Below the pieces are notes generated by a model, which was given only the letters and a program-made list of their open reading frames with translations, was not told the DNA's origin and searched no databases. The translations under genes were made by a program, and so were the position numbers. Below are positions 1-64,000 of a DNA stretch of 64,000 nucleotides, in pieces. Source of the DNA: Flagellimonas nanhaiensis (GTDB lineage: Bacteria; Bacteroidota; Bacteroidia; Flavobacteriales; Flavobacteriaceae); contig NZ_QTJX01000004.1 of the NCBI RefSeq assembly GCF_003382275.1, positions 124,001 to 188,000 on the forward strand, in the 5' to 3' direction. Positions within the stretch are counted from its first letter, which is position 1; each line of letters opens with the position of its first letter.

Positions 1-62
1 CAGCGATAGAGAAACTGCATAGTAAACACAAATCCGTTGAAGATTATTTAAAAGGCACATGA
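1..62 (+). CDS. 3' end of an unidentified gene (partial)
   Basis: In the frame that starts at base 3, 19 sense codons (ending SVEDYLKGT) lead to a TGA at 60-62, and an intrinsic terminator follows at 141-178, so this looks like a true gene end. The fragment is too short to name. The product could be anything from a recombinase to a hypothetical protein. Confidence 0.5.
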   Translation, partial: AIEKLHSKHKSVEDYLKGT

Positions 63-140
63 AGAACCTGTTAAAGTAAGAATGAGTAAAATTGATATGG
101 TTACTTCAAAGTAATTTGATTTTGAAAGTCAAATCATAAA

Positions 141-178
141 AAAACCGCTTAAGAATTTTTCAAGTCTTTGGCGGTTTT
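141..178 (+). terminator. intrinsic terminator after the partial gene
   Basis: AAAACCGC (141-148) pairs with GCGGTTTT (171-178) around a 22-base loop. The A-run on the left and T-run on the right would let it work in both directions. It sits about 80 bases after the stop of the partial gene. Confidence 0.6.
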
Positions 179-545
179 GATAGTCTTAAATCAACATATG
201 TCAATTATTGGTCTAAATCTATCTAATTTGAGTTCCGGGTTTAGTAAGCCATCAATGTGTATATAAACCAGACTTATATTCCTTTTCCTATATTAACTTT
301 ATGGATTTTGAAATCAGATTGAAAGAAGATACATCGCAATCGGAAACATTCATATTACTATTCATTTTTATTTCCTTTCAGAGCTTAGATTGCCCAAAAT
401 GCACATCGTACCGATCAAATGTTTTCCGTGGAAAATCTATATGGATGCGAGTTTGTTGAATTCTTTAATTATGAGTTCCCAACCTTTATTGGAATCAAAG
501 GGTGGGGAAGTTATCTTTATCCTTAGTCTGTTTATTGATGACTAC
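179..545. other. gap without a secure gene
   Basis: About 365 bases between the terminator and a tandem repeat. Short open frames exist (for example one reading MFSVENLYGCEF and ending near 506), but none has a convincing start, length or composition. I see no hairpin or promoter I would defend. It may hold the promoter of the gene at 602. Confidence 0.4.
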
Positions 546-593
546 AAGTGCCAAGACCATCAAATAACAAAGTGCCAAGACTATCAAATAACA
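546..593 (+). repeat. 24-bp tandem duplication just before a start codon
   Basis: Two head-to-tail copies of a 24-base unit (546-569 and 570-593) differ at one position. The unit contains CAAATAACA, a word seen in intergenic low-complexity repeats of Flavobacteria. The second copy ends 8 bases before the ATG at 602, so it lies where the ribosome-binding region of that gene should be. Confidence 0.7.
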
Positions 594-601
594 ACAAACT
601 A

Positions 602-1708
602 ATGATTTATTCACAAGAAGAGATTTACAAATTTACCGGACAATTTGATAAGGTAGTGTCAGTATCTTTTAGGTTCGGTTCAGAGGCAGCCAAGAAGTAT
701 GGAAGTTATATTACCGGGACTTTTTATTATACCCCGGATGAACGGGAAAAATTGGAAGAAGCAGTAGCCGTCGATGACTTCGAAAAAACGGATGGGCTAA
801 TTAAGTTCAAAGCCGGAAAAGGGATAAACCAATTGTCCGAGGAGCAAATTGGAGATTTGCGATTTGAGGGTATTTTGGCCTCTGATATCATTGAAATCTT
901 ATCTTTTGCAAAACCGGTAGAAAATGAGTTTTCAAAATCAGATATCAGGAACCTGCCGGATCCCATAGTGATCAAATCGAATTTTTCAGATGTTGATGAG
1001 GAAGAATTAACCCTATGGACGAATAACCAAAGACTCAAAAGTGGCTTCAAATTGATACCAGAGGAAATTAACCGTCATAATGGAATCATTCTTCGGAAGT
1101 ACGAAGATAAAATGCCAGAAGAGCACCTAAAGAACTTCAAGGACCCGGAAACAGGCGAAATAAAAAAAGGGATTAAGTATCATTATTTGAACAGTAAATA
1201 CTACAAAGACCTACTGTCGAACGAAGAGAAAGCGGAATTCGAAAAGGTAATAAATGAGGATGTCGATGAAAAAATCAAAATTCTAGGGAAAGAGTTACAA
1301 AAAAGTCAAGATAAATGGAAAGAAGTAGGGATAAATTACAAAGATGCTTTGGCTTGGTTAATCCATTTTTCTTCAAGTTTTAGACCGGAACGACTTACTC
1401 ATGGTAAGATACCGGTTTGGTGGGATTATGAAAGCTTATTGCACATTTATATGCGACACGTCAGTGAAACGCAAATCGGCGAAAGGTTTGAGTCCAAGAC
1501 GGTCTTCCAATATAAGTTTAAGGACATAAAGAGAGTGATTGAAATGGTCCTTAGAAGGGCAGAAGATGAAATCATTCAACATTTTACTGAACATCCGGAT
1601 AGGGACTTCAGACGGGTGGGAGCACAGAGTGTATATTTCAATGGTGATTATTATACCTTCCATATTAGTCCCGGAGGTAGACTAAGAACCTTTTACAAGA
1701 ATAACTGA
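602..1708 (+). CDS. unknown protein, C-terminal nuclease-like domain (tentative)
   Basis: 368 residues from the ATG at 602. An upstream GTG at 548 is in frame, but the added residues only translate the tandem repeat, so I prefer 602. No signal peptide or membrane segment is visible. The N-terminal 250 residues are charged and unlike any family I recognise. The last 110 residues carry a conserved-looking pattern: HIYMRHV near residue 282, a helix rich in basic and acidic residues, then paired strands VYFNGDYYTFHISPGG and RTFYK. This resembles the small barnase/EndoU/colicin/RelE-like (BECR) nuclease fold found in phage and toxin proteins. That is inference from pattern only. It heads a row of five same-strand accessory genes that includes HEPN proteins, so a defence or toxin role is plausible. 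Confidence 0.55.
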   Translation: MIYSQEEIYKFTGQFDKVVSVSFRFGSEAAKKYGSYITGTFYYTPDEREKLEEAVAVDDFEKTDGLIKFKAGKGINQLSEEQIGDLRFEGILASDIIEILSFAKPVENEFSKSDIRNLPDPIVIKSNFSDVDEEELTLWTNNQRLKSGFKLIPEEINRHNGIILRKYEDKMPEEHLKNFKDPETGEIKKGIKYHYLNSKYYKDLLSNEEKAEFEKVINEDVDEKIKILGKELQKSQDKWKEVGINYKDALAWLIHFSSSFRPERLTHGKIPVWWDYESLLHIYMRHVSETQIGERFESKTVFQYKFKDIKRVIEMVLRRAEDEIIQHFTEHPDRDFRRVGAQSVYFNGDYYTFHISPGGRLRTFYKNN

Positions 1709-1802
1709 TTCGCCTACCTTTAAAGGGATATTATGGATGTTGCCGAGGAGTATTCATTCAAAAGGCCCTTGATAGTTAAGTTGATTTAAACCTAAAAATA
1801 CT

Positions 1803-2582
1803 ATGGCTAAAAAAGAAGGGAAGGAAGTGCTTATATCTGTCGCAAAATCTTCCTTGGGGGCAATTCCTTACGCAGGGACAGCACTAAATGAAATGTTTTT
1901 CGATCATCGCGAACGAGTGAAACAGAACCGATTTAATCGCTTTGTGGAAATCCTTGGTGAAGGGTTCACCGATGGGACAGAGTTCAATTTGGAGAATGTG
2001 ACTTCTGAAGATTTTGGGGATCTTTTTGAATCCGTTTTAAGACGTGTAGTAAAAACAAAATCGGACCTAAAGCTCCAGAGGTTCAGGGAGATTCTTTTGA
2101 AGCAAATAAGGGAACCGAGCAACCAAATGGAATTGAGTGAACTGTACCTGGATTTGGTCGCCGCACTTTCGGAAGAGGAAATATCGATATTGTTCCATCA
2201 TCAATGCTTTGACCTTTCCTATGAGGAAAGAATAACAGAAATGAACCGGCTCAAAGATCAAAGAAATGAAATTGCCCAAAAGAAAAAGAGGGAGACCATT
2301 ATTTACGAAAGGTCCAAGTATGCGGATGAGGATGAATTGGTCAACGGTAAGATCAGTGAAATCGAAAAATGGCTAGATACCTTGCAAAAGTTTAGACGGG
2401 CAGACTTTTATAATCTACCGGAGAGTAAATTCATGTTGTTTAAACAGCGGTTACAAGCCCAGGGCCTACTAGTGGACAATAGGATGAACCGGATAGGGGG
2501 TGGCAATTTTCAGAACATGGGCATCACTGAGTTTGGATTGGAATTTTTGGACTTTATTCAAGAAAAGAACGAATTAGTATGA
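1803..2582 (+). CDS. hypothetical helical protein, first gene of a HEPN operon
   Basis: 259 residues. I do not recognise a named domain. The first 40 residues include GAIPYAGTALNE, a glycine-rich amphipathic stretch followed by a basic helix. A strongly charged, probably coiled-coil segment spans about residues 140-195. The C-terminus, with an alternating pattern ending in a GITEFGLEFLDFI motif, looks like a winged-helix end. It lies 3 bases before the HEPN gene at 2586, so the two are surely cotranscribed and probably work together. One possibility is an antitoxin or sensor for the HEPN protein; this is a guess from position only. Confidence 0.6.
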   Translation: MAKKEGKEVLISVAKSSLGAIPYAGTALNEMFFDHRERVKQNRFNRFVEILGEGFTDGTEFNLENVTSEDFGDLFESVLRRVVKTKSDLKLQRFREILLKQIREPSNQMELSELYLDLVAALSEEEISILFHHQCFDLSYEERITEMNRLKDQRNEIAQKKKRETIIYERSKYADEDELVNGKISEIEKWLDTLQKFRRADFYNLPESKFMLFKQRLQAQGLLVDNRMNRIGGGNFQNMGITEFGLEFLDFIQEKNELV

Positions 2583-2585
2583 AAA

Positions 2586-3215
2586 ATGCCAAGTAAAAAC
2601 GAACTGAAGGAAAGTATCCTACCGATTTGGAAGGTAGTTACCCTAGCCAAAAAATGCTTCAGGTATGCCTTTTATCTGCATAAGCCAGATACGGAGATTG
2701 AATTGGAATTTCTTGAACGCTCCCGGGAGTTCACATTTATTCGCCACATATTATGGAGGAACACAGTTATTGAACTATCCAAACTGTTCAGCAGTTCGCC
2801 CAAAAGGGACAAATACAATATCTTTCATTTTATCAATAAGCTCAAAAAAGATCAGTATTTCGGCACCTTTGAAATTGACCCGTCGAAAATCAAAACATGG
2901 GAAGAACAACTTGAAATGAATAGCTCCACCATTAATATTATTTTAGAGCTAAGGGATAAGGTATACGCCCATACAGATAATGAAAAAGCAAAGTCAAATT
3001 TGGATACCCCAACCTTTGAACAGACTGAAAAGCTTTTGAATATTGTAGAGGGTGTAATTCAAGAAATTTATGCAACTGTTTTTGATGGCTATGCGGAAAT
3101 GGAAAGCCCAACAGTTAAAGAGACTCCAGAAAAAATCATTAAGATTTTGGCCAAAGAAAAAAAGAATCGGATAGATGCCATTCATAAAGGCCTAAAATCA
3201 AAAACTACCAAGTAG
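2586..3215 (+). CDS. HEPN-domain protein, AbiU2-like
   Basis: 209 residues, mostly alpha-helical. The mark is RDKVYAHTD near residue 123, an Rx4-6H motif in the context used by the AbiU2 group of HEPN proteins. The upstream helix with NTVIELSKLF and the following KYNIFHFI segment also fit that group. HEPN proteins with this motif are usually metal-independent RNases and act as toxins or abortive-infection effectors. The tail (from residue 165) is lysine-rich and may bind RNA. The gene sits 3 bases after the hypothetical gene and 4 bases before a second HEPN-like gene. Family call is fairly firm; role in phage defence is inferred. Confidence 0.65.
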   Translation: MPSKNELKESILPIWKVVTLAKKCFRYAFYLHKPDTEIELEFLERSREFTFIRHILWRNTVIELSKLFSSSPKRDKYNIFHFINKLKKDQYFGTFEIDPSKIKTWEEQLEMNSSTINIILELRDKVYAHTDNEKAKSNLDTPTFEQTEKLLNIVEGVIQEIYATVFDGYAEMESPTVKETPEKIIKILAKEKKNRIDAIHKGLKSKTTK

Positions 3216-3219
3216 AATC

Positions 3220-4143
3220 ATGCTGTTAAAAATTGAAGCGGAAGTATCGGGTGCTATTATTATTGAGAGTGGTATCAATACATTCCAAAATCCCTTTACG
3301 ATTGAGGTTCGGTGTGATTCTGAGAATGGAAAACACTATATAGGATTGACAAAGAGGGTAAAAGATTATCATATGTTTCTTCCTAAACTTGAGGTGAGTG
3401 GTAAAAAGGTGAAATCCGCGGTTTTTTTTGAGGAGAATTTTCTTGAAGAATCAGTTCAAATTTTGAGGCACCTTGAGGCCTTCGGCTCAATGGATTTAAG
3501 TATTGAAAGAATCCAATGGGAGAGTTGTTCCATAGAGTGGATTCCTGAAAGTGAAAAGGAGGCAGGCGAATTGCATATTCGTGAGTACAAGCAGGAATTC
3601 AGTTACAGTTCAAAACAAACAATATTGACCGAGGAATGGATTCGAGATACATTGATATTTCGCAAACAACTTCAACATTTAGTGGTGCCATTTACCTTTT
3701 TTAGAATTGGTGTTAATCTCTTTCATAAATTTCAATATCAAGAATCCTTCCTTAACTTTTATATGATGTTGGAAGGTTGCTATGGCAGTGGCCAATTCAA
3801 AAATGAAAGGATGAAAAGGGAGTTTTCCAAGTCTAATGGCTTGACTCAGGCTATAAATAAAGTAATTAAAAAGCTCTCGAATACTAAGGATAAACACTAT
3901 GAGTGGCTTTTGGAAGTCTGCAAGAAATACCATAAGGAAGCCGATATATCAGGGGTCATTCATATCATGGTTGAAATCAGGGGAAATCTGTCACATTTTT
4001 CATTGGAGGGTCCTCAAAAATTCAGAAACCCCTTCAATCAAAGGGATTTTGAATCATTGGCTTATATCTCTATGTCTATCTGCGCTTTTGCCGCCATTGA
4101 TATGAGGCTACAACCATTTCGCATGAATAACTCTAGTAGTTAG
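3220..4143 (+). CDS. HEPN-like protein (Apea-type C-terminus)
   Basis: 307 residues. The first half is beta-rich with no family I know. From about residue 145 the protein is helical, and it carries IRGNLSHFS at residues 253-261, an Rx4H motif (R254, H259) like that of ApeA-type HEPN domains, followed by a typical last helix pair. It is the third gene of a tight operon. A fused sensor-plus-HEPN RNase design would fit the two halves. Function is inferred; the motif is seen. Confidence 0.6.
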   Translation: MLLKIEAEVSGAIIIESGINTFQNPFTIEVRCDSENGKHYIGLTKRVKDYHMFLPKLEVSGKKVKSAVFFEENFLEESVQILRHLEAFGSMDLSIERIQWESCSIEWIPESEKEAGELHIREYKQEFSYSSKQTILTEEWIRDTLIFRKQLQHLVVPFTFFRIGVNLFHKFQYQESFLNFYMMLEGCYGSGQFKNERMKREFSKSNGLTQAINKVIKKLSNTKDKHYEWLLEVCKKYHKEADISGVIHIMVEIRGNLSHFSLEGPQKFRNPFNQRDFESLAYISMSICAFAAIDMRLQPFRMNNSSS

Positions 4144-4198
4144 ATTTCGGCCTTGGTTAACGGAGTATTTTTGTAGTAAAATCAATTATCATTTAGTT

Positions 4199-5407
4199 AT
4201 GTCCCAAGACCCAAATGTTTTGTTAGATCGGCAAACCTTAACGATTAAAGCCGTGTTTAACGAAATGGAGGTTTCATTATCTGGTCAACGATTGTTCACA
4301 ATGAAAGGAATTTCATTGATTCCTATCCATGTAAAAATTGAACCTTTAGAAATCAAGAACAATCTGGTAAAAAAGACCAAAGAGAATCAAGAAGATATTC
4401 AGAACAAACTGTATGAGGGAAACTATTTCGTCAATATTCTGGACTATACGCTGGGAGAGATTACGTTCGCTGCGAATTCTATTTGTGAAAAATGGAGTGA
4501 ACACATCTTAAACTACATTCAACATGACGATTCCAATAAGAAAGAGGCGCAGATTACATTGACAGATGACGCTATCAAGAAGCATATTCAAAAGGCCAAC
4601 CCTGAAATATTCCCTTCGATTGATGAAATAGATCGATTTTGCTCAAAATATAACGTTACGGTAGAAAAATTTGTCATTCCAGCAAAATTCAATCAATTGG
4701 AAATAGAGCTTGAGGGCATTTCGGCAAGGCTATCTTCCGAAATCTTTTTTTTCCGAAGAAAACTTTTTGCTGAACTCTTCATGCAAAAAATGGACAGTAA
4801 AATATATCATTGCGAACAAAATGAAAAAGCAATCTTGAACCCTGCCAGCAAGAAGATTTTCAAGAGATGGAAGGATACGCAGTTAGAGGAAATCCACAAG
4901 GTTCAGAGATACATAAAATCACCTTTTGTTTTTGATGATTTAGAACAATTCTCAAATTTCAAGTCAATTAATGAGTTTTCACCCAAAAGGGAACTACAAC
5001 AAGATTTGATTTCTGAAACTTTTTACTGGATAGACGGTTTTCCAAAGGTTAAGAATCGTTTTGAAAGGGCGGTTACCCTTTACAATGATAAGTCGGACCA
5101 TATCGACTGTGTAAATAACTTGCGCCTTACCTTGGAGTTGTTGGTCAAAGAAATCTTACAGAACAAAAAAAGCTTGGAAAACCAATTAAACGAAATAGGT
5201 AAATATCAGAAGGAAATGGGAATCAGTGCTGAAATAAGAAACACCTTTGTTTCTATGCTTGATTATTTTAATAAATATCAAAACAACAAGGTAAAACACG
5301 ATGTTGAAATCAATAATGAGCATGAAGTAGAGTTTCTGTTTGGAATGACAATGGTTTTCATCAGGATGCTCACAAAGCCCAACAAGGATTTTCAAGGAAG
5401 TCGCTAG
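4199..5407 (+). CDS. unknown protein with HEPN-like helical C-terminus
   Basis: 402 residues, 55 bases after the previous gene on the same strand. Residues 1-200 are mixed alpha/beta and unrecognised. Residues 290-400 are helical, with NNLRLTLELLVKEIL and, near residue 370, YQNNKVKHD. The latter resembles the last helices of HEPN or Abi C-terminal domains, where a polar residue and KH close the putative active site, but the classical Rx4-6H spacing is not met. It may be a degenerate HEPN partner or an unrelated helical protein. Only its place in the cluster supports a defence role. Confidence 0.5.
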   Translation: MSQDPNVLLDRQTLTIKAVFNEMEVSLSGQRLFTMKGISLIPIHVKIEPLEIKNNLVKKTKENQEDIQNKLYEGNYFVNILDYTLGEITFAANSICEKWSEHILNYIQHDDSNKKEAQITLTDDAIKKHIQKANPEIFPSIDEIDRFCSKYNVTVEKFVIPAKFNQLEIELEGISARLSSEIFFFRRKLFAELFMQKMDSKIYHCEQNEKAILNPASKKIFKRWKDTQLEEIHKVQRYIKSPFVFDDLEQFSNFKSINEFSPKRELQQDLISETFYWIDGFPKVKNRFERAVTLYNDKSDHIDCVNNLRLTLELLVKEILQNKKSLENQLNEIGKYQKEMGISAEIRNTFVSMLDYFNKYQNNKVKHDVEINNEHEVEFLFGMTMVFIRMLTKPNKDFQGSR

Positions 5408-5525
5408 CTCGAAACTTATTAGTGATAGTTAAAAAATTGTATTTCGCTTTTCTACAGTCAATATTTTATAAGTGTAAAGATGGTTGAGAGCTTTATAGTT
5501 ATCAAATAAAGGATGAATCTTTAAA

Positions 5526-6851
5526 CTAATTTGATTCGAAATCTTTAATGAAAGCTTGTCTAGCAATTTCCAATTCTTTGCTTAACGTTTCGCGAAACTC
5601 TGTTAGTAATTTTGACTTACTAAATTCTGTTTTAACTGAGGTTTTCAATGCGCATTGACAGTATGCCTTTATGAAAGGATTTGAAAAATAATATGAATTG
5701 TAGTCTTTATTAAATCTAAGAATTTCCGCACGGTCAGAAGTTGTCAACTCGTCTAGGTACTTCTTTAGGTTATTTCCTTTATATGATTTATCATTTATTT
5801 TCAGGTTTTCTTTAACATCAAAAACTGTAACATTCTCTTTGCTGGATAACAAAACTGCATTTAAAATATCTGCAGGATTCTCGGATTTTCTTTTATGAAT
5901 AATCTTAGTAGCTGTTTCAAAAACAGATTTAAAAGTATCCGAGTTCTCTTCTAAATATTCATCTAAAGCAATATCAAATGACTTAACATCAATTTTCTTT
6001 GGAAGTGTGCTTCTAATGGTTTTATCAACTGAATTTGCTTCACATATTAATAAAGCTAATTGATGCGTAACCGCTGGCAAACCACTAGAGTAGGCTATGA
6101 TTTTATCAGCAACAGAATCAGGGATTTTTATATTCAATAATGATTCGCCAACATTCAGAATTTCTCTTAGATTTCCTTTTTCCATTAATGGAACCTCAAT
6201 CTCAGAGACCCTATTTTTCATTTCAGAATCATATTGAATGACCTCTCTTGCAGTGTTAACGGCTCCAATGGCAATAATTTTCAGTTTGGGATATTCGGTG
6301 GAACTATCCATGAAAACTTTCATTATTTGTGCCAGAAGAATTTTGTCTTCTGAGCGTACTTTGTGATAATCCTCTAAAACCCAGCACTTAGAAGATTCAC
6401 CTATAAACTTTGCAAGGTTCTGGGGAGTTATCGGGAGCTCAACTGCTCTTTTTGCAATCGCTTTATCGTTTTCATTTAATTCAGAGGATAGTGAAGCTTT
6501 TATTCCAAAATATGAGGCGCCAATTGAGCCTCCGATTTTTCCTCCCTTACTTACATCTTTTTGAGCAACATAATATATTTCTAATTGTGCAAATGCATCT
6601 TTCACAATATCTGCTAAAGTCATACCCGACATACATCTTGTTGTGATGCAATCAAACTTTTCTTCTTTAAGCTTTTTTGTAAGTACAGTTGTTTTACCAG
6701 CACCAGAGTATCCATAAATTATAATCTGCTTGCCAGGCGTATTTAAAGCTCTTTTCAGTCTTGTGTTGACAGAGTACCTTTCAACAAATGTGTAATTAGC
6801 AGGCTGACTTGGAGTAAAGACTTCATTAAGAGTAAAATATTTTTTTTTCAT
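5526..6851 (-). CDS. AAA-type P-loop ATPase of a three-gene operon
   Basis: 441 residues. Walker A is GYSGAGKT at about residues 47-54. The Walker B region is CWVLEDYHK near residue 156, followed by a sensor-1-like segment KIIAIGAVNTA. The layout (short N-terminal leader, AAA/AAA16-like NTPase core, then a helical region with a winged-helix-like part around residues 320-380) is that of STAND-like or transposition/defence regulators. No membrane segment. It is the last gene of a minus-strand operon, 43 bases after the membrane-protein gene. A role as signal-gated switch is inferred. Confidence 0.65.
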   Translation of the reverse strand: MKKKYFTLNEVFTPSQPANYTFVERYSVNTRLKRALNTPGKQIIIYGYSGAGKTTVLTKKLKEEKFDCITTRCMSGMTLADIVKDAFAQLEIYYVAQKDVSKGGKIGGSIGASYFGIKASLSSELNENDKAIAKRAVELPITPQNLAKFIGESSKCWVLEDYHKVRSEDKILLAQIMKVFMDSSTEYPKLKIIAIGAVNTAREVIQYDSEMKNRVSEIEVPLMEKGNLREILNVGESLLNIKIPDSVADKIIAYSSGLPAVTHQLALLICEANSVDKTIRSTLPKKIDVKSFDIALDEYLEENSDTFKSVFETATKIIHKRKSENPADILNAVLLSSKENVTVFDVKENLKINDKSYKGNNLKKYLDELTTSDRAEILRFNKDYNSYYFSNPFIKAYCQCALKTSVKTEFSKSKLLTEFRETLSKELEIARQAFIKDFESN

Positions 6852-6894
6852 ATTGATTTTCTAACAAATTTTCAAGATTAGTGGTCGATTTGGG

Positions 6895-7404
6895 TCATTC
6901 GTTAGACTTGGAACCTTGCATCTTAAAAATCAGATTCAGTACGTAAAAGGATCGAAGAAATACCAGTAAGGTGAATATGAAACAAACTACGTTCAAATAA
7001 AGGCCTATTGCCGCATAAACATTCTTTAAAACTACGCTAATACCTAAAGTGACGAATGAAACTATTAGTAAGTAAATAACACCGTTTCTTAAAACGGATA
7101 TTGCTTTAGAATATAAATCAGAAGCTAAAAAAATGCTAAAGTTATTTCTTAGGGTTTCCTTTAATCCATTCTCTTCTTTGGTAATTAGACTTGACTTTAG
7201 TGTCAAAAGAATTGTAAGAACCGTTAGGATAAATCCTGAGATAGTAATTCCTATTGAAGGTATCACCTGAGAAGTTTTATCAAATGAGAAAGCATAGTAA
7301 CCTTTGTATTCAATGAAAAATATTAGGCTTACGGCGGCTATATTAATTAAGAAATCAAAAAGTAACGGTCGTCGATAATAAATATCTAGAATCTTTATTA
7401 ACAT
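6895..7404 (-). CDS. small four-helix membrane protein
   Basis: 169 residues with four hydrophobic segments at about 14-32, 48-70, 107-128 and 131-155, and a short polar C-terminus. Between helices 2 and 3 lies a charged loop with ITKEENGLKET. No family recognised. Its start codon abuts the stop of the upstream gene with no spacing, so translation is probably coupled. In size and topology it recalls KwaA and RexB, membrane components of the Kiwa and Rex systems, but I see no sequence signature to claim homology. Confidence 0.6.
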   Translation of the reverse strand: MLIKILDIYYRRPLLFDFLINIAAVSLIFFIEYKGYYAFSFDKTSQVIPSIGITISGFILTVLTILLTLKSSLITKEENGLKETLRNNFSIFLASDLYSKAISVLRNGVIYLLIVSFVTLGISVVLKNVYAAIGLYLNVVCFIFTLLVFLRSFYVLNLIFKMQGSKSNE

Positions 7405-8391
7405 CTAATTCCTTTTTTCAGCCTTATAGGCGAGATATTTCTTTTTAATGTCCTCAAATAGGAAACGAGTATCAAGGAGACCTTTCTTACCATCTTTTAG
7501 GGGACAGTTTGAATCAAGAGACACCTTGCCCCTAATCAAACTAAAATCGTTACTTTCCCCATTAGAATCTTCGTATTCTAGAAAGAAATCATCAATATCT
7601 TCAACTACCTTTGTGTTATTAAGTACAGCATTCAAAATCTTTTTAGAAGTACTTACCATTTTATAATTAGTTTCGGACACTAATTTCTTACCACCCTGGT
7701 CTCTAAAAGATAAATCAACACGAATAGTTTTAGGGTCAACCGTGTTTACTAATGATTGCATATTGGTAATAAATGCATCATTAATATCTCTATATAGAGA
7801 CGGAAGGTTTTCCGGTCTTGCCTTGAATTTAAATCTAAAGACATTTTGCATGGAATCGATGACCTGTTCCACAGATTTTTCCATATGTATTTTTGCTTTA
7901 CATGCTTTGGAAATTATCAAATGTTTTCTAGAAGATATTGTTCTAAAGTAGTACTCAATATCTGAAATCTTAGGGCCTAGATTGTTGTATTCGCAAATGA
8001 CAGTTGGTTCGTTAAGCTTATCCATGTCTATGTAGAAATTAGTTGTCTCGACAAGTTCTTTGTTTTTTAGATCAATTGTTGAGGAGATAGTGAGCTTTTC
8101 TTTATCGAGAAAAGAAGGGGCTTTATCTCTTAATAAATTAATTCTGCATTTAAACATTTTGTCTGTATGTGAATAGCTCGCGGAGGAAACAAAAAGTTTT
8201 CGTGACTCTGCTTTATCCCTTGTCTCGTGTCTATCTATGATAAGAAACCTACGGTTTTGGGTCCGTTCATCATTTATTTTTCTAATACAGGATTTAAGTA
8301 TGTTGAAGCTTCCAAGGGTGCCCGATTGTTCTTTGTAAGGCTGAAACTCTAAGTCGAATATGTGAAATTTAACATCTAAGTTTTCTGCCAT
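7405..8391 (-). CDS. unknown soluble protein, first gene of the operon
   Basis: 328 residues, no signal peptide or membrane segment. The composition suggests an alpha/beta protein with many lysines and aspartates. Possible landmarks are FLIIDRHETRDKAES (residues 48-62) and the C-terminal region from residue 270, which is acidic and then strongly basic. I cannot place it in a family. Size and partnership with a four-helix membrane protein are like KwaB of Kiwa, but I do not see its DUF4868 signature. The operon order is unknown protein, membrane protein, ATPase. Confidence 0.55.
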   Translation of the reverse strand: MAENLDVKFHIFDLEFQPYKEQSGTLGSFNILKSCIRKINDERTQNRRFLIIDRHETRDKAESRKLFVSSASYSHTDKMFKCRINLLRDKAPSFLDKEKLTISSTIDLKNKELVETTNFYIDMDKLNEPTVICEYNNLGPKISDIEYYFRTISSRKHLIISKACKAKIHMEKSVEQVIDSMQNVFRFKFKARPENLPSLYRDINDAFITNMQSLVNTVDPKTIRVDLSFRDQGGKKLVSETNYKMVSTSKKILNAVLNNTKVVEDIDDFFLEYEDSNGESNDFSLIRGKVSLDSNCPLKDGKKGLLDTRFLFEDIKKKYLAYKAEKRN

Positions 8392-8714
8392 AAAATTATT
8401 TGTACGTGTTTTTTTTATAGGATCTCAATTTCCCATTAACAACCCATTTCTACAGCCTATTGTTCAATCAGGCTGAGATAAGTGAATTATTCAGAATTTT
8501 TAGGATTCATTAATTCGCCAGAGTTGAAAAACCCTTGGAAGTGATGCTAATATATATAATTGTTCATTCAACATTAAGTATATTTTTACCTCACATAGGA
8601 TCATAAACAAGTTGTTTGGGGAAGTAGGTGAAGATAAAATTTTTGTAATAAACTGAATTGTATAAAAACCCTAATTTTTCTATGGTTTTTACACAATGAG
8701 CAATCAAATATTTA
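8392..8714. other. intergenic gap with operon promoter
   Basis: About 320 bases between two minus-strand operons. It must hold the promoter of the gene that starts at 8391. The right end carries the terminator at 8658-8696. I see no other supported element; base composition is strongly AT-rich. Confidence 0.4.
8658..8696. terminator. terminator after the coupling-protein gene
   Basis: A 13-base arm (8658-8670, containing TAAAAACC) pairs with 8684-8696 with one mismatch, around a 13-base loop. Runs of A and T flank the stem, so it can act on the transcript of the coupling-protein gene, which ends at 8715. Confidence 0.65.
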
Positions 8715-10304
8715 CTATCTAAAAATGCTTTGGGCCTCTCGATGAACCCTCTCAAAATTCGCTTTCAATTCATCTTCATCAATTGACATTGGTTGGGGCA
8801 ATTCCCTTTTGATTTGCGGCGTTTTAAACCGCACTTTTTTGTCCTTCCCATCAAAGAACACCACGAATTCCCCTTGTTCTAAACCATAGAAGGCGTCGGC
8901 CCGTCGTTTGGCCACTTCCTTTTCCCCTTGGGTCACTCGGGTATCAAAACTCAGGGAATTTCCCTTACTAACACTTCGTGTTTCCTTCTTTACGATTTCA
9001 AAGAAACGCTCATAATACTTTGCAGTATCAGGGTCATTGGCCTTCCCAAAGAATTGATAGGATAGGTTGCTCAAGATGGCCTTGCTGGCCTTATCACCGT
9101 ACATCATATCGTTCTGAACCTTATCCTGTAGAACATAGATGGTAGCAATGTCATAGCTTCTTAGAGTTGCCGGAATACGATGCATGTTCAACAACCTCAA
9201 AGTGGCGGCTTCCTCCATCAAAAGAAAGGAGGACAAGCGATTTCGTTCGCTCATTTGTTTGGTGATGGAGTGGATGATAGTGGCAATGACAGGAGAGAGG
9301 GAGGTTTCCTTTTTCGGGTCATTGACCACAGAAATGACGGAGGGAGTTTCAGGGTCGTTGACATTCAAGGGCACTTCGTCCGCCGACAAGACCATAAAGA
9401 TTTTTTGTGTGCTTATCTTTTTAAAGGCATTGGCCAAGGTGCTCTTGACCCCAGCGGTCTGCCTATCGGATTCCACACCACTTATAAAGGCATCGGCCAT
9501 GGCCTTTGAGGTGGTATTGTCACTAAGAAACGCTACCAATTCCTCAGTGGTCAGGTGTTGATACAGCGCGATCATATGGGGAATGGTACAGTAATCGGAA
9601 TAGTCTTCTTTCAACCGCCACATCAATCCACCTATGAGCCCTTCCACGGCATCATTAAAGAATTTTGAGGTTCCGGTGCTGCCACTTTCTTTTAGTTCGA
9701 GGAGGTTTTCCAAAAGGACGCGGGAGATTTCATGGACGCTTTCCTCATCAGGAATGTATCTCGGAGCGATGGGATTTACACGGTTATAGATTGGCCCAAA
9801 GGAAATAATATAGAAGTCCTTATTGGTCGCTTTAAAGATGGGATACGCCATCTCGGTAATCTCAAAATTCTTGTAGTCGTGCATTACCCCACAGAACCCA
9901 TGAGCCCCCAAATGTTGGAAAAGACCATGGACGACGCTTTCCGTTTTTCCGCTCCCAGCCGAGCCAATAATGGAGATGCCACGACGGATATTCCCTAGGG
10001 TCAAGCGGTAGCCTTTTGTGTCCAATATCGCTCTGTATTTCGCCTCCACATTTGATGTCTTTTCCTCTTTGGCCACAAAGACAAAGAAGAGAATGGCCAC
10101 GAATAGGAGGGGGAGTCCTGCATACAAAACCGACTTTAAAAACATTGTGGTGGGGAAATAATAATAAAAGATTCCGGCCAATACAAGCAAGAGCAAAAGG
10201 GTCACATAAAAGCCCTTTTTCAGAAAACGGATCAACATATACTCCAAAGCAAATCCTACAAGAAGCACTACGATTAATAGCAAAACATTTTCCATATCAT
10301 TCAT
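8715..10304 (-). CDS. VirD4/TraD-type conjugation coupling ATPase
   Basis: 529 residues. Two or three membrane helices lie in the first 80 residues. Walker A (GSAGSGKTES) is at about 113-122, a second-strand motif FLLMEEAATL near 357-366, and the region FYGLEQGEFVVFFDG near 475 matches the end of TraG/TraD/VirD4 proteins. Such proteins are inner-membrane hexamers that bring the relaxase-DNA complex to the type IV secretion channel. It is the last gene of a minus-strand mobilisation operon and starts 4 bases after the relaxase stop. Either of two close ATGs (10304 or 10295) could be used. Confidence 0.88.
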   Translation of the reverse strand: MNDMENVLLLIVVLLVGFALEYMLIRFLKKGFYVTLLLLLVLAGIFYYYFPTTMFLKSVLYAGLPLLFVAILFFVFVAKEEKTSNVEAKYRAILDTKGYRLTLGNIRRGISIIGSAGSGKTESVVHGLFQHLGAHGFCGVMHDYKNFEITEMAYPIFKATNKDFYIISFGPIYNRVNPIAPRYIPDEESVHEISRVLLENLLELKESGSTGTSKFFNDAVEGLIGGLMWRLKEDYSDYCTIPHMIALYQHLTTEELVAFLSDNTTSKAMADAFISGVESDRQTAGVKSTLANAFKKISTQKIFMVLSADEVPLNVNDPETPSVISVVNDPKKETSLSPVIATIIHSITKQMSERNRLSSFLLMEEAATLRLLNMHRIPATLRSYDIATIYVLQDKVQNDMMYGDKASKAILSNLSYQFFGKANDPDTAKYYERFFEIVKKETRSVSKGNSLSFDTRVTQGEKEVAKRRADAFYGLEQGEFVVFFDGKDKKVRFKTPQIKRELPQPMSIDEDELKANFERVHREAQSIFR

Positions 10305-10308
10305 TTTT

Positions 10309-11391
10309 TTAGATGCCTATTGAACCCGATTCTAGGGCCCTTTTCATTCCTTTTTTCATTTGCCTAAAGGCTTTGATAGCGAGCTGTACCTGGTTGGTAG
10401 GGATGCTGGGCACATGCAATCCCGCCTCTCGAAAAAGTTTCAAGGCCACTCCCTTTTGATTGGTGGGAATTCCCATTTTGTACAATGATTTTAAGGCCAG
10501 TTCCCGTTCATTGGTGGGCAGTCCAACAAGCAGGGCAAAGAATTTTATAGGGTCTTTGCGATATAGTTTTTTGGTGGCGTAGCGGTCGATAAAGTTTCGT
10601 TCATAGCTAAACAGTTTGTCAAAGCGCTGTTCTGCCGCATCAAAGAATTGGTTTCGATCAAAGCCCTGTTTCTGCTCTTTCCCATTGAGAATGGTCACAT
10701 TTTTTCGGTGCTGGGAATTGGGGGAAAGGCTATAGGTATTGGTGACATCCTTACGGCTTACAATGATGTGAACATGGGTCTGAAAACCCTCTTTTTTCGT
10801 GCCTTCGGTTATCATTTTTCCATTAATCTTATGGGGAGCTTCGGCCATCAATCGGTCAATTTCCCGTTGTATTTTTTTAAGATTGCCTTCCAGTTCTCCC
10901 TGTCGCACCTTGGCCATATCGTGTTGGAGTTTGGCGATTCTTTTTCGATACGGTTCATTAGCCTTTACTTCCTTTTCAAAGCCGCGAAAGGTTCGTTCAT
11001 GTTCGATTTTGGCATAGTATTTAATGTCATCAACAGTAATCTGTCTATCACGATAAAAGGAAGCGGCATAGTCCTTCATGAGTTCACGGACATAGGCACG
11101 CAGTAGGGCAGGATCGTTATTGATATGTTTGAGTTCCTTGGCACTCGGACTGACGACTATGGAGTAGAATTTTGGGTCGCGTTTTTTTAATTTTTTGAGG
11201 TTCCCATCGATTTCCGAGATGACGGTTTCGGGGCTGACTTGGTTATTGTTCTGATCAAAGAAATGCTCTTGCAGTTCAGGGTGTTTCCCTTCGTTTTCTT
11301 TTTCCAGATAGTTCACATAGTCGGTCACACTACTGTTGTAGGTCTCGTGTTGTGGGCCAATCTTTTGTGGGGTGATATTGATGTGCATCAC
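10309..11391 (-). CDS. mobB: MobB-type relaxase (DUF5712 family)
   Basis: 360 residues. The metal-binding HUH motif is seen as THVHIIVSRKD around residues 203-213. The first 100 residues hold the conserved N-terminus of Bacteroidota MobB relaxases, including FYSIVVSPSAKEL, and a coiled-coil stretch with a long run of charged residues lies around 140-190. The C-terminus has basic helices with a repeated GIPTNQ / SIPTNQ element. It should nick one strand at oriT and stay bound to the 5' end. It overlaps the upstream accessory gene by 4 bases. The name MobB is sometimes confused in databases with a molybdopterin cofactor protein; this is not that. Confidence 0.85.
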   Translation of the reverse strand: MMHINITPQKIGPQHETYNSSVTDYVNYLEKENEGKHPELQEHFFDQNNNQVSPETVISEIDGNLKKLKKRDPKFYSIVVSPSAKELKHINNDPALLRAYVRELMKDYAASFYRDRQITVDDIKYYAKIEHERTFRGFEKEVKANEPYRKRIAKLQHDMAKVRQGELEGNLKKIQREIDRLMAEAPHKINGKMITEGTKKEGFQTHVHIIVSRKDVTNTYSLSPNSQHRKNVTILNGKEQKQGFDRNQFFDAAEQRFDKLFSYERNFIDRYATKKLYRKDPIKFFALLVGLPTNERELALKSLYKMGIPTNQKGVALKLFREAGLHVPSIPTNQVQLAIKAFRQMKKGMKRALESGSIGI

Positions 11392-11969
11392 GAATGGTTT
11401 TTTAGGGTTCTTTTGAATTTTTCAAGCTCTGATGGTGTAAGCTCCAGTTTAAAATAGGCCTTCCCAAAACTTCCTTTGACAAGCTCTACCTTGTCCAGCA
11501 CATGAGCATAATCCTGTTTGATTTTTTCCAATTTTTCCGAAAGCCGTTCATAGCGGATTTTGGGAACTGTCACTTCGATTTCGGGTATGGGTTTGGATTT
11601 ATTTTCGAGCTGTTTTCGTTCTTTTCGGAGTGGTTTTTTGGTCTTGGCATCTTCCCCAAAGAGGGCCAACAGCATGGCATTGTTGGGCTTGGTCTGGTTG
11701 ATTTCAATGTCGCGGATGATGGCGATGGTGGCCTCATTACGTTTGATGGAGGTCTCCGTTCGCTGTCGGTTTTTCAGGATTTCTTGGATAATACTTTTGC
11801 CGAATTTCTTGGACGGGTCAAGGCCGTGCCACTCAAAAAAGTCCATGATGGACTCCAAGCATTCAGAATGGGATTGGGCCATCTTTTTGGAGAAGGAACG
11901 AAACCGCACGGCAATCGTATGTTTGATGCTGATGGCTGAATACCGATATGTGCTATGCTTCTTTTCCAT
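11388..11969 (-). CDS. BfmA/BtgA-type mobilisation accessory protein
   Basis: 193 residues. The N-terminus (YSAISIKHTIAVRFRSFSKK) and the segment LESIMDFFEWHG are typical of the BfmA/BtgA group, small basic DNA-binding proteins with a ribbon-helix-helix-like start, which help the relaxase at oriT. A coiled coil covers the last 60 residues. It is the first gene of the mobilisation operon and lies directly next to the candidate oriT. It overlaps the relaxase gene by ATGA. Confidence 0.8.
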   Translation of the reverse strand: MEKKHSTYRYSAISIKHTIAVRFRSFSKKMAQSHSECLESIMDFFEWHGLDPSKKFGKSIIQEILKNRQRTETSIKRNEATIAIIRDIEINQTKPNNAMLLALFGEDAKTKKPLRKERKQLENKSKPIPEIEVTVPKIRYERLSEKLEKIKQDYAHVLDKVELVKGSFGKAYFKLELTPSELEKFKRTLKNHS

Positions 11970-11970
11970 G

Positions 11971-12052
11971 GTTTACAGTAACTTTTTTCAGTGTTTACGA
12001 GGGTTTTGATGGTGTTTACAGTAAATTTCATTTTTTATCCTTTCTCGTAAAC
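11971..12052. repeat. GTTTAC repeats next to the mobilisation operon
   Basis: GTTTACAGTAA occurs at 11971-11981 and 12014-12024 as direct repeats. GTTTACGAG at 11993-12001 and its inverse CTCGTAAAC at 12044-12052 flank the second copy. Four related sites in 80 bases, right upstream of the accessory gene, look like binding sites for a relaxosome or regulatory protein. Confidence 0.6.
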
Positions 12053-12100
12053 CTTCGAAAACCCCCTTGTTTTCAATGCTTTTCGGAGCAAATCAAATTC

Positions 12101-12161
12101 GTAGCGTCGCTTTAGCGCGCTACCCTCTTGCTATTCCTTTTCGCCCGCGAACGGTCGAAAA
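12101..12161. other. candidate origin of transfer (oriT): two hairpins
   Basis: Hairpin 1 (12101-12122): GTAGCG-T-CGCT, loop TT, AGCG-CGCTAC, 10 pairs with one bulge. Hairpin 2 (12138-12161): TTTTCG-c-CCG, loop CGAA, CGG-t-CGAAAA, 9 pairs with one mismatch. They are 15 bases apart, separated by CCTCTTG/CTATTCC, where a nick could lie. Position between the mobilisation operon and its own upstream genes, plus the GTTTAC repeats, fits an oriT. The nick site itself cannot be read from sequence. Confidence 0.5.
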
Positions 12162-12292
12162 TCCATACAAATACCAAGGTATTCGCAGGGGCTTGTTTTT
12201 AAGGTAAAACAGGAGATTTTAAGAAAGTGGAAAGCGGACTTTTGAAGTATTGTTAGTGGATATTTCTTTTCGCTGTATATCCATCAAAAGAA

Positions 12293-12318
12293 AAAGGACA
12301 GTTTATAAACTGCCCTTT
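12293..12318 (-). terminator. terminator after the 65-residue gene
   Basis: The perfect 14-base palindrome CAGTTTATAAACTG is extended by AAAGG/CCTTT with one mismatch between. On the minus strand it is followed by a T-rich run. It ends the transcript of the gene at 12340-12537. Confidence 0.6.
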
Positions 12319-12339
12319 CCAATAGTAAAACTATACTGT

Positions 12340-12537
12340 TTAAATAATGAATACATAATCGTAGGTATATAGATTACGTTGTGCCTCCTGTTCCAAAAGT
12401 GACTGGTAATCAACATTGTTTCTTTTGGCGTATCGTTGTAGGTCTAGACCAAATTTTTGTTCGATATCTTTTTTAGAAACGGTCATTAAATGTTGCTGCG
12501 TTTCTTCGTCCAAATTTGTAAAATTCAAATAGATCAT
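12340..12537 (-). CDS. small hypothetical ICE protein
   Basis: 65 residues, acidic N-terminal half, probably helical. It starts IYLNFTNLDEETQQHLM, and no family is recognised. It lies 10 bases after the RadC-like gene on the same strand and is followed by a clear terminator, so it is probably the last gene of the ssb-radC unit. Small genes of this kind are common in the accessory part of Bacteroidota ICEs. Confidence 0.6.
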   Translation of the reverse strand: MIYLNFTNLDEETQQHLMTVSKKDIEQKFGLDLQRYAKRNNVDYQSLLEQEAQRNLYTYDYVFII

Positions 12538-12547
12538 TACTCAAATT

Positions 12548-12997
12548 TTAGATTAGGCCTTCATCGGCAAAACTGAAATAGTCGGCATTGGGGGCAATGA
12601 TGATATGATCCAATACTTTGATGTCCAAAAGGGTTGCGGCATCCTTTATCTTTTTAGTGATTTGCTTATCGGATGCACTTGGTATTAGCGTTCCGCTTGG
12701 GTGATTATGGGTCAATATCATTCCCACGGAAAGGCATTTTAAGGCCACGGCCAGTAATACCCTTATATCTACCAATGTACCCGTGATACTCCCTTTGGAG
12801 ACCTCAAATATTCCTTTGGCTTTATTACTATTATTAAGTAACACCACTTTAAAGGTTTCATGTAGGGCTATGGTGTTTTTGTCCCATTGTTTGTATATGA
12901 ATTCCGCTGCACTTTGAGAGCTGTTCAGCTTCACCCATTTATCGGATAAGATGCGGTCTTTGTAGCTTATTTTTATTTCATTAATTTGCGTTCTCAT
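12548..12997 (-). CDS. RadC-like JAB-domain protein
   Basis: 149 residues. The JAMM metal motif is complete: THNHPSG near residues 92-98, then SASD eleven residues after the second histidine. It lacks the helix-hairpin-helix N-terminus of full RadC, as is normal for the short forms carried by mobile elements. Its biochemical role is unknown; it is often next to ssb on conjugative elements and thought to help DNA establishment or anti-restriction. Neighbours are ssb upstream and a small gene downstream. Confidence 0.85.
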   Translation of the reverse strand: MRTQINEIKISYKDRILSDKWVKLNSSQSAAEFIYKQWDKNTIALHETFKVVLLNNSNKAKGIFEVSKGSITGTLVDIRVLLAVALKCLSVGMILTHNHPSGTLIPSASDKQITKKIKDAATLLDIKVLDHIIIAPNADYFSFADEGLI

Positions 12998-13026
12998 TGT
13001 ATTATCTTAATAGGATTTATAATGAA

Positions 13027-13063
13027 AAAGAGGGCAAACCTGTGGTTAGTGTGTGCCCTCTTT
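13027..13063 (-). terminator. strong hairpin after ssb
   Basis: AAAGAGGGCA (13027-13036) pairs perfectly with TGCCCTCTTT (13054-13063). The loop itself can form AACC/GGTT. On the minus strand five T follow. It lies between ssb and radC, so it may attenuate rather than stop the transcript. Confidence 0.65.
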
Positions 13064-13085
13064 ACTTTTGAAGAAGTACCTAGCG

Positions 13086-13589
13086 TTAGGCAACTTTCTG
13101 GTTACTTTTTGGAGTTCTTTTTCTTGTGCTTCCCTGTGGTTTTTTTCCTTGTTGGGCTTCTGTAGTTTTCCCATTGGCTGAAGTGTTGTCCATAGAAGGG
13201 TTTGCATTTACTTCATCTGCGGTAACCTCCATTTCCTTTAGAGGGGTAGGTTCATTTTTAGACCCCAATAGCAAGATTTCTGTGGCCACAATTTCGGTCA
13301 CATAGCATTTAACACCCATTTCATTGGTATAGCTTCGGGAGATTAATTTACCCTCTATGGCCACTTCTTTCCCTTTATGGGTGTACTGCTCTATGATGTC
13401 CGCTTTATTATCCCAGGCGACTACATAGTGCCATTGTGTGGATTGTACTTTTTCCCCTTGTGCATTTCGGTAATACTCATTGGTTGCCATGGAAAAACGG
13501 GCCACTTTGTTACCGCTTTCAAGGTTGGTGATTTTTGGCTCATTGCCAATGTTTCCGATCAACTGAACTTTGTTTCTTAATGTACTCAT
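13086..13589 (-). CDS. ssb: single-stranded DNA-binding protein
   Basis: 167 residues. OB-fold in the first 112 residues: start STLRNKVQLIGNIGNEP, then ARFSMATNEYY, QWHYVVAW and GKEVAIEGKL, all hallmark Ssb segments. A disordered tail follows, ending KSNQKVA rather than the acidic DDDIPF tip of chromosomal Ssb. A plasmid-type Ssb coats transferred strands during conjugation. The lack of the acidic tip suggests it does not recruit the usual host repair partners. Confidence 0.9.
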   Translation of the reverse strand: MSTLRNKVQLIGNIGNEPKITNLESGNKVARFSMATNEYYRNAQGEKVQSTQWHYVVAWDNKADIIEQYTHKGKEVAIEGKLISRSYTNEMGVKCYVTEIVATEILLLGSKNEPTPLKEMEVTADEVNANPSMDNTSANGKTTEAQQGKKPQGSTRKRTPKSNQKVA

Positions 13590-13629
13590 AACTTAAAAAT
13601 TTAAAATGTTACTATTGATTTTGCCTTCT

Positions 13630-13767
13630 TCATAAGGCCTTTAAAACTGATTTACTTATTATATCCAGAGCGTTTTCCCTTTTTTGATTTTTTAACTGCT
13701 GTATCGCTTCCGTTTTATTGTTTTGGTATGATTTCATTGGATTTATTTTAAATGATTTACTTCCCAT
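13630..13767 (-). CDS. possible small basic protein upstream of ssb
   Basis: 45 codons from the internal ATG at 13767 (start MGSKSFKINPMKSYQNNK), rich in K, N and Q, 40 bases before ssb. A longer frame to 13869 exists, but its added residues are of poor composition. No family is recognised. It could be a real leader gene or chance. Confidence 0.3.
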   Translation of the reverse strand: MGSKSFKINPMKSYQNNKTEAIQQLKNQKRENALDIISKSVLKAL

Positions 13768-13941
13768 AGTGCCGTCGCTGTTACCTTTTTTGATGCTATT
13801 CTCGATACAATAGCAAGGCCTTGGAGGGCGTATAAAAAGTGAAGGAAACGAAACGGCTTTATGCCGCAATGCAAGGTTTTGCTATTGTTTTTTTGCCTAT
13901 CCAAAAAGGGAATGGTGACGGTTAAAGGGAAGTCGATTTAA

Positions 13942-13971
13942 ATGCATTGGAGAAGAGTACTCCTGCAATGG
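13942..13971. promoter_or_regulatory. inverted repeat upstream of the copper block
   Basis: ATGCATTGGAG (13942-13952) and CTCCTGCAATG (13960-13970) form an imperfect palindrome around AAGAGTA. It lies about 60 bases before the predicted promoter at 14031. A metal-responsive regulator site is possible. The same ATGCATTGG...TGCAATGG arms occur upstream of the amidase gene at 43811-43846. Confidence 0.35.
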
Positions 13972-14030
13972 AAGCAGTTACGGCTCAATTAAATAAATGT
14001 TATAGTTTATCGTTATATATTAAAATTGAA

Positions 14031-14038
14031 TACTTTTG
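14031..14038 (+). promoter_or_regulatory. -7 promoter element TACTTTTG
   Basis: Exact match to the Bacteroidota -7 consensus TAnnTTTG. Transcription should begin near 14042, giving a leader of only about six bases before the ATG at 14048. No clear -33 TTTG is seen at the usual distance. Confidence 0.5.
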
Positions 14039-14047
14039 TGTTGTTCA

Positions 14048-14470
14048 ATGAAGGACTTGTTTCATAAAATATCGGCCCTTGCCTTATCGGCAATTGTGTT
14101 GCTGTCCACGATGTCTTTTACCGTGGATATGCACTATTGTGGTGACCACTTAGTTGATTTCAGTTTTTCCGATAGTGCAGCTAGCTGTATGATGAAGGCT
14201 GAGATGTCCAAATCATCAGCGGGGTGTGCTGTTATGGACATGAAGATGGATTGTTGTACCGATGTTCAAATTGTTTTGGAGGGTCAGGACGATTTAAAGG
14301 TATCCTTTGACCAACTCACCTTCGACCAGCAACTTTTCGTTGCCTCTTTCATCTACACCTATATCAACCTTTTTGAAGGATATGATGATACAATAATCCC
14401 CTTTAAAGAGTATTCCCCTCCCCCCCTGATACGGGATGTGCAGCTATTGCACCAGACCTTTTTAATTTGA
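14048..14470 (+). CDS. HYC_CC_PP family exported protein
   Basis: 140 residues from ATG 14048; an in-frame TTG at 14036 overlaps the promoter element and is rejected. A signal peptide covers about residues 1-25, then the family hallmarks follow: MHYCGDHLVDFSF, a CC pair in MDCCTDVQ, and a proline run near the C-terminus (EYSPPPLIRD). Cysteine, histidine and methionine clusters suggest copper binding in the periplasm. The family is found at the head of Cus-type efflux operons in Flavobacteriia. It precedes cusA by 100 bases. Confidence 0.8.
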   Translation: MKDLFHKISALALSAIVLLSTMSFTVDMHYCGDHLVDFSFSDSAASCMMKAEMSKSSAGCAVMDMKMDCCTDVQIVLEGQDDLKVSFDQLTFDQQLFVASFIYTYINLFEGYDDTIIPFKEYSPPPLIRDVQLLHQTFLI

Positions 14471-14573
14471 TTTTTAGATAACTACAAATGTGCCCGGCGA
14501 TTTACCGCATTGGGCCAAACGTGCTATGCACTATTTCCGCGAAGTACTTGTAATTATCTAATACTCGAATTAT

Positions 14574-17500
14574 ATGCTGAACAAAGCGATCAAATTCTTA
14601 ATCGAAAACAAATTAGTAGCCATCTTGCTACTGGTCCTTTTTGTGGGCTGGGGAATGGTACATGCCCCCTTTAAATGGGACACAGGTTTTTTGCCGAGCA
14701 ATCCAATTGCGGTGGATGCCATACCCGATATTGGTGAGAATCAACAAATCGTCTTTACCAAATGGGATGGCCGCTCCCCTCAGGATATTGAAGATCAGAT
14801 TACCTATCCGCTTACCACATCATTATTGGGAATACCGGGTGTAAAAACCATTAGAAGTTCCTCAATGTTCGGTTTTTCAAGTATCTATATCATCTTTGAG
14901 GAAGATGTGGAATTCTACTGGTCACGAAGCAGGATTCTCGAAAAACTGAATTCCCTTCCCGCTGGACTGTTGCCCAATGGGGTGAATCCTTCATTGGGTC
15001 CTGATGCCACGGGTCTTGGACAAATATTTTGGTATACCCTTGAAGGTCGCGATGAAGACGGAAACGTCACCGGAGGTTGGGACTTACACGAACTGCGAAG
15101 CATTCAAGACTACTATGTGAAGTATGCGCTGTCATCAGCAAGTGGGGTCTCTGAGGTGGCCTCTATCGGTGGATATGTCCAGGAATACCAAATTGATGTC
15201 AATCCTGAGTTGATGCGCCAATATAATATTGGCCTTCACCATATCGTAAAAGCCGTAAAGCAATCCAACCAAGATATTGGGGCACAAACCCTGGAAATGA
15301 ACCAGGCGGAGTATTTGGTTCGCGGCTTGGGCTATGTAAAATCGATTGGGGATATTGAGAATGCGGTTGTCGATGCGGAGAACTATACTTCCATCCGTAT
15401 AAAGGACGTTGCCAAAGTGAGTTTGGGTCCAGCGACCCGTCGTGGCCTATTGGACAAAGAAGGTGCCGAAGTGGTCGGTGGTGTGGTGGTAGCCCGATAC
15501 GGTGCAAATCCCATGGAGGTCATCAATAATGTCAAAGACCAGATTGCGGAGCTTTCTTCGGGCCTCCCTTCAAAACAGTTGTCAGATGGACGAACCTCTC
15601 AGGTAACTATTGTTCCATTTTACGACCGAACCGAACTTATACAAGAGACCTTGGGAACCCTCAATGAGGCCCTTACCCTTGAAATTCTGATTACCGTATT
15701 GGTCATCATTGTCATGGTATTCAATTTACGAGCTTCCATTTTGATTTCAGGTTTGTTACCCGTTGCCGTGCTAATGGTTTTTATTTCCATGAAATTATTT
15801 GGGGTCGATGCCAATATTGTTGCCCTTTCAGGTATTGCCATTGCCATAGGTACCATGGTCGATGTTGGGGTCATACTTTCAGAAAACATCATTCGTCATC
15901 TGGACGAGAACGATACTAAACCAGAAAATGAACGGTTACACACCAATGACGTGGTCTACAATGCCACTGCCGAAGTTTCAGGAGCCATTCTGACAGCCGT
16001 ACTCACCACTATCATCAGTTTTATCCCCGTGTTTACGATGGTGGGTGCCGAAGGGAAATTATTTCGCCCATTGGCATTTACCAAGACCATGGCGTTGACT
16101 GCATCCATAATCGTTGCCCTTTTCTTGATACCACCTTTTGCCGCCATTTTCTTCAAAAAAAGAAGAAGCAAAAGTATCGTGGGGTATGTTTCTAGTGCAG
16201 TATTGATTATTACAGGACTAGCGGCTGTTTTCTATGGTTATTGGTTAGGCTTGGTGTTAATAGCCTTTGGAACCATAACATCCCTAAAGAACAAAGAACT
16301 GGCTTCTCGTCTGTTCAATGGATTTTCGCTTTCTGAAAAACAGGCGACACGTCTAAACATTATTATTTCAGCAACAGCTATCATCTTCCTTTTGGCCATT
16401 TACTGGCGACCTTTGGGATTTGATAGAAGTGTGCCGATGAACCTGCTTTTTGTGGGAATAATCAGTTTCACTCTTTTGGGCACTTTTTGGGTATTTAGAA
16501 TGTATTACACCCGAATACTCCGTTGGGCATTGGGGAACAAGGTTTTATTTCTTTCCATCCCCACTGTGATTGTGGTTTGTGGAGTTCTCATAATGAACAA
16601 TACGGGAAAGGAATTTATGCCTTCCCTCAATGAGGGTTCTTTTTTATTAATGCCCACGTCATTGCCACATTCTGGTATAGCTGAAAACAAACGGGTCTTG
16701 CAGCAGTTGGATATGGCCGTAGCCAGTATCCCAGAAATCAAAACTGTGGTGGGGAAGGCTGGACGAACCGAATCTGCCCTTGACCCTGCGCCGCTATCCA
16801 TGTATGAGAACGTTATCCAATATCGTTCGGAATATGAATTGAACGGGGAGGGCGAACCACAGCGCTTTAAGGTAAACAAAGACGGTCTGTTTGAACTGAA
16901 GAACGGCAAGTTGGCAGCCAATCCCAACCTAGCCCTTACCCAAGAAGCTACTTATTCCGAAACCAAAGTAACAAATCCCTATGGGATTGAACGAAGTCAA
17001 TTGATTGCAGATGAGGATGGGGAATACTTTCGCAATTGGAGGCCTGAAATTGAATCACCCGATGATATTTGGAATGAAATCGTAAGGGTGACCAAGTTGC
17101 CCGGGGTTACCTCCGCACCTAAGCTGCAACCGATAGAAACCCGACTTGTCATGCTTCAGACTGGAATGCGCGCACCCATGGGCATCAAGGTAAAGGGACA
17201 GGACTTAAGAGAAATAGAAGCTTTTGGCCTACAATTGGAAGGGATATTAAAAACAGCTGAAGGTGTTAAGGAACAGGCTGTTTTTGCCGATCGTATTGTA
17301 GGAAAACCATATCTGCTTATTGATATAAATAGGGAACAATTGGCACGTTACGGCATTACCATTGAAGACGTGCAAAGTGTTTTGTCGATTGCGGTGGGAG
17401 GAATGCCTTTGACCCAAACCGTTGAAGGTAGGGAACGTTACGCGGTCAGGGTTCGTTATCCAAGGGAGTTACGTGCCAATCCAGATGATTTAAAAAATAT

Positions 17501-18353
17501 CTATGTGCCCGTTTCCAAAGGGAGTCCGGTACCGCTGGATGAACTGGTTACCATACGTTACGAACAGGGTCCACAGGTCATCAAAAGTGAGGATACATTT
17601 CTTGTGGGCTATGTGTTGTTCGATAAGCTGGACGGTTACGCGGAAGTAGATGTGGTTGAAAATGCACAAGCCTCGATCCAGGCCAAGATTGATAGTGGCG
17701 AACTCCTAGTCCCCAAAGGGATAAACTATGCTTTCACGGGTACTTATGAAAATCAGCTACGGGCTGAAAAGACCCTGGGTGTCGTGGTGCCCTTGGCACT
17801 GGTCATCATCTTTCTGATTCTGTATTTCCAGTTTAGGAGTGTGGCCACTTCGTTGATGGTATTTACCGGGATTGCTGTCGCTTTTGCAGGAGGATTTATT
17901 ATGATTTGGCTATATGGACAGGATTGGTTCTTCAATTTCAATCTGTTTGGCGAGAATTGGCGGGACCTTTTTCAGATGGATGTCATCAATTTAAGTGTTG
18001 CCGTCTGGGTAGGCTTTATCGCCCTCTTTGGCATAGCCACTGATGATGGGGTGGTCATGGCCACCTATCTGACACAGACTTTTGATAGAAATAAACCGAT
18101 GGATCTAAAAGGGGTCCATGATTCCGTTGTTGAGGCCGGTGAAAAGCGTATTCGACCTTGTTTGATGACCACGGCGACCACTATACTGGCCTTGTTGCCA
18201 ATCCTTACATCCACGGGGAGGGGAAGTGATATTATGATACCAATGGCCATTCCATCTTTTGGGGGAATGCTCATTGCCTTGATTACGCTCTTTGTCGTCC
18301 CCGTGCTATTTGGATGGCGGAAGGAAGTTCAACTTAAAAAGGTAAGCAAATGA
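14574..18353 (+). CDS. cusA: CusA-type heavy-metal RND efflux pump
   Basis: 1259 residues. Typical HME-RND start with one helix (about 13-32), then AVDAIPDIGENQ and WDGRSPQDIEDQITYPLT, the first porter domain, helices from about 355, and GTMVDVGVILSEN near residue 428, whose aspartate is the expected proton-relay residue. The second half ends with the GDDG-type segment FGIATDDGVVMATYL and a last helix set. It is about 200 residues longer than E. coli CusA: residues 535-635 add about four hydrophobic segments between the two halves, and a further insert lies near 740-800. Copper/silver as substrate is inferred from its partners (CusB with metal-binding domain, CopA, HYC_CC_PP). It overlaps the tolC-like gene by 4 bases. 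Confidence 0.9.
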   Translation: MLNKAIKFLIENKLVAILLLVLFVGWGMVHAPFKWDTGFLPSNPIAVDAIPDIGENQQIVFTKWDGRSPQDIEDQITYPLTTSLLGIPGVKTIRSSSMFGFSSIYIIFEEDVEFYWSRSRILEKLNSLPAGLLPNGVNPSLGPDATGLGQIFWYTLEGRDEDGNVTGGWDLHELRSIQDYYVKYALSSASGVSEVASIGGYVQEYQIDVNPELMRQYNIGLHHIVKAVKQSNQDIGAQTLEMNQAEYLVRGLGYVKSIGDIENAVVDAENYTSIRIKDVAKVSLGPATRRGLLDKEGAEVVGGVVVARYGANPMEVINNVKDQIAELSSGLPSKQLSDGRTSQVTIVPFYDRTELIQETLGTLNEALTLEILITVLVIIVMVFNLRASILISGLLPVAVLMVFISMKLFGVDANIVALSGIAIAIGTMVDVGVILSENIIRHLDENDTKPENERLHTNDVVYNATAEVSGAILTAVLTTIISFIPVFTMVGAEGKLFRPLAFTKTMALTASIIVALFLIPPFAAIFFKKRRSKSIVGYVSSAVLIITGLAAVFYGYWLGLVLIAFGTITSLKNKELASRLFNGFSLSEKQATRLNIIISATAIIFLLAIYWRPLGFDRSVPMNLLFVGIISFTLLGTFWVFRMYYTRILRWALGNKVLFLSIPTVIVVCGVLIMNNTGKEFMPSLNEGSFLLMPTSLPHSGIAENKRVLQQLDMAVASIPEIKTVVGKAGRTESALDPAPLSMYENVIQYRSEYELNGEGEPQRFKVNKDGLFELKNGKLAANPNLALTQEATYSETKVTNPYGIERSQLIADEDGEYFRNWRPEIESPDDIWNEIVRVTKLPGVTSAPKLQPIETRLVMLQTGMRAPMGIKVKGQDLREIEAFGLQLEGILKTAEGVKEQAVFADRIVGKPYLLIDINREQLARYGITIEDVQSVLSIAVGGMPLTQTVEGRERYAVRVRYPRELRANPDDLKNIYVPVSKGSPVPLDELVTIRYEQGPQVIKSEDTFLVGYVLFDKLDGYAEVDVVENAQASIQAKIDSGELLVPKGINYAFTGTYENQLRAEKTLGVVVPLALVIIFLILYFQFRSVATSLMVFTGIAVAFAGGFIMIWLYGQDWFFNFNLFGENWRDLFQMDVINLSVAVWVGFIALFGIATDDGVVMATYLTQTFDRNKPMDLKGVHDSVVEAGEKRIRPCLMTTATTILALLPILTSTGRGSDIMIPMAIPSFGGMLIALITLFVVPVLFGWRKEVQLKKVSK

Positions 18354-19567
18354 ACAAGCTGAAAATTATTATCGGTCTTTTGTTGGTTTCCGCTATGGGA
18401 AATGCACAAGGATTGCAGTCATACATTGCGGAGGCACAGGCCAATAATCCGAAAATTCAAGCCTACGAACTGCGATATACGATTGCTAGGGAAAAGGAAA
18501 ACGAGGCCAACTGGCTACCCAATACCGAATTCGGGGCGGGGTATTTTGTCAGTGAACCGGAAACCAGGACGGGGGCACAGGTTGCGCGTTTTTCCGCCAA
18601 ACAAATGCTGCCTTGGTTCGGGACAGTTGCTACACGTCAAAAGTACGCCTCTGCAATGGCCGAAACAGATTACGTGGACTATGTCGTTGCAAAGCGAAAA
18701 TTGGCACTGGCCGTGGCCCAATCGTACTACGAACTCTATAGCTTATGGGCCAAACAAGGGGTCTTGGACACTAACATTGAACTGCTCCACACCTATGAGA
18801 CCTTGGCCTTGACTTCGGTGGAAGTGGGCAAAGCAAGTGCCGTGGATGTGTTGCGACTGCAAATTCGTCAGAACGAATTGGAGCAACAAAAGCAAATGCT
18901 CAGGGAGCAATTTAAAGGAGAGCAGGTCAACTTCAATAATCTATTGAATCGAGATACGGATCTCACAGTTGATTTGACCGTAGCTATGGACATCCCTGAT
19001 AGGGACCCTGTCACTATGGACAGTCTTGAGTTGAATCCTGAACTTCTTCGTTTTGATAAAATGTACGAATCGGTGACCCAGGCGGAATTGCTCAATCAAA
19101 AAGAAGGAGCACCAATGTTAGGGTTTGGGTTGGACTATGTTTCCGTACAAGAGCGACCCGATATGAGCTTTAGCGATAATGGCAAAGACATTGTAATGCC
19201 CATGGTCTCGCTTTCCATTCCAATTTTCAATAAGCGGTATACTTCAAAAACCAAGCAGAACGAACTTCGTAAGGAGGAAATTACATTTCAAAAACAAGAA
19301 CGCTTGAATGTATTGGAGTCCGCTTTTGCCAAAGCGATAGCACAGCGAAATGAGGCCCGCATAGCCTACGATACCCAATCAAAAAACCTGAAACAGGCCA
19401 AGGATGCCGAACAGATTTTGGTTAAAAATTATGAAACGGGCACCATAGATTTCAATGATGTGCTCGACATTCAGGAACTACAATTAAAGTTCCAGATAAA
19501 TCAAATCCAATCGGTGCAGTTGTACTATGTGCAATCAGCTATTATCAACTATTTAATAAATCAATAA
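18350..19567 (+). CDS. TolC-family outer membrane efflux protein
   Basis: 405 residues. The signal peptide ends at about residue 20 (MGNAQ). Two long helical hairpins follow, with KRKLALAVAQSYYELYSLWAK and, in the second repeat, ERLNVLESAFAKAIAQRNEA, typical of the periplasmic tunnel. Strand regions such as LGFGLDYVSV fit the outer-membrane barrel. It forms the exit duct for the CusA pump. ATG overlaps the cusA stop by 4 bases, so translation is coupled. Confidence 0.88.
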   Translation: MNKLKIIIGLLLVSAMGNAQGLQSYIAEAQANNPKIQAYELRYTIAREKENEANWLPNTEFGAGYFVSEPETRTGAQVARFSAKQMLPWFGTVATRQKYASAMAETDYVDYVVAKRKLALAVAQSYYELYSLWAKQGVLDTNIELLHTYETLALTSVEVGKASAVDVLRLQIRQNELEQQKQMLREQFKGEQVNFNNLLNRDTDLTVDLTVAMDIPDRDPVTMDSLELNPELLRFDKMYESVTQAELLNQKEGAPMLGFGLDYVSVQERPDMSFSDNGKDIVMPMVSLSIPIFNKRYTSKTKQNELRKEEITFQKQERLNVLESAFAKAIAQRNEARIAYDTQSKNLKQAKDAEQILVKNYETGTIDFNDVLDIQELQLKFQINQIQSVQLYYVQSAIINYLINQ

Positions 19568-19581
19568 TTTAAAATTCAAAG

Positions 19582-20097
19582 ATGAAGACACTTTTTAAAA
19601 CAACAGTAACAATGCTTGCTTTTGCAAGTTTGATTTCGTGTAAAAATGAAACAAAGGACAACACCAGTACATCGGATTCCAACACAGAAACGACCAAGAT
19701 AGTAGGGCTTTCTTTTAGTGATGACAATGTTGGCGAACAATTTCAACACTACATCCATGTAAAGACCGCATTGGTAAACTCGGATGCTAAAGAGGCTCAA
19801 TCTGGGGCGAAAATGCTCATGGAAAATACAGACGATACAGCCTTAAAAGGTTTACTTTCCAAAATTTCGGAAACCAGTGATATCGAAATACAGCGCACGG
19901 TATTTTCCGATGTTACTGCAAAGATGACGGCAATAGTGGACGCATCTATTTCTTCTGGCGAGGTGTATCAACAATTTTGCCCAATGGCCTTTAACAACCA
20001 AGGTGGTTACTGGCTTTCAACCGAAGAAGAAATTCGTAACCCTTACTTCGGGGATAAAATGCTAAAATGTGGTAAAGTGACAGAAACCATAAAATAA
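19582..20097 (+). CDS. DUF3347 lipoprotein
   Basis: 171 residues. Lipobox SLISC with the acylated cysteine at residue 20. The mature part is a helical DUF3347 domain with the closing motif QFCPMAFNNQGGYWLS, then EIRNPYFGDKMLKCG; the conserved Cys, Met and His suggest copper binding. The same domain is fused to the C-terminus of the CusB protein at 24897, so this is a free version of a pump module, probably a periplasmic metal chaperone. Confidence 0.85.
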   Translation: MKTLFKTTVTMLAFASLISCKNETKDNTSTSDSNTETTKIVGLSFSDDNVGEQFQHYIHVKTALVNSDAKEAQSGAKMLMENTDDTALKGLLSKISETSDIEIQRTVFSDVTAKMTAIVDASISSGEVYQQFCPMAFNNQGGYWLSTEEEIRNPYFGDKMLKCGKVTETIK

Positions 20098-20103
20098 ACA
20101 AGA

Positions 20104-20826
20104 ATGACCGCTTCTTTAAAACAGATCCTTGCCGTGGTCTCACTAACCTTATTACTGGTTAGCTGTATTCCAGAGGCTCAGAATGGAGAAGTAAAATATG
20201 CAGGAGCGTTACGTACACTAATGTCCGGTAACTTGGAAGCAACGGTTGCATTGGATTCACTTTCAAAAAAGAAAAACCTATATGCGCTCGGTGCTTTTGA
20301 GAACTTAAAAGGTGAGATTCAGATTTTTAATGGTAGGGCATTCAACACGTCCGTAGCATCTAAAAAAGTTGTTTTCGATACCACTTTTGATAAAAAGGCG
20401 GCACTAATCGTTTATGCCCAAGTCTCCAATTGGCAGAACATAGAAATGCCAAATGAAATTGATTCTTCCATTAAACTGGAGGGATTCATAGAAGAACGGG
20501 CAAAAGCATTAGGGATTAATACTGAAAAGCCAATTCCTTTTTTAATTGAAGGAAACGCCCAATCATTGCGTTGGCATGTCATTAATTGGAAAGATGGCGA
20601 TACCGTTCACTCGCATCAAAAGCACAAGGAATCTGGTTTAAATGGAGTTGAAGAAAATAAAGAAGTTGAGATTATCGGTTTCTTTTCGAAGTCGCACAAG
20701 GCGGTATTTACCCATCATTCTACCTTCTTACATATGCATTTTAAAACAAATAATAATGAGATTGCCGGCCATGTTGATGATTTGTCATTAGGTCAAAAAG
20801 CAACATTAAAGCTGCCCATACCGTGA
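20104..20826 (+). CDS. acetolactate-decarboxylase-like lipoprotein
   Basis: 240 residues. Lipobox LLVSC with cysteine 21. The rest matches the alpha-acetolactate decarboxylase fold: start of the mature part with a repeated-strand pattern, and a metal site FLHMHFKTNNNEIAGHV, giving H210, H212 and H223 in the HxHx10H spacing of the AlsD zinc site. A second cluster, VHSHQKH (168-174), is added. True decarboxylases are cytoplasmic and act in acetoin synthesis. An exported, acylated form inside a copper operon more probably binds metal. The stop overlaps the GTG of the next gene by 4 bases. Confidence 0.75.
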   Translation: MTASLKQILAVVSLTLLLVSCIPEAQNGEVKYAGALRTLMSGNLEATVALDSLSKKKNLYALGAFENLKGEIQIFNGRAFNTSVASKKVVFDTTFDKKAALIVYAQVSNWQNIEMPNEIDSSIKLEGFIEERAKALGINTEKPIPFLIEGNAQSLRWHVINWKDGDTVHSHQKHKESGLNGVEENKEVEIIGFFSKSHKAVFTHHSTFLHMHFKTNNNEIAGHVDDLSLGQKATLKLPIP

Positions 20827-21380
20827 AAGTAAAACTTAAAAATATGGTTTGTGACCGCTGTAAGACCGTTCTAAAACAAGAACTAGACAATGCTGGAATA
20901 AATGTGTTATCAATTGAGCTTGGCGAATTAACTGTGATGGATGAGGCGCATGTAAGTAAAGGTATTCTCAAGGAGATCGCTGAACGTAACGGTTTTGAAA
21001 TCATTGATGACCAAAATTCAATTTTGGTTGAGAACGTGAAGTCAATTTTGATTAAAAGCCTCGATTCCTTAAAAGGGTTACAGGAAAACCTATCGGTAAT
21101 TTTGTCCAGGGAATTAAGGACGGAATATTCGATAATCAGTAAATCCTTTAGTGCTACTGCTGGAATTACGATTGAAAAATATCTCATCCGTCTGAAGGTT
21201 GAAAAGGCTAAAGAACTTTTGCAAATGAGCAATATGACTTTCGCTGAGATTGCTTATTCACTGGATTACAGTAGTGGAAGCCATCTTGCAAAGCAGTTCA
21301 AAAATAATACTGGCATGTCAATGACAGCATATAAAAAAGTACAAAACTGGAACAGAAAAAACTTAGACAAAATTGTATAA
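20823..21380 (+). CDS. AraC-type regulator with N-terminal HMA-like metal site
   Basis: 185 residues from GTG 20823, in a GTGA overlap with the previous stop. Residues 1-62 resemble a heavy-metal-associated domain with NMVCDRCKT, a CxxC site at residues 10 and 13. Residues 85-185 form an AraC/XylS helix-turn-helix pair: ITIEKYLIRLKVEKAKELL, FAEIAYSLDYSSGSHLAKQFK, then GMSMTAYKK. A direct metal sensor for the cus/cop block is the simplest reading: copper bound by CxxC would alter DNA binding. Short HMA-AraC fusions are known in Bacteroidota, but their ligand is poorly defined. Confidence 0.8.
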   Translation: MKVKLKNMVCDRCKTVLKQELDNAGINVLSIELGELTVMDEAHVSKGILKEIAERNGFEIIDDQNSILVENVKSILIKSLDSLKGLQENLSVILSRELRTEYSIISKSFSATAGITIEKYLIRLKVEKAKELLQMSNMTFAEIAYSLDYSSGSHLAKQFKNNTGMSMTAYKKVQNWNRKNLDKIV

Positions 21381-21457
21381 GCTTCAACCCGAATTGTTCA
21401 AGCCTGTGGTATAAAGGCTTCATATTTTGTCCGGTCTAACACTAAATAGTTTTAAAG

Positions 21458-24181
21458 ATGAAACATACATATCAAATAGAAGGAATGACCTGTAAAGGTT
21501 GTCTGAGAAGTGTGAAGTCGGCTTTGAACGAAGTTCCGGATGTCATCAACGTTGCTATTGATTTGGAAGCATCAACTGCGACGATAGAAATGCAAAATCA
21601 TATCCCGATAGACAAATTTGAAGAAGCCGTACAGCAAAAGAAAAGTAAATATCATATACATCCCGTCAAACCAGATGGCATAAAAACACGCACCTATCCT
21701 ATAAATGGAATGACCTGTAACGGCTGTAAGTCGCACGTTGAAAAAACACTTTCAAAAGTGGATGGTGTTGTAAAAGTTTCTGTGAGCTTGGAAAAAGCTG
21801 AGGCTATCATTGACATGAAATCAGATATACCAATAGAAAAATTTCAGGGCATACTAGAAAAAGATGGCGGTACTTACAGTATTTACAAATCAGGTCAGCG
21901 CCCCGAAAAAACTGAAGAAAAGAAACAGAAACCTAAAGGCAAAGGGACGGGAACTTTCTATTGCCCGATGCATTGTGAAGGCGACGCAACCTACAATCAG
22001 GCGGGTGATTGTCCAGTCTGCGGAATGGATTTGGTTGAGGAAGTAAATCTTTCAGCTACTACCAATACGCAATACACTTGCCCAATGCATCCTGAAATTA
22101 TTAAGGACGAAGTGGGAAGCTGTCCAATTTGTGGGATGGATTTAGTACCGATGGAACCCGACCTGTCCGCAGAAGAAAAGACTTATAAAACACTACGCAA
22201 AAAATTCTGGATTGCAGTCGTATTTACATTGCCCATTTTCATAATTGCAATGTCTGAAATGCTGACCGACAATCCCTTATACGATATTCTGGAACAGAAT
22301 TATTGGAACTGGATTCAGTTCGTGCTTTCCATTCCAGTAGTGTTTTATGCTACTTGGATGTTTTTTGAACGTGCCTACCGCAGTATAAAAACCTGGAACC
22401 TCAATATGTTTACGCTCATAGGCATTGGTGCTGGTGTCGCATGGTTATTCAGCGTAATAGGTATGCTCGCACCCGATTTTTTCCCAGACCAGTTTAAGAC
22501 CGAAGCAGGTACTGTTCACGTTTACTTTGAAGCAGCAACGGTAATTCTAACCTTAGTGCTTTTAGGTCAATTATTAGAGGCTCGTGCGCATAGTAAAACC
22601 AATTCGGCAGTAAAAGAACTGTTGAAATTAGCACCCAATAAAGCCATAAAAATTGTAGATGGTGAAGAAGTTGAAGTCAGTATTGACGAGATAGCACTCA
22701 ATGATATTCTAAAGGTAAAACCAGGCGATAAAATTCCTGTAGATGGTATCATCACAGAAGGCAATACGAGTATTGACGAATCGATGATTACGGGTGAACC
22801 TATTCCAGTAAACAAATCTATAGATGATAAGGTGAGTAGTGGAACCATCAATGGCAATCAGTCGTTTTTAATGAAAGCTGAAAAAGTGGGTTCGGACACG
22901 TTATTGTCCCAAATCATCCATATGGTAAATGATGCTAGTCGTAGTCGCGCACCAATCCAGAATTTGGCGGATAAGGTTTCGGGGTACTTCGTTCCTGTTG
23001 TGGTAATCATTGCCTTGATAACCTGTGCGGTTTGGGCAATATGGGGACCAGAACCAGCTTACGTCTATGCTTTGGTCAATGCCATTGCCGTATTGATAAT
23101 CGCTTGCCCTTGTGCTTTGGGATTAGCTACACCAATGTCTGTTATGGTAGGCGTTGGAAAAGGTGCGCAGAATGGTGTGCTTATCAAAAATGCGGAAGCT
23201 CTCGAAAAAATGGATAAGGTAGACACACTCATTGTTGACAAGACAGGAACAATCACAGAAGGAAAACCTACTGTAGAAAAAGTAGGTTCTTTTGATAACG
23301 GTTTTAGCGAAAATGAAGTGCTACGATATATCGTTTCCTTGAACAATCAGAGTGAACATCCATTGGCTGAAGCTACAGTTAAATACGGGAAGGAACAACA
23401 AACGGAATTTTTAAAAGCTGATGGGTTTAGCGCAATTACAGGCAAGGGTGTTGAAGGCGATGTAAATCAAAAGAAAGTATATCTGGGGAATTCTAAAATG
23501 ATGGAACAGGCTAATGCGGCACTATCCAAGGTAATGGAAAACGAAGCTCAATCCTATCAAAAGCAAGGTAAAACGGTTTCGTACCTGGCCATCAAGGGAA
23601 AAGTCGTAGGATATGTTGTTATAGGCGATAAAATCAAGAAAACAAGTGCCAAAGCTATCAAAGCATTACAAGACAAAAATATTAATGTCATAATGCTAAC
23701 AGGCGATAATCATGATACCGCTCAGGCGGTGGCATCTGAATTGGCCCTGGCAGATTTTAAAGCCAGCATGCTACCAGAAGACAAGCTCAAAGAGGTAGAA
23801 AAGCTACAAGAAAATGGGAAAGTAGTGGCAATGGCAGGTGATGGCATAAATGATGCACCGGCTTTGGCAAAAAGCGATGTTGGAATAGCAATGGGGACGG
23901 GAACGGACGTAGCCATAGAAAGTGCAATGATAACCTTGGTAAAAGGTGATTTAAACGGAATTGTAAAAGCAAGGAATCTAAGCGATTCTGTAATGAAAAA
24001 CATTAAGCAAAACCTATTTTTTGCATTGATATATAACACCTTAGGTATACCTATCGCCGCAGGGGTCTTATTCCCAATTTTTGGAATATTACTCTCACCA
24101 ATGATAGCAGCTTTAGCAATGAGTTTTAGCTCTGTTTCGGTAATAGCAAACGCACTACGTTTAAGAAGCAAAACGATATAA
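21458..24181 (+). CDS. copA: CopA-type copper-exporting P1B ATPase
   Basis: 907 residues. Order: HMA domain 1 (GMTCKGC, C12/C15), HMA domain 2 (GMTCNGC, near 88/91), then two small metal-binding domains of the CPMH...CPxCGMDL type (about 168-195 and 208-235), eight membrane helices, TGEP actuator motif, CPC metal site at about 549-551 (IACPCALG), DKTGT near 594 and GDGINDAP near 794. The CPC motif and HMA pair point to Cu(I)/Ag(I). It is longer than usual due to four N-terminal metal domains. It is preceded by the AraC-like gene by 77 bases and followed at 2 bases by the PepSY gene. Confidence 0.93.
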   Translation: MKHTYQIEGMTCKGCLRSVKSALNEVPDVINVAIDLEASTATIEMQNHIPIDKFEEAVQQKKSKYHIHPVKPDGIKTRTYPINGMTCNGCKSHVEKTLSKVDGVVKVSVSLEKAEAIIDMKSDIPIEKFQGILEKDGGTYSIYKSGQRPEKTEEKKQKPKGKGTGTFYCPMHCEGDATYNQAGDCPVCGMDLVEEVNLSATTNTQYTCPMHPEIIKDEVGSCPICGMDLVPMEPDLSAEEKTYKTLRKKFWIAVVFTLPIFIIAMSEMLTDNPLYDILEQNYWNWIQFVLSIPVVFYATWMFFERAYRSIKTWNLNMFTLIGIGAGVAWLFSVIGMLAPDFFPDQFKTEAGTVHVYFEAATVILTLVLLGQLLEARAHSKTNSAVKELLKLAPNKAIKIVDGEEVEVSIDEIALNDILKVKPGDKIPVDGIITEGNTSIDESMITGEPIPVNKSIDDKVSSGTINGNQSFLMKAEKVGSDTLLSQIIHMVNDASRSRAPIQNLADKVSGYFVPVVVIIALITCAVWAIWGPEPAYVYALVNAIAVLIIACPCALGLATPMSVMVGVGKGAQNGVLIKNAEALEKMDKVDTLIVDKTGTITEGKPTVEKVGSFDNGFSENEVLRYIVSLNNQSEHPLAEATVKYGKEQQTEFLKADGFSAITGKGVEGDVNQKKVYLGNSKMMEQANAALSKVMENEAQSYQKQGKTVSYLAIKGKVVGYVVIGDKIKKTSAKAIKALQDKNINVIMLTGDNHDTAQAVASELALADFKASMLPEDKLKEVEKLQENGKVVAMAGDGINDAPALAKSDVGIAMGTGTDVAIESAMITLVKGDLNGIVKARNLSDSVMKNIKQNLFFALIYNTLGIPIAAGVLFPIFGILLSPMIAALAMSFSSVSVIANALRLRSKTI

Positions 24182-24183
24182 TT

Positions 24184-24900
24184 ATGGTAAGCAGGAATAC
24201 AGCTTTAAAAATCAGAAAAACGCACAGGTATTTGGGTCTCTTTTTAGGCATTCAGTTCCTGTTTTGGACCATTAGTGGTTTATACTTTAGTTGGACAGAC
24301 ATCGATGAAATACACGGTGACCATTTTAAAAATTTGGAGCATCAAACTAAACCTTATAGAGATTTAATAAGCCCATCCCAACTTGATGTTGCAAATGGAG
24401 TTAAAACCATTGAATTGAGGGATATTGGCAATAGACCCTATTACTGGATAAATAACAAACAATTGTACAGTGCCATTAATGGAAAACCAAAGAACAGTAT
24501 TACGAAGGATGAAGCACTATCTATAGCCAAAAACCGTATGAGAAATGATTTGATCGTGGAATCTATTGAGCAGATTACTGAAACTGGAAAGCACCACGAA
24601 TATCGCGAAAAGTTATTACCTGCTTATGTCATTTCATACAAAACAGATGAAGCCTTAAAGGCCTATGTTTCCGTTAGTGATGGAAAATTTCAAACGGTTC
24701 GCCATAGGGATTGGCGAATTTTCGATTTTCTATGGATGACCCACACTATGGATTATGAAGGTAGGGATAACTTCAATACAACAGTTTTGAGAGCATTTTC
24801 ACTTTTAGGTCTGATTACGGTATTAAGTGGATTTCTCCTCTGGTATATCAGTTCGCCTTCAATTATTACATTAAAAAAACGATTAAAAATAAAGAAATGA
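24184..24900 (+). CDS. PepSY-domain membrane protein
   Basis: 238 residues. One helix near 18-40 (LGLFLGIQFLFWTISGLYFSW) and one near 198-220, with a periplasmic PepSY region between (KDEALSIAKNRM, then a strand pair ending in KAYVSVSDGKFQTVRHRDWRIFDFLW). This is the short half of the PepSY-TM family seen in metal and siderophore loci; a role in redox handling or regulation of periplasmic metal is proposed but not proven. It overlaps the cusB start by 4 bases (ATGA). Confidence 0.8.
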   Translation: MVSRNTALKIRKTHRYLGLFLGIQFLFWTISGLYFSWTDIDEIHGDHFKNLEHQTKPYRDLISPSQLDVANGVKTIELRDIGNRPYYWINNKQLYSAINGKPKNSITKDEALSIAKNRMRNDLIVESIEQITETGKHHEYREKLLPAYVISYKTDEALKAYVSVSDGKFQTVRHRDWRIFDFLWMTHTMDYEGRDNFNTTVLRAFSLLGLITVLSGFLLWYISSPSIITLKKRLKIKK

Positions 24901-26663
24901 AACAACGCATAATTTTAATTGTAGTCGCGGCTATTATTGGATTGGGAGTAGGGTATGTTCTTTTTGGGACATCCGATGCCGATACTATGGAAGCTACGGT
25001 GCATGACCATACAACAGCATCAGAAGACCAAATGTGGACATGCTCCATGCATCCCCAGATCATGCAGCCTGAACCGGGTGACTGTCCTATTTGTGGAATG
25101 GACCTGATTCCTGCTGAAGTCGGTACTGGAGGTCTTTCGCCCGAACAATTCTCAATGACGGATAATGCGCTTGCCTTGGCGAATGTACAGACCATTGTGG
25201 TCGGCACTAAATCCGCAGGTGACGACAATTCCATTTCCCTATCGGGTAAAATTGCAGTAAACGAAGAAGCTGTTGCCGTACAGGCCAGTTATTTTGACGG
25301 AAGGATTGAGCGATTGAACGTTAATTATGAAGGGCAAGAAGTTCGAAAAGGACAATTACTGGGAACTATCTATTCTCCTGAACTGGTAGCGGCACAGCAA
25401 GAACTATTGACCACGGTATCTTTAAAGCAGTCGCAACCGCAATTGTACCAAGCTGTCCGTAACAAATTGAAGCTCTGGAAATTATCGGAAAATCAAATCA
25501 ACGCCATAGAAAGCTCCACTAAGGTGACGGAATACTTTCCTGTTTATGCAACGGTTTCCGGTACGGTTTCGGAGGTCATGAGCGCGGAAGGTGATTATGT
25601 AAAGAAAGGGCAGCCTATTGTAAAGGTGAGTAATTTAAACACGGTTTGGGCCGAGTTTGATGCCTATGAAACTCAGTTGTCACAACTAAAAAAAGGGCAA
25701 AGAATAAGCATAACCACCAATGCCTATCCAAATAAAACGTTTAATGGTAAAATTTCATTTGTGGACCCTGTACTTAACAATGCTACTAGAACCGTAACAG
25801 TGCGTGCAACACTTGCAAATCAAAATGAACAATTCAAGCCTGGGATGTTCGTAACTGGGAAGATTCAGAATGATAAAAATTTTAGTTATGAATCGAAACT
25901 GTGGGTACCTTCCTCAGCTGTGATGTGGACAGGAGAACGTTCTTTGGTCTATATAAAAGTCAAACCAGATGAGCCAGTCTTTGAAATGAGGGAGGTAATG
26001 TTAGGGGTAAGAAATGGAGAACAATTGGAAGTTATTTCTGGCCTTAATTCAGGCGAAGAAATTGTGGCCAATGGAACTTTTTCAGTTGATGCGGCTGCAC
26101 AATTACAGGGTAAAAAAAGTATGATGAACAAAGCTGGCGGCAAGACGATGACGGGTCATGAAGGCCATCTGGGAATGCAACCTCAGGAAGATTCCAATAG
26201 TTCGGAAGACCAGATGAAAATGACATTGCCGGACACCTTTCAAAAGGAGTTTGAAAAAGGATTTCCAGCCTATTTAAAATTAAAAGATGCATTGGTGGCC
26301 AGTAATTCAAAGCAGGCAGCAATACATGCAAAAGCTACTTTGGAAATATGGCAAAGGCCAAATTTTTCTGACTTGGGTACAATGGAAAGAGGACATTTGG
26401 ACAAGAGTATTGAAATGTTGGAAGCTATCACTACAGCGGGAAAATTAGAAGACCAACGTTCCCATTTCGTAATTCTTAATGCGAATATGGTCGCTATTGC
26501 AGGTGAGCTAAAGGATTTGGGTAATACACTTTATGTGCAGCAATGTCCTATGGCAAACAGTAATAATGGCGCGGTTTGGTTAAGTGCTGAAAAAGAGATT
26601 CGCAATCCCTATTACGGGGATGCTATGTTGACTTGCGGGAGTGTCATTGATTCATTGCGATAG
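24897..26663 (+). CDS. cusB: CusB-type periplasmic adaptor with metal domains at both ends
   Basis: 588 residues. N-terminal anchor helix (4-26), then a metal-binding domain CSMHPQIMQPEPGDCPICGM (residues 50-69), the membrane-fusion core with lipoyl and beta-barrel parts (VQASYFDGRIERLNV, then FDAYETQLSQLKKG and KFKPGMFV-like segment), and a C-terminal DUF3347 domain from about residue 440, ending in QQCPMANSNNGAVWLS. It links CusA to TolC and delivers metal. The gene comes some 6.5 kb after cusA, so the pump genes are split by the copA block but remain on one strand. Confidence 0.88.
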   Translation: MKQRIILIVVAAIIGLGVGYVLFGTSDADTMEATVHDHTTASEDQMWTCSMHPQIMQPEPGDCPICGMDLIPAEVGTGGLSPEQFSMTDNALALANVQTIVVGTKSAGDDNSISLSGKIAVNEEAVAVQASYFDGRIERLNVNYEGQEVRKGQLLGTIYSPELVAAQQELLTTVSLKQSQPQLYQAVRNKLKLWKLSENQINAIESSTKVTEYFPVYATVSGTVSEVMSAEGDYVKKGQPIVKVSNLNTVWAEFDAYETQLSQLKKGQRISITTNAYPNKTFNGKISFVDPVLNNATRTVTVRATLANQNEQFKPGMFVTGKIQNDKNFSYESKLWVPSSAVMWTGERSLVYIKVKPDEPVFEMREVMLGVRNGEQLEVISGLNSGEEIVANGTFSVDAAAQLQGKKSMMNKAGGKTMTGHEGHLGMQPQEDSNSSEDQMKMTLPDTFQKEFEKGFPAYLKLKDALVASNSKQAAIHAKATLEIWQRPNFSDLGTMERGHLDKSIEMLEAITTAGKLEDQRSHFVILNANMVAIAGELKDLGNTLYVQQCPMANSNNGAVWLSAEKEIRNPYYGDAMLTCGSVIDSLR

Positions 26664-26668
26664 TTATT

Positions 26669-26703
26669 TGCAACCCAGTTGCACGAAAATCTTTTTATCT
26701 TTG
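26669..26703 (+). promoter_or_regulatory. palindromic operator and -7 element before the czc block
   Basis: TGCAAC-CCA-GTTGCA (26669-26683) is a perfect palindrome. A -7 element TATCTTTG (26696-26703) follows 12 bases later, so the palindrome covers the -33 region. A repressor bound here would block transcription. A related copy stands at 33108-33122. The Fur-family regulator at 32690 is the likeliest binder. Confidence 0.6.
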
Positions 26704-26707
26704 TGTG

Positions 26708-27016
26708 GTGAAATTTTTGGCAACCATATTATCCATCTACTTTTTGGCACTCAATTTTGTGCCTTGTAGCGATGCCAGCTGTGTTGATGAAGGCACAGAG
26801 GTCGTTTCTGTAATGGATTTTGATGGCGAACACGGCCAAGACTGTGAACTGTGTTCCCCTTTCTGCCAATGCCACTGCTGTCATTCGCATACCATCGATT
26901 TCCAGTTGGCTATTTTTGAACCGATCCAGCCCACCATTTCGCTAGAAAATTTTGCCCACGTCGACAGTTTGGGCAAGGATATTTCACTTTCCCTTTTACA
27001 GCCACCTCGGGCATAA
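26708..27016 (+). CDS. DUF6660-type Cys/His-rich exported protein
   Basis: 102 residues from the second of two GTG codons (26705 and 26708); the -7 element ends at 26703, so the transcript is nearly leaderless. Signal peptide to about residue 22. The centre carries the dense metal cluster CELCSPFCQCHCCHSH. It heads the czc operon, as HYC_CC_PP heads the cus operon, and probably buffers or senses periplasmic metal. Confidence 0.75.
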   Translation: MKFLATILSIYFLALNFVPCSDASCVDEGTEVVSVMDFDGEHGQDCELCSPFCQCHCCHSHTIDFQLAIFEPIQPTISLENFAHVDSLGKDISLSLLQPPRA

Positions 27017-27140
27017 TTCAGTTTTCATAGGATAGCTATATCCTGTTTCGATGTATCCAATATTTGATACTTCAATGTCGTGCATTGCCTTTTAGCCAAT
27101 GCACTTGACGCAAATTTTAACTGAATTAATACCCTTATCT

Positions 27141-30100
27141 ATGATTAACAAAATCATTGATTTTTCAATCAATAATAAATTTATAATTGGGCTGCTAACG
27201 TTGGCACTCATTGGTGCAGGGATCTACAGTATGACCCAAGTTCCCATTGATGCCGTGCCAGATATTACCAATAATCAAGTACAGGTCATCACACAATCAC
27301 CCAATCTGGGTACGGAGGATATTGAGCAATTCATAACCTATCCTGTAGAAATTGCCATGAGCAACCTACCTAAAGTAAAAGAAATCCGTTCGATTTCACG
27401 ATTTGGACTTTCCGTGGTTACGGTTGTATTTGAGGATGATATGGGAACTTACTTACCTCGTCAGCTCGTTTCCGAGAAACTGACTGAAGTGCGTGAGCAG
27501 ATTCCCGAAGGACTAGGTAGCCCATCTATGGGACCTATTTCAACAGGTCTCGGTGAGGTGTATCAATACACCTTAAAAGTACAACCAGAGTTCAAAGACA
27601 CTTATTCCTTGTCCGATTTGCGTACGATTCAAGACTGGATTGTACAACGCCAAATGGCAATGGTTCCAGGCGTTGTTGAAATCAATGCCATTGGCGGAAA
27701 AATAAAGCAATATGAGGTAGCTGTTGACCCTAATGAGCTGAAGGCTATTGGTCTTACAATTACAGATGTTTTTGAGGCTTTGGAGGCCAACAATAAAAAT
27801 ACGGGGGGTGCTTATATCGAAAAAAACCACCAAGCCAACTTTATCCGTGGCGAAGGTTTGGTACGCAGTCTTGAGGATATTGAACAAATCATTATCAAGA
27901 ACGAGAATGGGCTGCCAATTACTGTAAGTGATGTTGCCGATGTACGTTATGGTTCAGCCGTTCGCTATGGAGCATTGACACAGGATGGCGAAGGCGAAGT
28001 CGTTGGAGGATTGGTAATGATGCTTAAAGGAGCAAACTCAAACGAGGTTATTGGTCTTGTTAAGGATAGAATGGTAGAAATCCAGAAATCGCTTCCAGAA
28101 GGGGTTGTCATTCAGCCTTTATTGGATAGAAGTAAGCTTATTAGTGAAACCACGGGAACAGTGCGCAACAATCTACTTGAGGGGGCACTCATCGTAATTT
28201 TTGTTCTGGTTTTCCTTCTAGGTAACTGGCGCGGTGGGTTAATTGTGGCTTCGACTATTCCCCTATCCTTATTGTTCGCATTTATATTGATGAATGTTTT
28301 TGATGTATGGGCAAACCTGATGAGTTTGGGTGCAATCGACTTCGGAATCATCGTAGACGGGGCGGTCATCATTGTGGAAGCTAGCGTATTTGTTATGGGC
28401 GGCTATATCCTCAAAAAGAAAACTTTAAAAAGTGAAGACCGGGACGCAATCGCTGCCAATGCATCCAAAAAAATGATGAACGCTGCTTTTTTCGGGCAAT
28501 TGATAATTCTAATTGTCTTCCTGCCCATCTTAGCATTGGAAGGTGTAGAAGGAAAGATGTTCAAGCCAATGGCACTAACATTCATATTTGCTATGATAGG
28601 GGCAATGATTCTGTGTCTCACCTATGTACCTATGATGTCAGCCTTATTTTTAAAACCACCCGAAAAGGAAAAAAAATCTTGGGGCGACCGTTTTGTGCAT
28701 TGGGTACAAAGAAAGTATGAACCACTTTTAATACAAGCCTTGGCAAATGGAAAGTGGGTCGTGGGAAGTGCTGTTGTCACATTTGGAATAGCCGTATTTG
28801 CATTTTCTAAAATGGGCGGTGAGTTTATCCCACAATTGGACGAAGGCGATATAGCCTTCCATACGATTCTTAAACCTGGTAGCTCGCTCAGTGAAACTAT
28901 TGAAACCACAACCAAAGTAGAGCGTATTATAAAGGCAGAATTTCCTGAAGTGGAAAAAATTGTGAGTCGTATCGGTGTTGCCGAAGTACCTACCGACCCA
29001 ATGCCAATGGACTTTGCCGATGTGTTTGTTATTCTGAAACCACAGGACGAATGGGTGTCCGCAACATCCAAGGATGAACTTATCGACAAAATAAAAGATG
29101 CTGTGAGCATAATACCAGGTGTCAACTATGAGTTCTCGCAACCTATCGAAATGAGGTTCAATGAATTGTTGGAAGGTATTCGTGAAGATGTTGCCATTAA
29201 AATCTATGGTGAGGATATCAATGTACTAGCTGCCAAAGCGGATGAGATTACCAAAATCATCGCGGGAACTGAGGGTGTAGGAGATATGAGGGCGGAAGCC
29301 ACTTCAGGTCTACCACAGATGACCATTAGGTATAATCGCAGTAAACTGGCACAATACGGTGTGAGCATTGACCAGCTCAATAGGATAGTTCAATCTGCTT
29401 TTGCAGGTGGTTATGCGGGTGTCATCTTTGAGGGTGAAAAGCGTTTCGACTTGGTTGTTAGACTGGATGAGCAGAATCGCACGGACATCAATGACATCAA
29501 AAACCTATATATCAATTTGTCAAACGGTTCGCAGATTCCACTTCAAGAATTGGCGAGTATCGAATACACACCAGGACCGATGCAAATAAGCCGAGACAAT
29601 ACCAATCGTAGAACTTATGTAGGTGTTAATGTACGTGGACGTGATGTAGAATCATTGGTTAATGAGATTAAGGGTAAACTTGATGCAAACCTTGATTTAC
29701 CGCCAGGCTACTTTATTCGTTATGGTGGTGCATTCGAAAACCTAGAAAGGGCAAGTAACCGATTGCAGACTGTTGTTCCTATTGCATTATTGCTCATATT
29801 CATCCTGATTTATTTTGCCCTAAAATCTTTTCCGCAAACCTTGATGATTTATTTGGCTATACCTATGGCGACCATAGGCGGGGTGTTTGCCTTATGGCTT
29901 AGGGGTATGCCCTTTAGTATTTCCGCAGGGGTCGGCTTTATTGTATTATTTGGTGTTGCGGTATTGAATGGCTTGGTAATGATTAGTGGACTTAATGAGT
30001 TAAAGGAGGAAGGTGTTACTAATCTCAAAGACCGCATTTTAGAGGGAACTAAACGCAGGGTACGTCCCATTATGCTTACCGCATTTACCGATATTCTTGG

Positions 30101-31484
30101 TTTTCTGCCAATGGCAATTTCTGCATCCGCAGGAGCGGAAGTACAGCGACCATTGGCAACCGTTGTTATAGGTGGATTATTGACTTCTACATTATTGACC
30201 CTTTTTATCCTTCCCATCTTTTATCAATGGGTAGAAAAGCGTTCGGAACGTAACTTGAAGTTCAATCCTAAAATCGTGACGGCAACAGCGGCAGTTTGTT
30301 TGCTGCTGACCTCAACTTTCGCAAAAGCGCAACAAGTTCAAAATAGTGATGTATTACCAATTGTATCGTTAGAACAGGCAGTGGAGATTTCGAAGAAAAA
30401 TTATCCATTATTGAAAACAAAACAATTGGAAATCCAAAAACAGAACGTTCTCAAAGGGACGGCGTATGACTTAGGGAATACCCAAGTATTCACGGGCGGT
30501 GAAGAAATAAACGATGGTCAAGGCATCTACACTTTGGTGGGTGTAGGTCAGCAGAACATCAATCTTTTCAGTATTGGTGCAAGGAAACGTTTGCAGCAAC
30601 AGCGCATTGCTCTGGCAGAAACTGCTCTTGACCTTTCTGGACTGCAAGTGGAACAAGAATTGAAAAAGGCGTGGTCGCAAGCCTATCAGCAACGACAAAA
30701 ATTTATGCTCTACCGTGAACTGGATTCTATCTATTCACAGTTTGAAAAAGCAATCGAACTCAATTTCAAAGTAGAGGCTATTTCACGATTGGAATATTCA
30801 TCTGCAACCAATCAGGCGTTGCAAATCAATAATAAACTGCAACAAGCCGAGAGCGACTATGCTATTGCTTTACAAAAGCTTAATTTGTGGTTGGTCTCAG
30901 ATACGTATTACGCGGTTCCCGACACGTTGGATGAAAGTGAAATTACCATATTGGGAATTCCTGAAACTATAAACGTTCACCCTGAACTGGAACTTTCACA
31001 AAAGCGAATCGAGGAAGCAAAAGCTAGCTACAAAGCCGCTCGTTCTAATTTGCTGCCCAACTTTAGCCTTCAAGGGGGATTACAGCAAGTAAACGGAAGT
31101 GAAGGGTTCTACACCTATCAGGCAGGAATATCCGTTCCGCTACTCTCTGGCACAAAACGCAGTCAAGCCAAATCTGCTAAAATAGACAGTGAAATTGCCG
31201 AGATTAATGCAGACTATGTAAAACGTCAATTACTATCAACATATCAACAAGCTGTACAAGCGTATCAAAAATGGGAAGCATCTTGGCAATTTTATAAATA
31301 CAAAGCCTTGCCACTTGCAGAAGAACAGCGACGGGGAGCATTGTTAGCCTATAAAGAAGGGGCAGTTGATTATGCTGCTTTTACTCAAATTATACGGGAT
31401 GCCATACAGACCGAAATGGATGCGTTGGAAACGCTTGACAATTATCTAAAATCAGTTTTTGAACTACAATATTTTAAGCAATAA
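27141..31484 (+). CDS. czcA: CzcA-type RND pump fused to a TolC-like domain
   Basis: 1447 residues from ATG 27141; the in-frame 27099 start adds a poor leader. Residues 1-1040 form a full HME-RND pump: helix 1, VPIDAVPDITNNQVQV, porter domains, GAIDFGIIVDGAVIIVEAS with the proton-relay aspartate, and FGVAVLNGLVMISGL. Residues 1045-1066 are hydrophobic, read like a signal peptide, and end TFAKAQ. A TolC-type region follows (VSLEQAVEISKKNYPLL, two long helical hairpins, LPNFSLQGGL). So inner-membrane pump and outer-membrane duct are coded by one frame. Zn/Co/Cd is inferred from the neighbours. Confidence 0.88.
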   Translation: MINKIIDFSINNKFIIGLLTLALIGAGIYSMTQVPIDAVPDITNNQVQVITQSPNLGTEDIEQFITYPVEIAMSNLPKVKEIRSISRFGLSVVTVVFEDDMGTYLPRQLVSEKLTEVREQIPEGLGSPSMGPISTGLGEVYQYTLKVQPEFKDTYSLSDLRTIQDWIVQRQMAMVPGVVEINAIGGKIKQYEVAVDPNELKAIGLTITDVFEALEANNKNTGGAYIEKNHQANFIRGEGLVRSLEDIEQIIIKNENGLPITVSDVADVRYGSAVRYGALTQDGEGEVVGGLVMMLKGANSNEVIGLVKDRMVEIQKSLPEGVVIQPLLDRSKLISETTGTVRNNLLEGALIVIFVLVFLLGNWRGGLIVASTIPLSLLFAFILMNVFDVWANLMSLGAIDFGIIVDGAVIIVEASVFVMGGYILKKKTLKSEDRDAIAANASKKMMNAAFFGQLIILIVFLPILALEGVEGKMFKPMALTFIFAMIGAMILCLTYVPMMSALFLKPPEKEKKSWGDRFVHWVQRKYEPLLIQALANGKWVVGSAVVTFGIAVFAFSKMGGEFIPQLDEGDIAFHTILKPGSSLSETIETTTKVERIIKAEFPEVEKIVSRIGVAEVPTDPMPMDFADVFVILKPQDEWVSATSKDELIDKIKDAVSIIPGVNYEFSQPIEMRFNELLEGIREDVAIKIYGEDINVLAAKADEITKIIAGTEGVGDMRAEATSGLPQMTIRYNRSKLAQYGVSIDQLNRIVQSAFAGGYAGVIFEGEKRFDLVVRLDEQNRTDINDIKNLYINLSNGSQIPLQELASIEYTPGPMQISRDNTNRRTYVGVNVRGRDVESLVNEIKGKLDANLDLPPGYFIRYGGAFENLERASNRLQTVVPIALLLIFILIYFALKSFPQTLMIYLAIPMATIGGVFALWLRGMPFSISAGVGFIVLFGVAVLNGLVMISGLNELKEEGVTNLKDRILEGTKRRVRPIMLTAFTDILGFLPMAISASAGAEVQRPLATVVIGGLLTSTLLTLFILPIFYQWVEKRSERNLKFNPKIVTATAAVCLLLTSTFAKAQQVQNSDVLPIVSLEQAVEISKKNYPLLKTKQLEIQKQNVLKGTAYDLGNTQVFTGGEEINDGQGIYTLVGVGQQNINLFSIGARKRLQQQRIALAETALDLSGLQVEQELKKAWSQAYQQRQKFMLYRELDSIYSQFEKAIELNFKVEAISRLEYSSATNQALQINNKLQQAESDYAIALQKLNLWLVSDTYYAVPDTLDESEITILGIPETINVHPELELSQKRIEEAKASYKAARSNLLPNFSLQGGLQQVNGSEGFYTYQAGISVPLLSGTKRSQAKSAKIDSEIAEINADYVKRQLLSTYQQAVQAYQKWEASWQFYKYKALPLAEEQRRGALLAYKEGAVDYAAFTQIIRDAIQTEMDALETLDNYLKSVFELQYFKQ

Positions 31485-31485
31485 A

Positions 31486-32688
31486 ATGAAAAATCTATCT
31501 GAATATAAAGCTATCGCACTGTTAATAGTACTATTAGGGTTGTCTTCTTGTGGCGATTCTAAGAATGGTGCTTCAGAGGTGAAAGCGGTAGACTCCGAAA
31601 TGAAAGAAGAACATTCCGAAGGTGAAGCTGAGGAAGTACTATTGACCGAAAAGCAGTTTGATGCATTACAAATGCAAATAGACACTTTGCAAATGCGAAA
31701 TATGAGTGGGTACGTGAAAGCTAACGGTCAGCTGGAAGTTCCACCACAAAACGAAGCGACCATCACGACCGTAGTAGGTGCCAATGTGGTATCTATTGAG
31801 GTTATCGAAGGCGATAAGGTTAAGAAGGGACAAACGGTTGCTTATCTCTCACATCCTAATATCATTGAGAAACAGACAGAATACCTTAATGCATATAGCA
31901 ACAGCCAGTTTCTTAAAAAGGAATATGAACGACAAAAAACATTATACGATGCTGGCGTTGGTAGCGGTGCTAATTTTCAAAAAGCAGAAGCGGAATATCA
32001 GGCATCCAGAAGTATGGCAAATGGTCTTCAAGCACAACTAAAACAATTGAGCATTAATGCTGCTGGAGTTAGAAATGGAACGATTTATCAACGCGTAGCA
32101 CTCAGAAGTCCGATTGAAGGATTTGTACAAAAGGTAGAGATTAAAACAGGACAGTATGTACAACCACAGACAGACCTAATGGATATTGTAGATACACACC
32201 ACGTACACGCTGATTTAATGGTCTTTGAAAAAGATGTATACAAGGTAAAGGAAGGGCAAAAAGTGATTTTCAATGTCCAATCCATTCCTGGCAAGGAACT
32301 TATCGCAGAAATCTATTCCGTGGGAAAGACTTTTGAACAGAATCCAAAAGCAATACATATACACGCTGAAATTGAAAATAAGGAGGGTAACCTGATCCCC
32401 GGAATGTATATCGAAGGGCGCATCCAAACTGACAATTCCAAAATATTGGCAATGCCCGAAAGTGCTATAGCTTCTGACGGCGACAGGTTCTATGTTTTCT
32501 CTGCTGAAAAGGAGAAGGAAAATTGGACTTTTATACCCTATGAAATTATAAAGAGTACCCAAGATGGTGAATGGATTGCCATTGACTTCCTAACAGAACA
32601 AAAATTAAATGCAGAATACGCCTTTAACAATGCCTACTATTTAATGGCAGAAATGAAAAAAGGCGAATCTGAAGAAGACGAACATTAA
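31486..32688 (+). CDS. czcB: CzcB-type periplasmic adaptor lipoprotein
   Basis: 400 residues from ATG 31486, one base after the czcA stop codon. Lipobox GLSSC puts the acylated cysteine at about residue 22. Acidic stretch with H (EMKEEHSEGEAEE), then lipoyl half (EVIEGDKVKKGQTVAYL), helical hairpin, second lipoyl half (LRSPIEGFVQKVEIKTGQYV) and barrel part (FEKDVYKVKEGQKV). It couples the pump to the TolC domain. The C-terminus is charged (KKGESEEDEH), which may bind zinc. The stop is followed directly by the Fur-type gene. Confidence 0.88.
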   Translation: MKNLSEYKAIALLIVLLGLSSCGDSKNGASEVKAVDSEMKEEHSEGEAEEVLLTEKQFDALQMQIDTLQMRNMSGYVKANGQLEVPPQNEATITTVVGANVVSIEVIEGDKVKKGQTVAYLSHPNIIEKQTEYLNAYSNSQFLKKEYERQKTLYDAGVGSGANFQKAEAEYQASRSMANGLQAQLKQLSINAAGVRNGTIYQRVALRSPIEGFVQKVEIKTGQYVQPQTDLMDIVDTHHVHADLMVFEKDVYKVKEGQKVIFNVQSIPGKELIAEIYSVGKTFEQNPKAIHIHAEIENKEGNLIPGMYIEGRIQTDNSKILAMPESAIASDGDRFYVFSAEKEKENWTFIPYEIIKSTQDGEWIAIDFLTEQKLNAEYAFNNAYYLMAEMKKGESEEDEH

Positions 32689-32689
32689 T

Positions 32690-33103
32690 ATGAAAACTAT
32701 AGAAGAATTATTAGAATCAAAGGGAATTCGAATTACCGCCATGCGTCTGTTGATATCCAAATTCCTTGCGGAAAAAAAGATGGCAGTTACTTTGAGTGAT
32801 ATAGAAAATGCTTTCGCGAAAGCAGATAGAACCACCCTTTATAGAACTCTTAAAACATTTGAGGAAAAAGCTATTGTACATCAAATCGATGATGGCACGG
32901 GCATTACTAAATATGCGATGTGTGAAGAAGGTTGTAATTGTGAAATGGAACGGGATTTACACCTTCATTTTCATTGTAACAATTGTGGGGAAACCGTGTG
33001 TTTAACTGAACATAAAATCCCGCAAATAAAAGTCCCTGATGGTTTTGTTTCAGAAAATGTAAACTTGGTGATAAAAGGTATTTGTGATAAATGCAGTGCC
33101 TAA
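32690..33103 (+). CDS. Fur-family metal-dependent repressor
   Basis: 137 residues. N-terminal winged helix (SKGIRITAMRLLISKFL, then LSDIENAFAKADRTTLYRTLK), C-terminal dimer domain with HLHFHCNNCG and a last CDKC, the structural zinc site. Fur, Zur and PerR cannot be told apart by eye; its place at the end of a Zn/Cd/Co efflux operon favours a zinc-type sensor. A probable target is the TGCAAC-N3-GTTGCA operator at 26669 and the related site at 33108 that follows its own stop. Confidence 0.85.
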   Translation: MKTIEELLESKGIRITAMRLLISKFLAEKKMAVTLSDIENAFAKADRTTLYRTLKTFEEKAIVHQIDDGTGITKYAMCEEGCNCEMERDLHLHFHCNNCGETVCLTEHKIPQIKVPDGFVSENVNLVIKGICDKCSA

Positions 33104-33107
33104 TAAA

Positions 33108-33143
33108 TGCACTTCCGTTGCACGAACGATTAAGCTACTTTTA
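33108..33143 (+). promoter_or_regulatory. second TGCA-type operator with -7 element
   Basis: TGCA-CTTCCGT-TGCA (33108-33122) has the same outer arms and 15-base length as the perfect palindrome at 26669. Downstream stands TACTTTTA (33136-33143), one base off TAnnTTTG. Both sites also share GTTGCACGAA. It precedes the DUF3703 and P-type ATPase genes. Confidence 0.5.
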
Positions 33144-33153
33144 TCCAAAATAG

Positions 33154-33516
33154 ATGGATATGAAGTTTAATGTAAAAATACCGAGACATCTAAAAGAAGC
33201 TTATAATTCGGAGTTAAAATATTATAGACATTACCTTTTAAAAAAGGAATATGATAATGCTTGGAATCATTTGGAACGGAGTCATATTTTAGGTCAGTCT
33301 TACCCGATAGAACATACCTATTCCCATTGGCTAATGCTAAAATTTGGATTTAGACAAAAAGATACCAAAGAAGTTATTGGGCAAATACTAAGGCTAGTTG
33401 TCGGAGGTTGGAAATCGTTTATTAATCACGTACCGCTTGGTAATACCGGTGGCGCAAACGTGCCTCCATTAAAACGTATGCCTATTCCAGAGGATATTAA
33501 AGGATTGATTAGATGA
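33154..33516 (+). CDS. DUF3703 protein
   Basis: 120 residues, soluble, helical. The family signature is seen in WNHLERSHILGQSYP, then HTYSHWLMLKFGFR and GNTGGANVPPLKRMPIP. Several conserved His and Trp could bind metal. The family is found beside czc/cad/mer genes in many bacteria and its role is unknown. It overlaps the ATPase start by 4 bases (ATGA). Confidence 0.82.
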   Translation: MDMKFNVKIPRHLKEAYNSELKYYRHYLLKKEYDNAWNHLERSHILGQSYPIEHTYSHWLMLKFGFRQKDTKEVIGQILRLVVGGWKSFINHVPLGNTGGANVPPLKRMPIPEDIKGLIR

Positions 33517-35465
33517 AAAAAAAGAAAGTAAACTTAAAAGACTTAAAACCAAATTCTGAGGAACATACTCGCGATGATGGTCACAATCACGACCACGGAG
33601 ATGGAAGTGCATTTAAAACATACATTCCTGCACTGATAAGCTTTGTAATGCTAATTACTGGAATAGCATTAGACTACTTTGATGTTGCCTTTTTTAAGGA
33701 TTGGATTCGCATTATTTGGTACAGTATTGCCTATTTACCTGTAGGTTTTCCCGTAATAAAAGAAGGTTGGAAAAGTATTGTACGAGGAGATTTCTTTACT
33801 GAATTTCTGTTAATGTCCATCGCCACAATTGGGGCATTTGTTATTAAGGAATATCCTGAAGGTGTTGCTGTTATGTTGTTTTATGCTGTTGGTGAATTAT
33901 TCCAAAATGCAGCAGTCAACAGAGCAAAGGGAAATATAAAAGCATTGTTGGATGTTCGTCCAAAAGAAGCTACTGTTTTCCGTGATGGTAATTACATAAG
34001 CGTATCACCAGAAGATGTATTGATTGGAGAAAAAATTCAAGTCCGAGTAGGTGAAAAAATTCCTTTGGATGGTATTTTATTATCTGAAAAAGCATCATTA
34101 AATACTGCTGCTTTGACAGGCGAGAGTAAACCCGATTCTATATTGAAAGAATCCAAAGTTTACGCAGGAAGTATCAATTTAGAAAGTGTCATTGAAGTAG
34201 AAGTTACCAATTCCTTTGAAAATAGTTCTATTGCAAGAATATTGGACTTGGTTCAAAATGCAACAGCGCGTAAATCAAAAACAGAACTTTTCATCAGGCA
34301 GTTCGCACGTATCTATACACCAATTGTTGTGTTTTTGGCTATTGGCGTTACATTCCTACCATACTTTTTTGTGGAAGATTATGTCCTTAGGGATTGGTTG
34401 TACAGAGCCTTAATTTTTCTGGTTATTTCTTGCCCTTGTGCGTTGGTGATTTCTATTCCTTTGGGTTATTTCGGTGGATTGGGGGCAGCTTCAAAAAATG
34501 GAATTTTGTTTAAAGGGGCTTCATTTTTAGATGCAATGACCAAAATAAATACATTGGTAATGGATAAAACAGGAACCGTGACTAAAGGTGTTTTTAAAAT
34601 CAAAAACATAAAAGCTATTGGTTGGGAAGAATCCGAGTTTATGAAATACCTAATGGCTATGGAAGAGCAATCCACACATCCCATTGCAAAAGCCATAATG
34701 GAGTATAAAGAAAATGGAGAAGATTTTGAAGCACAAGACGTTTCTGAAATCGCAGGCAAAGGATTAAAAGGCATTGTCAATGGCAAAACGGTTTTAGTAG
34801 GAAATAAAGCCTTAATGACTGCCAATAATATTGATGTTCCAACTGAAACGGAATCTATTGTAGAATCGATAGTTTTAGTGGCAATCGATAATCAATTTGC
34901 TGGTTATGTCGTGATAGCAGATGAATTAAAGGAGGATGCAAAAGAAACAATTATAGATTTACACAAAGTAGGCATTAAAAATATTATGATGCTTTCTGGT
35001 GACAAAGATTCTATTACCCAACAAGTCGCCAAGGAGTTAAATATTGAAAATGCTAAAGGTGGTTTACTACCAGAAGATAAATTAAACGAGGTAGAAACTT
35101 TAAAACAAAATTCTGAAAACAAAGTAGCCTTTATTGGTGATGGTATTAATGATGCACCAGTTTTAGCAGCAAGTAACGTTGGTATTGCGATGGGTGGCCT
35201 AGGTAGTGATGTCGCAATAGAAACAGCAGACGTTATCATACAAACCGACCAACCTTCAAAAGTAGTTAGAGCCATTAAAATAAGTCGTTCCACACGTAAA
35301 ATTGTTTGGCAGAATATCATATTAGCATTTGGCGTTAAAGTTATCGTTTTGATTTTAGGAGCAGGCGGTCTGGCCACAATGTGGGAAGCTGTTTTTGCTG
35401 ATGTTGGCGTAGCCCTATTGGCTATCTTGAATGCTATACGGTTACAAAGAATGAATTGGTCATAG
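33513..35465 (+). CDS. ZntA/CadA-type P1B ATPase
   Basis: 650 residues. The N-terminus lacks an HMA domain but has a His-rich stretch, DDGHNHDHGDG (about 21-31). Then helices, TGES actuator motif near residue 205, CPC at about 307-309 (SCPCALVIS), DKTGT near 351 and GDGINDAPVL near 545. CPC followed by ALVIS, and the histidine-rich start, fit Zn/Cd/Pb/Co export rather than copper. The last helix region (VFADVGVALLAILNAIRL) carries the aspartate used in the Zn-type pumps. Confidence 0.9.
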   Translation: MKKKKVNLKDLKPNSEEHTRDDGHNHDHGDGSAFKTYIPALISFVMLITGIALDYFDVAFFKDWIRIIWYSIAYLPVGFPVIKEGWKSIVRGDFFTEFLLMSIATIGAFVIKEYPEGVAVMLFYAVGELFQNAAVNRAKGNIKALLDVRPKEATVFRDGNYISVSPEDVLIGEKIQVRVGEKIPLDGILLSEKASLNTAALTGESKPDSILKESKVYAGSINLESVIEVEVTNSFENSSIARILDLVQNATARKSKTELFIRQFARIYTPIVVFLAIGVTFLPYFFVEDYVLRDWLYRALIFLVISCPCALVISIPLGYFGGLGAASKNGILFKGASFLDAMTKINTLVMDKTGTVTKGVFKIKNIKAIGWEESEFMKYLMAMEEQSTHPIAKAIMEYKENGEDFEAQDVSEIAGKGLKGIVNGKTVLVGNKALMTANNIDVPTETESIVESIVLVAIDNQFAGYVVIADELKEDAKETIIDLHKVGIKNIMMLSGDKDSITQQVAKELNIENAKGGLLPEDKLNEVETLKQNSENKVAFIGDGINDAPVLAASNVGIAMGGLGSDVAIETADVIIQTDQPSKVVRAIKISRSTRKIVWQNIILAFGVKVIVLILGAGGLATMWEAVFADVGVALLAILNAIRLQRMNWS

Positions 35466-35551
35466 CCTGTAAACCAAGCTGTTTTTTATCAGTAGGCATT
35501 CCTTTCTTTATTTTCAAATCTTCAGAGTCAAACTTATTTTAACTCAAGTTT

Positions 35552-35594
35552 TTATTTAAGTATTTGCTTAAATAATTACATATCTATATTTTTG
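35552..35594 (+). promoter_or_regulatory. ArsR-type operator overlapping a promoter
   Basis: TTATTTAAG (35552-35560) and CTTAAATAA (35567-35575) form a perfect 9-base inverted repeat around TATTTG. TTTG at 35563-35566 is a -33 element, and TATTTTTG at 35587-35594 is an exact -7 match 20 bases on. The palindrome therefore covers the -33 site. Autoregulation by the ArsR-family protein that starts at 35610 is expected. Confidence 0.65.
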
Positions 35595-35609
35595 ACCAAA
35601 ATAAGTTAT

Positions 35610-35981
35610 ATGAAACTTGAAACTAGCTGTATCAGGGCAGAGGCCGACCACACCCAAATACTTCGTTGTAAAGAAGATTTGAATATGGTATCAACTTCCA
35701 TTGAAGGCATAAGTAAAATTATGGCACTGGCTGGTAATGAAGTCCGTTTTAAAATATTGTTTTTGTTGAAGAGGGAAACCGAATTGTGCCCTTGTGACTT
35801 TGCTGATATTTTAGAAATGAGTGTTCCTGCTATTTCCCAACATTTACGCAAGATGAAGGATGTAAATGTAATTACTACCCGTAGAGATGGTCAAACCATC
35901 TTTTATCGTATTTCGAAGAAAAATGAAGATTTTTTAACTGCTATTTTAAGTAATGTAACATCTGAAAGAAAAATTGCATAG
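35610..35981 (+). CDS. ArsR/SmtB-family metal repressor
   Basis: 123 residues from ATG 35610; the upstream TTG at 35592 lies in the promoter and is rejected. Winged helix with ELCPCDFADIL in helix 3, the alpha-3 type CxC site (as in ArsR), then SVPAISQHLRKMKD recognition helix and the wing TRRDGQTIFYRI. An extra N-terminal arm has Cys and His (ETSCIRAEADHTQILRC) and may join the site, as in CadC. The ligand could be As, Cd, Pb or Hg. It precedes merTP directly. Confidence 0.85.
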   Translation: MKLETSCIRAEADHTQILRCKEDLNMVSTSIEGISKIMALAGNEVRFKILFLLKRETELCPCDFADILEMSVPAISQHLRKMKDVNVITTRRDGQTIFYRISKKNEDFLTAILSNVTSERKIA

Positions 35982-35982
35982 G

Positions 35983-36585
35983 ATGAAAAAAACAATGACC
36001 TCTAATCGAACTGCTTATGCCGGATTGTTTTCAGCTATCGCAGCATCTCTATGTTGTATTACTCCTGTGTTGGCCTTGATTTCGGGAACTACAGGAATTG
36101 CCTCTACTTTTTCTTGGGTAGAACCCTATAGGCCTATTTTGATAGGTTTGACCGTTTTGATTCTTGGTTTTGCTTGGTATCAAAAATTAAAACCACGTAC
36201 ACAGGATATTGATTGCGACTGTGAAGATGACAAACCTAAATTTATACAATCCAAAAAATTTCTTTTTTTGGTGACTATTTTTGCAGGTATAATGTTGGCA
36301 TTTCCATATTTCTCGCATATGTTTTACCCCAACTCAAATGCTGAAAAGCAAGTCGTTTATGTATCTGAAAGTAACGTAAGTGAAGTGAACTATTCCATAC
36401 AGGGAATGACGTGTGCAGGTTGCGAAGCCCATATTGAAAACGAGGTAAATAAACTAGAAGGCATTTTGGAGGTAGATGCAAATTATGAAACATCCAAAGC
36501 TTTTGTGAAGTTTGATAAAAGTAGAGTAACTGCTAATGAGATAGTAGGCGCTATTGGAAAAACAGGATATAAAATCATAGAGTGA
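35983..36585 (+). CDS. merTP: MerT-MerP fusion, mercuric transport protein
   Basis: 200 residues from ATG 35983. Helix 1 holds the vicinal pair ASLCCITPVLA; a cytoplasmic loop has DCDCED; a third helix follows; then a MerP-like HMA domain with GMTCAGCEAHIE. MerT brings Hg(II) over the inner membrane and MerP hands it on; here both are one chain, a form known in Flavobacteriia. No mercuric reductase gene is in the window. Its stop overlaps the next start by one base. Confidence 0.85.
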   Translation: MKKTMTSNRTAYAGLFSAIAASLCCITPVLALISGTTGIASTFSWVEPYRPILIGLTVLILGFAWYQKLKPRTQDIDCDCEDDKPKFIQSKKFLFLVTIFAGIMLAFPYFSHMFYPNSNAEKQVVYVSESNVSEVNYSIQGMTCAGCEAHIENEVNKLEGILEVDANYETSKAFVKFDKSRVTANEIVGAIGKTGYKIIE

Positions 36586-36797
36586 TGGAAGCTATTTTAG
36601 AATCTACAATTAGGTGTCCAAACTGTGGACATAGGAAAGAAGAAGAAATGCCAACAACAGCTTGCCAGTTCTTTTATGATTGTGAAAATTGTAAAGAAGT
36701 ATTACGCCCTAAAGAGGGAGATTGCTGTGTATTCTGTTCGTATGGCACGGTGGCTTGCCCACCTATTCAACAAAACAAAGATTGCTGCAATAATTAG
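36585..36797 (+). CDS. GDCCVxC-domain protein
   Basis: 70 residues. Zinc-ribbon-like STIRCPNCGHRKEEEMP, DCENC, then the name motif GDCCVFCSYG and a CC near the end; ten cysteines in all. The family is a companion of merTP in many genomes and may bind Hg in the cytoplasm. It is the last gene of the metal cargo and is followed by a strong terminator. Confidence 0.85.
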   Translation: MEAILESTIRCPNCGHRKEEEMPTTACQFFYDCENCKEVLRPKEGDCCVFCSYGTVACPPIQQNKDCCNN

Positions 36798-36816
36798 GAA
36801 ACATATAAGAGCGTAT

Positions 36817-36850
36817 AAAAAAGCCCTGATAATGGAATCAGGGCTTTTTT
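36817..36850. terminator. strong bidirectional terminator
   Basis: AAAAAAGCCCTGAT (36817-36830) pairs perfectly with ATCAGGGCTTTTTT (36837-36850) around a 6-base loop. It separates the metal cargo from the convergent conjugation operon and can serve both. Confidence 0.9.
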
Positions 36851-36855
36851 TATTA

Positions 36856-37653
36856 TCACCAAATTAAATTCACAGCTCTTGTCGTGTTTAATTCCTGTAA
36901 CCTTACCTCCATCTTTTCACTGTCACCAATAGTAAATTTCGGAACAACATAAACCAACTTCGCTTTTGTATTGGGTAATATTTGATAGGGTTTGTTGTGA
37001 ACATAAATAGGGTTTAAGGGAATTTCCTGATAGGATGCATTCCGCTTTTTATTTCTATTTACCTTAAAAACATTGAGATAATCAAAATCGAATCGTACAC
37101 CGGATTTATTTTCAATCTCAAACTGTAGATAAACATTATCTCCGTGATATTTGAAGTTTTTAAGGCTCAACTTTATATCACTCATTTTCGTCTTGATATT
37201 CTTTTCTTCAGGAAGTTTTAATAATGATTCACAAGATCTGCGCAGTAGTCCCAGCGAATCTTTAACTGAAAAGCTCTGTTTTGTAATTGTCCGCTCAGTT
37301 TGAACTTGCTTGACGTTTCCAATGCTTTCATTCTTTGTTATAAAACGATTGGGGTTCTCCAGATGTTCCGAATATTTCAAAATATAGGAATACACTGTGC
37401 CATCTGCGGTAATTACCAATAAGTTACTAAGGTCTCCTTTTACCGCTTTTAATAAACCCAGATTCTGTTCTTTTTCTCTATCGTAGGTAAAAACAAAATT
37501 GTCCGATCCTGTGATGCCCTGTTTAATATCCGTAGGGAAAAACAACGCCATTGTCATTGTTGAATTAGCATATAGAGTATCTAACTGAATTTTATTTTTT
37601 GCATGAGCTGATAGCATAAGCCCTAGACTCATCATGACTATTAACTTTTTCAT
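36856..37653 (-). CDS. traN: TraN-type conjugation protein (DUF4138)
   Basis: 265 residues from the internal ATG 37653; a start 3 codons upstream is possible. Signal peptide to about residue 19. Mature part beta-rich, with a middle YSYILKYSEHL segment and a C-terminal strand domain ending with RAVNLIW, as in the TraN group. It is thought to act as the VirB9-like periplasmic/outer-membrane ring part. It is the last gene of the transfer operon. Confidence 0.85.
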   Translation of the reverse strand: MKKLIVMMSLGLMLSAHAKNKIQLDTLYANSTMTMALFFPTDIKQGITGSDNFVFTYDREKEQNLGLLKAVKGDLSNLLVITADGTVYSYILKYSEHLENPNRFITKNESIGNVKQVQTERTITKQSFSVKDSLGLLRRSCESLLKLPEEKNIKTKMSDIKLSLKNFKYHGDNVYLQFEIENKSGVRFDFDYLNVFKVNRNKKRNASYQEIPLNPIYVHNKPYQILPNTKAKLVYVVPKFTIGDSEKMEVRLQELNTTRAVNLIW

Positions 37654-37664
37654 AGTATTCATTT

Positions 37665-38606
37665 TTATTGTTCTGTCTCGACCTTTAAGGTCAGCACATA
37701 ATTATTGTTTACCGTTACTTTTACCTGACGGTTAGAACGTTGAAATATTCTCTTTACCCCCCTAACCTGTGGAATGCCAGGTACATTAACTTCGTTTATA
37801 ACATCTCCAAGTACTTGTTGTCTCAGTTCTTCCCGAAAACTATTCTTGATATAGATTCCTTCTAAATTATCTCTGTAGTCATAGGCTTTAAAAGCTAGTG
37901 GGATGTTTCTAATGTTCTCTATTTTCAATAAAACTCGATTCGGCTGAAAGCTGACAATACCAAAAAGAAGGGTGTTTCTTGGAATGAAATACCCCTTGAT
38001 GGTAACATCGTTTTGGGTACGCATTTCCAAACGGTCATTTGCTTTTATAACTTCTTTGGAATCGACAACTACATTTACGCTGGGTATTGATTCCGCAGCC
38101 GAATTCGGTAAAGGGTTGGAAGCAAAAAACAATTGTTGTTCCAAAGCCATTTCTTTTGCTAAGATTGCTGTAGACTTGCTCTTGTCATCTTCAGGCTCTT
38201 CTACTTTTTTACCTATAATACCCTTTATGGCATTATCTACATTGGAGGTGCGTTTTCTAAATGCACCGGTGCTATAATCAATTTGACTATTGGAGTAGAT
38301 ACTATCGACAAGACGCATTTTCTTCTTTTCTATAAAATCAGGGTCATAGACTCCCGTTGAATCCAAATACTTCTCATCATAGATACTTGGTGCGTTGGTT
38401 TCCCTAATTTCCTTTAAATCGTCCACAGCATCAAGCCTAGATGTATAATCATCTTTTACCGTTTCTAATGTGGGTACTAAGGGTTGTAGCAGTTCATCTT
38501 GTTCGTCTTTATCACCGCCAAAAGTCAATATGGAATAGGCAACAATGAAAATTACCACCGCTCCAATGACTACGGCAAAAGTGATTTTCTTCTTATCAAT
38601 TTTCAT
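37665..38606 (-). CDS. traM: TraM-type conjugation protein (VirB10-like)
   Basis: 313 residues. One N-terminal helix (10-29), a long charged linker (35-165), then a globular periplasmic domain with KGYFIPRNTLLFGIVSFQ and the C-terminal YVLTLKVE strand. Topology equals VirB10: inner-membrane anchor with a periplasmic arm. It overlaps traK by 11 bases. Confidence 0.87.
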   Translation of the reverse strand: MKIDKKKITFAVVIGAVVIFIVAYSILTFGGDKDEQDELLQPLVPTLETVKDDYTSRLDAVDDLKEIRETNAPSIYDEKYLDSTGVYDPDFIEKKKMRLVDSIYSNSQIDYSTGAFRKRTSNVDNAIKGIIGKKVEEPEDDKSKSTAILAKEMALEQQLFFASNPLPNSAAESIPSVNVVVDSKEVIKANDRLEMRTQNDVTIKGYFIPRNTLLFGIVSFQPNRVLLKIENIRNIPLAFKAYDYRDNLEGIYIKNSFREELRQQVLGDVINEVNVPGIPQVRGVKRIFQRSNRQVKVTVNNNYVLTLKVETEQ

Positions 38607-39213
38607 AGTCTATTTTTTTTAAAGTGTTCTCAAAGTAATCCGTAATCAAAAGCCCGTGCGTGTTCTTCGGGAAGTTTCGTTTTTCCAGATGTAAAATTTT
38701 ACCCGTAGTCACCAATTCATAAGTGTCGATTATCGACCCCCTATTGACTTGAAAAACTGTAGTTGTTCTAAAGGGATAGGGTTCTGCTTTAAGGTCTATT
38801 TCAGAATCGATACTGATTACCTTTTGAACTAAGGAGTATTGCATCAATCTGTTATACACACCATCGGCTTTTTTCTGTCTGTATACGTTATCCACTGTAC
38901 TATTTCCAAGCCATAAGGCTTTTTCAATATTCATTTCAAAATTAGTAGCATCTATATCGTAGAAATAGGTATGAAATAGACGCAAATGTTCTAAGGTTTC
39001 TACCTTTAAATTCTCTTTTTGCTGTACCCATTGCAGGGGTATCACTTCGCCATTCTTACCGATGGCAAAAGAACCATCCAATGACTTGTGGTACATCTTA
39101 AAGGAAATGATACTTGAAGCAATCGTGGACAGCATCGCCATTGTAACAACGGTCAGAACTATAAACCGGTTCGTTTTCAGGACCTCGTATATGTTTTTAT
39201 ATGGTGTTTTCAT
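38596..39213 (-). CDS. traK: TraK-type conjugation protein (VirB8-like)
   Basis: 205 residues. N-terminal helix near 17-38, then a periplasmic domain with HLRLFHTYFYDIDATNFEMN and a strand pair RTTTVFQVNRGSIIDTYELVTTG, the NTF2-like layout of VirB8. It is the assembly factor of the secretion channel. Position between TraJ and TraM is canonical. Confidence 0.88.
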   Translation of the reverse strand: MKTPYKNIYEVLKTNRFIVLTVVTMAMLSTIASSIISFKMYHKSLDGSFAIGKNGEVIPLQWVQQKENLKVETLEHLRLFHTYFYDIDATNFEMNIEKALWLGNSTVDNVYRQKKADGVYNRLMQYSLVQKVISIDSEIDLKAEPYPFRTTTVFQVNRGSIIDTYELVTTGKILHLEKRNFPKNTHGLLITDYFENTLKKIDYEN

Positions 39214-39242
39214 TTTTCATTACTTTTTTAATTAAAAGAGCC

Positions 39243-40085
39243 TTAGGCACTAAATAGTTTGAAGGTGAATGAGGTTGCCCGTTTGTACAATTTGAATTTC
39301 AAAAAGACGATAAAGCCTATGGTGCCCAACTCGATAATGGGTGCAAAAAATGAACTTCCAAAATCAAAGCCGAAAAGGTTTACCCAAAAATTGGTAGTGA
39401 ACTCTGTGTAGAGTGCATTCACGAATACATTCACCAGAAAAAAGGCAGGAACCAACATATAAACAGCCGCGTATAATTTGAAAAAAGTATAAGCCATTGA
39501 CCGAAACTTTTCAAACACGGCAAGGCTTATGACCAAGGGAAAAAAGGCTTGCATTATCCCCAGCAAAAAGAATCGTTCCGCCAAGAACAGGGGGTAAATA
39601 AAGAGGTCTAACAACCAAAGAAAAACACTCAATATAAATGCTAATATCTTTAATCCATATAGTGGTGTGGTCAATGCCTCATATAATAAAGCCAACCCCT
39701 TGCTAGCGGCTTCCAGTCCACTTACATCATCCTCAATTTCCACATCTTGTAATTGTAGTGGCAAAAGTGATGGTGCGGTATTTCTGTACTGTCCTTCAAT
39801 GGCCACCAGGATACTATCAAATACCTCAAGTACCTGACTTGAAAAAATGACCAGAATCACTATGATGAAATTCTTTATCAGTTCGGTTGGGGTAAGCCCC
39901 CACGTATATCCATCCCTATTGGCGACTCCTTCATTGTACTTTTTTAAGACGTTGATTAGGAAGAATAGGATGGCAAGGGCTTTCATACCTACAATGGTAT
40001 ACTGTAGAAAATCACTGTCTTTAATTGTTTGAAAAACAGTGTCTACATATTCCAATCCTCCGATTAATGGGATAGCCAACTGCAT
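39243..40085 (-). CDS. traJ: TraJ-type polytopic membrane protein (VirB6-like)
   Basis: 280 residues with six or seven hydrophobic segments (about 29-47, 70-90, 145-165, 175-195, 205-228, 245-265). NRDGYTWGLTPTELIKNFI in the first loop and ERFFLLGIMQAFFPLVISLA match TraJ proteins. It should form the inner-membrane pore part. Shorter than the roughly 330 residues common in Bacteroides elements. Confidence 0.82.
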   Translation of the reverse strand: MQLAIPLIGGLEYVDTVFQTIKDSDFLQYTIVGMKALAILFFLINVLKKYNEGVANRDGYTWGLTPTELIKNFIIVILVIFSSQVLEVFDSILVAIEGQYRNTAPSLLPLQLQDVEIEDDVSGLEAASKGLALLYEALTTPLYGLKILAFILSVFLWLLDLFIYPLFLAERFFLLGIMQAFFPLVISLAVFEKFRSMAYTFFKLYAAVYMLVPAFFLVNVFVNALYTEFTTNFWVNLFGFDFGSSFFAPIIELGTIGFIVFLKFKLYKRATSFTFKLFSA

Positions 40086-40088
40086 AGC

Positions 40089-40667
40089 CTAATAATTTGT
40101 TGCCCTGCTATTAATTCTGTCTTGCATTTCCCGAAAGGAAATGATGTCATTGTATCGCTTGGTCTTACGCTCTATTTCAGCGACCATTTCTTTGGAGCTT
40201 GTTTCCCGGTCCTTTAATACAGCAGCCCTTTCTGCATCGGTCATTTTTAAATAGTCACTGGATAGGATTTGTTGTACAAAATCCAAATCCTCCAAAGAGT
40301 TTTCGATAATATTTTCAAAGGATTGCGATACTCTTGTAATTTCTTCGGGTTTGATATATGGGGAATTCAAAATATTCCTCACGTCACCCCTTACCACTTC
40401 AAAAAGACGTTGGTTGTTTCGGGCAAGTTCCCGAACCGCTTTTAACTGTTTTACAACATTGCTGACCTTCTCGATACGGTCTTTTTGCTGCTTCATAAAC
40501 TCCACCGTTTTTATCAGGTTTTCTGTTTGTTTGGCGGCTTCAATAATTTGTTTTCCCAGAGTGATAAAATTGGTGTTATCATACACGGGCATTCCCTGGC
40601 ACGCAGTACGTGCGGGCAACAATAATAATCCGAGTGCCAAAAGGCACATAAAAATGAATCTTCTCAT
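40089..40667 (-). CDS. TraI-type periplasmic protein (VirB5/TrbJ-like)
   Basis: 192 residues. Signal peptide to about residue 24, then almost all helix with a coiled coil around 40-85 (ENLIKTVEFMKQQKDRIEKV). The size and position between the VirB4 ATPase and TraJ match the DUF4141/TraI group of Bacteroidota. The stop lies 3 bases before traJ. Family naming is by context and pattern, hence moderate. Confidence 0.72.
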   Translation of the reverse strand: MRRFIFMCLLALGLLLLPARTACQGMPVYDNTNFITLGKQIIEAAKQTENLIKTVEFMKQQKDRIEKVSNVVKQLKAVRELARNNQRLFEVVRGDVRNILNSPYIKPEEITRVSQSFENIIENSLEDLDFVQQILSSDYLKMTDAERAAVLKDRETSSKEMVAEIERKTKRYNDIISFREMQDRINSRATNY

Positions 40668-43078
40668 AACTCTTTTGATTTTAATTGAACAAATTGTTTA
40701 ATGGCCATCTCCATGCAGCCACTTTCTTTATAAAAGGCCATTATGGCCTCGTTATCGGCGCCATCAGTGAGATAAGCAGCGAAAACTTCTTGGGGTACTT
40801 CCAGTCTGAAAATGTTGCTTTCCTTTCCGATTTTGATAAAAATCTCTGTGTACTTACGTTTCCCTGATAAGTTATTTTTGATGGATTTTAATTGATTCAG
40901 GTCGTGACTGGACAGGCTAAGCCTATTTTTTAATTCTTTATAGCCCTTTTCATTGTTAAGGCTGTAAATGACCTGTGTATTTTCCAGAATACTTGCCGAA
41001 GTGGAATTGTCTGGCAATTGATTAATGGACTGTAGTATGATGCCGATTGCTCCCTCTTGTTTTCGGATAGCTTGGTAATAGAATTCCACCGATTCCAGCA
41101 CGTTATCGAATTTTAATTGTTTGGCGAACTCATCAAAAAGGATAATACCCTTTTCTTCTTTATTTTGCCAAATGGTTCGTTGTATTGCTGTTTTGATCAG
41201 TTTGAGCATTACGGAAAGAATTTCTTTATTGTCCTTTACCTCATCCAGTTCAAATACAATCAATCGCTTGTCCTCAATCTTATAGGATTGGTCTTCACTT
41301 GTTTCAAATAAAAAACTATACAATCCATCACGTACATACTCAGATAGGATATGCAAGAACCCTTCAATATTGAAGTAATCAGAATGAATATGCAGTTGGG
41401 TCAATAGATTTTCCCGTTGCGATTCGATATAGGTATAAAAACTATCGAGGGAATGCCCCTCTGCATTTTTTTTATAATAAGCGTGTAATATTTTCTTGAG
41501 GGCTACGGACTGTTCCTTTTTTGGCTTGGTGCCTTCCCCAATCAGTTCAAATAGGAATACAGATAGATCCTCTAACCGCTCTGGGGTGACATCGTCACCT
41601 TTTGTTATAAAGAAGGGATTGATACCAAGGCTCTTGCCGCTTTCATAGCGCAGTACAGTATATTGTTCGGGATACAGACTGGCAAACTTGGTGTAGGAAC
41701 CTCCCAAGTCAATAATGACAAGGCGCACACCCATTTCAAAATACTGCCGTAATATGTTGTTTGCCAAAAAGGATTTCCCCTCTCCCGTAGGCGCAAAAAT
41801 GGCAAAGTTCCTCGCTTTGATACGTTTCTTTTTCTCGTCCCAAACATCCTTTAACACGGGGATGTTATGTTCCCTATCATTGAATATAATTCCTTGCCTA
41901 TCCGTCCTGTAGCTGGTGTTGTTTATGAAAAGGCAAAGCGCATGTTTCAAATCGGTCACGTACAAATCCTCATTTGAAAAATTGGAAGAAAAACAGGGAT
42001 GGCTATTTAGAATATAATTTTTACGTTCCTCACCCCTTGGATAGTATGGAGTAATATCCAGTTCCTTAAATTCCGATTTTATTTGTGAGCCTATGCTTTC
42101 CAGCTGTTGGGCTTCCCGGTCCCAATAGACAATATTCAAATGTCCTCTTATGATTCTTGCGCTATCATCATTGTTGATTTGGTCAACGATATGCTCAATT
42201 TTTTTAAGAATGACTTTGTTCTGCGTACCAAAATTCGAACTCTTTTTAAGTTCCTCAATCTTCTTTTCTAAGAGTTTTCGCCATTTCTGTTTATCATCTA
42301 AATAAAGGATTTGATTAACGATATGATTTTCATTCAGGGAAAGTCCCAAACCATCGATATACCCTTGATGAAATACAAAATCATCCGAAGTAAAACGTTC
42401 GTTGATTTTACTTGTTTGTACGTTTTCGCCAAAACAGGATTCACTATTGATGGCCAATACGTCAAAATGATTATTGCCTATGGTAATTTTGGATTTCTCC
42501 AAAAGCATATCGGTATCAAAATTGAGATTGAAACCGTTAAAAAAGGTTTGTGAAAAATTGAGTATTTCGGATTCCTTTAAAGGTAGAAATTGAACTTTGC
42601 GGCTATTGTTGATATAGGAAATGGAATCATTTACCGAACCAATGAAACTGTGAACGTTCTGATTTAATTCTTGGTAAATCCCTTTACTTATTTTCCGAAA
42701 TGGGTTTACATATTTGGGGTTGTTAAATGTTTTGTTTCCTGCCAATGTGAGGAATAGATAGCAACGATGTTCTATGTATTCCCTTCCTTTGAAATGGTCG
42801 TGTGTTGCTTTTCCAAGAAAAGTATTATTGGGTAGGTATTCCGAGCTAAACCCTTTCTTAAGGTAAACATCTTGCTTATGAATAACGGAACCAACGGGCA
42901 AAGACTTTAGTGCTTGAAACCAAATACTGTGTAAGTCCTCGAAATCCTTTTCCGATAAAGAATAGATCTCAGGGAGTTCTCCACGATAACAGGCAATGAT
43001 ATTGCCATTGTTGGCAAATATTAAATTATCCCGTATTTCTATGATGGGGTTATATGATGCTGTATTAATAATCGACAT
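40664..43078 (-). CDS. traG: TraG-type conjugation ATPase (VirB4-like)
   Basis: 804 residues. N-terminal VirB4 domain, Walker A FAPTGEGKSFLANN at about 428-441, Walker B GIILFDEFAKQL near 642, and NLSGKRKYTEIFIKIGKES near the end. It powers assembly and DNA transport; in this phylum VirB4 is called TraG, not to be confused with the coupling protein. It overlaps the TraF-like gene by 14 bases and the downstream TraI-type gene by 4. Confidence 0.92.
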   Translation of the reverse strand: MSIINTASYNPIIEIRDNLIFANNGNIIACYRGELPEIYSLSEKDFEDLHSIWFQALKSLPVGSVIHKQDVYLKKGFSSEYLPNNTFLGKATHDHFKGREYIEHRCYLFLTLAGNKTFNNPKYVNPFRKISKGIYQELNQNVHSFIGSVNDSISYINNSRKVQFLPLKESEILNFSQTFFNGFNLNFDTDMLLEKSKITIGNNHFDVLAINSESCFGENVQTSKINERFTSDDFVFHQGYIDGLGLSLNENHIVNQILYLDDKQKWRKLLEKKIEELKKSSNFGTQNKVILKKIEHIVDQINNDDSARIIRGHLNIVYWDREAQQLESIGSQIKSEFKELDITPYYPRGEERKNYILNSHPCFSSNFSNEDLYVTDLKHALCLFINNTSYRTDRQGIIFNDREHNIPVLKDVWDEKKKRIKARNFAIFAPTGEGKSFLANNILRQYFEMGVRLVIIDLGGSYTKFASLYPEQYTVLRYESGKSLGINPFFITKGDDVTPERLEDLSVFLFELIGEGTKPKKEQSVALKKILHAYYKKNAEGHSLDSFYTYIESQRENLLTQLHIHSDYFNIEGFLHILSEYVRDGLYSFLFETSEDQSYKIEDKRLIVFELDEVKDNKEILSVMLKLIKTAIQRTIWQNKEEKGIILFDEFAKQLKFDNVLESVEFYYQAIRKQEGAIGIILQSINQLPDNSTSASILENTQVIYSLNNEKGYKELKNRLSLSSHDLNQLKSIKNNLSGKRKYTEIFIKIGKESNIFRLEVPQEVFAAYLTDGADNEAIMAFYKESGCMEMAIKQFVQLKSKEL

Positions 43079-43349
43079 AGTATTGTATGTTTTCTTTCTT
43101 GTTGCTTATGATTTTAGGAAATACCTTAACGATGTTTATGGTTATTGCTTTACGGGCAATTTTGGTCAGAACGATATAGAATGTACCGTTTAGTAAGAAT
43201 GCTCCGATGATGACCCAAAGGCTGGATGAAAAAATGATTATCAGCAGGGATCCCAGTATTAAGAGCATCATCATTGCAAAGAGGGATATGGGAAGCCCCC
43301 ATATCATTGCCCCTTTGCGAATGTTTTTATAAACTTCATACCTTTTCAT
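43065..43349 (-). CDS. traF: TraF-type membrane protein (DUF4133, VirB3-like)
   Basis: 94 residues, two close hydrophobic segments (about 17-38 and 42-62), basic ends. The start KRYEVYKNIRKGAMIWGLP is typical of the DUF4133 group. VirB3-like proteins work with VirB4 and pilin. The stop overlaps the traG start. Confidence 0.85.
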   Translation of the reverse strand: MKRYEVYKNIRKGAMIWGLPISLFAMMMLLILGSLLIIIFSSSLWVIIGAFLLNGTFYIVLTKIARKAITINIVKVFPKIISNKKENIQYYVDY

Positions 43350-43379
43350 TGTATAGTTTTTTAATGTCGATTATCGACC

Positions 43380-43667
43380 TTAGACTACTATTCCAATGAG
43401 ATAGGTAAAGATGCCCACTACCGCCCCTGCTATGAGTACAAAAACCAAAACACGGGTAATTCCCTTTTTGAGGTCTGCATTTTCGCCGAAGAAATGACCT
43501 GCATTAAATAAGAATCCGATGAGGAAAATGACCCCCAATAGTAGAGGGAAAATAGACCTAATGGTATCGGAAACATCATTTACCGAATCTTCAATACCTC
43601 CGATTTGTGCAAATGTGGGTAGGCTCATTAGGAGCATGGCCCACAAAGGATAAACTGTTTTTTTCAT
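43380..43667 (-). CDS. traE: TraE-type pilin-like protein (DUF4134, VirB2-like)
   Basis: 95 residues from ATG 43667; a longer frame to 43694 adds a poor leader. Signal peptide to about 20, then IGGIEDSVNDVSDTIRSIF and two helices. It fits VirB2-type pilins. It is the first visible gene of the transfer operon, so the promoter should lie in 43668-43870. Confidence 0.85.
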   Translation of the reverse strand: MKKTVYPLWAMLLMSLPTFAQIGGIEDSVNDVSDTIRSIFPLLLGVIFLIGFLFNAGHFFGENADLKKGITRVLVFVLIAGAVVGIFTYLIGIVV

Positions 43668-43802
43668 AACGCTTACGTTTTTATGGTTCTCCAATGCGCT
43701 TAGGGAACCTGTTTGAAATAACTTTTTACGAAATCTATAAGGGAATGCATGGAAAGGGAGAAAAACTGAAAATATTAACGGTAATCAGCGTTAAATTTTG
43801 AA

Positions 43803-43853
43803 GGATAGTTATGCATTGGTTGAAATCTTTAAAAATTGTGCAATGGATAGTTA
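43803..43853 (+). repeat. 42-bp-spaced direct repeats between traE and the amidase gene
   Basis: GGATAGTTA occurs at 43803-43811 and 43845-43853, exactly 42 bases apart (four helix turns). Between them lie ATGCATTGG (43811-43819) and TGCAATGG (43839-43846), the same arms as upstream of the copper block (13942-13971). The region is the divergent promoter of traE and the amidase gene, so a regulator site is possible. Confidence 0.45.
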
Positions 43854-43870
43854 CCTAAATGCAAGTAAAT

Positions 43871-44500
43871 ATGAAACCAGTAAAACTGTTGATAACGCTA
43901 CTTTTTTTGATGCCTTTACATATGCCCGTAGCACAACATAAAAAGGTAATCATAATTGATGCCGGACATGGTGGAATGGATTCTGGAGCTATAGGAACCA
44001 ATCATATAAAAGAGAAAGATATCACACTGGCCATTGCAAAAGCAATGCTAGAGTTTAATAGGAAAGTCCTCAATAATGAATATGATTTGTATTTGACAAG
44101 ATACACGGACACACTTATTTCACTGCGGCATCGGACTAAACTGGTAAAGGCAATTCAACCCGACCTTTTTATATCGTTGCATTGCAATCATGCTAAAAAT
44201 GAAAGGGCTACGGGCGTTGAAATTTACCTGCATAGCAAAACAAGCATAACGACCAAAAATCAAGTGGAATCAATGCGCTTGGGCCAATCCATAGTAGAAA
44301 CGCTTACTCAAAAATTGGGATATAGAAGTAGGGGACTTAAAAGAGCAAACTTTCAAGTACTACGCGAATCGATAGCGGTATGCCCAGCAATTTTGGTGGA
44401 GTTGGGTTTCCTGTCAAATCATGATGAGGCAGCCTATTTGGAAATGGAAAACAATAGTATGGCCCTAGCACTGGCTGTGCTCATGTCAATTAAAATGTAG
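43871..44500 (+). CDS. N-acetylmuramoyl-L-alanine amidase
   Basis: 209 residues from ATG 43871. Signal peptide to about residue 21, then an Amidase_3 domain: IIDAGHGGMDSGAIG (zinc His), the conserved second site near EKDITLAIAK, SLHCNHA and a last VELGFLSN (catalytic Glu). No cell-wall binding domain. It probably opens peptidoglycan for the conjugation channel, being divergent from traE, in place of the lysozyme TraQ-type genes that are absent here. Confidence 0.9.
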   Translation: MKPVKLLITLLFLMPLHMPVAQHKKVIIIDAGHGGMDSGAIGTNHIKEKDITLAIAKAMLEFNRKVLNNEYDLYLTRYTDTLISLRHRTKLVKAIQPDLFISLHCNHAKNERATGVEIYLHSKTSITTKNQVESMRLGQSIVETLTQKLGYRSRGLKRANFQVLRESIAVCPAILVELGFLSNHDEAAYLEMENNSMALALAVLMSIKM

Positions 44501-44501
44501 G

Positions 44502-44597
44502 ATGATGAAAGCGTTATTTGTGAGCCTGTATAAAGTACTAAAAGAAATTGTTATTGCAGTCGGTAAAGAATTGTTGGTATTCGTAAAACAACTTTAA
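44502..44597 (+). CDS. 31-residue amphipathic peptide
   Basis: ATG at 44502 or 44505, one base after the amidase stop. The chain (start MMKALFVSLYKVLKEIVIAV) is hydrophobic with regularly spaced lysines, so it would form one amphipathic helix. Tiny proteins next to amidases are known in Bacteroidales under the name smalltalk; from memory this fits in size and place. A holin-like or toxin-like helper is possible. Confidence 0.5.
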   Translation: MMKALFVSLYKVLKEIVIAVGKELLVFVKQL

Positions 44598-44654
44598 ATA
44601 AGGCTAAAAAAAGAAGTTTCGTCAAAAGAATTAGTAATATAAAAACGATAGATT

Positions 44655-45092
44655 ATGAAATTTAGAATTGAATCAAAACCAAGTCCATTGAGACAATTGG
44701 ATAATTTTAGACAACTAAAAGTTGCCCTAAAGCCAATTAAGGCCGATGAAGGCGGTAAATTTTTAGATGTACTACTAACGCATTGTGCCATGCTCAGAAG
44801 TGCAATTAGTAAAGACTTTAGTTTGGCTGACCAAGAGCACGTAGCTATAAGTTGTGATGTTTATTTCAACATACCTCTGGTATCATCGGCGAGTGTTGGT
44901 GGCGAAACGATTTCCAGACTTCAGAAATATGGTAAGAATGGAATACGGACTATTTTTGAAAACAAAAAAGAATTGGGAGAATACTTACAGGGATTGGATC
45001 GTATACCTAGTATTATATTGCCGAACAAATTGGAATTGATGCAGAAGATCGGTGATGCAAAGAGTAAATTTGTTTACGAGTTAGTTGGTTAA
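44655..45092 (+). CDS. hypothetical ICE protein
   Basis: 145 residues, soluble, no signal peptide. No family is recognised. Start KFRIESKPSPLRQLDNFRQL, then a helical middle and a C-terminus with LPNKLELMQKIGDAKSKF. It stands alone on the plus strand between the amidase unit and the convergent ORF6N gene. The gap of 57 bases to the small gene could include its own promoter. Confidence 0.6.
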   Translation: MKFRIESKPSPLRQLDNFRQLKVALKPIKADEGGKFLDVLLTHCAMLRSAISKDFSLADQEHVAISCDVYFNIPLVSSASVGGETISRLQKYGKNGIRTIFENKKELGEYLQGLDRIPSIILPNKLELMQKIGDAKSKFVYELVG

Positions 45093-45097
45093 TTCTC

Positions 45098-45616
45098 TTA
45101 TTCCTTCTTATATCCGATAGGTTTTCTTTTGCTTTGTGCAAGTTGCTTTTTATCTTTTTGCAGCAAGTAATTAATGGCCTCAAAAATGTCGGTAAATTGT
45201 TGGTTGTATTTAGTTTCCAGCTCCTGTAACTTTTGGGTTAACTCCGTATGTGATAAAGCATATTTTCTAAGAAAAACAAAGGCACGAACAATCTGTATAT
45301 TGACTTCTATGGCCTTGGGGGTTCGCAACACACTGGCCAACATTGCAATGCCCTGTTCGGTAAATGCAAAAGGATTGTATTTACTGTGTTTTCCTCTACC
45401 TGTATTTTCTAAGGTCGCAAATTGCGTCCTTAAAGAGTTGTATTCTTCGTTTGTCAATTCAAACATAAAATCTGATGGAAAACGGTCTTTATTGCGCCGT
45501 ACAGCTTCTTTAAGGCGTTTAGTTTCGGTTTCATAAAGTAAAGCCAGATCAAAATCTAAGAGTACTCTTTGTCCACGTATTTCATAAATCCTGTTTTGTA
45601 TTGTCTGTAACTCCAT
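45098..45616 (-). CDS. ORF6N-domain protein
   Basis: 172 residues from ATG 45616. The ORF6N domain spans 1-95: IYEIRGQRVLLDFDLALLYE, then LKEAVRRNKDRFPSDFMFEL and NPFAFTEQGIAMLASVLR. The C-terminus is a coiled coil. Such proteins are DNA-binding and of phage origin, common on mobile elements. It follows the EEP gene by 2 bases. Confidence 0.88.
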   Translation of the reverse strand: MELQTIQNRIYEIRGQRVLLDFDLALLYETETKRLKEAVRRNKDRFPSDFMFELTNEEYNSLRTQFATLENTGRGKHSKYNPFAFTEQGIAMLASVLRTPKAIEVNIQIVRAFVFLRKYALSHTELTQKLQELETKYNQQFTDIFEAINYLLQKDKKQLAQSKRKPIGYKKE

Positions 45617-45618
45617 TT

Positions 45619-46734
45619 TTAACGGATTTTTAGTTCCGACCATACCATGGGATGTTCACTGGCACTATGCAGTTCATTTTTGATGCTTTTTAGGATATTC
45701 CATTGAGGCCTTTTTTTAAACCAAATCCCTTTTCTTATCAATCCACTGGCCTTTACCGTTCTATACAATTTGCTGGAAAGCATCAAATAGTCGCTTTGCT
45801 TCAAGTTAACGCCCATTTTATAGGCTCCCAAACGATAATATTTTGAGTCTTTTCCCTTGTCCAAATCCACTTCAAAAGTGTGATGTTTTGAAATATCCTT
45901 TAAATCGGTTCCTAGGGTTAACGGCGCAAGAAGTTTGCTGTAGGACGGGACATTTAGTGTGCCTACAACAGCGATCAATTCATTGGGACCATCTTTATCC
46001 TTATATACTTCTGCTATCTTTTTGGATTGAACTTCAATTTTGCTTTTAGCATCCTTATGGTGTTCTAAGTTATCCAAAAAGCACGTTGACAGTATGCTTA
46101 CGATTTTACCATTGGGGGTACTGATTTTATATTCCTGTAGGTCCATATCAAAAATGGGATTGCCATTTTCATCAAAATCATTGACATGGGATTTCATTGC
46201 AAGTACTTCATAACCGGATTTGGTCAACAACCCGATACCTCTACCGTACAGGTCATTGGTCTCCAAATACAGGATATGGGTATAGGTGTCAGATAAAAAA
46301 CTCTTGTTAAATTCCAGTAGCGATGACCTGTCCTCGACCTCCAATAAGATCAGTATATCTGGTGAAACTTCCTCAACGACCTTCGCTTTGTTTACTATGG
46401 CCACTTCATTTATCGGGGTTGAGTTTAATCTGACCCACCCGTTCCAATTGGTTAAAGGGCTTGCTTTATTGGCTTCTGAGGCTGCATCCTTTTTTAGGAA
46501 TAGTTGTCCGGCTTTATGTACCATGGTGAGGTAAGGACCGTTCTGGGCATCTTCAAAACCCAAAAGTTTTGATAGTGTTCTGAGTCTATTGAATTCCTTA
46601 TTGGTGCGCATCCCCATGACCATAAGCCGTTCAAATTCTTCAATCCAAAGTTCCCGATTTTCTTCACGGTATTTTTTTATTAGCGCTCTGTCCCTATGGA
46701 AGATATTCTGGATGTTATAGGTTGCAATGATCAT
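45619..46734 (-). CDS. degenerate endonuclease/exonuclease/phosphatase-family protein
   Basis: 371 residues. EEP fold marks: start IIATYNIQNI, catalytic Glu in LILLEVEDRSSL, and SEHPMVWSEL at the end, where EEP enzymes have SDHxP. The middle motif GDFN is changed to VVGTLN, so the aspartate is missing. A catalytic defect or a distinct activity is likely. It lies between the HTH gene (4-base overlap) and ORF6N. Confidence 0.78.
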   Translation of the reverse strand: MIIATYNIQNIFHRDRALIKKYREENRELWIEEFERLMVMGMRTNKEFNRLRTLSKLLGFEDAQNGPYLTMVHKAGQLFLKKDAASEANKASPLTNWNGWVRLNSTPINEVAIVNKAKVVEEVSPDILILLEVEDRSSLLEFNKSFLSDTYTHILYLETNDLYGRGIGLLTKSGYEVLAMKSHVNDFDENGNPIFDMDLQEYKISTPNGKIVSILSTCFLDNLEHHKDAKSKIEVQSKKIAEVYKDKDGPNELIAVVGTLNVPSYSKLLAPLTLGTDLKDISKHHTFEVDLDKGKDSKYYRLGAYKMGVNLKQSDYLMLSSKLYRTVKASGLIRKGIWFKKRPQWNILKSIKNELHSASEHPMVWSELKIR

Positions 46735-47021
46735 AGCTGTTTCTTTAGAAAGAAATTCTTGTTGTTTTTAAGAATCTCATCGATTTCTTCTTCATCGTAG
46801 TAAATAATACCTCCCAATTTTGAGAAAGGGATGGTTTCATTAATGCGAAAGTTTTGCAATGTTCCAGGGCTGATGCCCAATTTCTTCATTACGATATTTG
46901 ATTTTATCCATTTGTCAATGGTGACCCTTTCATAGTTTGTCAAGAGTTCCTTAATATCTGAGATAAGTTCTTCCTTAAACTCCTGCAGGTCATCTGCGGT
47001 AATAATATTTGCTGGCATATC
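46731..47021 (-). CDS. HTH (excisionase-like) protein
   Basis: 96 residues from ATG 47021. N-terminal acidic coiled coil, then a MerR/Xis-type winged helix: SNIVMKKLGISPGTLQNFR and LGGIIYYDEEEIDEIL. Such short proteins control excision or regulate transfer genes in Bacteroidota ICEs. It follows RteC on the same strand. Confidence 0.8.
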   Translation of the reverse strand, partial: DMPANIITADDLQEFKEELISDIKELLTNYERVTIDKWIKSNIVMKKLGISPGTLQNFRINETIPFSKLGGIIYYDEEEIDEILKNNKNFFLKKQL

Positions 47022-47134
47022 CTTAGTTTTAATATTATACAGCAAATATGAGTCGATGATGAAAAATAAATTCACAAGGTTTCCCTAGGTAAGGGGAAAT
47101 TTTAACAACCTCTTTAAGAGGGAATAACACCTTT

Positions 47135-47962
47135 TTATTCGTCTCCTTTTTCCAAATCAAAGAGCAAACTGGTGGTCAAATCATCCAAGAATTTTGTACG
47201 GCTTTTTTTCCGTATTCGAATCTCCCCGTAGTTTCGGTAAGGATCGCCGCTCTTAAAGCGAAACGCCTGTTCAAGCGTTTTAATAATTTCGCGAATACTT
47301 ACTTTACCGTCATTTACGGCACGACTACTTTTTAGTGCATAGGCCAATTCCGTCATGTCGGTCTTGCTCGCCGTCCAATTGAGTTGGGTCAAGGGGATGA
47401 ATGGATGTCCGTTGGGTCGATCAATATTTTTCAATCGATGGTCCAGATAAGTAATCAATCTTCGATTCGCACTTAGTTTTGCCAACAACAAATCATGTGA
47501 GGTACTGAAATCGGGATCTCGAAAGTAGTATCTCGCATGGGTGATATTGAATTCATTAAAGTATTCCCGGGTAAAATAATGGGTATCCAAATAGGTCTTT
47601 CCTTGGTCTATATATTGAATGAAATCAAGGTTTCGAGAAAAAAAATCATTTAACTTTTTCAACTTCCTTGTGGTGTATTTCCTTTTGGTTGAGCCATCCC
47701 CTTTGGGATAATGAATTTCAAAGGATTTGAGCTCAAAGAAATAGACCAGGTTCGACAGGGGTACCTGTTTGGTGTATTTGAAAAAAAGAATTTCTTTGGC
47801 GGGTGATTCAAATTTCTTTTTTGAGATAAATCTTTTTAGTTTGGTCAGCAGGTTTCTACAGAGCACAATGGACAGATCACTTTTTTTGACGACATCCTTT
47901 GTGATTGATTCAATTCTTGCTAATTCTTCCGAAAGTTCTTGAGATAGTAAATGTAGTTCCAT
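47135..47962 (-). CDS. rteC: RteC-family regulator
   Basis: 275 residues. The RteC core is recognised by YFFELKSFEIHYP, FTREYFNEFNITHARYYF and, near the C-terminus, LTQLNWTASKTDMTELAYAL and GKVSIREIIKTLEQAF. In CTnDOT, RteC turns on the excision genes. Here it is upstream of the HTH gene, which could be its target. No RteA/RteB two-component pair is seen in the window. Confidence 0.85.
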   Translation of the reverse strand: MELHLLSQELSEELARIESITKDVVKKSDLSIVLCRNLLTKLKRFISKKKFESPAKEILFFKYTKQVPLSNLVYFFELKSFEIHYPKGDGSTKRKYTTRKLKKLNDFFSRNLDFIQYIDQGKTYLDTHYFTREYFNEFNITHARYYFRDPDFSTSHDLLLAKLSANRRLITYLDHRLKNIDRPNGHPFIPLTQLNWTASKTDMTELAYALKSSRAVNDGKVSIREIIKTLEQAFRFKSGDPYRNYGEIRIRKKSRTKFLDDLTTSLLFDLEKGDE

Positions 47963-48358
47963 AAGCTGACCTTTGAGCGTTAGTTACCATTGTAGGTCAA
48001 AGCGAATATTGAATTGGGGCTACGCTTTATTTAGAGGTCAGACCATATACCAAAATTAACCGCAATTATTGTGCCTTAATTCTTGTTAATAGTATAATCT
48101 AATTCAATTGAAGGAAAGTTGAAAGTGGTATTGAGCGTAGCACCAACTTCAGTGAGTTATCGTTCCATTTTTATTCGAAAATTCAGTTGCTTTAGATTTC
48201 CGCTTTGTATATCTTTGCCCCCAATTTAACGTAAGTTAGATCAAATAAAAAGTTACCTATTCGGTTACCTACAAAGTTGAAAAACTCATAAGGTATTGAA
48301 TTTGAAGGGATAGCGTGGCAGGGTTTCCGTCCTGCCACCCCGACCATATTTTTAAATT
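47963..48358. other. gene-free stretch, probable right part of the ICE
   Basis: About 400 bases without a gene. Two direct copies of GTTACCTA (48252-48259 and 48264-48271), then an 8-base perfect hairpin GTGGCAGG/CCTGCCAC (48315-48338) just before the terminator. Beyond it gene content changes from mobile to chromosomal type, so an attachment site could be in here. No matching copy is found on the left side of the window. Confidence 0.35.
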
Positions 48359-48387
48359 AAAGCACTGTCAACAGACGGTGCTTTTTT
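48359..48387 (+). terminator. intrinsic terminator
   Basis: AAAGCACTGTC (48359-48369) pairs with GACGGTGCTTT (48374-48384) with one U-G pair, loop AACA, then a T-run. It may end a transcript coming from the 48.3 kb hairpin region. Confidence 0.7.
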
Positions 48388-48412
48388 GTTTCCAATCACC
48401 GTAACTTTCTTT

Positions 48413-48447
48413 CCATTCAACTACACATATTGCCTATTCATCTATAG
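48413..48447 (+). promoter_or_regulatory. tandem LytTR-like site before the signalling operon
   Basis: ATTCAACTAC (48415) and ATTCATCTAT (48436) start exactly 21 bases apart. The second copy ends 56 bases before the ATG at 48502. LytTR regulators bind two direct 9-10-base repeats two helix turns apart, so this may be an autoregulatory site of the regulator at 51435. Confidence 0.6.
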
Positions 48448-48501
48448 CTATGGGTAGACTTTACAAGAGATAGGGTTAATTTGTAGGTTCAAAACAACAA
48501 A

Positions 48502-48903
48502 ATGGATATTCTATTTATAGAAGATGACGCTATTGAGACCATGAAGTTTCAAAGAACGCTTTCCAAGCTTAATTCGAAACACAAATTGATTGAAGCTCGA
48601 AATGGGGAAGAAGCTCTGGAATTTTTACAGTCCGAAAAAAAACTTCCAGATGTTATTCTTCTTGATTTGAATATGCCCAGAATGAATGGTATTGAGTTTT
48701 TGGGTAAGCTAAAACAACATGACAAAATAAAATACCTCCCTACCGTTGTACTTACTACTTCTGAAAATCGAGATGATTTATTGGAATGCTACAAAATTGG
48801 CATAGCTGGCTACATCATTAAACCGCTCAAATATGAGGATTATGAGGCCAAGTTGAAGACCGTTTTGGAATACTGGAGCATCAACGAATTGGTCAAAGCC
48901 TAA
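48502..48903 (+). CDS. stand-alone response regulator receiver domain
   Basis: 133 residues, a single REC domain with no output domain. Acidic pocket E7-D8-D9, phospho-acceptor D55 (VILLDLNMP), LTTSENRDD switch region and K107 in IIKPL. CheY-like proteins of this kind pass phosphate in relays. First gene of the signalling operon; 76 bases before the H-NOX gene. Confidence 0.92.
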   Translation: MDILFIEDDAIETMKFQRTLSKLNSKHKLIEARNGEEALEFLQSEKKLPDVILLDLNMPRMNGIEFLGKLKQHDKIKYLPTVVLTTSENRDDLLECYKIGIAGYIIKPLKYEDYEAKLKTVLEYWSINELVKA

Positions 48904-48979
48904 CGAAAATAGCGGTTTCACAACAAAACTTACCAAAAAGGTAGACATTTTCCTACTTTTGAGTTAATTGATATAAAGT

Positions 48980-49525
48980 ATGAAGGGAATAGTTTTTACT
49001 GAGTTCTTGGATATGGTAGAAAATCAATTTGGATTGGAAACCGTAGATGAGATCATAGAAGCCTCAGATTTACCATCAGAAGGAATTTATACTTCCGTGG
49101 GCACTTATGAGTTCAATGAAATGGTAGCCTTGCTTCAGAGCCTCAACAAAAAGGTGAATATATCTGTGGACGACCTTTTGCATTCCTTTGGTCACTATCT
49201 ATTTATAAGCCTGGGCAAAGCCCATCCAGAGGTAATCCAGAGTTATACCTCACCAATAGGTCTACTGTACTCCATTGAAGATCATATCCATGTGCACGTA
49301 AAAAAACTATATCCTGATGCCGAGCTCCCAACATTTAAGATTCTAGAGAAAACGGAGACTTCCATTTCCATGGTATATTCTTCTTCCCGAGGGCTATACA
49401 GATTGGCCCATGGTCTTATTGAAAAATGTTTTGAACATTTTGATGCGACCTCAAAAATAACCTTTGAACTTTTAAAGGAAGATGGGAGCGAAGTAAAATT
49501 TGATATTGTTCAAAATGGCCAATAA
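48980..49525 (+). CDS. H-NOX heme-based gas sensor
   Basis: 181 residues, the typical H-NOX length. Proximal heme ligand H104 in the IHVHVKKLYP motif, heme-propionate clamp Y133-S135-R137 (YSSSR), N-terminal KGIVFTEFLDMVE as in the family. No distal tyrosine can be assigned by eye; a NO-selective sensor is likely. In facultative aerobes H-NOX proteins inhibit or steer partner histidine kinases when NO binds. The next gene is such a kinase and overlaps by 11 bases. Confidence 0.92.
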   Translation: MKGIVFTEFLDMVENQFGLETVDEIIEASDLPSEGIYTSVGTYEFNEMVALLQSLNKKVNISVDDLLHSFGHYLFISLGKAHPEVIQSYTSPIGLLYSIEDHIHVHVKKLYPDAELPTFKILEKTETSISMVYSSSRGLYRLAHGLIEKCFEHFDATSKITFELLKEDGSEVKFDIVQNGQ

Positions 49526-51116
49526 TGAGGTAGAACTCTTGACCCGGGCGCTGGAGAGACAGCGAAAGGCCAGGGTTCAGGCCGAGAAAATCTTGGAGGC
49601 AAAGTCCAAAGAGCTCTATGACCTGACCAAACACCTCCGCCATGCCAATTCTAAATTGGAAAACCTTCTGGATGAAAAAGGCGATGATATGGACGCCGCC
49701 TTTCTCAACATTATTGATCCTTACGTGGTTATGGATCTTAATTTTAATGTGCTAAGGACAAATCACTCGGCCAAAGAGTTTTTGGGAGTGGACTACACCG
49801 AGGAATCCATTAACCTTTCAGATTTTGTACATCCAGATTTTGCCCAATATACTGCGGAGTCCATTCAGTCGTTGCTCAAAGTGGGAGTGCTCAGAAACTA
49901 TAGGGCCAAAATCATTTTAAAGGATGGCTCGGAAAAATTTGTGCAGATCAATTCAAGCCTTATTTATGACCATGAAGGTAAACCCATGGCAGCCCAAGGT
50001 ATTATTAGGGACATTACCCAGGAAAAAGAGATAGAGAGCTTACTTTCCGAACAGCGAAAGGAACTCGATGTAATTGTGGAAAACTCACCTTTAGGGATTG
50101 TGTTAATGGTAGAGGGGCAAATTGTAAAGAGCAACACGGCCATGCAGAACATGTTGGGCTATTCCCATGAAGAACTAAAGCAAATCAAACTTAAAGATAT
50201 CACCGCCAATGAAGATATGGCCAAGTCAGAATCCTATTTAAAGGAGATGAAGTTGGGTAAGTTGGACCATTTTATTCTCAACAAAAGCTATATCAAAAAG
50301 GACGGAACCAAATTTCTGGCCAAAACATCCGTAAGTGCCGTTAGAACCACAGAGGGTGAAATCGAATATCAGGTTGCCATAGTGGAGGATATTACGGAAC
50401 ATAGACAGCTTGAGCTTCAAAAAGAACAACTTTTGAAGCAATTACGGGCAAGCAATAAAGAACTTCAAGAATATGCCCATATCGTCTCGCATGATCTAAA
50501 ATCCCCTTTACGGAGTATCAGTGCGTTGGCCAGTTGGCTGGCCGAAGATTATGCAGATGTCTTGGATGGCAACGGGGTGAATCAACTACAGATGATGCAA
50601 GAGAAGATCGAGGGCATGGATAAGTTGATTGATGGAATCTTGACCTACTCCAGTATAGATAAGAAAACCAATGAAGACACTGAAGTTGATGTAAACCAGG
50701 TTATTTCAGAAATCAGGGAAATCATATTTATACCTGATCACGTAAACGTGGTCATTATGGACACGTTACCCACCTTAATGGCTGACAAAACCAAGATTCA
50801 CCAATTGTTCCAAAATCTAATATCCAATGCTGTTGTTCATATCCGTAAAAAGGATGGATTGGTGAAAATACATGGTCATGAAACCAGCACGCATTGGCAG
50901 TTCAGTATCAGTGATAATGGTATTGGCATCCCCAAAGAATATCATGAAAAAATATTTAAAGTATTCCAATCGTTAGAAACATCAGAGCAATCCACAGGAA
51001 TAGGTCTTTCAATTGTAAAAAAGATTGTAGACCTCTACGAGGGAGAAATTTGGTTGGATTCTGAGGAAGGAAAGGGTACAACCTTTCATTTCACTTTAAA
51101 AAAACAATTGCTATGA
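49515..51116 (+). CDS. PAS-PAS histidine kinase, H-NOX partner
   Basis: 533 residues from ATG 49515, which overlaps the end of the H-NOX gene. An N-terminal coiled coil (ELLTRALERQRKARVQAEKI) like those of H-NOX-associated kinases, PAS 1 (about 62-175), PAS 2 (about 185-295), HisKA with H326 (IVSHDLKSPL), then N box (FQNLISNAVVH), SDNGIGIPKEY and TGIGLSIVKK. No membrane helix, so it is cytosolic. It should sense NO via H-NOX. Confidence 0.92.
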   Translation: MANNEVELLTRALERQRKARVQAEKILEAKSKELYDLTKHLRHANSKLENLLDEKGDDMDAAFLNIIDPYVVMDLNFNVLRTNHSAKEFLGVDYTEESINLSDFVHPDFAQYTAESIQSLLKVGVLRNYRAKIILKDGSEKFVQINSSLIYDHEGKPMAAQGIIRDITQEKEIESLLSEQRKELDVIVENSPLGIVLMVEGQIVKSNTAMQNMLGYSHEELKQIKLKDITANEDMAKSESYLKEMKLGKLDHFILNKSYIKKDGTKFLAKTSVSAVRTTEGEIEYQVAIVEDITEHRQLELQKEQLLKQLRASNKELQEYAHIVSHDLKSPLRSISALASWLAEDYADVLDGNGVNQLQMMQEKIEGMDKLIDGILTYSSIDKKTNEDTEVDVNQVISEIREIIFIPDHVNVVIMDTLPTLMADKTKIHQLFQNLISNAVVHIRKKDGLVKIHGHETSTHWQFSISDNGIGIPKEYHEKIFKVFQSLETSEQSTGIGLSIVKKIVDLYEGEIWLDSEEGKGTTFHFTLKKQLL

Positions 51117-51433
51117 AAGAAAGTCCCAATCTTAAATACATAGACCAGTTGGCCGGAGGAGACAATGAATTCCGTGAGAAATTTATTGGTATATTGAAGG
51201 AGGAATTTCCTTTGGAAAGTGAGGAATATCAAAAGAATATGGAAGGAAGGCTTTTTAAGGTCGCTTCTGAAAATGTACATAAAATAAAGCATAAGATCAA
51301 TGTGCTGGGGCTTCACAACACCTATACGCTGGCCGTTAGGCATGAAAATGAGTTAAGGAACGGGGAGGATACATTGCATGGCGAGTTTATGGGAATACTC
51401 CAGGACATTCAATCTTACCTAAAAACCATTTAA
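51113..51433 (+). CDS. histidine phosphotransfer (HPt) protein
   Basis: 106 residues, all helical. The phospho-acceptor is probably H56 in NVHKIKHKINVLGL, which fits the HxIKG-type HPt motif apart from the glycine. It overlaps the kinase gene by 4 bases and precedes the LytTR gene by 1. It should move phosphate between the kinase, the receiver at 48502 and the LytTR regulator. Confidence 0.82.
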   Translation: MKESPNLKYIDQLAGGDNEFREKFIGILKEEFPLESEEYQKNMEGRLFKVASENVHKIKHKINVLGLHNTYTLAVRHENELRNGEDTLHGEFMGILQDIQSYLKTI

Positions 51434-51434
51434 G

Positions 51435-52145
51435 ATGAACTGTATTATCATAGACGATGAAGCTGCTGCAAGGGCCATAGTGGCACAACTTTGCTCCCAA
51501 ACACCAGATTTACATGCCGTAGAGGAGTTTGAAAGTGCCATTGAAGCTATCAAGTTCTTGAACCAGAATTCAATCGATTTGGTTTTTTTGGACATTCACA
51601 TGCCGGGGTTTACCGGTATAGATTTCATACAGACTTTAGGAAATCCCCCTAAAATTGTGATGACTACTTCAGATACTGATTTTGCAATAGCCTCTTATGA
51701 ATATGAAGCTATCGTTGATTATCTCGTAAAACCGATTACCCCAGAACGATTTGCAAAATGTGTTCAAAAGGTGAAGAACAGTATGGCGACAAAATCTCAG
51801 GCCATGGACAGTTCCGATACGGAGAACTCTGTTGGGGAAGATCTCTATATTAATATAGATAGAAGGTTGATCAAACTAAAATACAGGGAAATCCTTCTGA
51901 TTGAAGCCAAGGGGGATTATATCAATATAAAAACAGAAGCGAAGGATTACTTGGTGCACACCACCCTTAAAAAGATACATAGTAAGCTTCCGGATGAGAT
52001 GTTCTTGCAAATACACCGTTCTTACATCATCAATTTTAACAAGATTATTGATATTGAGGACAATAGTGTCCTTATTGAAAAAAATGTAATACCGATAAGC
52101 AGGTCCAACAGACCAGAGCTTATGAGGCGTCTGAATCTTCTTTGA
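51435..52145 (+). CDS. LytTR-family response regulator
   Basis: 236 residues. REC domain: D7-D8, D53 in FLDIHMPG, K near 98 (YLVKPITPERF). LytTR DNA-binding domain from about 130: DLYINIDRRLIKLKYREILLIEAKGDYINIKT, with HTTLKKIHSKLP and FLQIHRSYIINFNKI. Output of the phosphorelay. Its probable sites are the 21-base-spaced repeats upstream of 48502, 55056, 56692 and 63987. Confidence 0.93.
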   Translation: MNCIIIDDEAAARAIVAQLCSQTPDLHAVEEFESAIEAIKFLNQNSIDLVFLDIHMPGFTGIDFIQTLGNPPKIVMTTSDTDFAIASYEYEAIVDYLVKPITPERFAKCVQKVKNSMATKSQAMDSSDTENSVGEDLYINIDRRLIKLKYREILLIEAKGDYINIKTEAKDYLVHTTLKKIHSKLPDEMFLQIHRSYIINFNKIIDIEDNSVLIEKNVIPISRSNRPELMRRLNLL

Positions 52146-52166
52146 ACCGCTTACCGTTCACAATTT

Positions 52167-52180
52167 CCGTTTCGTCTACA
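52167..52180 (+). promoter_or_regulatory. single half-site of the LytTR-like motif
   Basis: CCGTTTCGTCTACA matches one unit of the motif but has no partner 21 bases away on either side. It lies after the LytTR gene and 90 bases before a 36-codon open frame. It may be chance. Confidence 0.25.
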
Positions 52181-52268
52181 TCTCTTTTGAATTGGACGCC
52201 TAGCCGCTCATTTTGGGGTATCTATGAAATAACTTTGACTCCATAGATAAACCCGTAAAGCTAGATAT

Positions 52269-52379
52269 ATGAAAGCCCTTATACTTACATTCGCCCTTAG
52301 GCTATTGATTTCTGGTCTAATGAGCATTGTCTCAGCCGTTGTGGTCTTTACTACATTATCCATAAGCGGATTGCTCTGA
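52269..52379 (+). CDS. 36-residue hydrophobic peptide
   Basis: ATG 52269 to TGA 52379. The chain begins MKALILTFALRLLISGL and is one hydrophobic helix with two basic residues at the start. A strong terminator follows 12 bases after the stop, so it looks like a transcribed small unit. No family is recognised. It could be a small membrane regulator or a type I toxin. Confidence 0.4.
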   Translation: MKALILTFALRLLISGLMSIVSAVVVFTTLSISGLL

Positions 52380-52391
52380 TCATGGAGAAGC

Positions 52392-52417
52392 AAAAACACC
52401 CTTCGGGGTGTTTTTTT
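52392..52417 (+). terminator. strong terminator with TTCG tetraloop
   Basis: AAAAACACCC (52392-52401), loop TTCG, GGGTGTTTTT (52406-52415), then more T. Ten pairs and a stable tetraloop. Ends the transcript of the LytTR operon and/or the small gene. Confidence 0.9.
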
Positions 52418-52776
52418 AATGCGCTTGACAAGTAAAACGCTATTACAAGAGAACAAGATGTGTTGGTAATAATTTGATGCCCAGAATAGCAAAATGTACT
52501 GCGTAAGACTCATCAAGCGTTAGCGATCCAGACCTGGATCATTTTGTTGTTTTGAACTCCCCGACTCCTTTGGGGAGTTTTTTTGTTTATAGGCATGGGT
52601 TAATTTTGAATGAACGACCACCACCCATCAGGTTGAATCAAACAAATTAAGATGAGAATATGACCTATTAAGGTAGTATGGACTCAATAGGCTTACCTAG
52701 AATCATAGGATAGAAAGGAAAAATTGCTTCTGGTTTGATATGAATTAATAGGCAATATCTGAATCTCCATTCACCT
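52418..52776. other. gene-free stretch with a hairpin and a second terminator
   Basis: About 360 bases. GATCCA-GACC-TGGATC (52525-52540) is a perfect hairpin, 15 bases before a terminator (52555-52584). TTGACA at about 52426 could be a promoter element. Hairpin plus terminator without an open frame suggests a small RNA. After 52585 only the end of the minus-strand TPR gene follows. Confidence 0.4.
52555..52584 (+). terminator. intrinsic terminator of an orphan transcript
   Basis: AACTCCCC (52555-52562) pairs with GGGGAGTT (52572-52579), 9-base loop, then TTTTT. There is no plus-strand gene between this and the terminator at 52392. Confidence 0.85.
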
Positions 52777-54840
52777 TTATTTTGAGGCCAATTGACCTTG
52801 GAAGATAGGTTTGTTTGTAAGCAGCCATTTCACCTGAAGCCCTACTTCAGTGAATTCAAACCCTGTGGCTACCGCAGATGAAATATTGCTGTACTTCCCA
52901 TATAACCCTCCTCCAAATCTTTTGGAGAATTGATGTTTGATTTGTGCTTCCATTCTAAAAATGGCTGTCTTGGGATTTTCCTCCACTTTTTGCAAGCCCG
53001 AAGCTGCATTTAACCTATATGATGTTTTATATGAGAAATTCCCTCCAATTTCAGCAAAGAATTCCCCAGCCTGGTAATTTTCTGGACTGAAATAAATCGT
53101 AGGGACTTGTTCACTGAAAGCAATATATTGATAGTTTACTCCCAACTTAAGGTTGGGCTTCCGGAGTACGGTATAGTACAATGAAGTAAACAATAGATCT
53201 CGTTGGTTCTCATCACTTTGTTGCGTATGCATTAACTGGGTATACCATCCCAACCCAAAATTGGTTTCAATGTTATAATTGAGACCATAGTGTTCCATTA
53301 CAATTTCTCGTTCAATAAGATCGGAATTGAAGTTTTGTACTTCACGCTGATAACCAATTTCCAGATTTTGAAGTCGATATGGTTCCGTGATCATTTTAAG
53401 ATTTAGTATGGGCTGCGTATATCCATTGTCCATAAATTGGGCACGGTTCAGGCCGAGGCCGGCATGTAATTTCAACTTTGGTCTTAGACTATAGGTAAGT
53501 CCCGCTGAAACGGCATGAAGGGAGGCTTTGTTATTGGATACTGAATTTTCCGTACGTCTGTATTGATAGTTTACAGTTGATTTTAATTTGGCGGAAAGTG
53601 GAAATTCAGCCTTTGTGTTGCTGGTGTAGGCAATATTGTTGCCATTGTCAAAACTATAAGCAACAAGCTCTTCCACGAAGGGGCTATGGGAACTTTTTAT
53701 TTTTTCTATTAGGGATTGGGCGTCTTTTTGATTTTCATACAATTCCAATGTCTTTTGGGCGGCCAAATAGGCCTTTTTGATATGACCCAAAGCAAAATGC
53801 GCATTGGCCTTTCCCAAGTTTCCATCAAAAGAAGTACTATCTGAGACCAAAATGGCATCATATTGGGCCAAACTGTACTTTATGTTTCCGGTATACATTC
53901 CCAATGTGGCCTTTAGGGCCAAAACCCAGTTTCTGTTTGGGTACTGTATAGAAAGATTGTCGATAAAGCTTCTGGCCTTAACATATTTATGGTTCCAAAT
54001 AAGGGCCTGGGCATATCGTTCCAATGTTTTTTCTTGAAGCTCCGCATCATCATTGGGTTTTAGTTTTTCTTTAGATGATAGAGCAAAGGCAAGTGCGGCC
54101 TTTTCTTTTTTACCGATGTGTTCTGCCAATGCTATGCCATTTAGCGCAACGATGGAATCTACACGCGTAACTGCCATCTTTTGATAAGCAGCCTTCGCCT
54201 TGTCCACATTTTTTGTCATTAAATGGATATTGGCAAGTCCCAATAAGGTTTCACGGTCTTGTGGAAAATTATTCAAATTTAAATGCAAAACCTGTAGAGC
54301 ATTATTGTATTTCTGGGCCATCGCCAACTTGTGGGACAATCCCAATTTGATATACTTTTTTGAAATAAGTGCACTTTTGTTGTTAGGTTTTAGACTTAGG
54401 GCTCTATCTATCCAAATTAAAGCCTCTTCGTACTTTTCAACATTACTGAGACTATTGGCATAGCCAAGTACGGCACTAAACTCTTCAGGGTGATTTTCTA
54501 CCAGCTCTTCATAGAGCAATTCGGCCTCTTCATATTTTTTTGACCAAAGAAACGATTCATAATAATTGATTCTGACTTCAAAATCATTGGGTAGTTTACC
54601 AATCAATTTTCCAAAATGTTGATTGGCAATATCTGGACGACCATTGAGTCCAACAGCTCTACCATAACAGATTTGAGCCGTTCTATTATCTGGATGATTC
54701 TCTAGATAGGTTTGGAAATAAATCTCCGCTTTGGAAAAATCTCCCTTTTCAAGAAGTTGAAAACCATTTTCCATGGAATCTTGTCCGTACACTGTACAAA
54801 CAAAAAGTAAACCGAGTACTGTTCTTACAATTGGGTTCAT
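52777..54840 (-). CDS. TPR protein with C-terminal outer-membrane barrel
   Basis: 687 residues. Signal peptide to about residue 19. About ten TPR units from 20 to 380 (for example GDFSKAEIYFQTYLENHPDN, EEAELLYEELVENHPEE). From about 400 onward, alternating strands with aromatic girdles (HAVSAGLTYSLRPKLKLHAGLGL, FTSLYYTVLRKPNLKLGVNYQYI) and a last strand ending in LLTNKPIFQGQLASK. The layout equals exopolysaccharide exporters such as PelB, BcsC and PgaA. Sequence identity with these is not visible. It is divergent from the STAS gene and alone on its strand. Confidence 0.8.
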   Translation of the reverse strand: MNPIVRTVLGLLFVCTVYGQDSMENGFQLLEKGDFSKAEIYFQTYLENHPDNRTAQICYGRAVGLNGRPDIANQHFGKLIGKLPNDFEVRINYYESFLWSKKYEEAELLYEELVENHPEEFSAVLGYANSLSNVEKYEEALIWIDRALSLKPNNKSALISKKYIKLGLSHKLAMAQKYNNALQVLHLNLNNFPQDRETLLGLANIHLMTKNVDKAKAAYQKMAVTRVDSIVALNGIALAEHIGKKEKAALAFALSSKEKLKPNDDAELQEKTLERYAQALIWNHKYVKARSFIDNLSIQYPNRNWVLALKATLGMYTGNIKYSLAQYDAILVSDSTSFDGNLGKANAHFALGHIKKAYLAAQKTLELYENQKDAQSLIEKIKSSHSPFVEELVAYSFDNGNNIAYTSNTKAEFPLSAKLKSTVNYQYRRTENSVSNNKASLHAVSAGLTYSLRPKLKLHAGLGLNRAQFMDNGYTQPILNLKMITEPYRLQNLEIGYQREVQNFNSDLIEREIVMEHYGLNYNIETNFGLGWYTQLMHTQQSDENQRDLLFTSLYYTVLRKPNLKLGVNYQYIAFSEQVPTIYFSPENYQAGEFFAEIGGNFSYKTSYRLNAASGLQKVEENPKTAIFRMEAQIKHQFSKRFGGGLYGKYSNISSAVATGFEFTEVGLQVKWLLTNKPIFQGQLASK

Positions 54841-54946
54841 AGGTTAAGCTTTTTGATGTCTGCCAGATTACATTGGAATTGGCCGACAATTATAGGTATG
54901 GTAAAGGTACGATGGCCCTTCCCACACCGGAAGTGCGATAAATACC

Positions 54947-54977
54947 ACTCGTCTACAGTAATCGGTGATCCATCTAG
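54947..54977 (+). promoter_or_regulatory. tandem LytTR-like site before the STAS gene
   Basis: ACTCGTCTAC (54947) and ATCCATCTAG (54968) start 21 bases apart. The second ends 78 bases before the ATG at 55056. The site also lies 106 bases upstream of the divergent TPR gene and could serve both. Confidence 0.5.
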
Positions 54978-55055
54978 GACGGACGATTTAGAACATCAAT
55001 CTAGAGGATATTTGCTTCAACAAATCGTTTAAACTTAACTCTAAAACCTACAGTT

Positions 55056-55358
55056 ATGGCTTTACAAATTACAGAAGTAAGTGGTGTTTTTTCTGTACAC
55101 GGAATACTTGACAGTTCAAATGCCAATGTTTTAAATCGACATATGAACAGGTACATTCAACCAAATAATCCTGTTATTTTAAATCTTGAAAGGGTCCAGC
55201 AAATGGATGCCACTGCGGCATACGTTCTACAACAACTTTATGCCCATGCGATGAGTTCCAATAGTATTTTGGCCATTATAGGAAGGCAGAACAAAAATTT
55301 ACTTTCTGTGTTCAACAAAACCAAAACCTCTTACATCTTGAGCAATGACCGTGTCTAG
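55056..55358 (+). CDS. STAS-domain protein
   Basis: 100 residues, one STAS domain: VFSVHGILDSSNANVL, VILNLERVQQMDATAAYVL, LAIIGRQNKNLLSVF. The usual phosphorylatable serine of anti-anti-sigma factors is replaced near MDATAAYVL (DSSG would be typical), so phospho-control is unlikely. It overlaps the flippase gene by 14 bases. It may control or dock to the polysaccharide machinery. Confidence 0.82.
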   Translation: MALQITEVSGVFSVHGILDSSNANVLNRHMNRYIQPNNPVILNLERVQQMDATAAYVLQQLYAHAMSSNSILAIIGRQNKNLLSVFNKTKTSYILSNDRV

Positions 55359-56574
55359 TATTACCTTAAAAAGAATTTCGCCCCAACAGCTTTTTATGAT
55401 AAGTGTGTTGGTGGTCAACGCAGGAAATTATCTCTACAATTTGCTGTTGGGGCGTTTCCTGGGACCAGAAGTGTTTGCTGAAGCAGCACTTTTGGTCACT
55501 TTGCTGTTGGTTTTGTCCTTTTTGGGAATGACTTTTCAATTGGCAATGGCCAAGTTTACGGCACAATTACCATCAAATCAGTGGGAAGCCTTTAGGGCTA
55601 GAATCAATAAATATGCCCTTTTGTTAGGTTGTGCCATGGGAGCCTTGTTGGTCTTTGGTGCACCTGCCCTACAACAATTGTTTCATACTGAGAGCGCCTT
55701 CATGTTCAGGATTTTTGGTATTGGTGTTCCCATTTATTTTCTGATGAGTGTAAACCGTGGGCAATTCCAGGGCGAGGAGGATTATGCCAAGCTCTCCCTT
55801 TCATACCAATTGGAAATGTGGGGGCGCTTAATCATTACCTTTTTGGTCTTGGTCTTGTTCGGCAAAGAGTATGGCACTTTGGTAGCCATTGGTATTGTAG
55901 CATCGCTCTTTTTGGGGCTTTTTCCAATGAAAAGGATAAATCTCGGATTACGTGATATCATCAAGATCGATAAGCATAATCTTGATCTAGTCAAGAAATT
56001 TATGTGGATAACAGCCTGCTACGAATTGACCCAAATCATCATTAACAATAGTGATATACTATTGGTGAAGCATTTTTTTAGTCCCGAAGAAGCTGGACTG
56101 TATGCTTCATTGGCATTGATTGGTAGGGTGGTCTACTTTGTAGCCTGGATGTTTGTAATGCTACTTTTGCCTACTGTAGTAAAGCTAAAAAAGAACGGCG
56201 AAGAGACTTCTCCGGTTCTTTTTAAATATGTGGGTTATATAAGCATGCTTTCCAGTGTAATTGTCCTGGCGTGTGCCATTTTCCCAAAGTTGATCATTAC
56301 CATACTTTTTGGAGAAGCTTACGTGGGTATGGCAGGTCTATTGTGGCAGTATGCTTTGGCTACGTCCTTATTTGCCATTGCCAATATCTTTACCTACTAC
56401 TTTTTGTCCTTGGAGAAGTATACTCCTATTTGGTTTTCGGCAATCTTTGGGGTATCACAAATAGTTCTTGTCATCTTTTTCCATAGCAGTCTTGCATTTG
56501 TGGTACAGCTTCAGATTGTGGTAATGTTGGCTTTGTTGGTGACACAACTACTTTATTTTGTTGCAAATCGTTGA
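55345..56574 (+). CDS. polysaccharide flippase (Wzx/PelG-like)
   Basis: 409 residues, about twelve hydrophobic segments. Start of the polytopic part NAGNYLYNLLLGRFLGPEVFA and inner loops with basic residues match the oligosaccharide flippase/MATE-like superfamily. It starts inside the end of the STAS gene, ATG 55345 (or GTG 55351). It should move a lipid-linked or growing glycan over the inner membrane. Confidence 0.82.
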   Translation: MTVSSITLKRISPQQLFMISVLVVNAGNYLYNLLLGRFLGPEVFAEAALLVTLLLVLSFLGMTFQLAMAKFTAQLPSNQWEAFRARINKYALLLGCAMGALLVFGAPALQQLFHTESAFMFRIFGIGVPIYFLMSVNRGQFQGEEDYAKLSLSYQLEMWGRLIITFLVLVLFGKEYGTLVAIGIVASLFLGLFPMKRINLGLRDIIKIDKHNLDLVKKFMWITACYELTQIIINNSDILLVKHFFSPEEAGLYASLALIGRVVYFVAWMFVMLLLPTVVKLKKNGEETSPVLFKYVGYISMLSSVIVLACAIFPKLIITILFGEAYVGMAGLLWQYALATSLFAIANIFTYYFLSLEKYTPIWFSAIFGVSQIVLVIFFHSSLAFVVQLQIVVMLALLVTQLLYFVANR

Positions 56575-56599
56575 ACTAGATTATCGCTAGAGCCTTTCC

Positions 56600-56630
56600 A
56601 TTCGTCTATACTTGTTTGCCAACCATCATC
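56600..56630 (+). promoter_or_regulatory. LytTR-like site before the GT4 gene
   Basis: ATTCGTCTAT (56600-56609) is a good copy. The second position at +21 (56621, AACCATCATC) keeps only the CATC core. The first copy lies 82 bases before the ATG at 56692. Confidence 0.45.
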
Positions 56631-56691
56631 CATATCCACTTTTTGAATCGGGTTTGAAAGAAATTTGAAATAGAAAATTAAACTTAACCTC

Positions 56692-57927
56692 ATGAAACTA
56701 GCAATTGTTACGGCGTATCCGCCAAGTAAAGTTACCTTAACAGAGTACGGATATCATTTGGTAAAACACTTTAGACTTCAGGAAGAAGTCAGTGAGATAA
56801 TATTGCTGACGGATAAGACCGATGCTCCAAAAGATTTGGATTTTAAACAAAATGGCTGTCCAATTACCGTCAAGGAGTGTTGGAGCTTCAATAGCTATAA
56901 AAACCTGTTTAAAATCGTAAAAACCATCAGGGATGAGCAACCAGATGCGGTATTGTTCAACCTTCAGTTTTTGAAGTTTGGGGATAAAAAAATCCCCGCT
57001 GCACTTGGACTGTTGTTGCCTTTTATTTGCAGATTGATGAAGATACCTACAATTTCATTGCTTCATAACATTTTGGAGCAAGTGGATTTGGAAAATGCTG
57101 GGATTACCAACAATGGAATCCTTCAGAAAGTCTACAACTTCATTGGAAGTTCACTCACACGTTTTGTTTTGGCATCCAACGTACTGGCGGTGACAATAAG
57201 CAAATACAAAACCATTCTTGAGAAAAAATATAAGGCCAGAAACGTGGCGCTGGTGCCCCATGGTTCTTTTGAGACCCCGCCCCAACCAGATTACAGTTTG
57301 CCCGAAGGACCTCTTCAAGTGATGGCTTTCGGTAAGTTTGGAACCTACAAGAAGGTAGAATGCTTAATTGAAGCTGTCGAACACGTACGTCTAAGAACAG
57401 ACCTCGACATAGAAATTGTAATCGCGGGAACCGATAGCCCAAACACGCCTGGTTATTTGGAAGATGTAAAAGAAAAGTATAAAGAAGTGGCGCAACTCAG
57501 ATTCACGGGATATGTTGCTGAAGAGGATGTTCCAAAAATCTTTGGTGAGAGCGCAATGGTTGTGTTTCCCTACACTTCCACCACCGGAAGCTCAGGTGTG
57601 CTGCACCAAGCTGGAAGTTATGGCAAAGCTGTAGTATTGCCCGATTTGGGAGATTTAGGGATATTGGTTAGGGAAGAAGGGTACCAAGGAGAGTTTTTTG
57701 AGCCAGGGGACATTAAATCTTTGGCCAATGCCATAGAAACCATATTGATCAACCCAGACCACAGGATACATTTGGGCATACAGAACTACAAGGCGGCCTG
57801 CTCGTTGCCAATGTCCAAAATCGTGGAAATGTACATCGATTACTTCAAGGCCATTCAATTAGCGAATATTTCTAAAAAATCAATGGATTTGATTGGACAT
57901 CCCAAAATAAAGTCCACTACAATTTAG
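56692..57927 (+). CDS. GT4-type glycosyltransferase
   Basis: 411 residues, GT-B fold. N-terminal IVTAYPPSKVTLTEYGYHL, the acceptor half; nucleotide-sugar half with VMAFGKFGTYKKVECLIEAV, LRFTGYVAEEDVPKIF, then FPYTSTTGSSGVLHQAGSYG as the donor-binding region. The second Glu of the EX7E motif is replaced here by a more polar stretch. A partner of the flippase gene, as PelF is of PelG. It has its own promoter site. Confidence 0.85.
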   Translation: MKLAIVTAYPPSKVTLTEYGYHLVKHFRLQEEVSEIILLTDKTDAPKDLDFKQNGCPITVKECWSFNSYKNLFKIVKTIRDEQPDAVLFNLQFLKFGDKKIPAALGLLLPFICRLMKIPTISLLHNILEQVDLENAGITNNGILQKVYNFIGSSLTRFVLASNVLAVTISKYKTILEKKYKARNVALVPHGSFETPPQPDYSLPEGPLQVMAFGKFGTYKKVECLIEAVEHVRLRTDLDIEIVIAGTDSPNTPGYLEDVKEKYKEVAQLRFTGYVAEEDVPKIFGESAMVVFPYTSTTGSSGVLHQAGSYGKAVVLPDLGDLGILVREEGYQGEFFEPGDIKSLANAIETILINPDHRIHLGIQNYKAACSLPMSKIVEMYIDYFKAIQLANISKKSMDLIGHPKIKSTTI

Positions 57928-57944
57928 GTTTTTAGGTTAAGTGC

Positions 57945-57984
57945 GGAAATGGGGATAATTCTTAATTGTCCCCTTTTCCATTTT
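57945..57984. terminator. bidirectional terminator at a convergent pair
   Basis: GGAAATGGGGATAATT (57945-57960) pairs with 57964-57979 with one mismatch and one U-G pair, loop of 3, with T-rich ends. It includes the stop codon of the minus-strand hydrolase gene (57962-57964) and serves both sides. Confidence 0.75.
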
Positions 57985-59494
57985 TTATGATAACGTCGTA
58001 TGCTGGTTTTTTCTCTCCTTTGTTGTTCAGTAAACCAAAACGTTTTTGATAAGCTTTTCGCCAGGGCAATTTACCTACTACACTATTGGGAATATGATCA
58101 AAGTCGTGCAAGGTCCAGATAAAGAACGGAAGCTGCTCCTTGTTCAAAAATGTCTGAATATTAGAATGATATTTAGCTTGACCGCTTTGGGAACCCAAGA
58201 AGAGATTCCAAAAACCGCTATAGCTTGATTTACCATATTCCTGAAGCACTATGGGTTTATCTACATTCTCCTTAAGTTTTGAATAACGAGCAGGGAGTTC
58301 TTCAGCATCTTCGTAATAATGGAACGAAACAAAATCCACATATTCGGAAAGATGGGTTGCGGCTCCAGGATTAGACCAACCTATGGTAATGGGATGTGAG
58401 GCATCCCACTCTCGTATTTGCTGGACCATTTCTGTCAACCATGCTTTGACCAATGTTTCGCTTCTTTGTTCAAAATCAAGGTCAGGTTCATTTTTAATAT
58501 CCCAACCCAACAATGAAGAATGGTCTTTTAAATGGGTGACCAACTGTTCAGCATGTCTATGGGTTAAAGTCCAATCTGAAATGCTGTAGTTCCCATAAAA
58601 ATCGAAAAGAGTGATCAAAACTTTCAAATTGTGCTCTTGGGCAATATCCAGTAATGTGGATAGTTGTTCCAGATATTCGTTTTTGAGGTTGGCCCCACCT
58701 GAAGCTTCGTACGGAACAAAGATTCTTATGGCGTTCATATCCATTTTCTCCAACAGCGCAAAATCTGTTTTAATGGCCTGTTCGTTGAATTGATCGCCAA
58801 ACATATTCCATGCTTGTTCCTTGGGGTAATAATTGATTCCTTTTAAACCTTGAACGGGTATATCTTCAGTTTTATCCAGTACGGATACAGGTAAATGTTC
58901 GCTAGAAACTTTTATCAACTGTCTAATTCGCCAAAAACCATCTTCCAGTAGCATAATGACTTTATAGGTACTCTTACTTTTTTTGGCATGAATAAAATTT
59001 CCGGACTCGTATACTTGGTCATACTGCTCTACATTATGATCAGTTAGTACAACCAATTTTCCATCAAGACTATAAAACTCCAATGTGGGGTGATGCAAAA
59101 GGGTAGTGCTTTTGGTTTGAATATCTATCGATTTATTATGTTCCAATAGCTCCAGAAGACTGGAACGGGCATCTTGGGTATAGTAATCTGCAATACCATC
59201 ATAAACATAATTGTTCAATGCCAGGTTTTTTGCGTACCATGCTCCCAAATAGTCTTTTTCCAAATCAACCAAGGTCTGCTTTTCCATTTTTCGACCCTTT
59301 TGCTTTTCAAGAGTCCATTTAATTTTGGGCTGGTATATCATTTCCAAATCTTGACCAATATGAAGCATGGAAGATTTGTCCGCCCCAGTATTTAAAAAAC
59401 TCCAAGCAGCGGCGATTCCATAGATGATGACCGCATTAATTGCCAAAAAACTAATGACCAACATGGCCCTGTATATGTTCTTCTTATGGATCAT
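57962..59494 (-). CDS. membrane-anchored GH5-like glycoside hydrolase
   Basis: 510 residues. Anchor helix at about 10-31, a NTF2-like domain at 60-210 (YLGAWYAKNLALNNYVYD, then WRIRQLIKVS), and a TIM-barrel hydrolase from about 225: GINYYPKEQAWNMFG, IRIFVPYEASGG, LGWDIKNEPD with acid/base E336, HYYEDAEELP and VLQEYGKS with nucleophile E419. A polysaccharide cut or transfer at the outer face of the inner membrane is likely, as for PelA or BcsZ in other systems. It overlaps the lipoprotein gene by 4 bases. Confidence 0.85.
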   Translation of the reverse strand: MIHKKNIYRAMLVISFLAINAVIIYGIAAAWSFLNTGADKSSMLHIGQDLEMIYQPKIKWTLEKQKGRKMEKQTLVDLEKDYLGAWYAKNLALNNYVYDGIADYYTQDARSSLLELLEHNKSIDIQTKSTTLLHHPTLEFYSLDGKLVVLTDHNVEQYDQVYESGNFIHAKKSKSTYKVIMLLEDGFWRIRQLIKVSSEHLPVSVLDKTEDIPVQGLKGINYYPKEQAWNMFGDQFNEQAIKTDFALLEKMDMNAIRIFVPYEASGGANLKNEYLEQLSTLLDIAQEHNLKVLITLFDFYGNYSISDWTLTHRHAEQLVTHLKDHSSLLGWDIKNEPDLDFEQRSETLVKAWLTEMVQQIREWDASHPITIGWSNPGAATHLSEYVDFVSFHYYEDAEELPARYSKLKENVDKPIVLQEYGKSSYSGFWNLFLGSQSGQAKYHSNIQTFLNKEQLPFFIWTLHDFDHIPNSVVGKLPWRKAYQKRFGLLNNKGEKKPAYDVIIKNGKGDN

Positions 59495-60714
59495 TTGGAT
59501 TCTTTGCCGATTTGTTTGGTTGTACCGCCCACAGCGACGAGCATGTTATGCAATTTTTCATCAAAAAAATCTGGTAGATCTAGGAGGGCCCTTCCTTTTC
59601 TTGAGGTGGTTTCAATTTCATGGATTGTAGTTCCTTCCTGATTTTGAATTTCCACAGTTATCAATGACCCATCAGGAACAAGTTGTTGCATATAACCCTG
59701 AATGGGACCAATGGAAAGCTGTTGGCCATCTTTTGAAAGCTGAATGGAGAAATCAGAAACTGCTTCTTCAAAATTCACTTCCAAGATATTGCTGTTGGCG
59801 CTTCCACTAACATTTGCCTTAACAATCCAATGGGATGGTTTTTCCGGATGCAAAAGCTTGCCTGTTGCTACGCCATTTATGGTTTGCCCTATTGTTTTTA
59901 AATAGTTATCGCTATCATCCTTAACCAAAAAATTCACCAAAGTTCCATCTGCTACAATATTGCTGTTTCCATCTTTGATGGGGGTAGTGGTGAATGAAAC
60001 GATTTGGTTTCCATCAGCAAAAGAATGTACGCGGTTGACTTCAATTGAAAAATCAGTGGCATGTGTTGGCAAGACCCCTACCGTAAATTCTTTGGATGCC
60101 TGATCTCCGTAGTGAGCACCTATAAAATAGGTGTCTTTCGATTTACCTGCCGTTATGTACTTAAAGGCATACATATTCTCACTGCGTAAGGTATCTGTAC
60201 TGAAACGCCCTTTAGTTTTCAAAGTGGTGATAACTTGGGAACCATCTGGCATAGGGTTGCCGTACTTATCCTGGGGAAGAGCGACCATCATGGTATGGTC
60301 TTTTCCATCTGCAAAAATATCCGTGGGACCCACATATACTTCCATATCTTTCCCCTTGACAGGATTTGGTGTTATGAGAAAAGCGCCTGTTGAAACCTCA
60401 TTTTCCAGATACTTTAATTGCCAATCTACCCAACCCGCTTTTTTTGTCATGAAATTTGGCAAGGTGAACACCATTTGTTTTGAATCCATATCTGGATAAA
60501 GCACTGTTGTTCCCCATCCATTTTGGACCACAAGCAGCAGATTCTTTCTCTTTTCTTCTTCAAATGATAGTTGAATGGGTGTACCAGAGGTAAATTCAAG
60601 CTGTTTTGAAACCAATGATAGACCACCATCCAATTCAACCACCTTTTTTAAGGAAGGTTCTGAACAACCTAAAAGGCAGGCATAGACAACTAGTAAAAGA
60701 GAAAAGCGTTTCAT
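59491..60714 (-). CDS. lipoprotein with invasin/Ig-type repeats
   Basis: 407 residues. Lipobox LLGC, cysteine at 17. Two or three beta-sandwich repeats of the Big/invasin type: DIFADGKDHTMMVALPQDKYGNPMPDG (cut here for length to its key parts FADG and GNPMPDG), and HSFADGNQIVSF with NIVADGTLV, then LVPDGSLITV. They would form a rod in the periplasm. It lies between the GH5-like and the large membrane protein genes, 1 base from the latter, so a shared complex is likely. Confidence 0.75.
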   Translation of the reverse strand: MKRFSLLLVVYACLLGCSEPSLKKVVELDGGLSLVSKQLEFTSGTPIQLSFEEEKRKNLLLVVQNGWGTTVLYPDMDSKQMVFTLPNFMTKKAGWVDWQLKYLENEVSTGAFLITPNPVKGKDMEVYVGPTDIFADGKDHTMMVALPQDKYGNPMPDGSQVITTLKTKGRFSTDTLRSENMYAFKYITAGKSKDTYFIGAHYGDQASKEFTVGVLPTHATDFSIEVNRVHSFADGNQIVSFTTTPIKDGNSNIVADGTLVNFLVKDDSDNYLKTIGQTINGVATGKLLHPEKPSHWIVKANVSGSANSNILEVNFEEAVSDFSIQLSKDGQQLSIGPIQGYMQQLVPDGSLITVEIQNQEGTTIHEIETTSRKGRALLDLPDFFDEKLHNMLVAVGGTTKQIGKESK

Positions 60715-63700
60715 TTACTTCGGGTTACCAATGTAATTATTGAGTTCAATCTTTATAAAATCATATCCTTTTCCATCCAAGGGAGTTAACATGTCTTGTT
60801 TTTGGCTTGCATCCTTATTTGTAGAAAATCTTTGGGACACTTCCTGGTTAGGAATACCGTTTACGTAACAATTATCCAAACTTTCGTGTATTACCTTCAA
60901 TTTACTTATATCGATTTTGGGCAGATTAAAATCCTGTTTACGTTGAACCCTAATACCTTCCAACAAAAACTTATGATCCACCCAAAGGATATTTTGTCTA
61001 TCACCGTAATAAGAAACTAAGATTTGAGGAACCGTAACTTCTTCAATACCGTGGTTGAACAATGTTCCTTTAATAAAATCATCTTGCAACGTCATGTTTT
61101 GCATGGAAACGGATTTATAGAGGTCTGTAGTGGCAACATTTCCAGCGCACTGAAGGTCAAAATTAACCGGCTCTTCATCAAGGGCTACAGGGGTAAATTC
61201 GTCAGGATTAAAGGTTGTCGGTAGGGTATCCTGCATTTTGGACCAAGCAATACCTTCAAAATCAATTCTAAAAACACTGGTCTCTTTTGGCATCAACTTA
61301 TGTTTGATGTGGTATTTGACATCATGTTGGGCCAGCATTTTATCTTTGCAATTATACAGGGTTCCCTTTAGGGAAATATCTGCAGGAACGTTATCAATAT
61401 TCTGTAGTTCGCCAATTATACTGTAGCGCCCTTTGTACTTGACCAATTTGGAAGAGATAATTTCTAGAAGCGGCTGTCGTAAAATGTCTTCATGATAGGT
61501 CTGCTGCGTGGTAATTCTCCTCCTACCATGATTGTAATATGTGGTCTGATTTGAAGTAATCAATTGATTGGGAGGAATATCATGATTCTTTTCTTTTGGT
61601 TTTATGAACCATTTTCCTTGTGTTTTGACTAGACTATGGTGGTATGTCCGACTTATTTTTTCCAACGGAGTGATCCATTTGGTGAAAACCTGCATCTCTG
61701 CCGTATTTTCAGAATGGTTTTCAATTTGGGCTCCAATGGAATCCAATTTTGCATAGGAACTCAAAAGTCCATCAGTTACGGACACTTCCAACATGTATTG
61801 TGAAAGGGAAACATTTGCATTTGGGGCCAAATAGGAATGTGCGCGTTTAAATTCCTTGAAATCAAGTGCATCATAGTACGCTTTAACCACATTTTCTGGA
61901 CTTATTTGGGATGAGTTGTGGATATAGAACAAATAAATTCCTAGAATTGAGACAATTAGCATGGCTCCAGCCCAGGCAGCACTTATCACATACAGCAATT
62001 TTGTGAAGCCATTATATTTTGGTGTATGTCCAAAAAATGGATGCATCCGTGAATTTTCCTTGAGCTTGTCATACCAGCGGAACTGAATTTTGAAAATGAA
62101 GGCTAAAATCAAGGTTCCCAAAGGAATCAATCCCCACATTACTTTTAAATAGTTGGGTACGGTTTCCTTCGGAATGATTTTTGGCAATGGGGGGATGTTC
62201 AATCGTTCCCAGACCATAATGCCGTTTTCCAGTTGCTGCAACCGCTGCCATCCACAGAAAAACAGGATAGGGTCATAAAACTTATCATTGGAAAAAATAT
62301 ATTTAAGATTATACTTTTCTGGTACGGTCAAAAACTGCTGTAATGACCCAATACCTTCAATTCCCCTAAACTTGGAATTTTCTAGCCTTTCTACCGCTCG
62401 AGTGGTCAGTTCTGGGAGTCTTCTGGCTGAGTGGTAATTGCCATCTACGGTCATTGCGTTGGTCAGCGTGGACAGCCATGCCATTTGATCACCAAATCCC
62501 AAAGTAAGATATCGCCATTGATCGTGTTGGTCCTGGTTTAAAAAGTTGACTATGGGTAGCATTTTTATTTTTTGTGGTTGCGATGGCCTGAAATAATTCA
62601 GGCTCATTGTAAAAATGGCAATAGCCATAAAAACTACTCCCATACCACCTGCCAATACATAGTGCACTGGTTTTTTGAAGGAATCCAGCAATTGGGTTTT
62701 CAGGTCCCCTTCTACAAGTCTATAAGCAAATTCTCCGAACAGGGGCAAAGCCATGATGGTTGCCCACAGGGTAAAACGGTCCAATGTCAATATTTCAAAA
62801 GCAGTTTCACCCAAAAGCATTCTGGGAAGGGGAGTGGTTCCTCCTGTTCCCAATAGGGCAAGCATGGAAAATGAAAGCCCAAAGAAGAGTAGGCGTTTGC
62901 TGTAAAATCGGTAGAACAAATAGGGCAATATGAGCAACAAAACACCCCATGGAATAAGGAAAAAGACCAATCCCGAGGAAGCCACTTCAAAGAAATTATC
63001 ACGAGACCCATGGGGAATGGGCACCTGTGTGATTGGGTTCTTTTTTGAATTTACCCAATAGGGTAAAATACACAATATGATAAATACTAGTGAACCTCCT
63101 CCAAAGATTGTTATGCGCCAAAAGAACTTTTTAAATTGATTGAAAAATACCTTGAAGGTAATAGCTTTGGTATGTTTCACCGCTTCTTTTGAGGCATCCA
63201 TGATCACCATTCCAATCAAAGGAAAAATGAAAAAGACCATCCCAAATATTGGGGTAACATGGTGGGAGGTCACTGTGACTGCAATCAAGGAAAAAGATGT
63301 CAATAAATAGCGCGGCCTCCCTGTTTTGATCCATTTGTATATTTCTGGAAGTGTATGGAGGAGAACAGAAATTCCCATTATACTGGGCAATTGCCCAAAA
63401 ATGTGTAAGGTTTCCAGGAACATGGAGGAGAATACGGCCAATAATGCCGAATAACCGGCAATCTTTTTATCCCCACAGATTAGCAGCGCAAACTTGTAGA
63501 TTCCGGTAATAAAAAGAACAATAATGATCATGGACATTAGATAGAGACCAAACTTCAATCCTCCAAAAAAGGAAAGTATGGCAATACACTGATGTACCAA
63601 TGGAGGGTATCCTTGCACCGTAAACCCGGTGTACCACCTATAATCCCATGGTTCAAACCAATCTTTGGCATAATGGTCGGCAAAAAATAGATGTATCAAT

Positions 63701-63801
63701 GCGTCATAGGTCGACTCCAAAGTGAAGAAGATGCTCGCCCCATGAAAAATTAGGCCAAAAACTAGAGCCAAGGCCAAGGTAATGTTGGTTTGCCGTTTCA
63801 T
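60715..63801 (-). CDS. large GT-C-like membrane protein with periplasmic domains
   Basis: 1028 residues. About twelve hydrophobic segments between 8 and 600. In the first loop stands FADHYAKDWFEPWDYRWYTG, then YPPLVH, the pattern of the PTPS_related/GT-C group, in which an acidic pair binds the lipid-phosphate sugar donor. From residue 625 one helix, then an NTF2-like domain (ENVVKAYYDALDFKEFKRAH), similar to the one in the GH5-like protein, and two beta-sandwich domains (ELQNIDNVPADISLKGTL). First gene of a three-gene minus-strand operon. Probably transfers a sugar onto the glycan in the periplasm. Confidence 0.75.
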   Translation of the reverse strand: MKRQTNITLALALVFGLIFHGASIFFTLESTYDALIHLFFADHYAKDWFEPWDYRWYTGFTVQGYPPLVHQCIAILSFFGGLKFGLYLMSMIIIVLFITGIYKFALLICGDKKIAGYSALLAVFSSMFLETLHIFGQLPSIMGISVLLHTLPEIYKWIKTGRPRYLLTSFSLIAVTVTSHHVTPIFGMVFFIFPLIGMVIMDASKEAVKHTKAITFKVFFNQFKKFFWRITIFGGGSLVFIILCILPYWVNSKKNPITQVPIPHGSRDNFFEVASSGLVFFLIPWGVLLLILPYLFYRFYSKRLLFFGLSFSMLALLGTGGTTPLPRMLLGETAFEILTLDRFTLWATIMALPLFGEFAYRLVEGDLKTQLLDSFKKPVHYVLAGGMGVVFMAIAIFTMSLNYFRPSQPQKIKMLPIVNFLNQDQHDQWRYLTLGFGDQMAWLSTLTNAMTVDGNYHSARRLPELTTRAVERLENSKFRGIEGIGSLQQFLTVPEKYNLKYIFSNDKFYDPILFFCGWQRLQQLENGIMVWERLNIPPLPKIIPKETVPNYLKVMWGLIPLGTLILAFIFKIQFRWYDKLKENSRMHPFFGHTPKYNGFTKLLYVISAAWAGAMLIVSILGIYLFYIHNSSQISPENVVKAYYDALDFKEFKRAHSYLAPNANVSLSQYMLEVSVTDGLLSSYAKLDSIGAQIENHSENTAEMQVFTKWITPLEKISRTYHHSLVKTQGKWFIKPKEKNHDIPPNQLITSNQTTYYNHGRRRITTQQTYHEDILRQPLLEIISSKLVKYKGRYSIIGELQNIDNVPADISLKGTLYNCKDKMLAQHDVKYHIKHKLMPKETSVFRIDFEGIAWSKMQDTLPTTFNPDEFTPVALDEEPVNFDLQCAGNVATTDLYKSVSMQNMTLQDDFIKGTLFNHGIEEVTVPQILVSYYGDRQNILWVDHKFLLEGIRVQRKQDFNLPKIDISKLKVIHESLDNCYVNGIPNQEVSQRFSTNKDASQKQDMLTPLDGKGYDFIKIELNNYIGNPK

Positions 63802-63863
63802 TAGTTCTTGTAAGAAAATATAACACTATAAAGATCAAAATATTGTTAAAAAAACTGATTACA

Positions 63864-63896
63864 GCCCGTCTATCGAGTTTTACCATTCATCTATAG
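63864..63896 (+). promoter_or_regulatory. tandem LytTR-like site before the gene at the window end
   Basis: GCCCGTCTAT (63864) and ATTCATCTAT (63885) start 21 bases apart. The second ends 92 bases before the ATG at 63987. It also lies upstream of the divergent operon that starts at 63801. Confidence 0.55.
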
Positions 63897-63986
63897 TTAA
63901 TTGATTCTCAACTTTTTTAACTCCTTTTGAAGGAATGGTAGCAGTAATTTTGATTCAAATTGATTACAATACTTAAACCTTAACCT

Positions 63987-64000
63987 ATGAAAATTTTGGC
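63987..64000 (+). CDS. 5' end of a gene (partial)
   Basis: ATG followed by AAA ATT TTG, preceded by TTAACCT as in the gene at 56692 (AACTTAACCTC before its ATG). Only 14 bases are in the window. MKIL is consistent with a glycosyltransferase start, but nothing can be claimed. The LytTR-like site upstream is the reason to believe it is real. Confidence 0.4.

Follow-up and report, generated by a model that had tools for sequence, protein, structure and literature searches.

Five intergenic sites in the 64,000-nucleotide window (the whole stretch of DNA analysed, from Flagellimonas nanhaiensis) carry repeat units with a 21 bp period, and we put the chance at about three in four that they are operators of the REC-LytTR transcription factor encoded at 51435, acting in a relay from nitric oxide (NO) to surface glycans. 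We propose that NO bound by the H-NOX protein (48980) modulates the kinase paired with it, that phosphate would then pass to the LytTR regulator, probably via the Hpt-like protein, and that phospho-LytTR would bind two, sometimes three, head-to-tail units two helical turns apart and at a fixed distance upstream of a −7 box. The predicted targets are its own operon, the gene for a 36-codon hydrophobic protein, the STAS-flippase unit, the GT4 gene, and the receiver-GT2 gene; with LytTR control of these glycan genes, NO would govern how much surface glycan is made, acting at the level of transcription and needing no c-di-GMP.

Repeat sites and genes of the locus

An earlier note described eight units resembling ATTCRTCTAT at four intergenic sites, with 21 bp between the units of each pair, and all eight are present at those positions with that spacing (Table 1). 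Its list of sites was short by one, at 52170/52191, and its 63.9-kb pair is real but belongs to a set of three units. At the first site the units at 48415 and 48436 are likewise present, but relatives keep the pair 48394/48415 ahead of the H-NOX operon, and 48436 is a third in-phase unit. The distances of 56–92 bp that it gave hold if counted to the ATG from where the second unit ends; counted from the unit starts they are 66–123 bp. The unit at 56621, called weak, is retained, as a counterpart lies at +21 before GT4 in all seven genomes compared, reading AACCRTC in five of them and as close variants (GTCCATC, AGCCACC) in the others. The unit consensus is CCATTCRTC(T/G)AY, associated with a Bacteroidota −7 box promoter, and the arrangement has the form of a LytTR operator (at least two direct repeats of about 9 bp, 10–13 bp apart).

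Table 1. Repeat sites and genes of the locus, with positions in the window.
Feature	Position	Strand	Units, boxes and evidence
Site 1	48394..48445	+	In-phase units 48394, 48415, 48436 before H-NOX operon; 8 genomes with orthologous units; TTAATTTG, a −7-like box identified by eye, at +61 from 48415
REC1, single-domain response regulator	48502..48903	+	Pfam Response_reg 2.2e-22
H-NOX (HNOB) haem-NO sensor	48980..49525	+	Pfam HNOB 2.9e-39
PAS-PAS-HisKA-HATPase histidine kinase	49515..51116	+	Pfam domains
Hpt-like phosphotransfer protein	51113..51433	+	HKIKHK invariant in 6/6
REC-LytTR transcription factor	51435..52145	+	Pfam LytTR 1.6e-19, Response_reg 2.5e-18
Site 5	52170..52200	+	Units 52170, 52191; −7 box TAACTTTG 52230–52237, at +60
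36-codon hydrophobic ORF	52269..52379	+	Held-out profile
TPR protein	52777..54840	−	TPR matches; synteny, conserved in locus
Site 2	54947..54977	+	Units 54947, 54968; −7 box GATATTTG 55007–55014
STAS-domain protein	55056..55358	+	Pfam STAS 1.4e-9
Polysaccharide flippase (Polysacc_synt_3)	55345..56574	+	Pfam
Site 3	56600..56630	+	Units 56600, 56621; −7 box GAAATTTG 56660–56667
GT4-type glycosyltransferase	56692..57927	+	Pfam
GH5-like glycoside hydrolase	57962..59494	−	Pfam
Protein with Invasin_D3 (Ig-like) match	59491..60714	−	Pfam; conserved in locus
1028-residue glycan-locus protein	60715..63801	−	No Pfam match
Site 4	63864..63915	+	Units 63864, 63885, 63906; −7 box TAATTTTG 63945–63952
Receiver-GT2 fusion gene, start	63987..64000	+	Runs past window (L036:987-2120, 377 aa)

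Pfam bears out the HNOB domain and the LytTR domain, the latter placed by the earlier note in the operon behind the first site. By sequence, the H-NOX protein has the HNOB domain, the haem-ligand histidine, and YxSxR, which we take to be the H-NOX motif; H104 and Y133-x-S135-x-R137 are invariant in nine homologues. The regulator has both a receiver and a LytTR domain, and its receiver D53 is invariant in nine sequences. The Hpt-like protein gave no Pfam match in the F. nanhaiensis genome, and its orthologue in locus L114 matches Hpt at 1.4e-4 with 22.5 bits, below the cut-off of 24.6. Among the glycan genes, the one starting at 63987 encodes a receiver-GT2 fusion (Response_reg 6.1e-30, Glycos_transf_2 3.1e-20), in which D51 and K100/K101 are invariant in all seven aligned sequences. 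The TPR protein perhaps includes an outer-membrane barrel, which is a guess. A phospho-switch in the STAS protein was considered and dropped, as the Ser/Thr, presumably two residues past the Asp, is missing in three of eight sequences (L131, L132, L135).

Promoter architecture and direction of control

The paired units are conserved when orthologous promoters are aligned across relatives. In all 23 STAS, GT4, and receiver-GT2 promoters of nine genus genomes, F. nanhaiensis included, the −7 box is at exactly +60 relative to the anchor unit, a count in which the G015 anchor was placed by hand, 261 bp before the STAS gene; in G015 the site directly precedes a non-STAS gene, and STAS starts 261 bp on without a site of its own there. 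H-NOX-operon promoters have the box at +60 in 21 of 22 cases in clade II, and an exact NAnnTTTG at +60 in none of eight in clade I, where T-rich −7-like boxes are seen by eye at 59–61. Across 80 Flavobacteriaceae H-NOX loci the box is at +60 for 57 of 129 anchors, compared with 6 at the next best offset; two control patterns yield 8 and 11 anchors. Second-unit offsets of 123 anchors peak at −21 (35) and +21 (33), the next having 6. Isolated anchors number 33 of 129, and 95 of the 96 that are paired or boxed are oriented with the operons; all 95 are intergenic relative to the genes detected by our queries. A detected start follows within 400 bp for 80 of the 95, and the other 15 precede no detected gene.

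These observations amount to a predictive promoter rule (an anchor unit, a second unit at 21 bp, and a −7 box at 60 bp), and the rule pointed to the fifth site and to the 36-codon ORF behind it. Searched against 1037 small ORFs of the window, a held-out profile picks this one at E 6.4e-7, with the next at 0.49, and its sequence differences fall mostly at third codon positions. It is probably a membrane protein gene under LytTR control, as the relay proposed above would have it. A hairpin with a T-run follows at about 52394–52417, found by eye and unlisted by the hairpin scan.

By sequence the operators occupy an activator position upstream of the core promoter, and for this reason LytTR most likely activates transcription. 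A reading that differs in sign only, in which the linked LytTR represses or NO relieves repression, has a precedent in CoxC, a LytTR protein that passages of PMC11347149 describe as a repressor acting through three repeats that overlap the −35 box. The predicted unit starts here are near −72 and −51, as judged from the −7 box sequence (the box spans −12 to −5 in the relevant part of PMC9723704), upstream of the core promoter, and the same passages of PMC11347149 have most LytTR-type regulators binding upstream of −35 and activating; repression is thus unlikely.

Signal, output and known systems

The ligand could be O2, redox state, or something else, in which case the regulon would not be an NO regulon; PMC7108781 presents H-NOX proteins as sensors of NO or O2, and one of them as sensing redox state. 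Against this, a FIST protein of the NosP type joins the operon in 51 of 80 named loci, and this is a second family that part of PMC8846402 reports, with caution, as NO-binding. The F. nanhaiensis operon has no FIST (FIST + FIST_C) gene, the single FIST copy of the genome being elsewhere. We regard another ligand as distinctly unlikely, and we retain NO as the presumed signal.

The sites resemble the operators of AgrA and ComE, and those of RcoM and CoxC, in having two or three head-to-tail units of about 9–10 bp that recur every 21 bp and lie upstream of the promoter core. The sites here differ from all of these in their consensus and Bacteroidota −7 box, and in having the gas sensor on a protein of its own, with a presumed relay through a kinase. 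RcoM and CoxC also serve CO sensing, according to the part of PMC11347149 that concerns them. AlgR of Pseudomonas is likewise a LytTR protein that governs exopolysaccharide (alginate) genes, and we know of no H-NOX operon that contains it.

The HnoX-HnoK-HnoB/HnoC networks of Shewanella and Vibrio, as presented in passages of PMC8738867 and PMC8846402, similarly have H-NOX beside a kinase, a response-regulator output, and an output of a biofilm type, with HnoC in Shewanella as a transcriptional feedback branch; the endpoint here differs, a LytTR transcription factor being placed over glycan genes. The same passages present c-di-GMP as the main route by which NO controls biofilm. No EAL or GGDEF gene is among the genes identified in the locus. 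A search for GGDEF proteins, which belong to the GGDEF/EAL output of the HnoB/NarR-type NO to c-di-GMP pathway, found them in only one of 70 genus genomes, F. nanhaiensis being negative. Because GGDEF is so scarce in the genus, the locus offers a testable answer to how NO and the surface could be coupled, and if the proposal is true, marine flavobacteria could adjust their surface to NO while bypassing the usual second messenger. Among the matches listed from open-licence PubMed Central, no title or abstract start ties H-NOX, LytTR, and polysaccharide together; one listed review (PMC6769237) contains both the words H-NOX and LytTR.

A broader version, tentative and in our view doubtful, is a Flavobacteriaceae-wide, second-messenger-free NO relay with two prongs. 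Phospho-LytTR would turn glycan genes on from rigidly placed operators, the same relay would phosphorylate receivers tied to glycosyltransferases, and the 36-residue membrane protein under the same regulator might tune the machinery. The receiver meant is here the one in the receiver-GT2 fusion; in the sister clade its counterpart is a single receiver protein next to a fusion of receiver and sugar transferase.

Identity of the regulator and distribution of sites

That the LytTR factor at 51435 controls these genes, as the earlier note had supposed, is supported by orthologous-promoter conservation, locus linkage, and a correlated loss. Carriers of the locus include the type strain Robiginitalea myxolifaciens DSM 21019 and Zobellia. 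A LytTR gene is present in 74 of 80 Flavobacteriaceae H-NOX loci, and 62 of the 74 reach 15 bits, a score attained on the reverse strand in one of 80; the other 12 score lower, five of them below 6 bits. One of these five is L221, whose contig ends at REC1. A clade of three loci without LytTR retains H-NOX, Hpt, flippase, and GT4 and has no forward-strand site within the locus (forward maxima 2.2, 2.1, and −0.1 bits), although this loss is one event and therefore a weak natural experiment. In this clade L189 has a reverse-strand score of 14.0 bits.

Since the F. nanhaiensis genome encodes 27 LytTR domains, attribution to 51435 rests on synteny and that one loss event, and the sites could be operators of another LytTR regulator with the linked one a mere neighbour; different 21-bp repeats, such as CATTCATCAAT pairs, are indeed present in the genus. 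We give this little weight, because in addition to the loss, 57 of the 95 operon-strand sites in named loci precede REC1, with which the LytTR operon begins, and 24 of 25 profile matches at E ≤0.001 over 70 genomes lie in this locus type, 20 of the 25 being the profile's own training sites.

Random matches of equal score elsewhere would have told against the earlier proposal. When the profile is built from other genomes, sites 2–4 are the three best in the 4.03-Mb genome (E 3.5e-12, 4.8e-5, and 1.4e-4; next match 0.0097). Site 1 is absent among the listed matches of this whole-genome scan and ranks fourth in a window-only scan (E 0.011). Promoter orthology inflates profile scores, so that two-unit matrices with the F. 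nanhaiensis genome and the tested promoter held out are a fairer test; the four anchors took the top four places among about 128,000 window positions in all four tests. Four pairs in the window score at least 16/20 (48415, 54947, 63864, and 63885, the last two overlapping within one site), whereas 200 dinucleotide shuffles yield 0.35 such pairs on average and never more than 3; the pair at 56600 scores 15, and shuffled sequence contains a mean of 3.3 pairs at that level. The exact sequence CCATTCRTCTATA occurs twice in the whole genome, both times inside the locus. The two-unit pattern with at most two mismatches has six matches genome-wide vs none for the reversed pattern, and three of the six are sites 1, 2, and 4. 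At three mismatches (28 vs 7) we rejected it as too loose, because of the 20 matches with loci obtained 17 are not the known sites, and 13 of those 17 sit in open frames of more than 100 codons. Single units at 8/10 are frequent in the window (59 on one strand, 65 on the other), but the probability that the repeats are chance AT-rich sequence is negligible, a reading already refuted by their conservation in orthologous promoters and 21-bp phasing and contradicted also by the held-out ranking and −7 box spacing.

The CATTCATCAAT class has a LytTR gene in none of nine intergenic 3-kb loci (L018, L084, L100, L101, L103, L105, L107, L111, and L112). A site in the F. nanhaiensis genome first taken as a regulon member, C8:1130093, fits this separate class by eye and is not counted; it lies 2.6 kb upstream of another LytTR gene.

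Phased repeats in the window and the genome

Paired units occur at four places in the window (sites 1–4), and the coordinates and 21-bp spacing that the earlier note reported for them are correct at all four. Four pairs score at least 16/20, two of them overlapping within one site, whereas 200 dinucleotide shuffles give 0.35 such pairs on average and never more than 3; the 56600 pair scores only 15/20, and the shuffle mean at 15 or above is 3.3. Exact CCATTCRTCTATA has two copies in the genome (4.03 Mb, 19 contigs), both in this locus, and at one mismatch there are 15 matches versus 9 for a reversed control. The two-unit pattern gives 28 matches versus 7 for its control with up to three mismatches, and 6 versus 0 with up to two.

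Features of the locus by window position; gene identities are family matches
Feature	Position	Remarks
Site 1	near 48415	
First operon		Gene order REC1 (single-domain response regulator), H-NOX, PAS histidine kinase, Hpt-like protein, REC-LytTR (at 51435)
Fifth site	52170	
36-codon hydrophobic ORF	52269–52379	3' of fifth site
Genes 3' of first operon		TPR protein, STAS-flippase, GT4, GH5-like hydrolase, Ig-like-match protein, 1028-residue protein
Site 2	near 54947	
Site 3	near 56600	
Site 4	63864/63885	
Receiver-GT2 fusion	63987 (start)	Extends beyond window edge

A two-unit matrix of 20–21 training sites, with this genome and the tested promoter excluded, ranked 48415, 54947, 56600 and 63885 above all others among about 128,000 positions in 4/4 tests. 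A 73-column profile built from 20 sites, all from other genomes, returned the four sites as the top four in the window (site 1, E 0.011; next match, 0.075). As to random matches of equal score elsewhere, which the earlier note had named as evidence against its proposal, the best three matches in this genome are sites 2, 3 and 4 (E 3.5e-12, 4.8e-5 and 1.4e-4; next 0.0097) in a search with stricter filters, where site 1 is not among the matches listed. At E ≤ 0.001 the profile gives 25 matches in 70 genomes, of which 20 are training sites and five are not, namely three of the sites described here, the H-NOX-operon site of the relative G015, and one in contig C120 of genome G003, outside this locus type. 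The C120 match (L162, G003 C120:17356–17426; E 2.6e-5) lies, by eye, 3' of a dTDP-rhamnose-type gene pair, and no plus-strand ORF of 80 aa was found behind it within the locus.

Directly 5' of the first operon, at 45098–47962, are an ORF6N gene, a Pfam-less gene and an RteC-like gene, possibly the edge of a mobile element.

Promoter architecture in relatives

A search of 71 Flagellimonas/Allomuricauda genomes with the first 370 residues of the 1028-residue protein found its gene in 8, and H-NOX is present in 31 of the 71; in 7 of the 8 the two share a contig and the same order; H-NOX was not found in the eighth, G061 (79% complete, contig of 28 kb). Conservation in orthologous promoters had been proposed as a check, and the paired units are indeed kept before STAS, GT4 and receiver-GT2 in relatives. 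Over nine genomes, this one included, the anchor unit has the consensus CCATTCRTCTAY before STAS (8 genomes), GT4 (7) and receiver-GT2 (8), with degenerate units of the ATCCATC, AACCATC and TTCCAAC types at +21. The -7 box NAnnTTTG lies exactly +60 of the anchor in 23/23 of these promoters, which are of three unrelated kinds, with promoter end and anchor set by hand in one (G015). Promoter orthology and shared ancestry inflate such counts; the best protection against this comes from the held-out matrix and from the spacing being equal in unrelated promoters. In G015 the site (L113:13398) is 261 bp before STAS, with none directly before STAS itself; between the two lie a short segment and a hairpin-like repeat rich in G+C (L113:13398–13659). 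D51 and K100/K101 of the receiver-GT2 fusion are invariant in 7/7 aligned sequences.

H-NOX-operon promoters of clade I, the relatives with a glycan locus like that of the window, retain units at -21 and 0; exact NAnnTTTG at +60 was found in 0/8, and T-rich -7-like boxes lie, by eye, at 59–61. In the sister clade II the H-NOX operon of most loci also includes a FIST gene together with another kinase, STAS lies 3' of the operon, and NAnnTTTG is at +60 in 21/22 H-NOX-operon promoters and at +61 in one (22 of 23 genomes, omitting G081 with its truncated contig). In L114, a clade II locus, genes for a glycosyltransferase, a receiver-sugar transferase and export-type proteins also follow the operon. 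Its region 3' of the LytTR operon (L114:14643–16217) holds a receiver that stands alone and a fusion of a receiver with a bacterial sugar transferase, the fusion having, by eye, Glu where the receiver Asp is usual. The STAS gene of G071 (L139:13427–13726) carries an in-frame stop codon close to the 3' end.

An H-NOX alignment gave the best 80 of 577 named relatives, which the tree lists without exception under Flavobacteriaceae and which partly overlap the genus genomes compared above; their loci contain REC1 (80), Hpt (77), LytTR (74) and FIST (51/80, with no copy in the operon of the window). With anchors picked blind to the -7 box and the second unit, the box is at +60 in 53/123 (the next-best offset, 39, has 6), and 35 anchors have a second unit matching at least 6/7 at -21 and 33 have one at +21, with 6 at the next-best position. 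A second count with one filter dropped has the box at +60 in 57/129 anchors; control patterns yield 8 anchors (reversed) and 11 (permuted). Isolated anchors number 33/129, and 95 of the remaining 96 are oriented with operons, all 95 intergenic with respect to query-detected genes rather than a full annotation. Eighty of the 95 lie at most 400 bp before REC1 (57), GT4 (8), flippase (8), STAS (5), DUF4114 (1) or receiver-GT2 (1); the other 15 precede no query-detected gene, several of them preceding a microprotein of the 36-codon type. A DUF4114 gene at L133:7708–10300 encodes a T9SS-sorted protein and has the same operator-like site and -7 spacing; by site, this type is also in L135, L137 and L139.

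Candidate regulator and predicted relay

Extracts of PMC11347149 describe published LytTR operators as pairs of 9-bp direct repeats spaced 10–13 bp, with three repeats at the RcoM1 and CoxC operators, and most LytTR-type proteins as binding upstream of -35 and activating. With the flavobacterial -7 box at -12 to -5, as given in an extract of PMC9723704, the anchor falls near -72 and the proximal unit near -51, which would be an activator position. In Shewanella NO-bound H-NOX inhibits HnoK, and a different system has NosP (FIST) acting on a kinase of its own (extracts of PMC8846402 and PMC8738867). In the relay predicted here, H-NOX and the kinase would raise or lower the phosphorylation of LytTR, which would act at units upstream of the core promoter, joining NO sensing to surface-glycan genes.

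The REC-LytTR gene is, as had been noted, the only LytTR gene in the window, and holds one of the genome's 27 LytTR domains; given that number, linkage alone is no proof of a site-regulator pairing. Six of the 80 loci are without LytTR. Three of these, on contigs below 7 kb (L197, L198 and L211), do have a site before REC1; the three intact ones (L189, L199 and L205) retain sensor operon, flippase and GT4, and have forward-strand maxima of 2.2, 2.1 and -0.1 bits with a matrix built from all clade I sites (one source genome being that of L183). Among loci with LytTR, 62/74 reach 15 bits and 5/74 stay below 6; the reverse strand reaches 15 bits in 1/80 loci, and its value in L189 is 14.0 bits. 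The intact loci group in a single clade (support 100/98) nested among Arenibacter relatives that have LytTR, and thus represent one loss event, so that the joint lack of LytTR and forward-strand sites, seen in these loci, is only suggestive of a link to the linked LytTR.

A search for the GGDEF domain alone found it in 1/70 genus genomes (8/14 control genomes were positive) and not in that of the window; the sole domain is at G090 C12:612545. A FIST protein adjoins a histidine kinase at C1:981925 (L263) of the window's genome, away from the H-NOX operon. The closest solved H-NOX relatives, PDB 6bde and 6bdd, are labelled as aldolase, apparently misnamed. Intergenic repeats with a 21-bp period also form a second class, made of CATTCATCAAT pairs, which occurs in L084, L100, L101, L103, L105, L107, L111 and L112 and in this genome at C8:1130093 (L018), with no LytTR gene within the 3-kb loci examined.

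A fifth site and a 36-codon ORF

When the window was searched by the +60 rule, a fifth site emerged before a small hydrophobic ORF. This ORF has E 6.4e-7 among 1037 small window ORFs (next 0.49) with a profile of five relatives from which the window copy was left out, and pairwise differences among the six sequences, summed by codon position, are 149, 80 and 303, the pattern of coding sequence. A hairpin with a T-run lies, by eye, 3' of the ORF, and was not listed by a terminator scan of the window. With the window copy included in the profile, related ORFs were found to occupy the equivalent position in L186, L187, L190, L194, L196, L203 and L212; four Zobellia loci have a type of 38–39 residues there. 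Exact NAnnTTTG is at +60 of an anchor with at least 10/13 matches in the window, L187, L196, L203 and L212, and the box reads TTTA in L186, L190 and L194.
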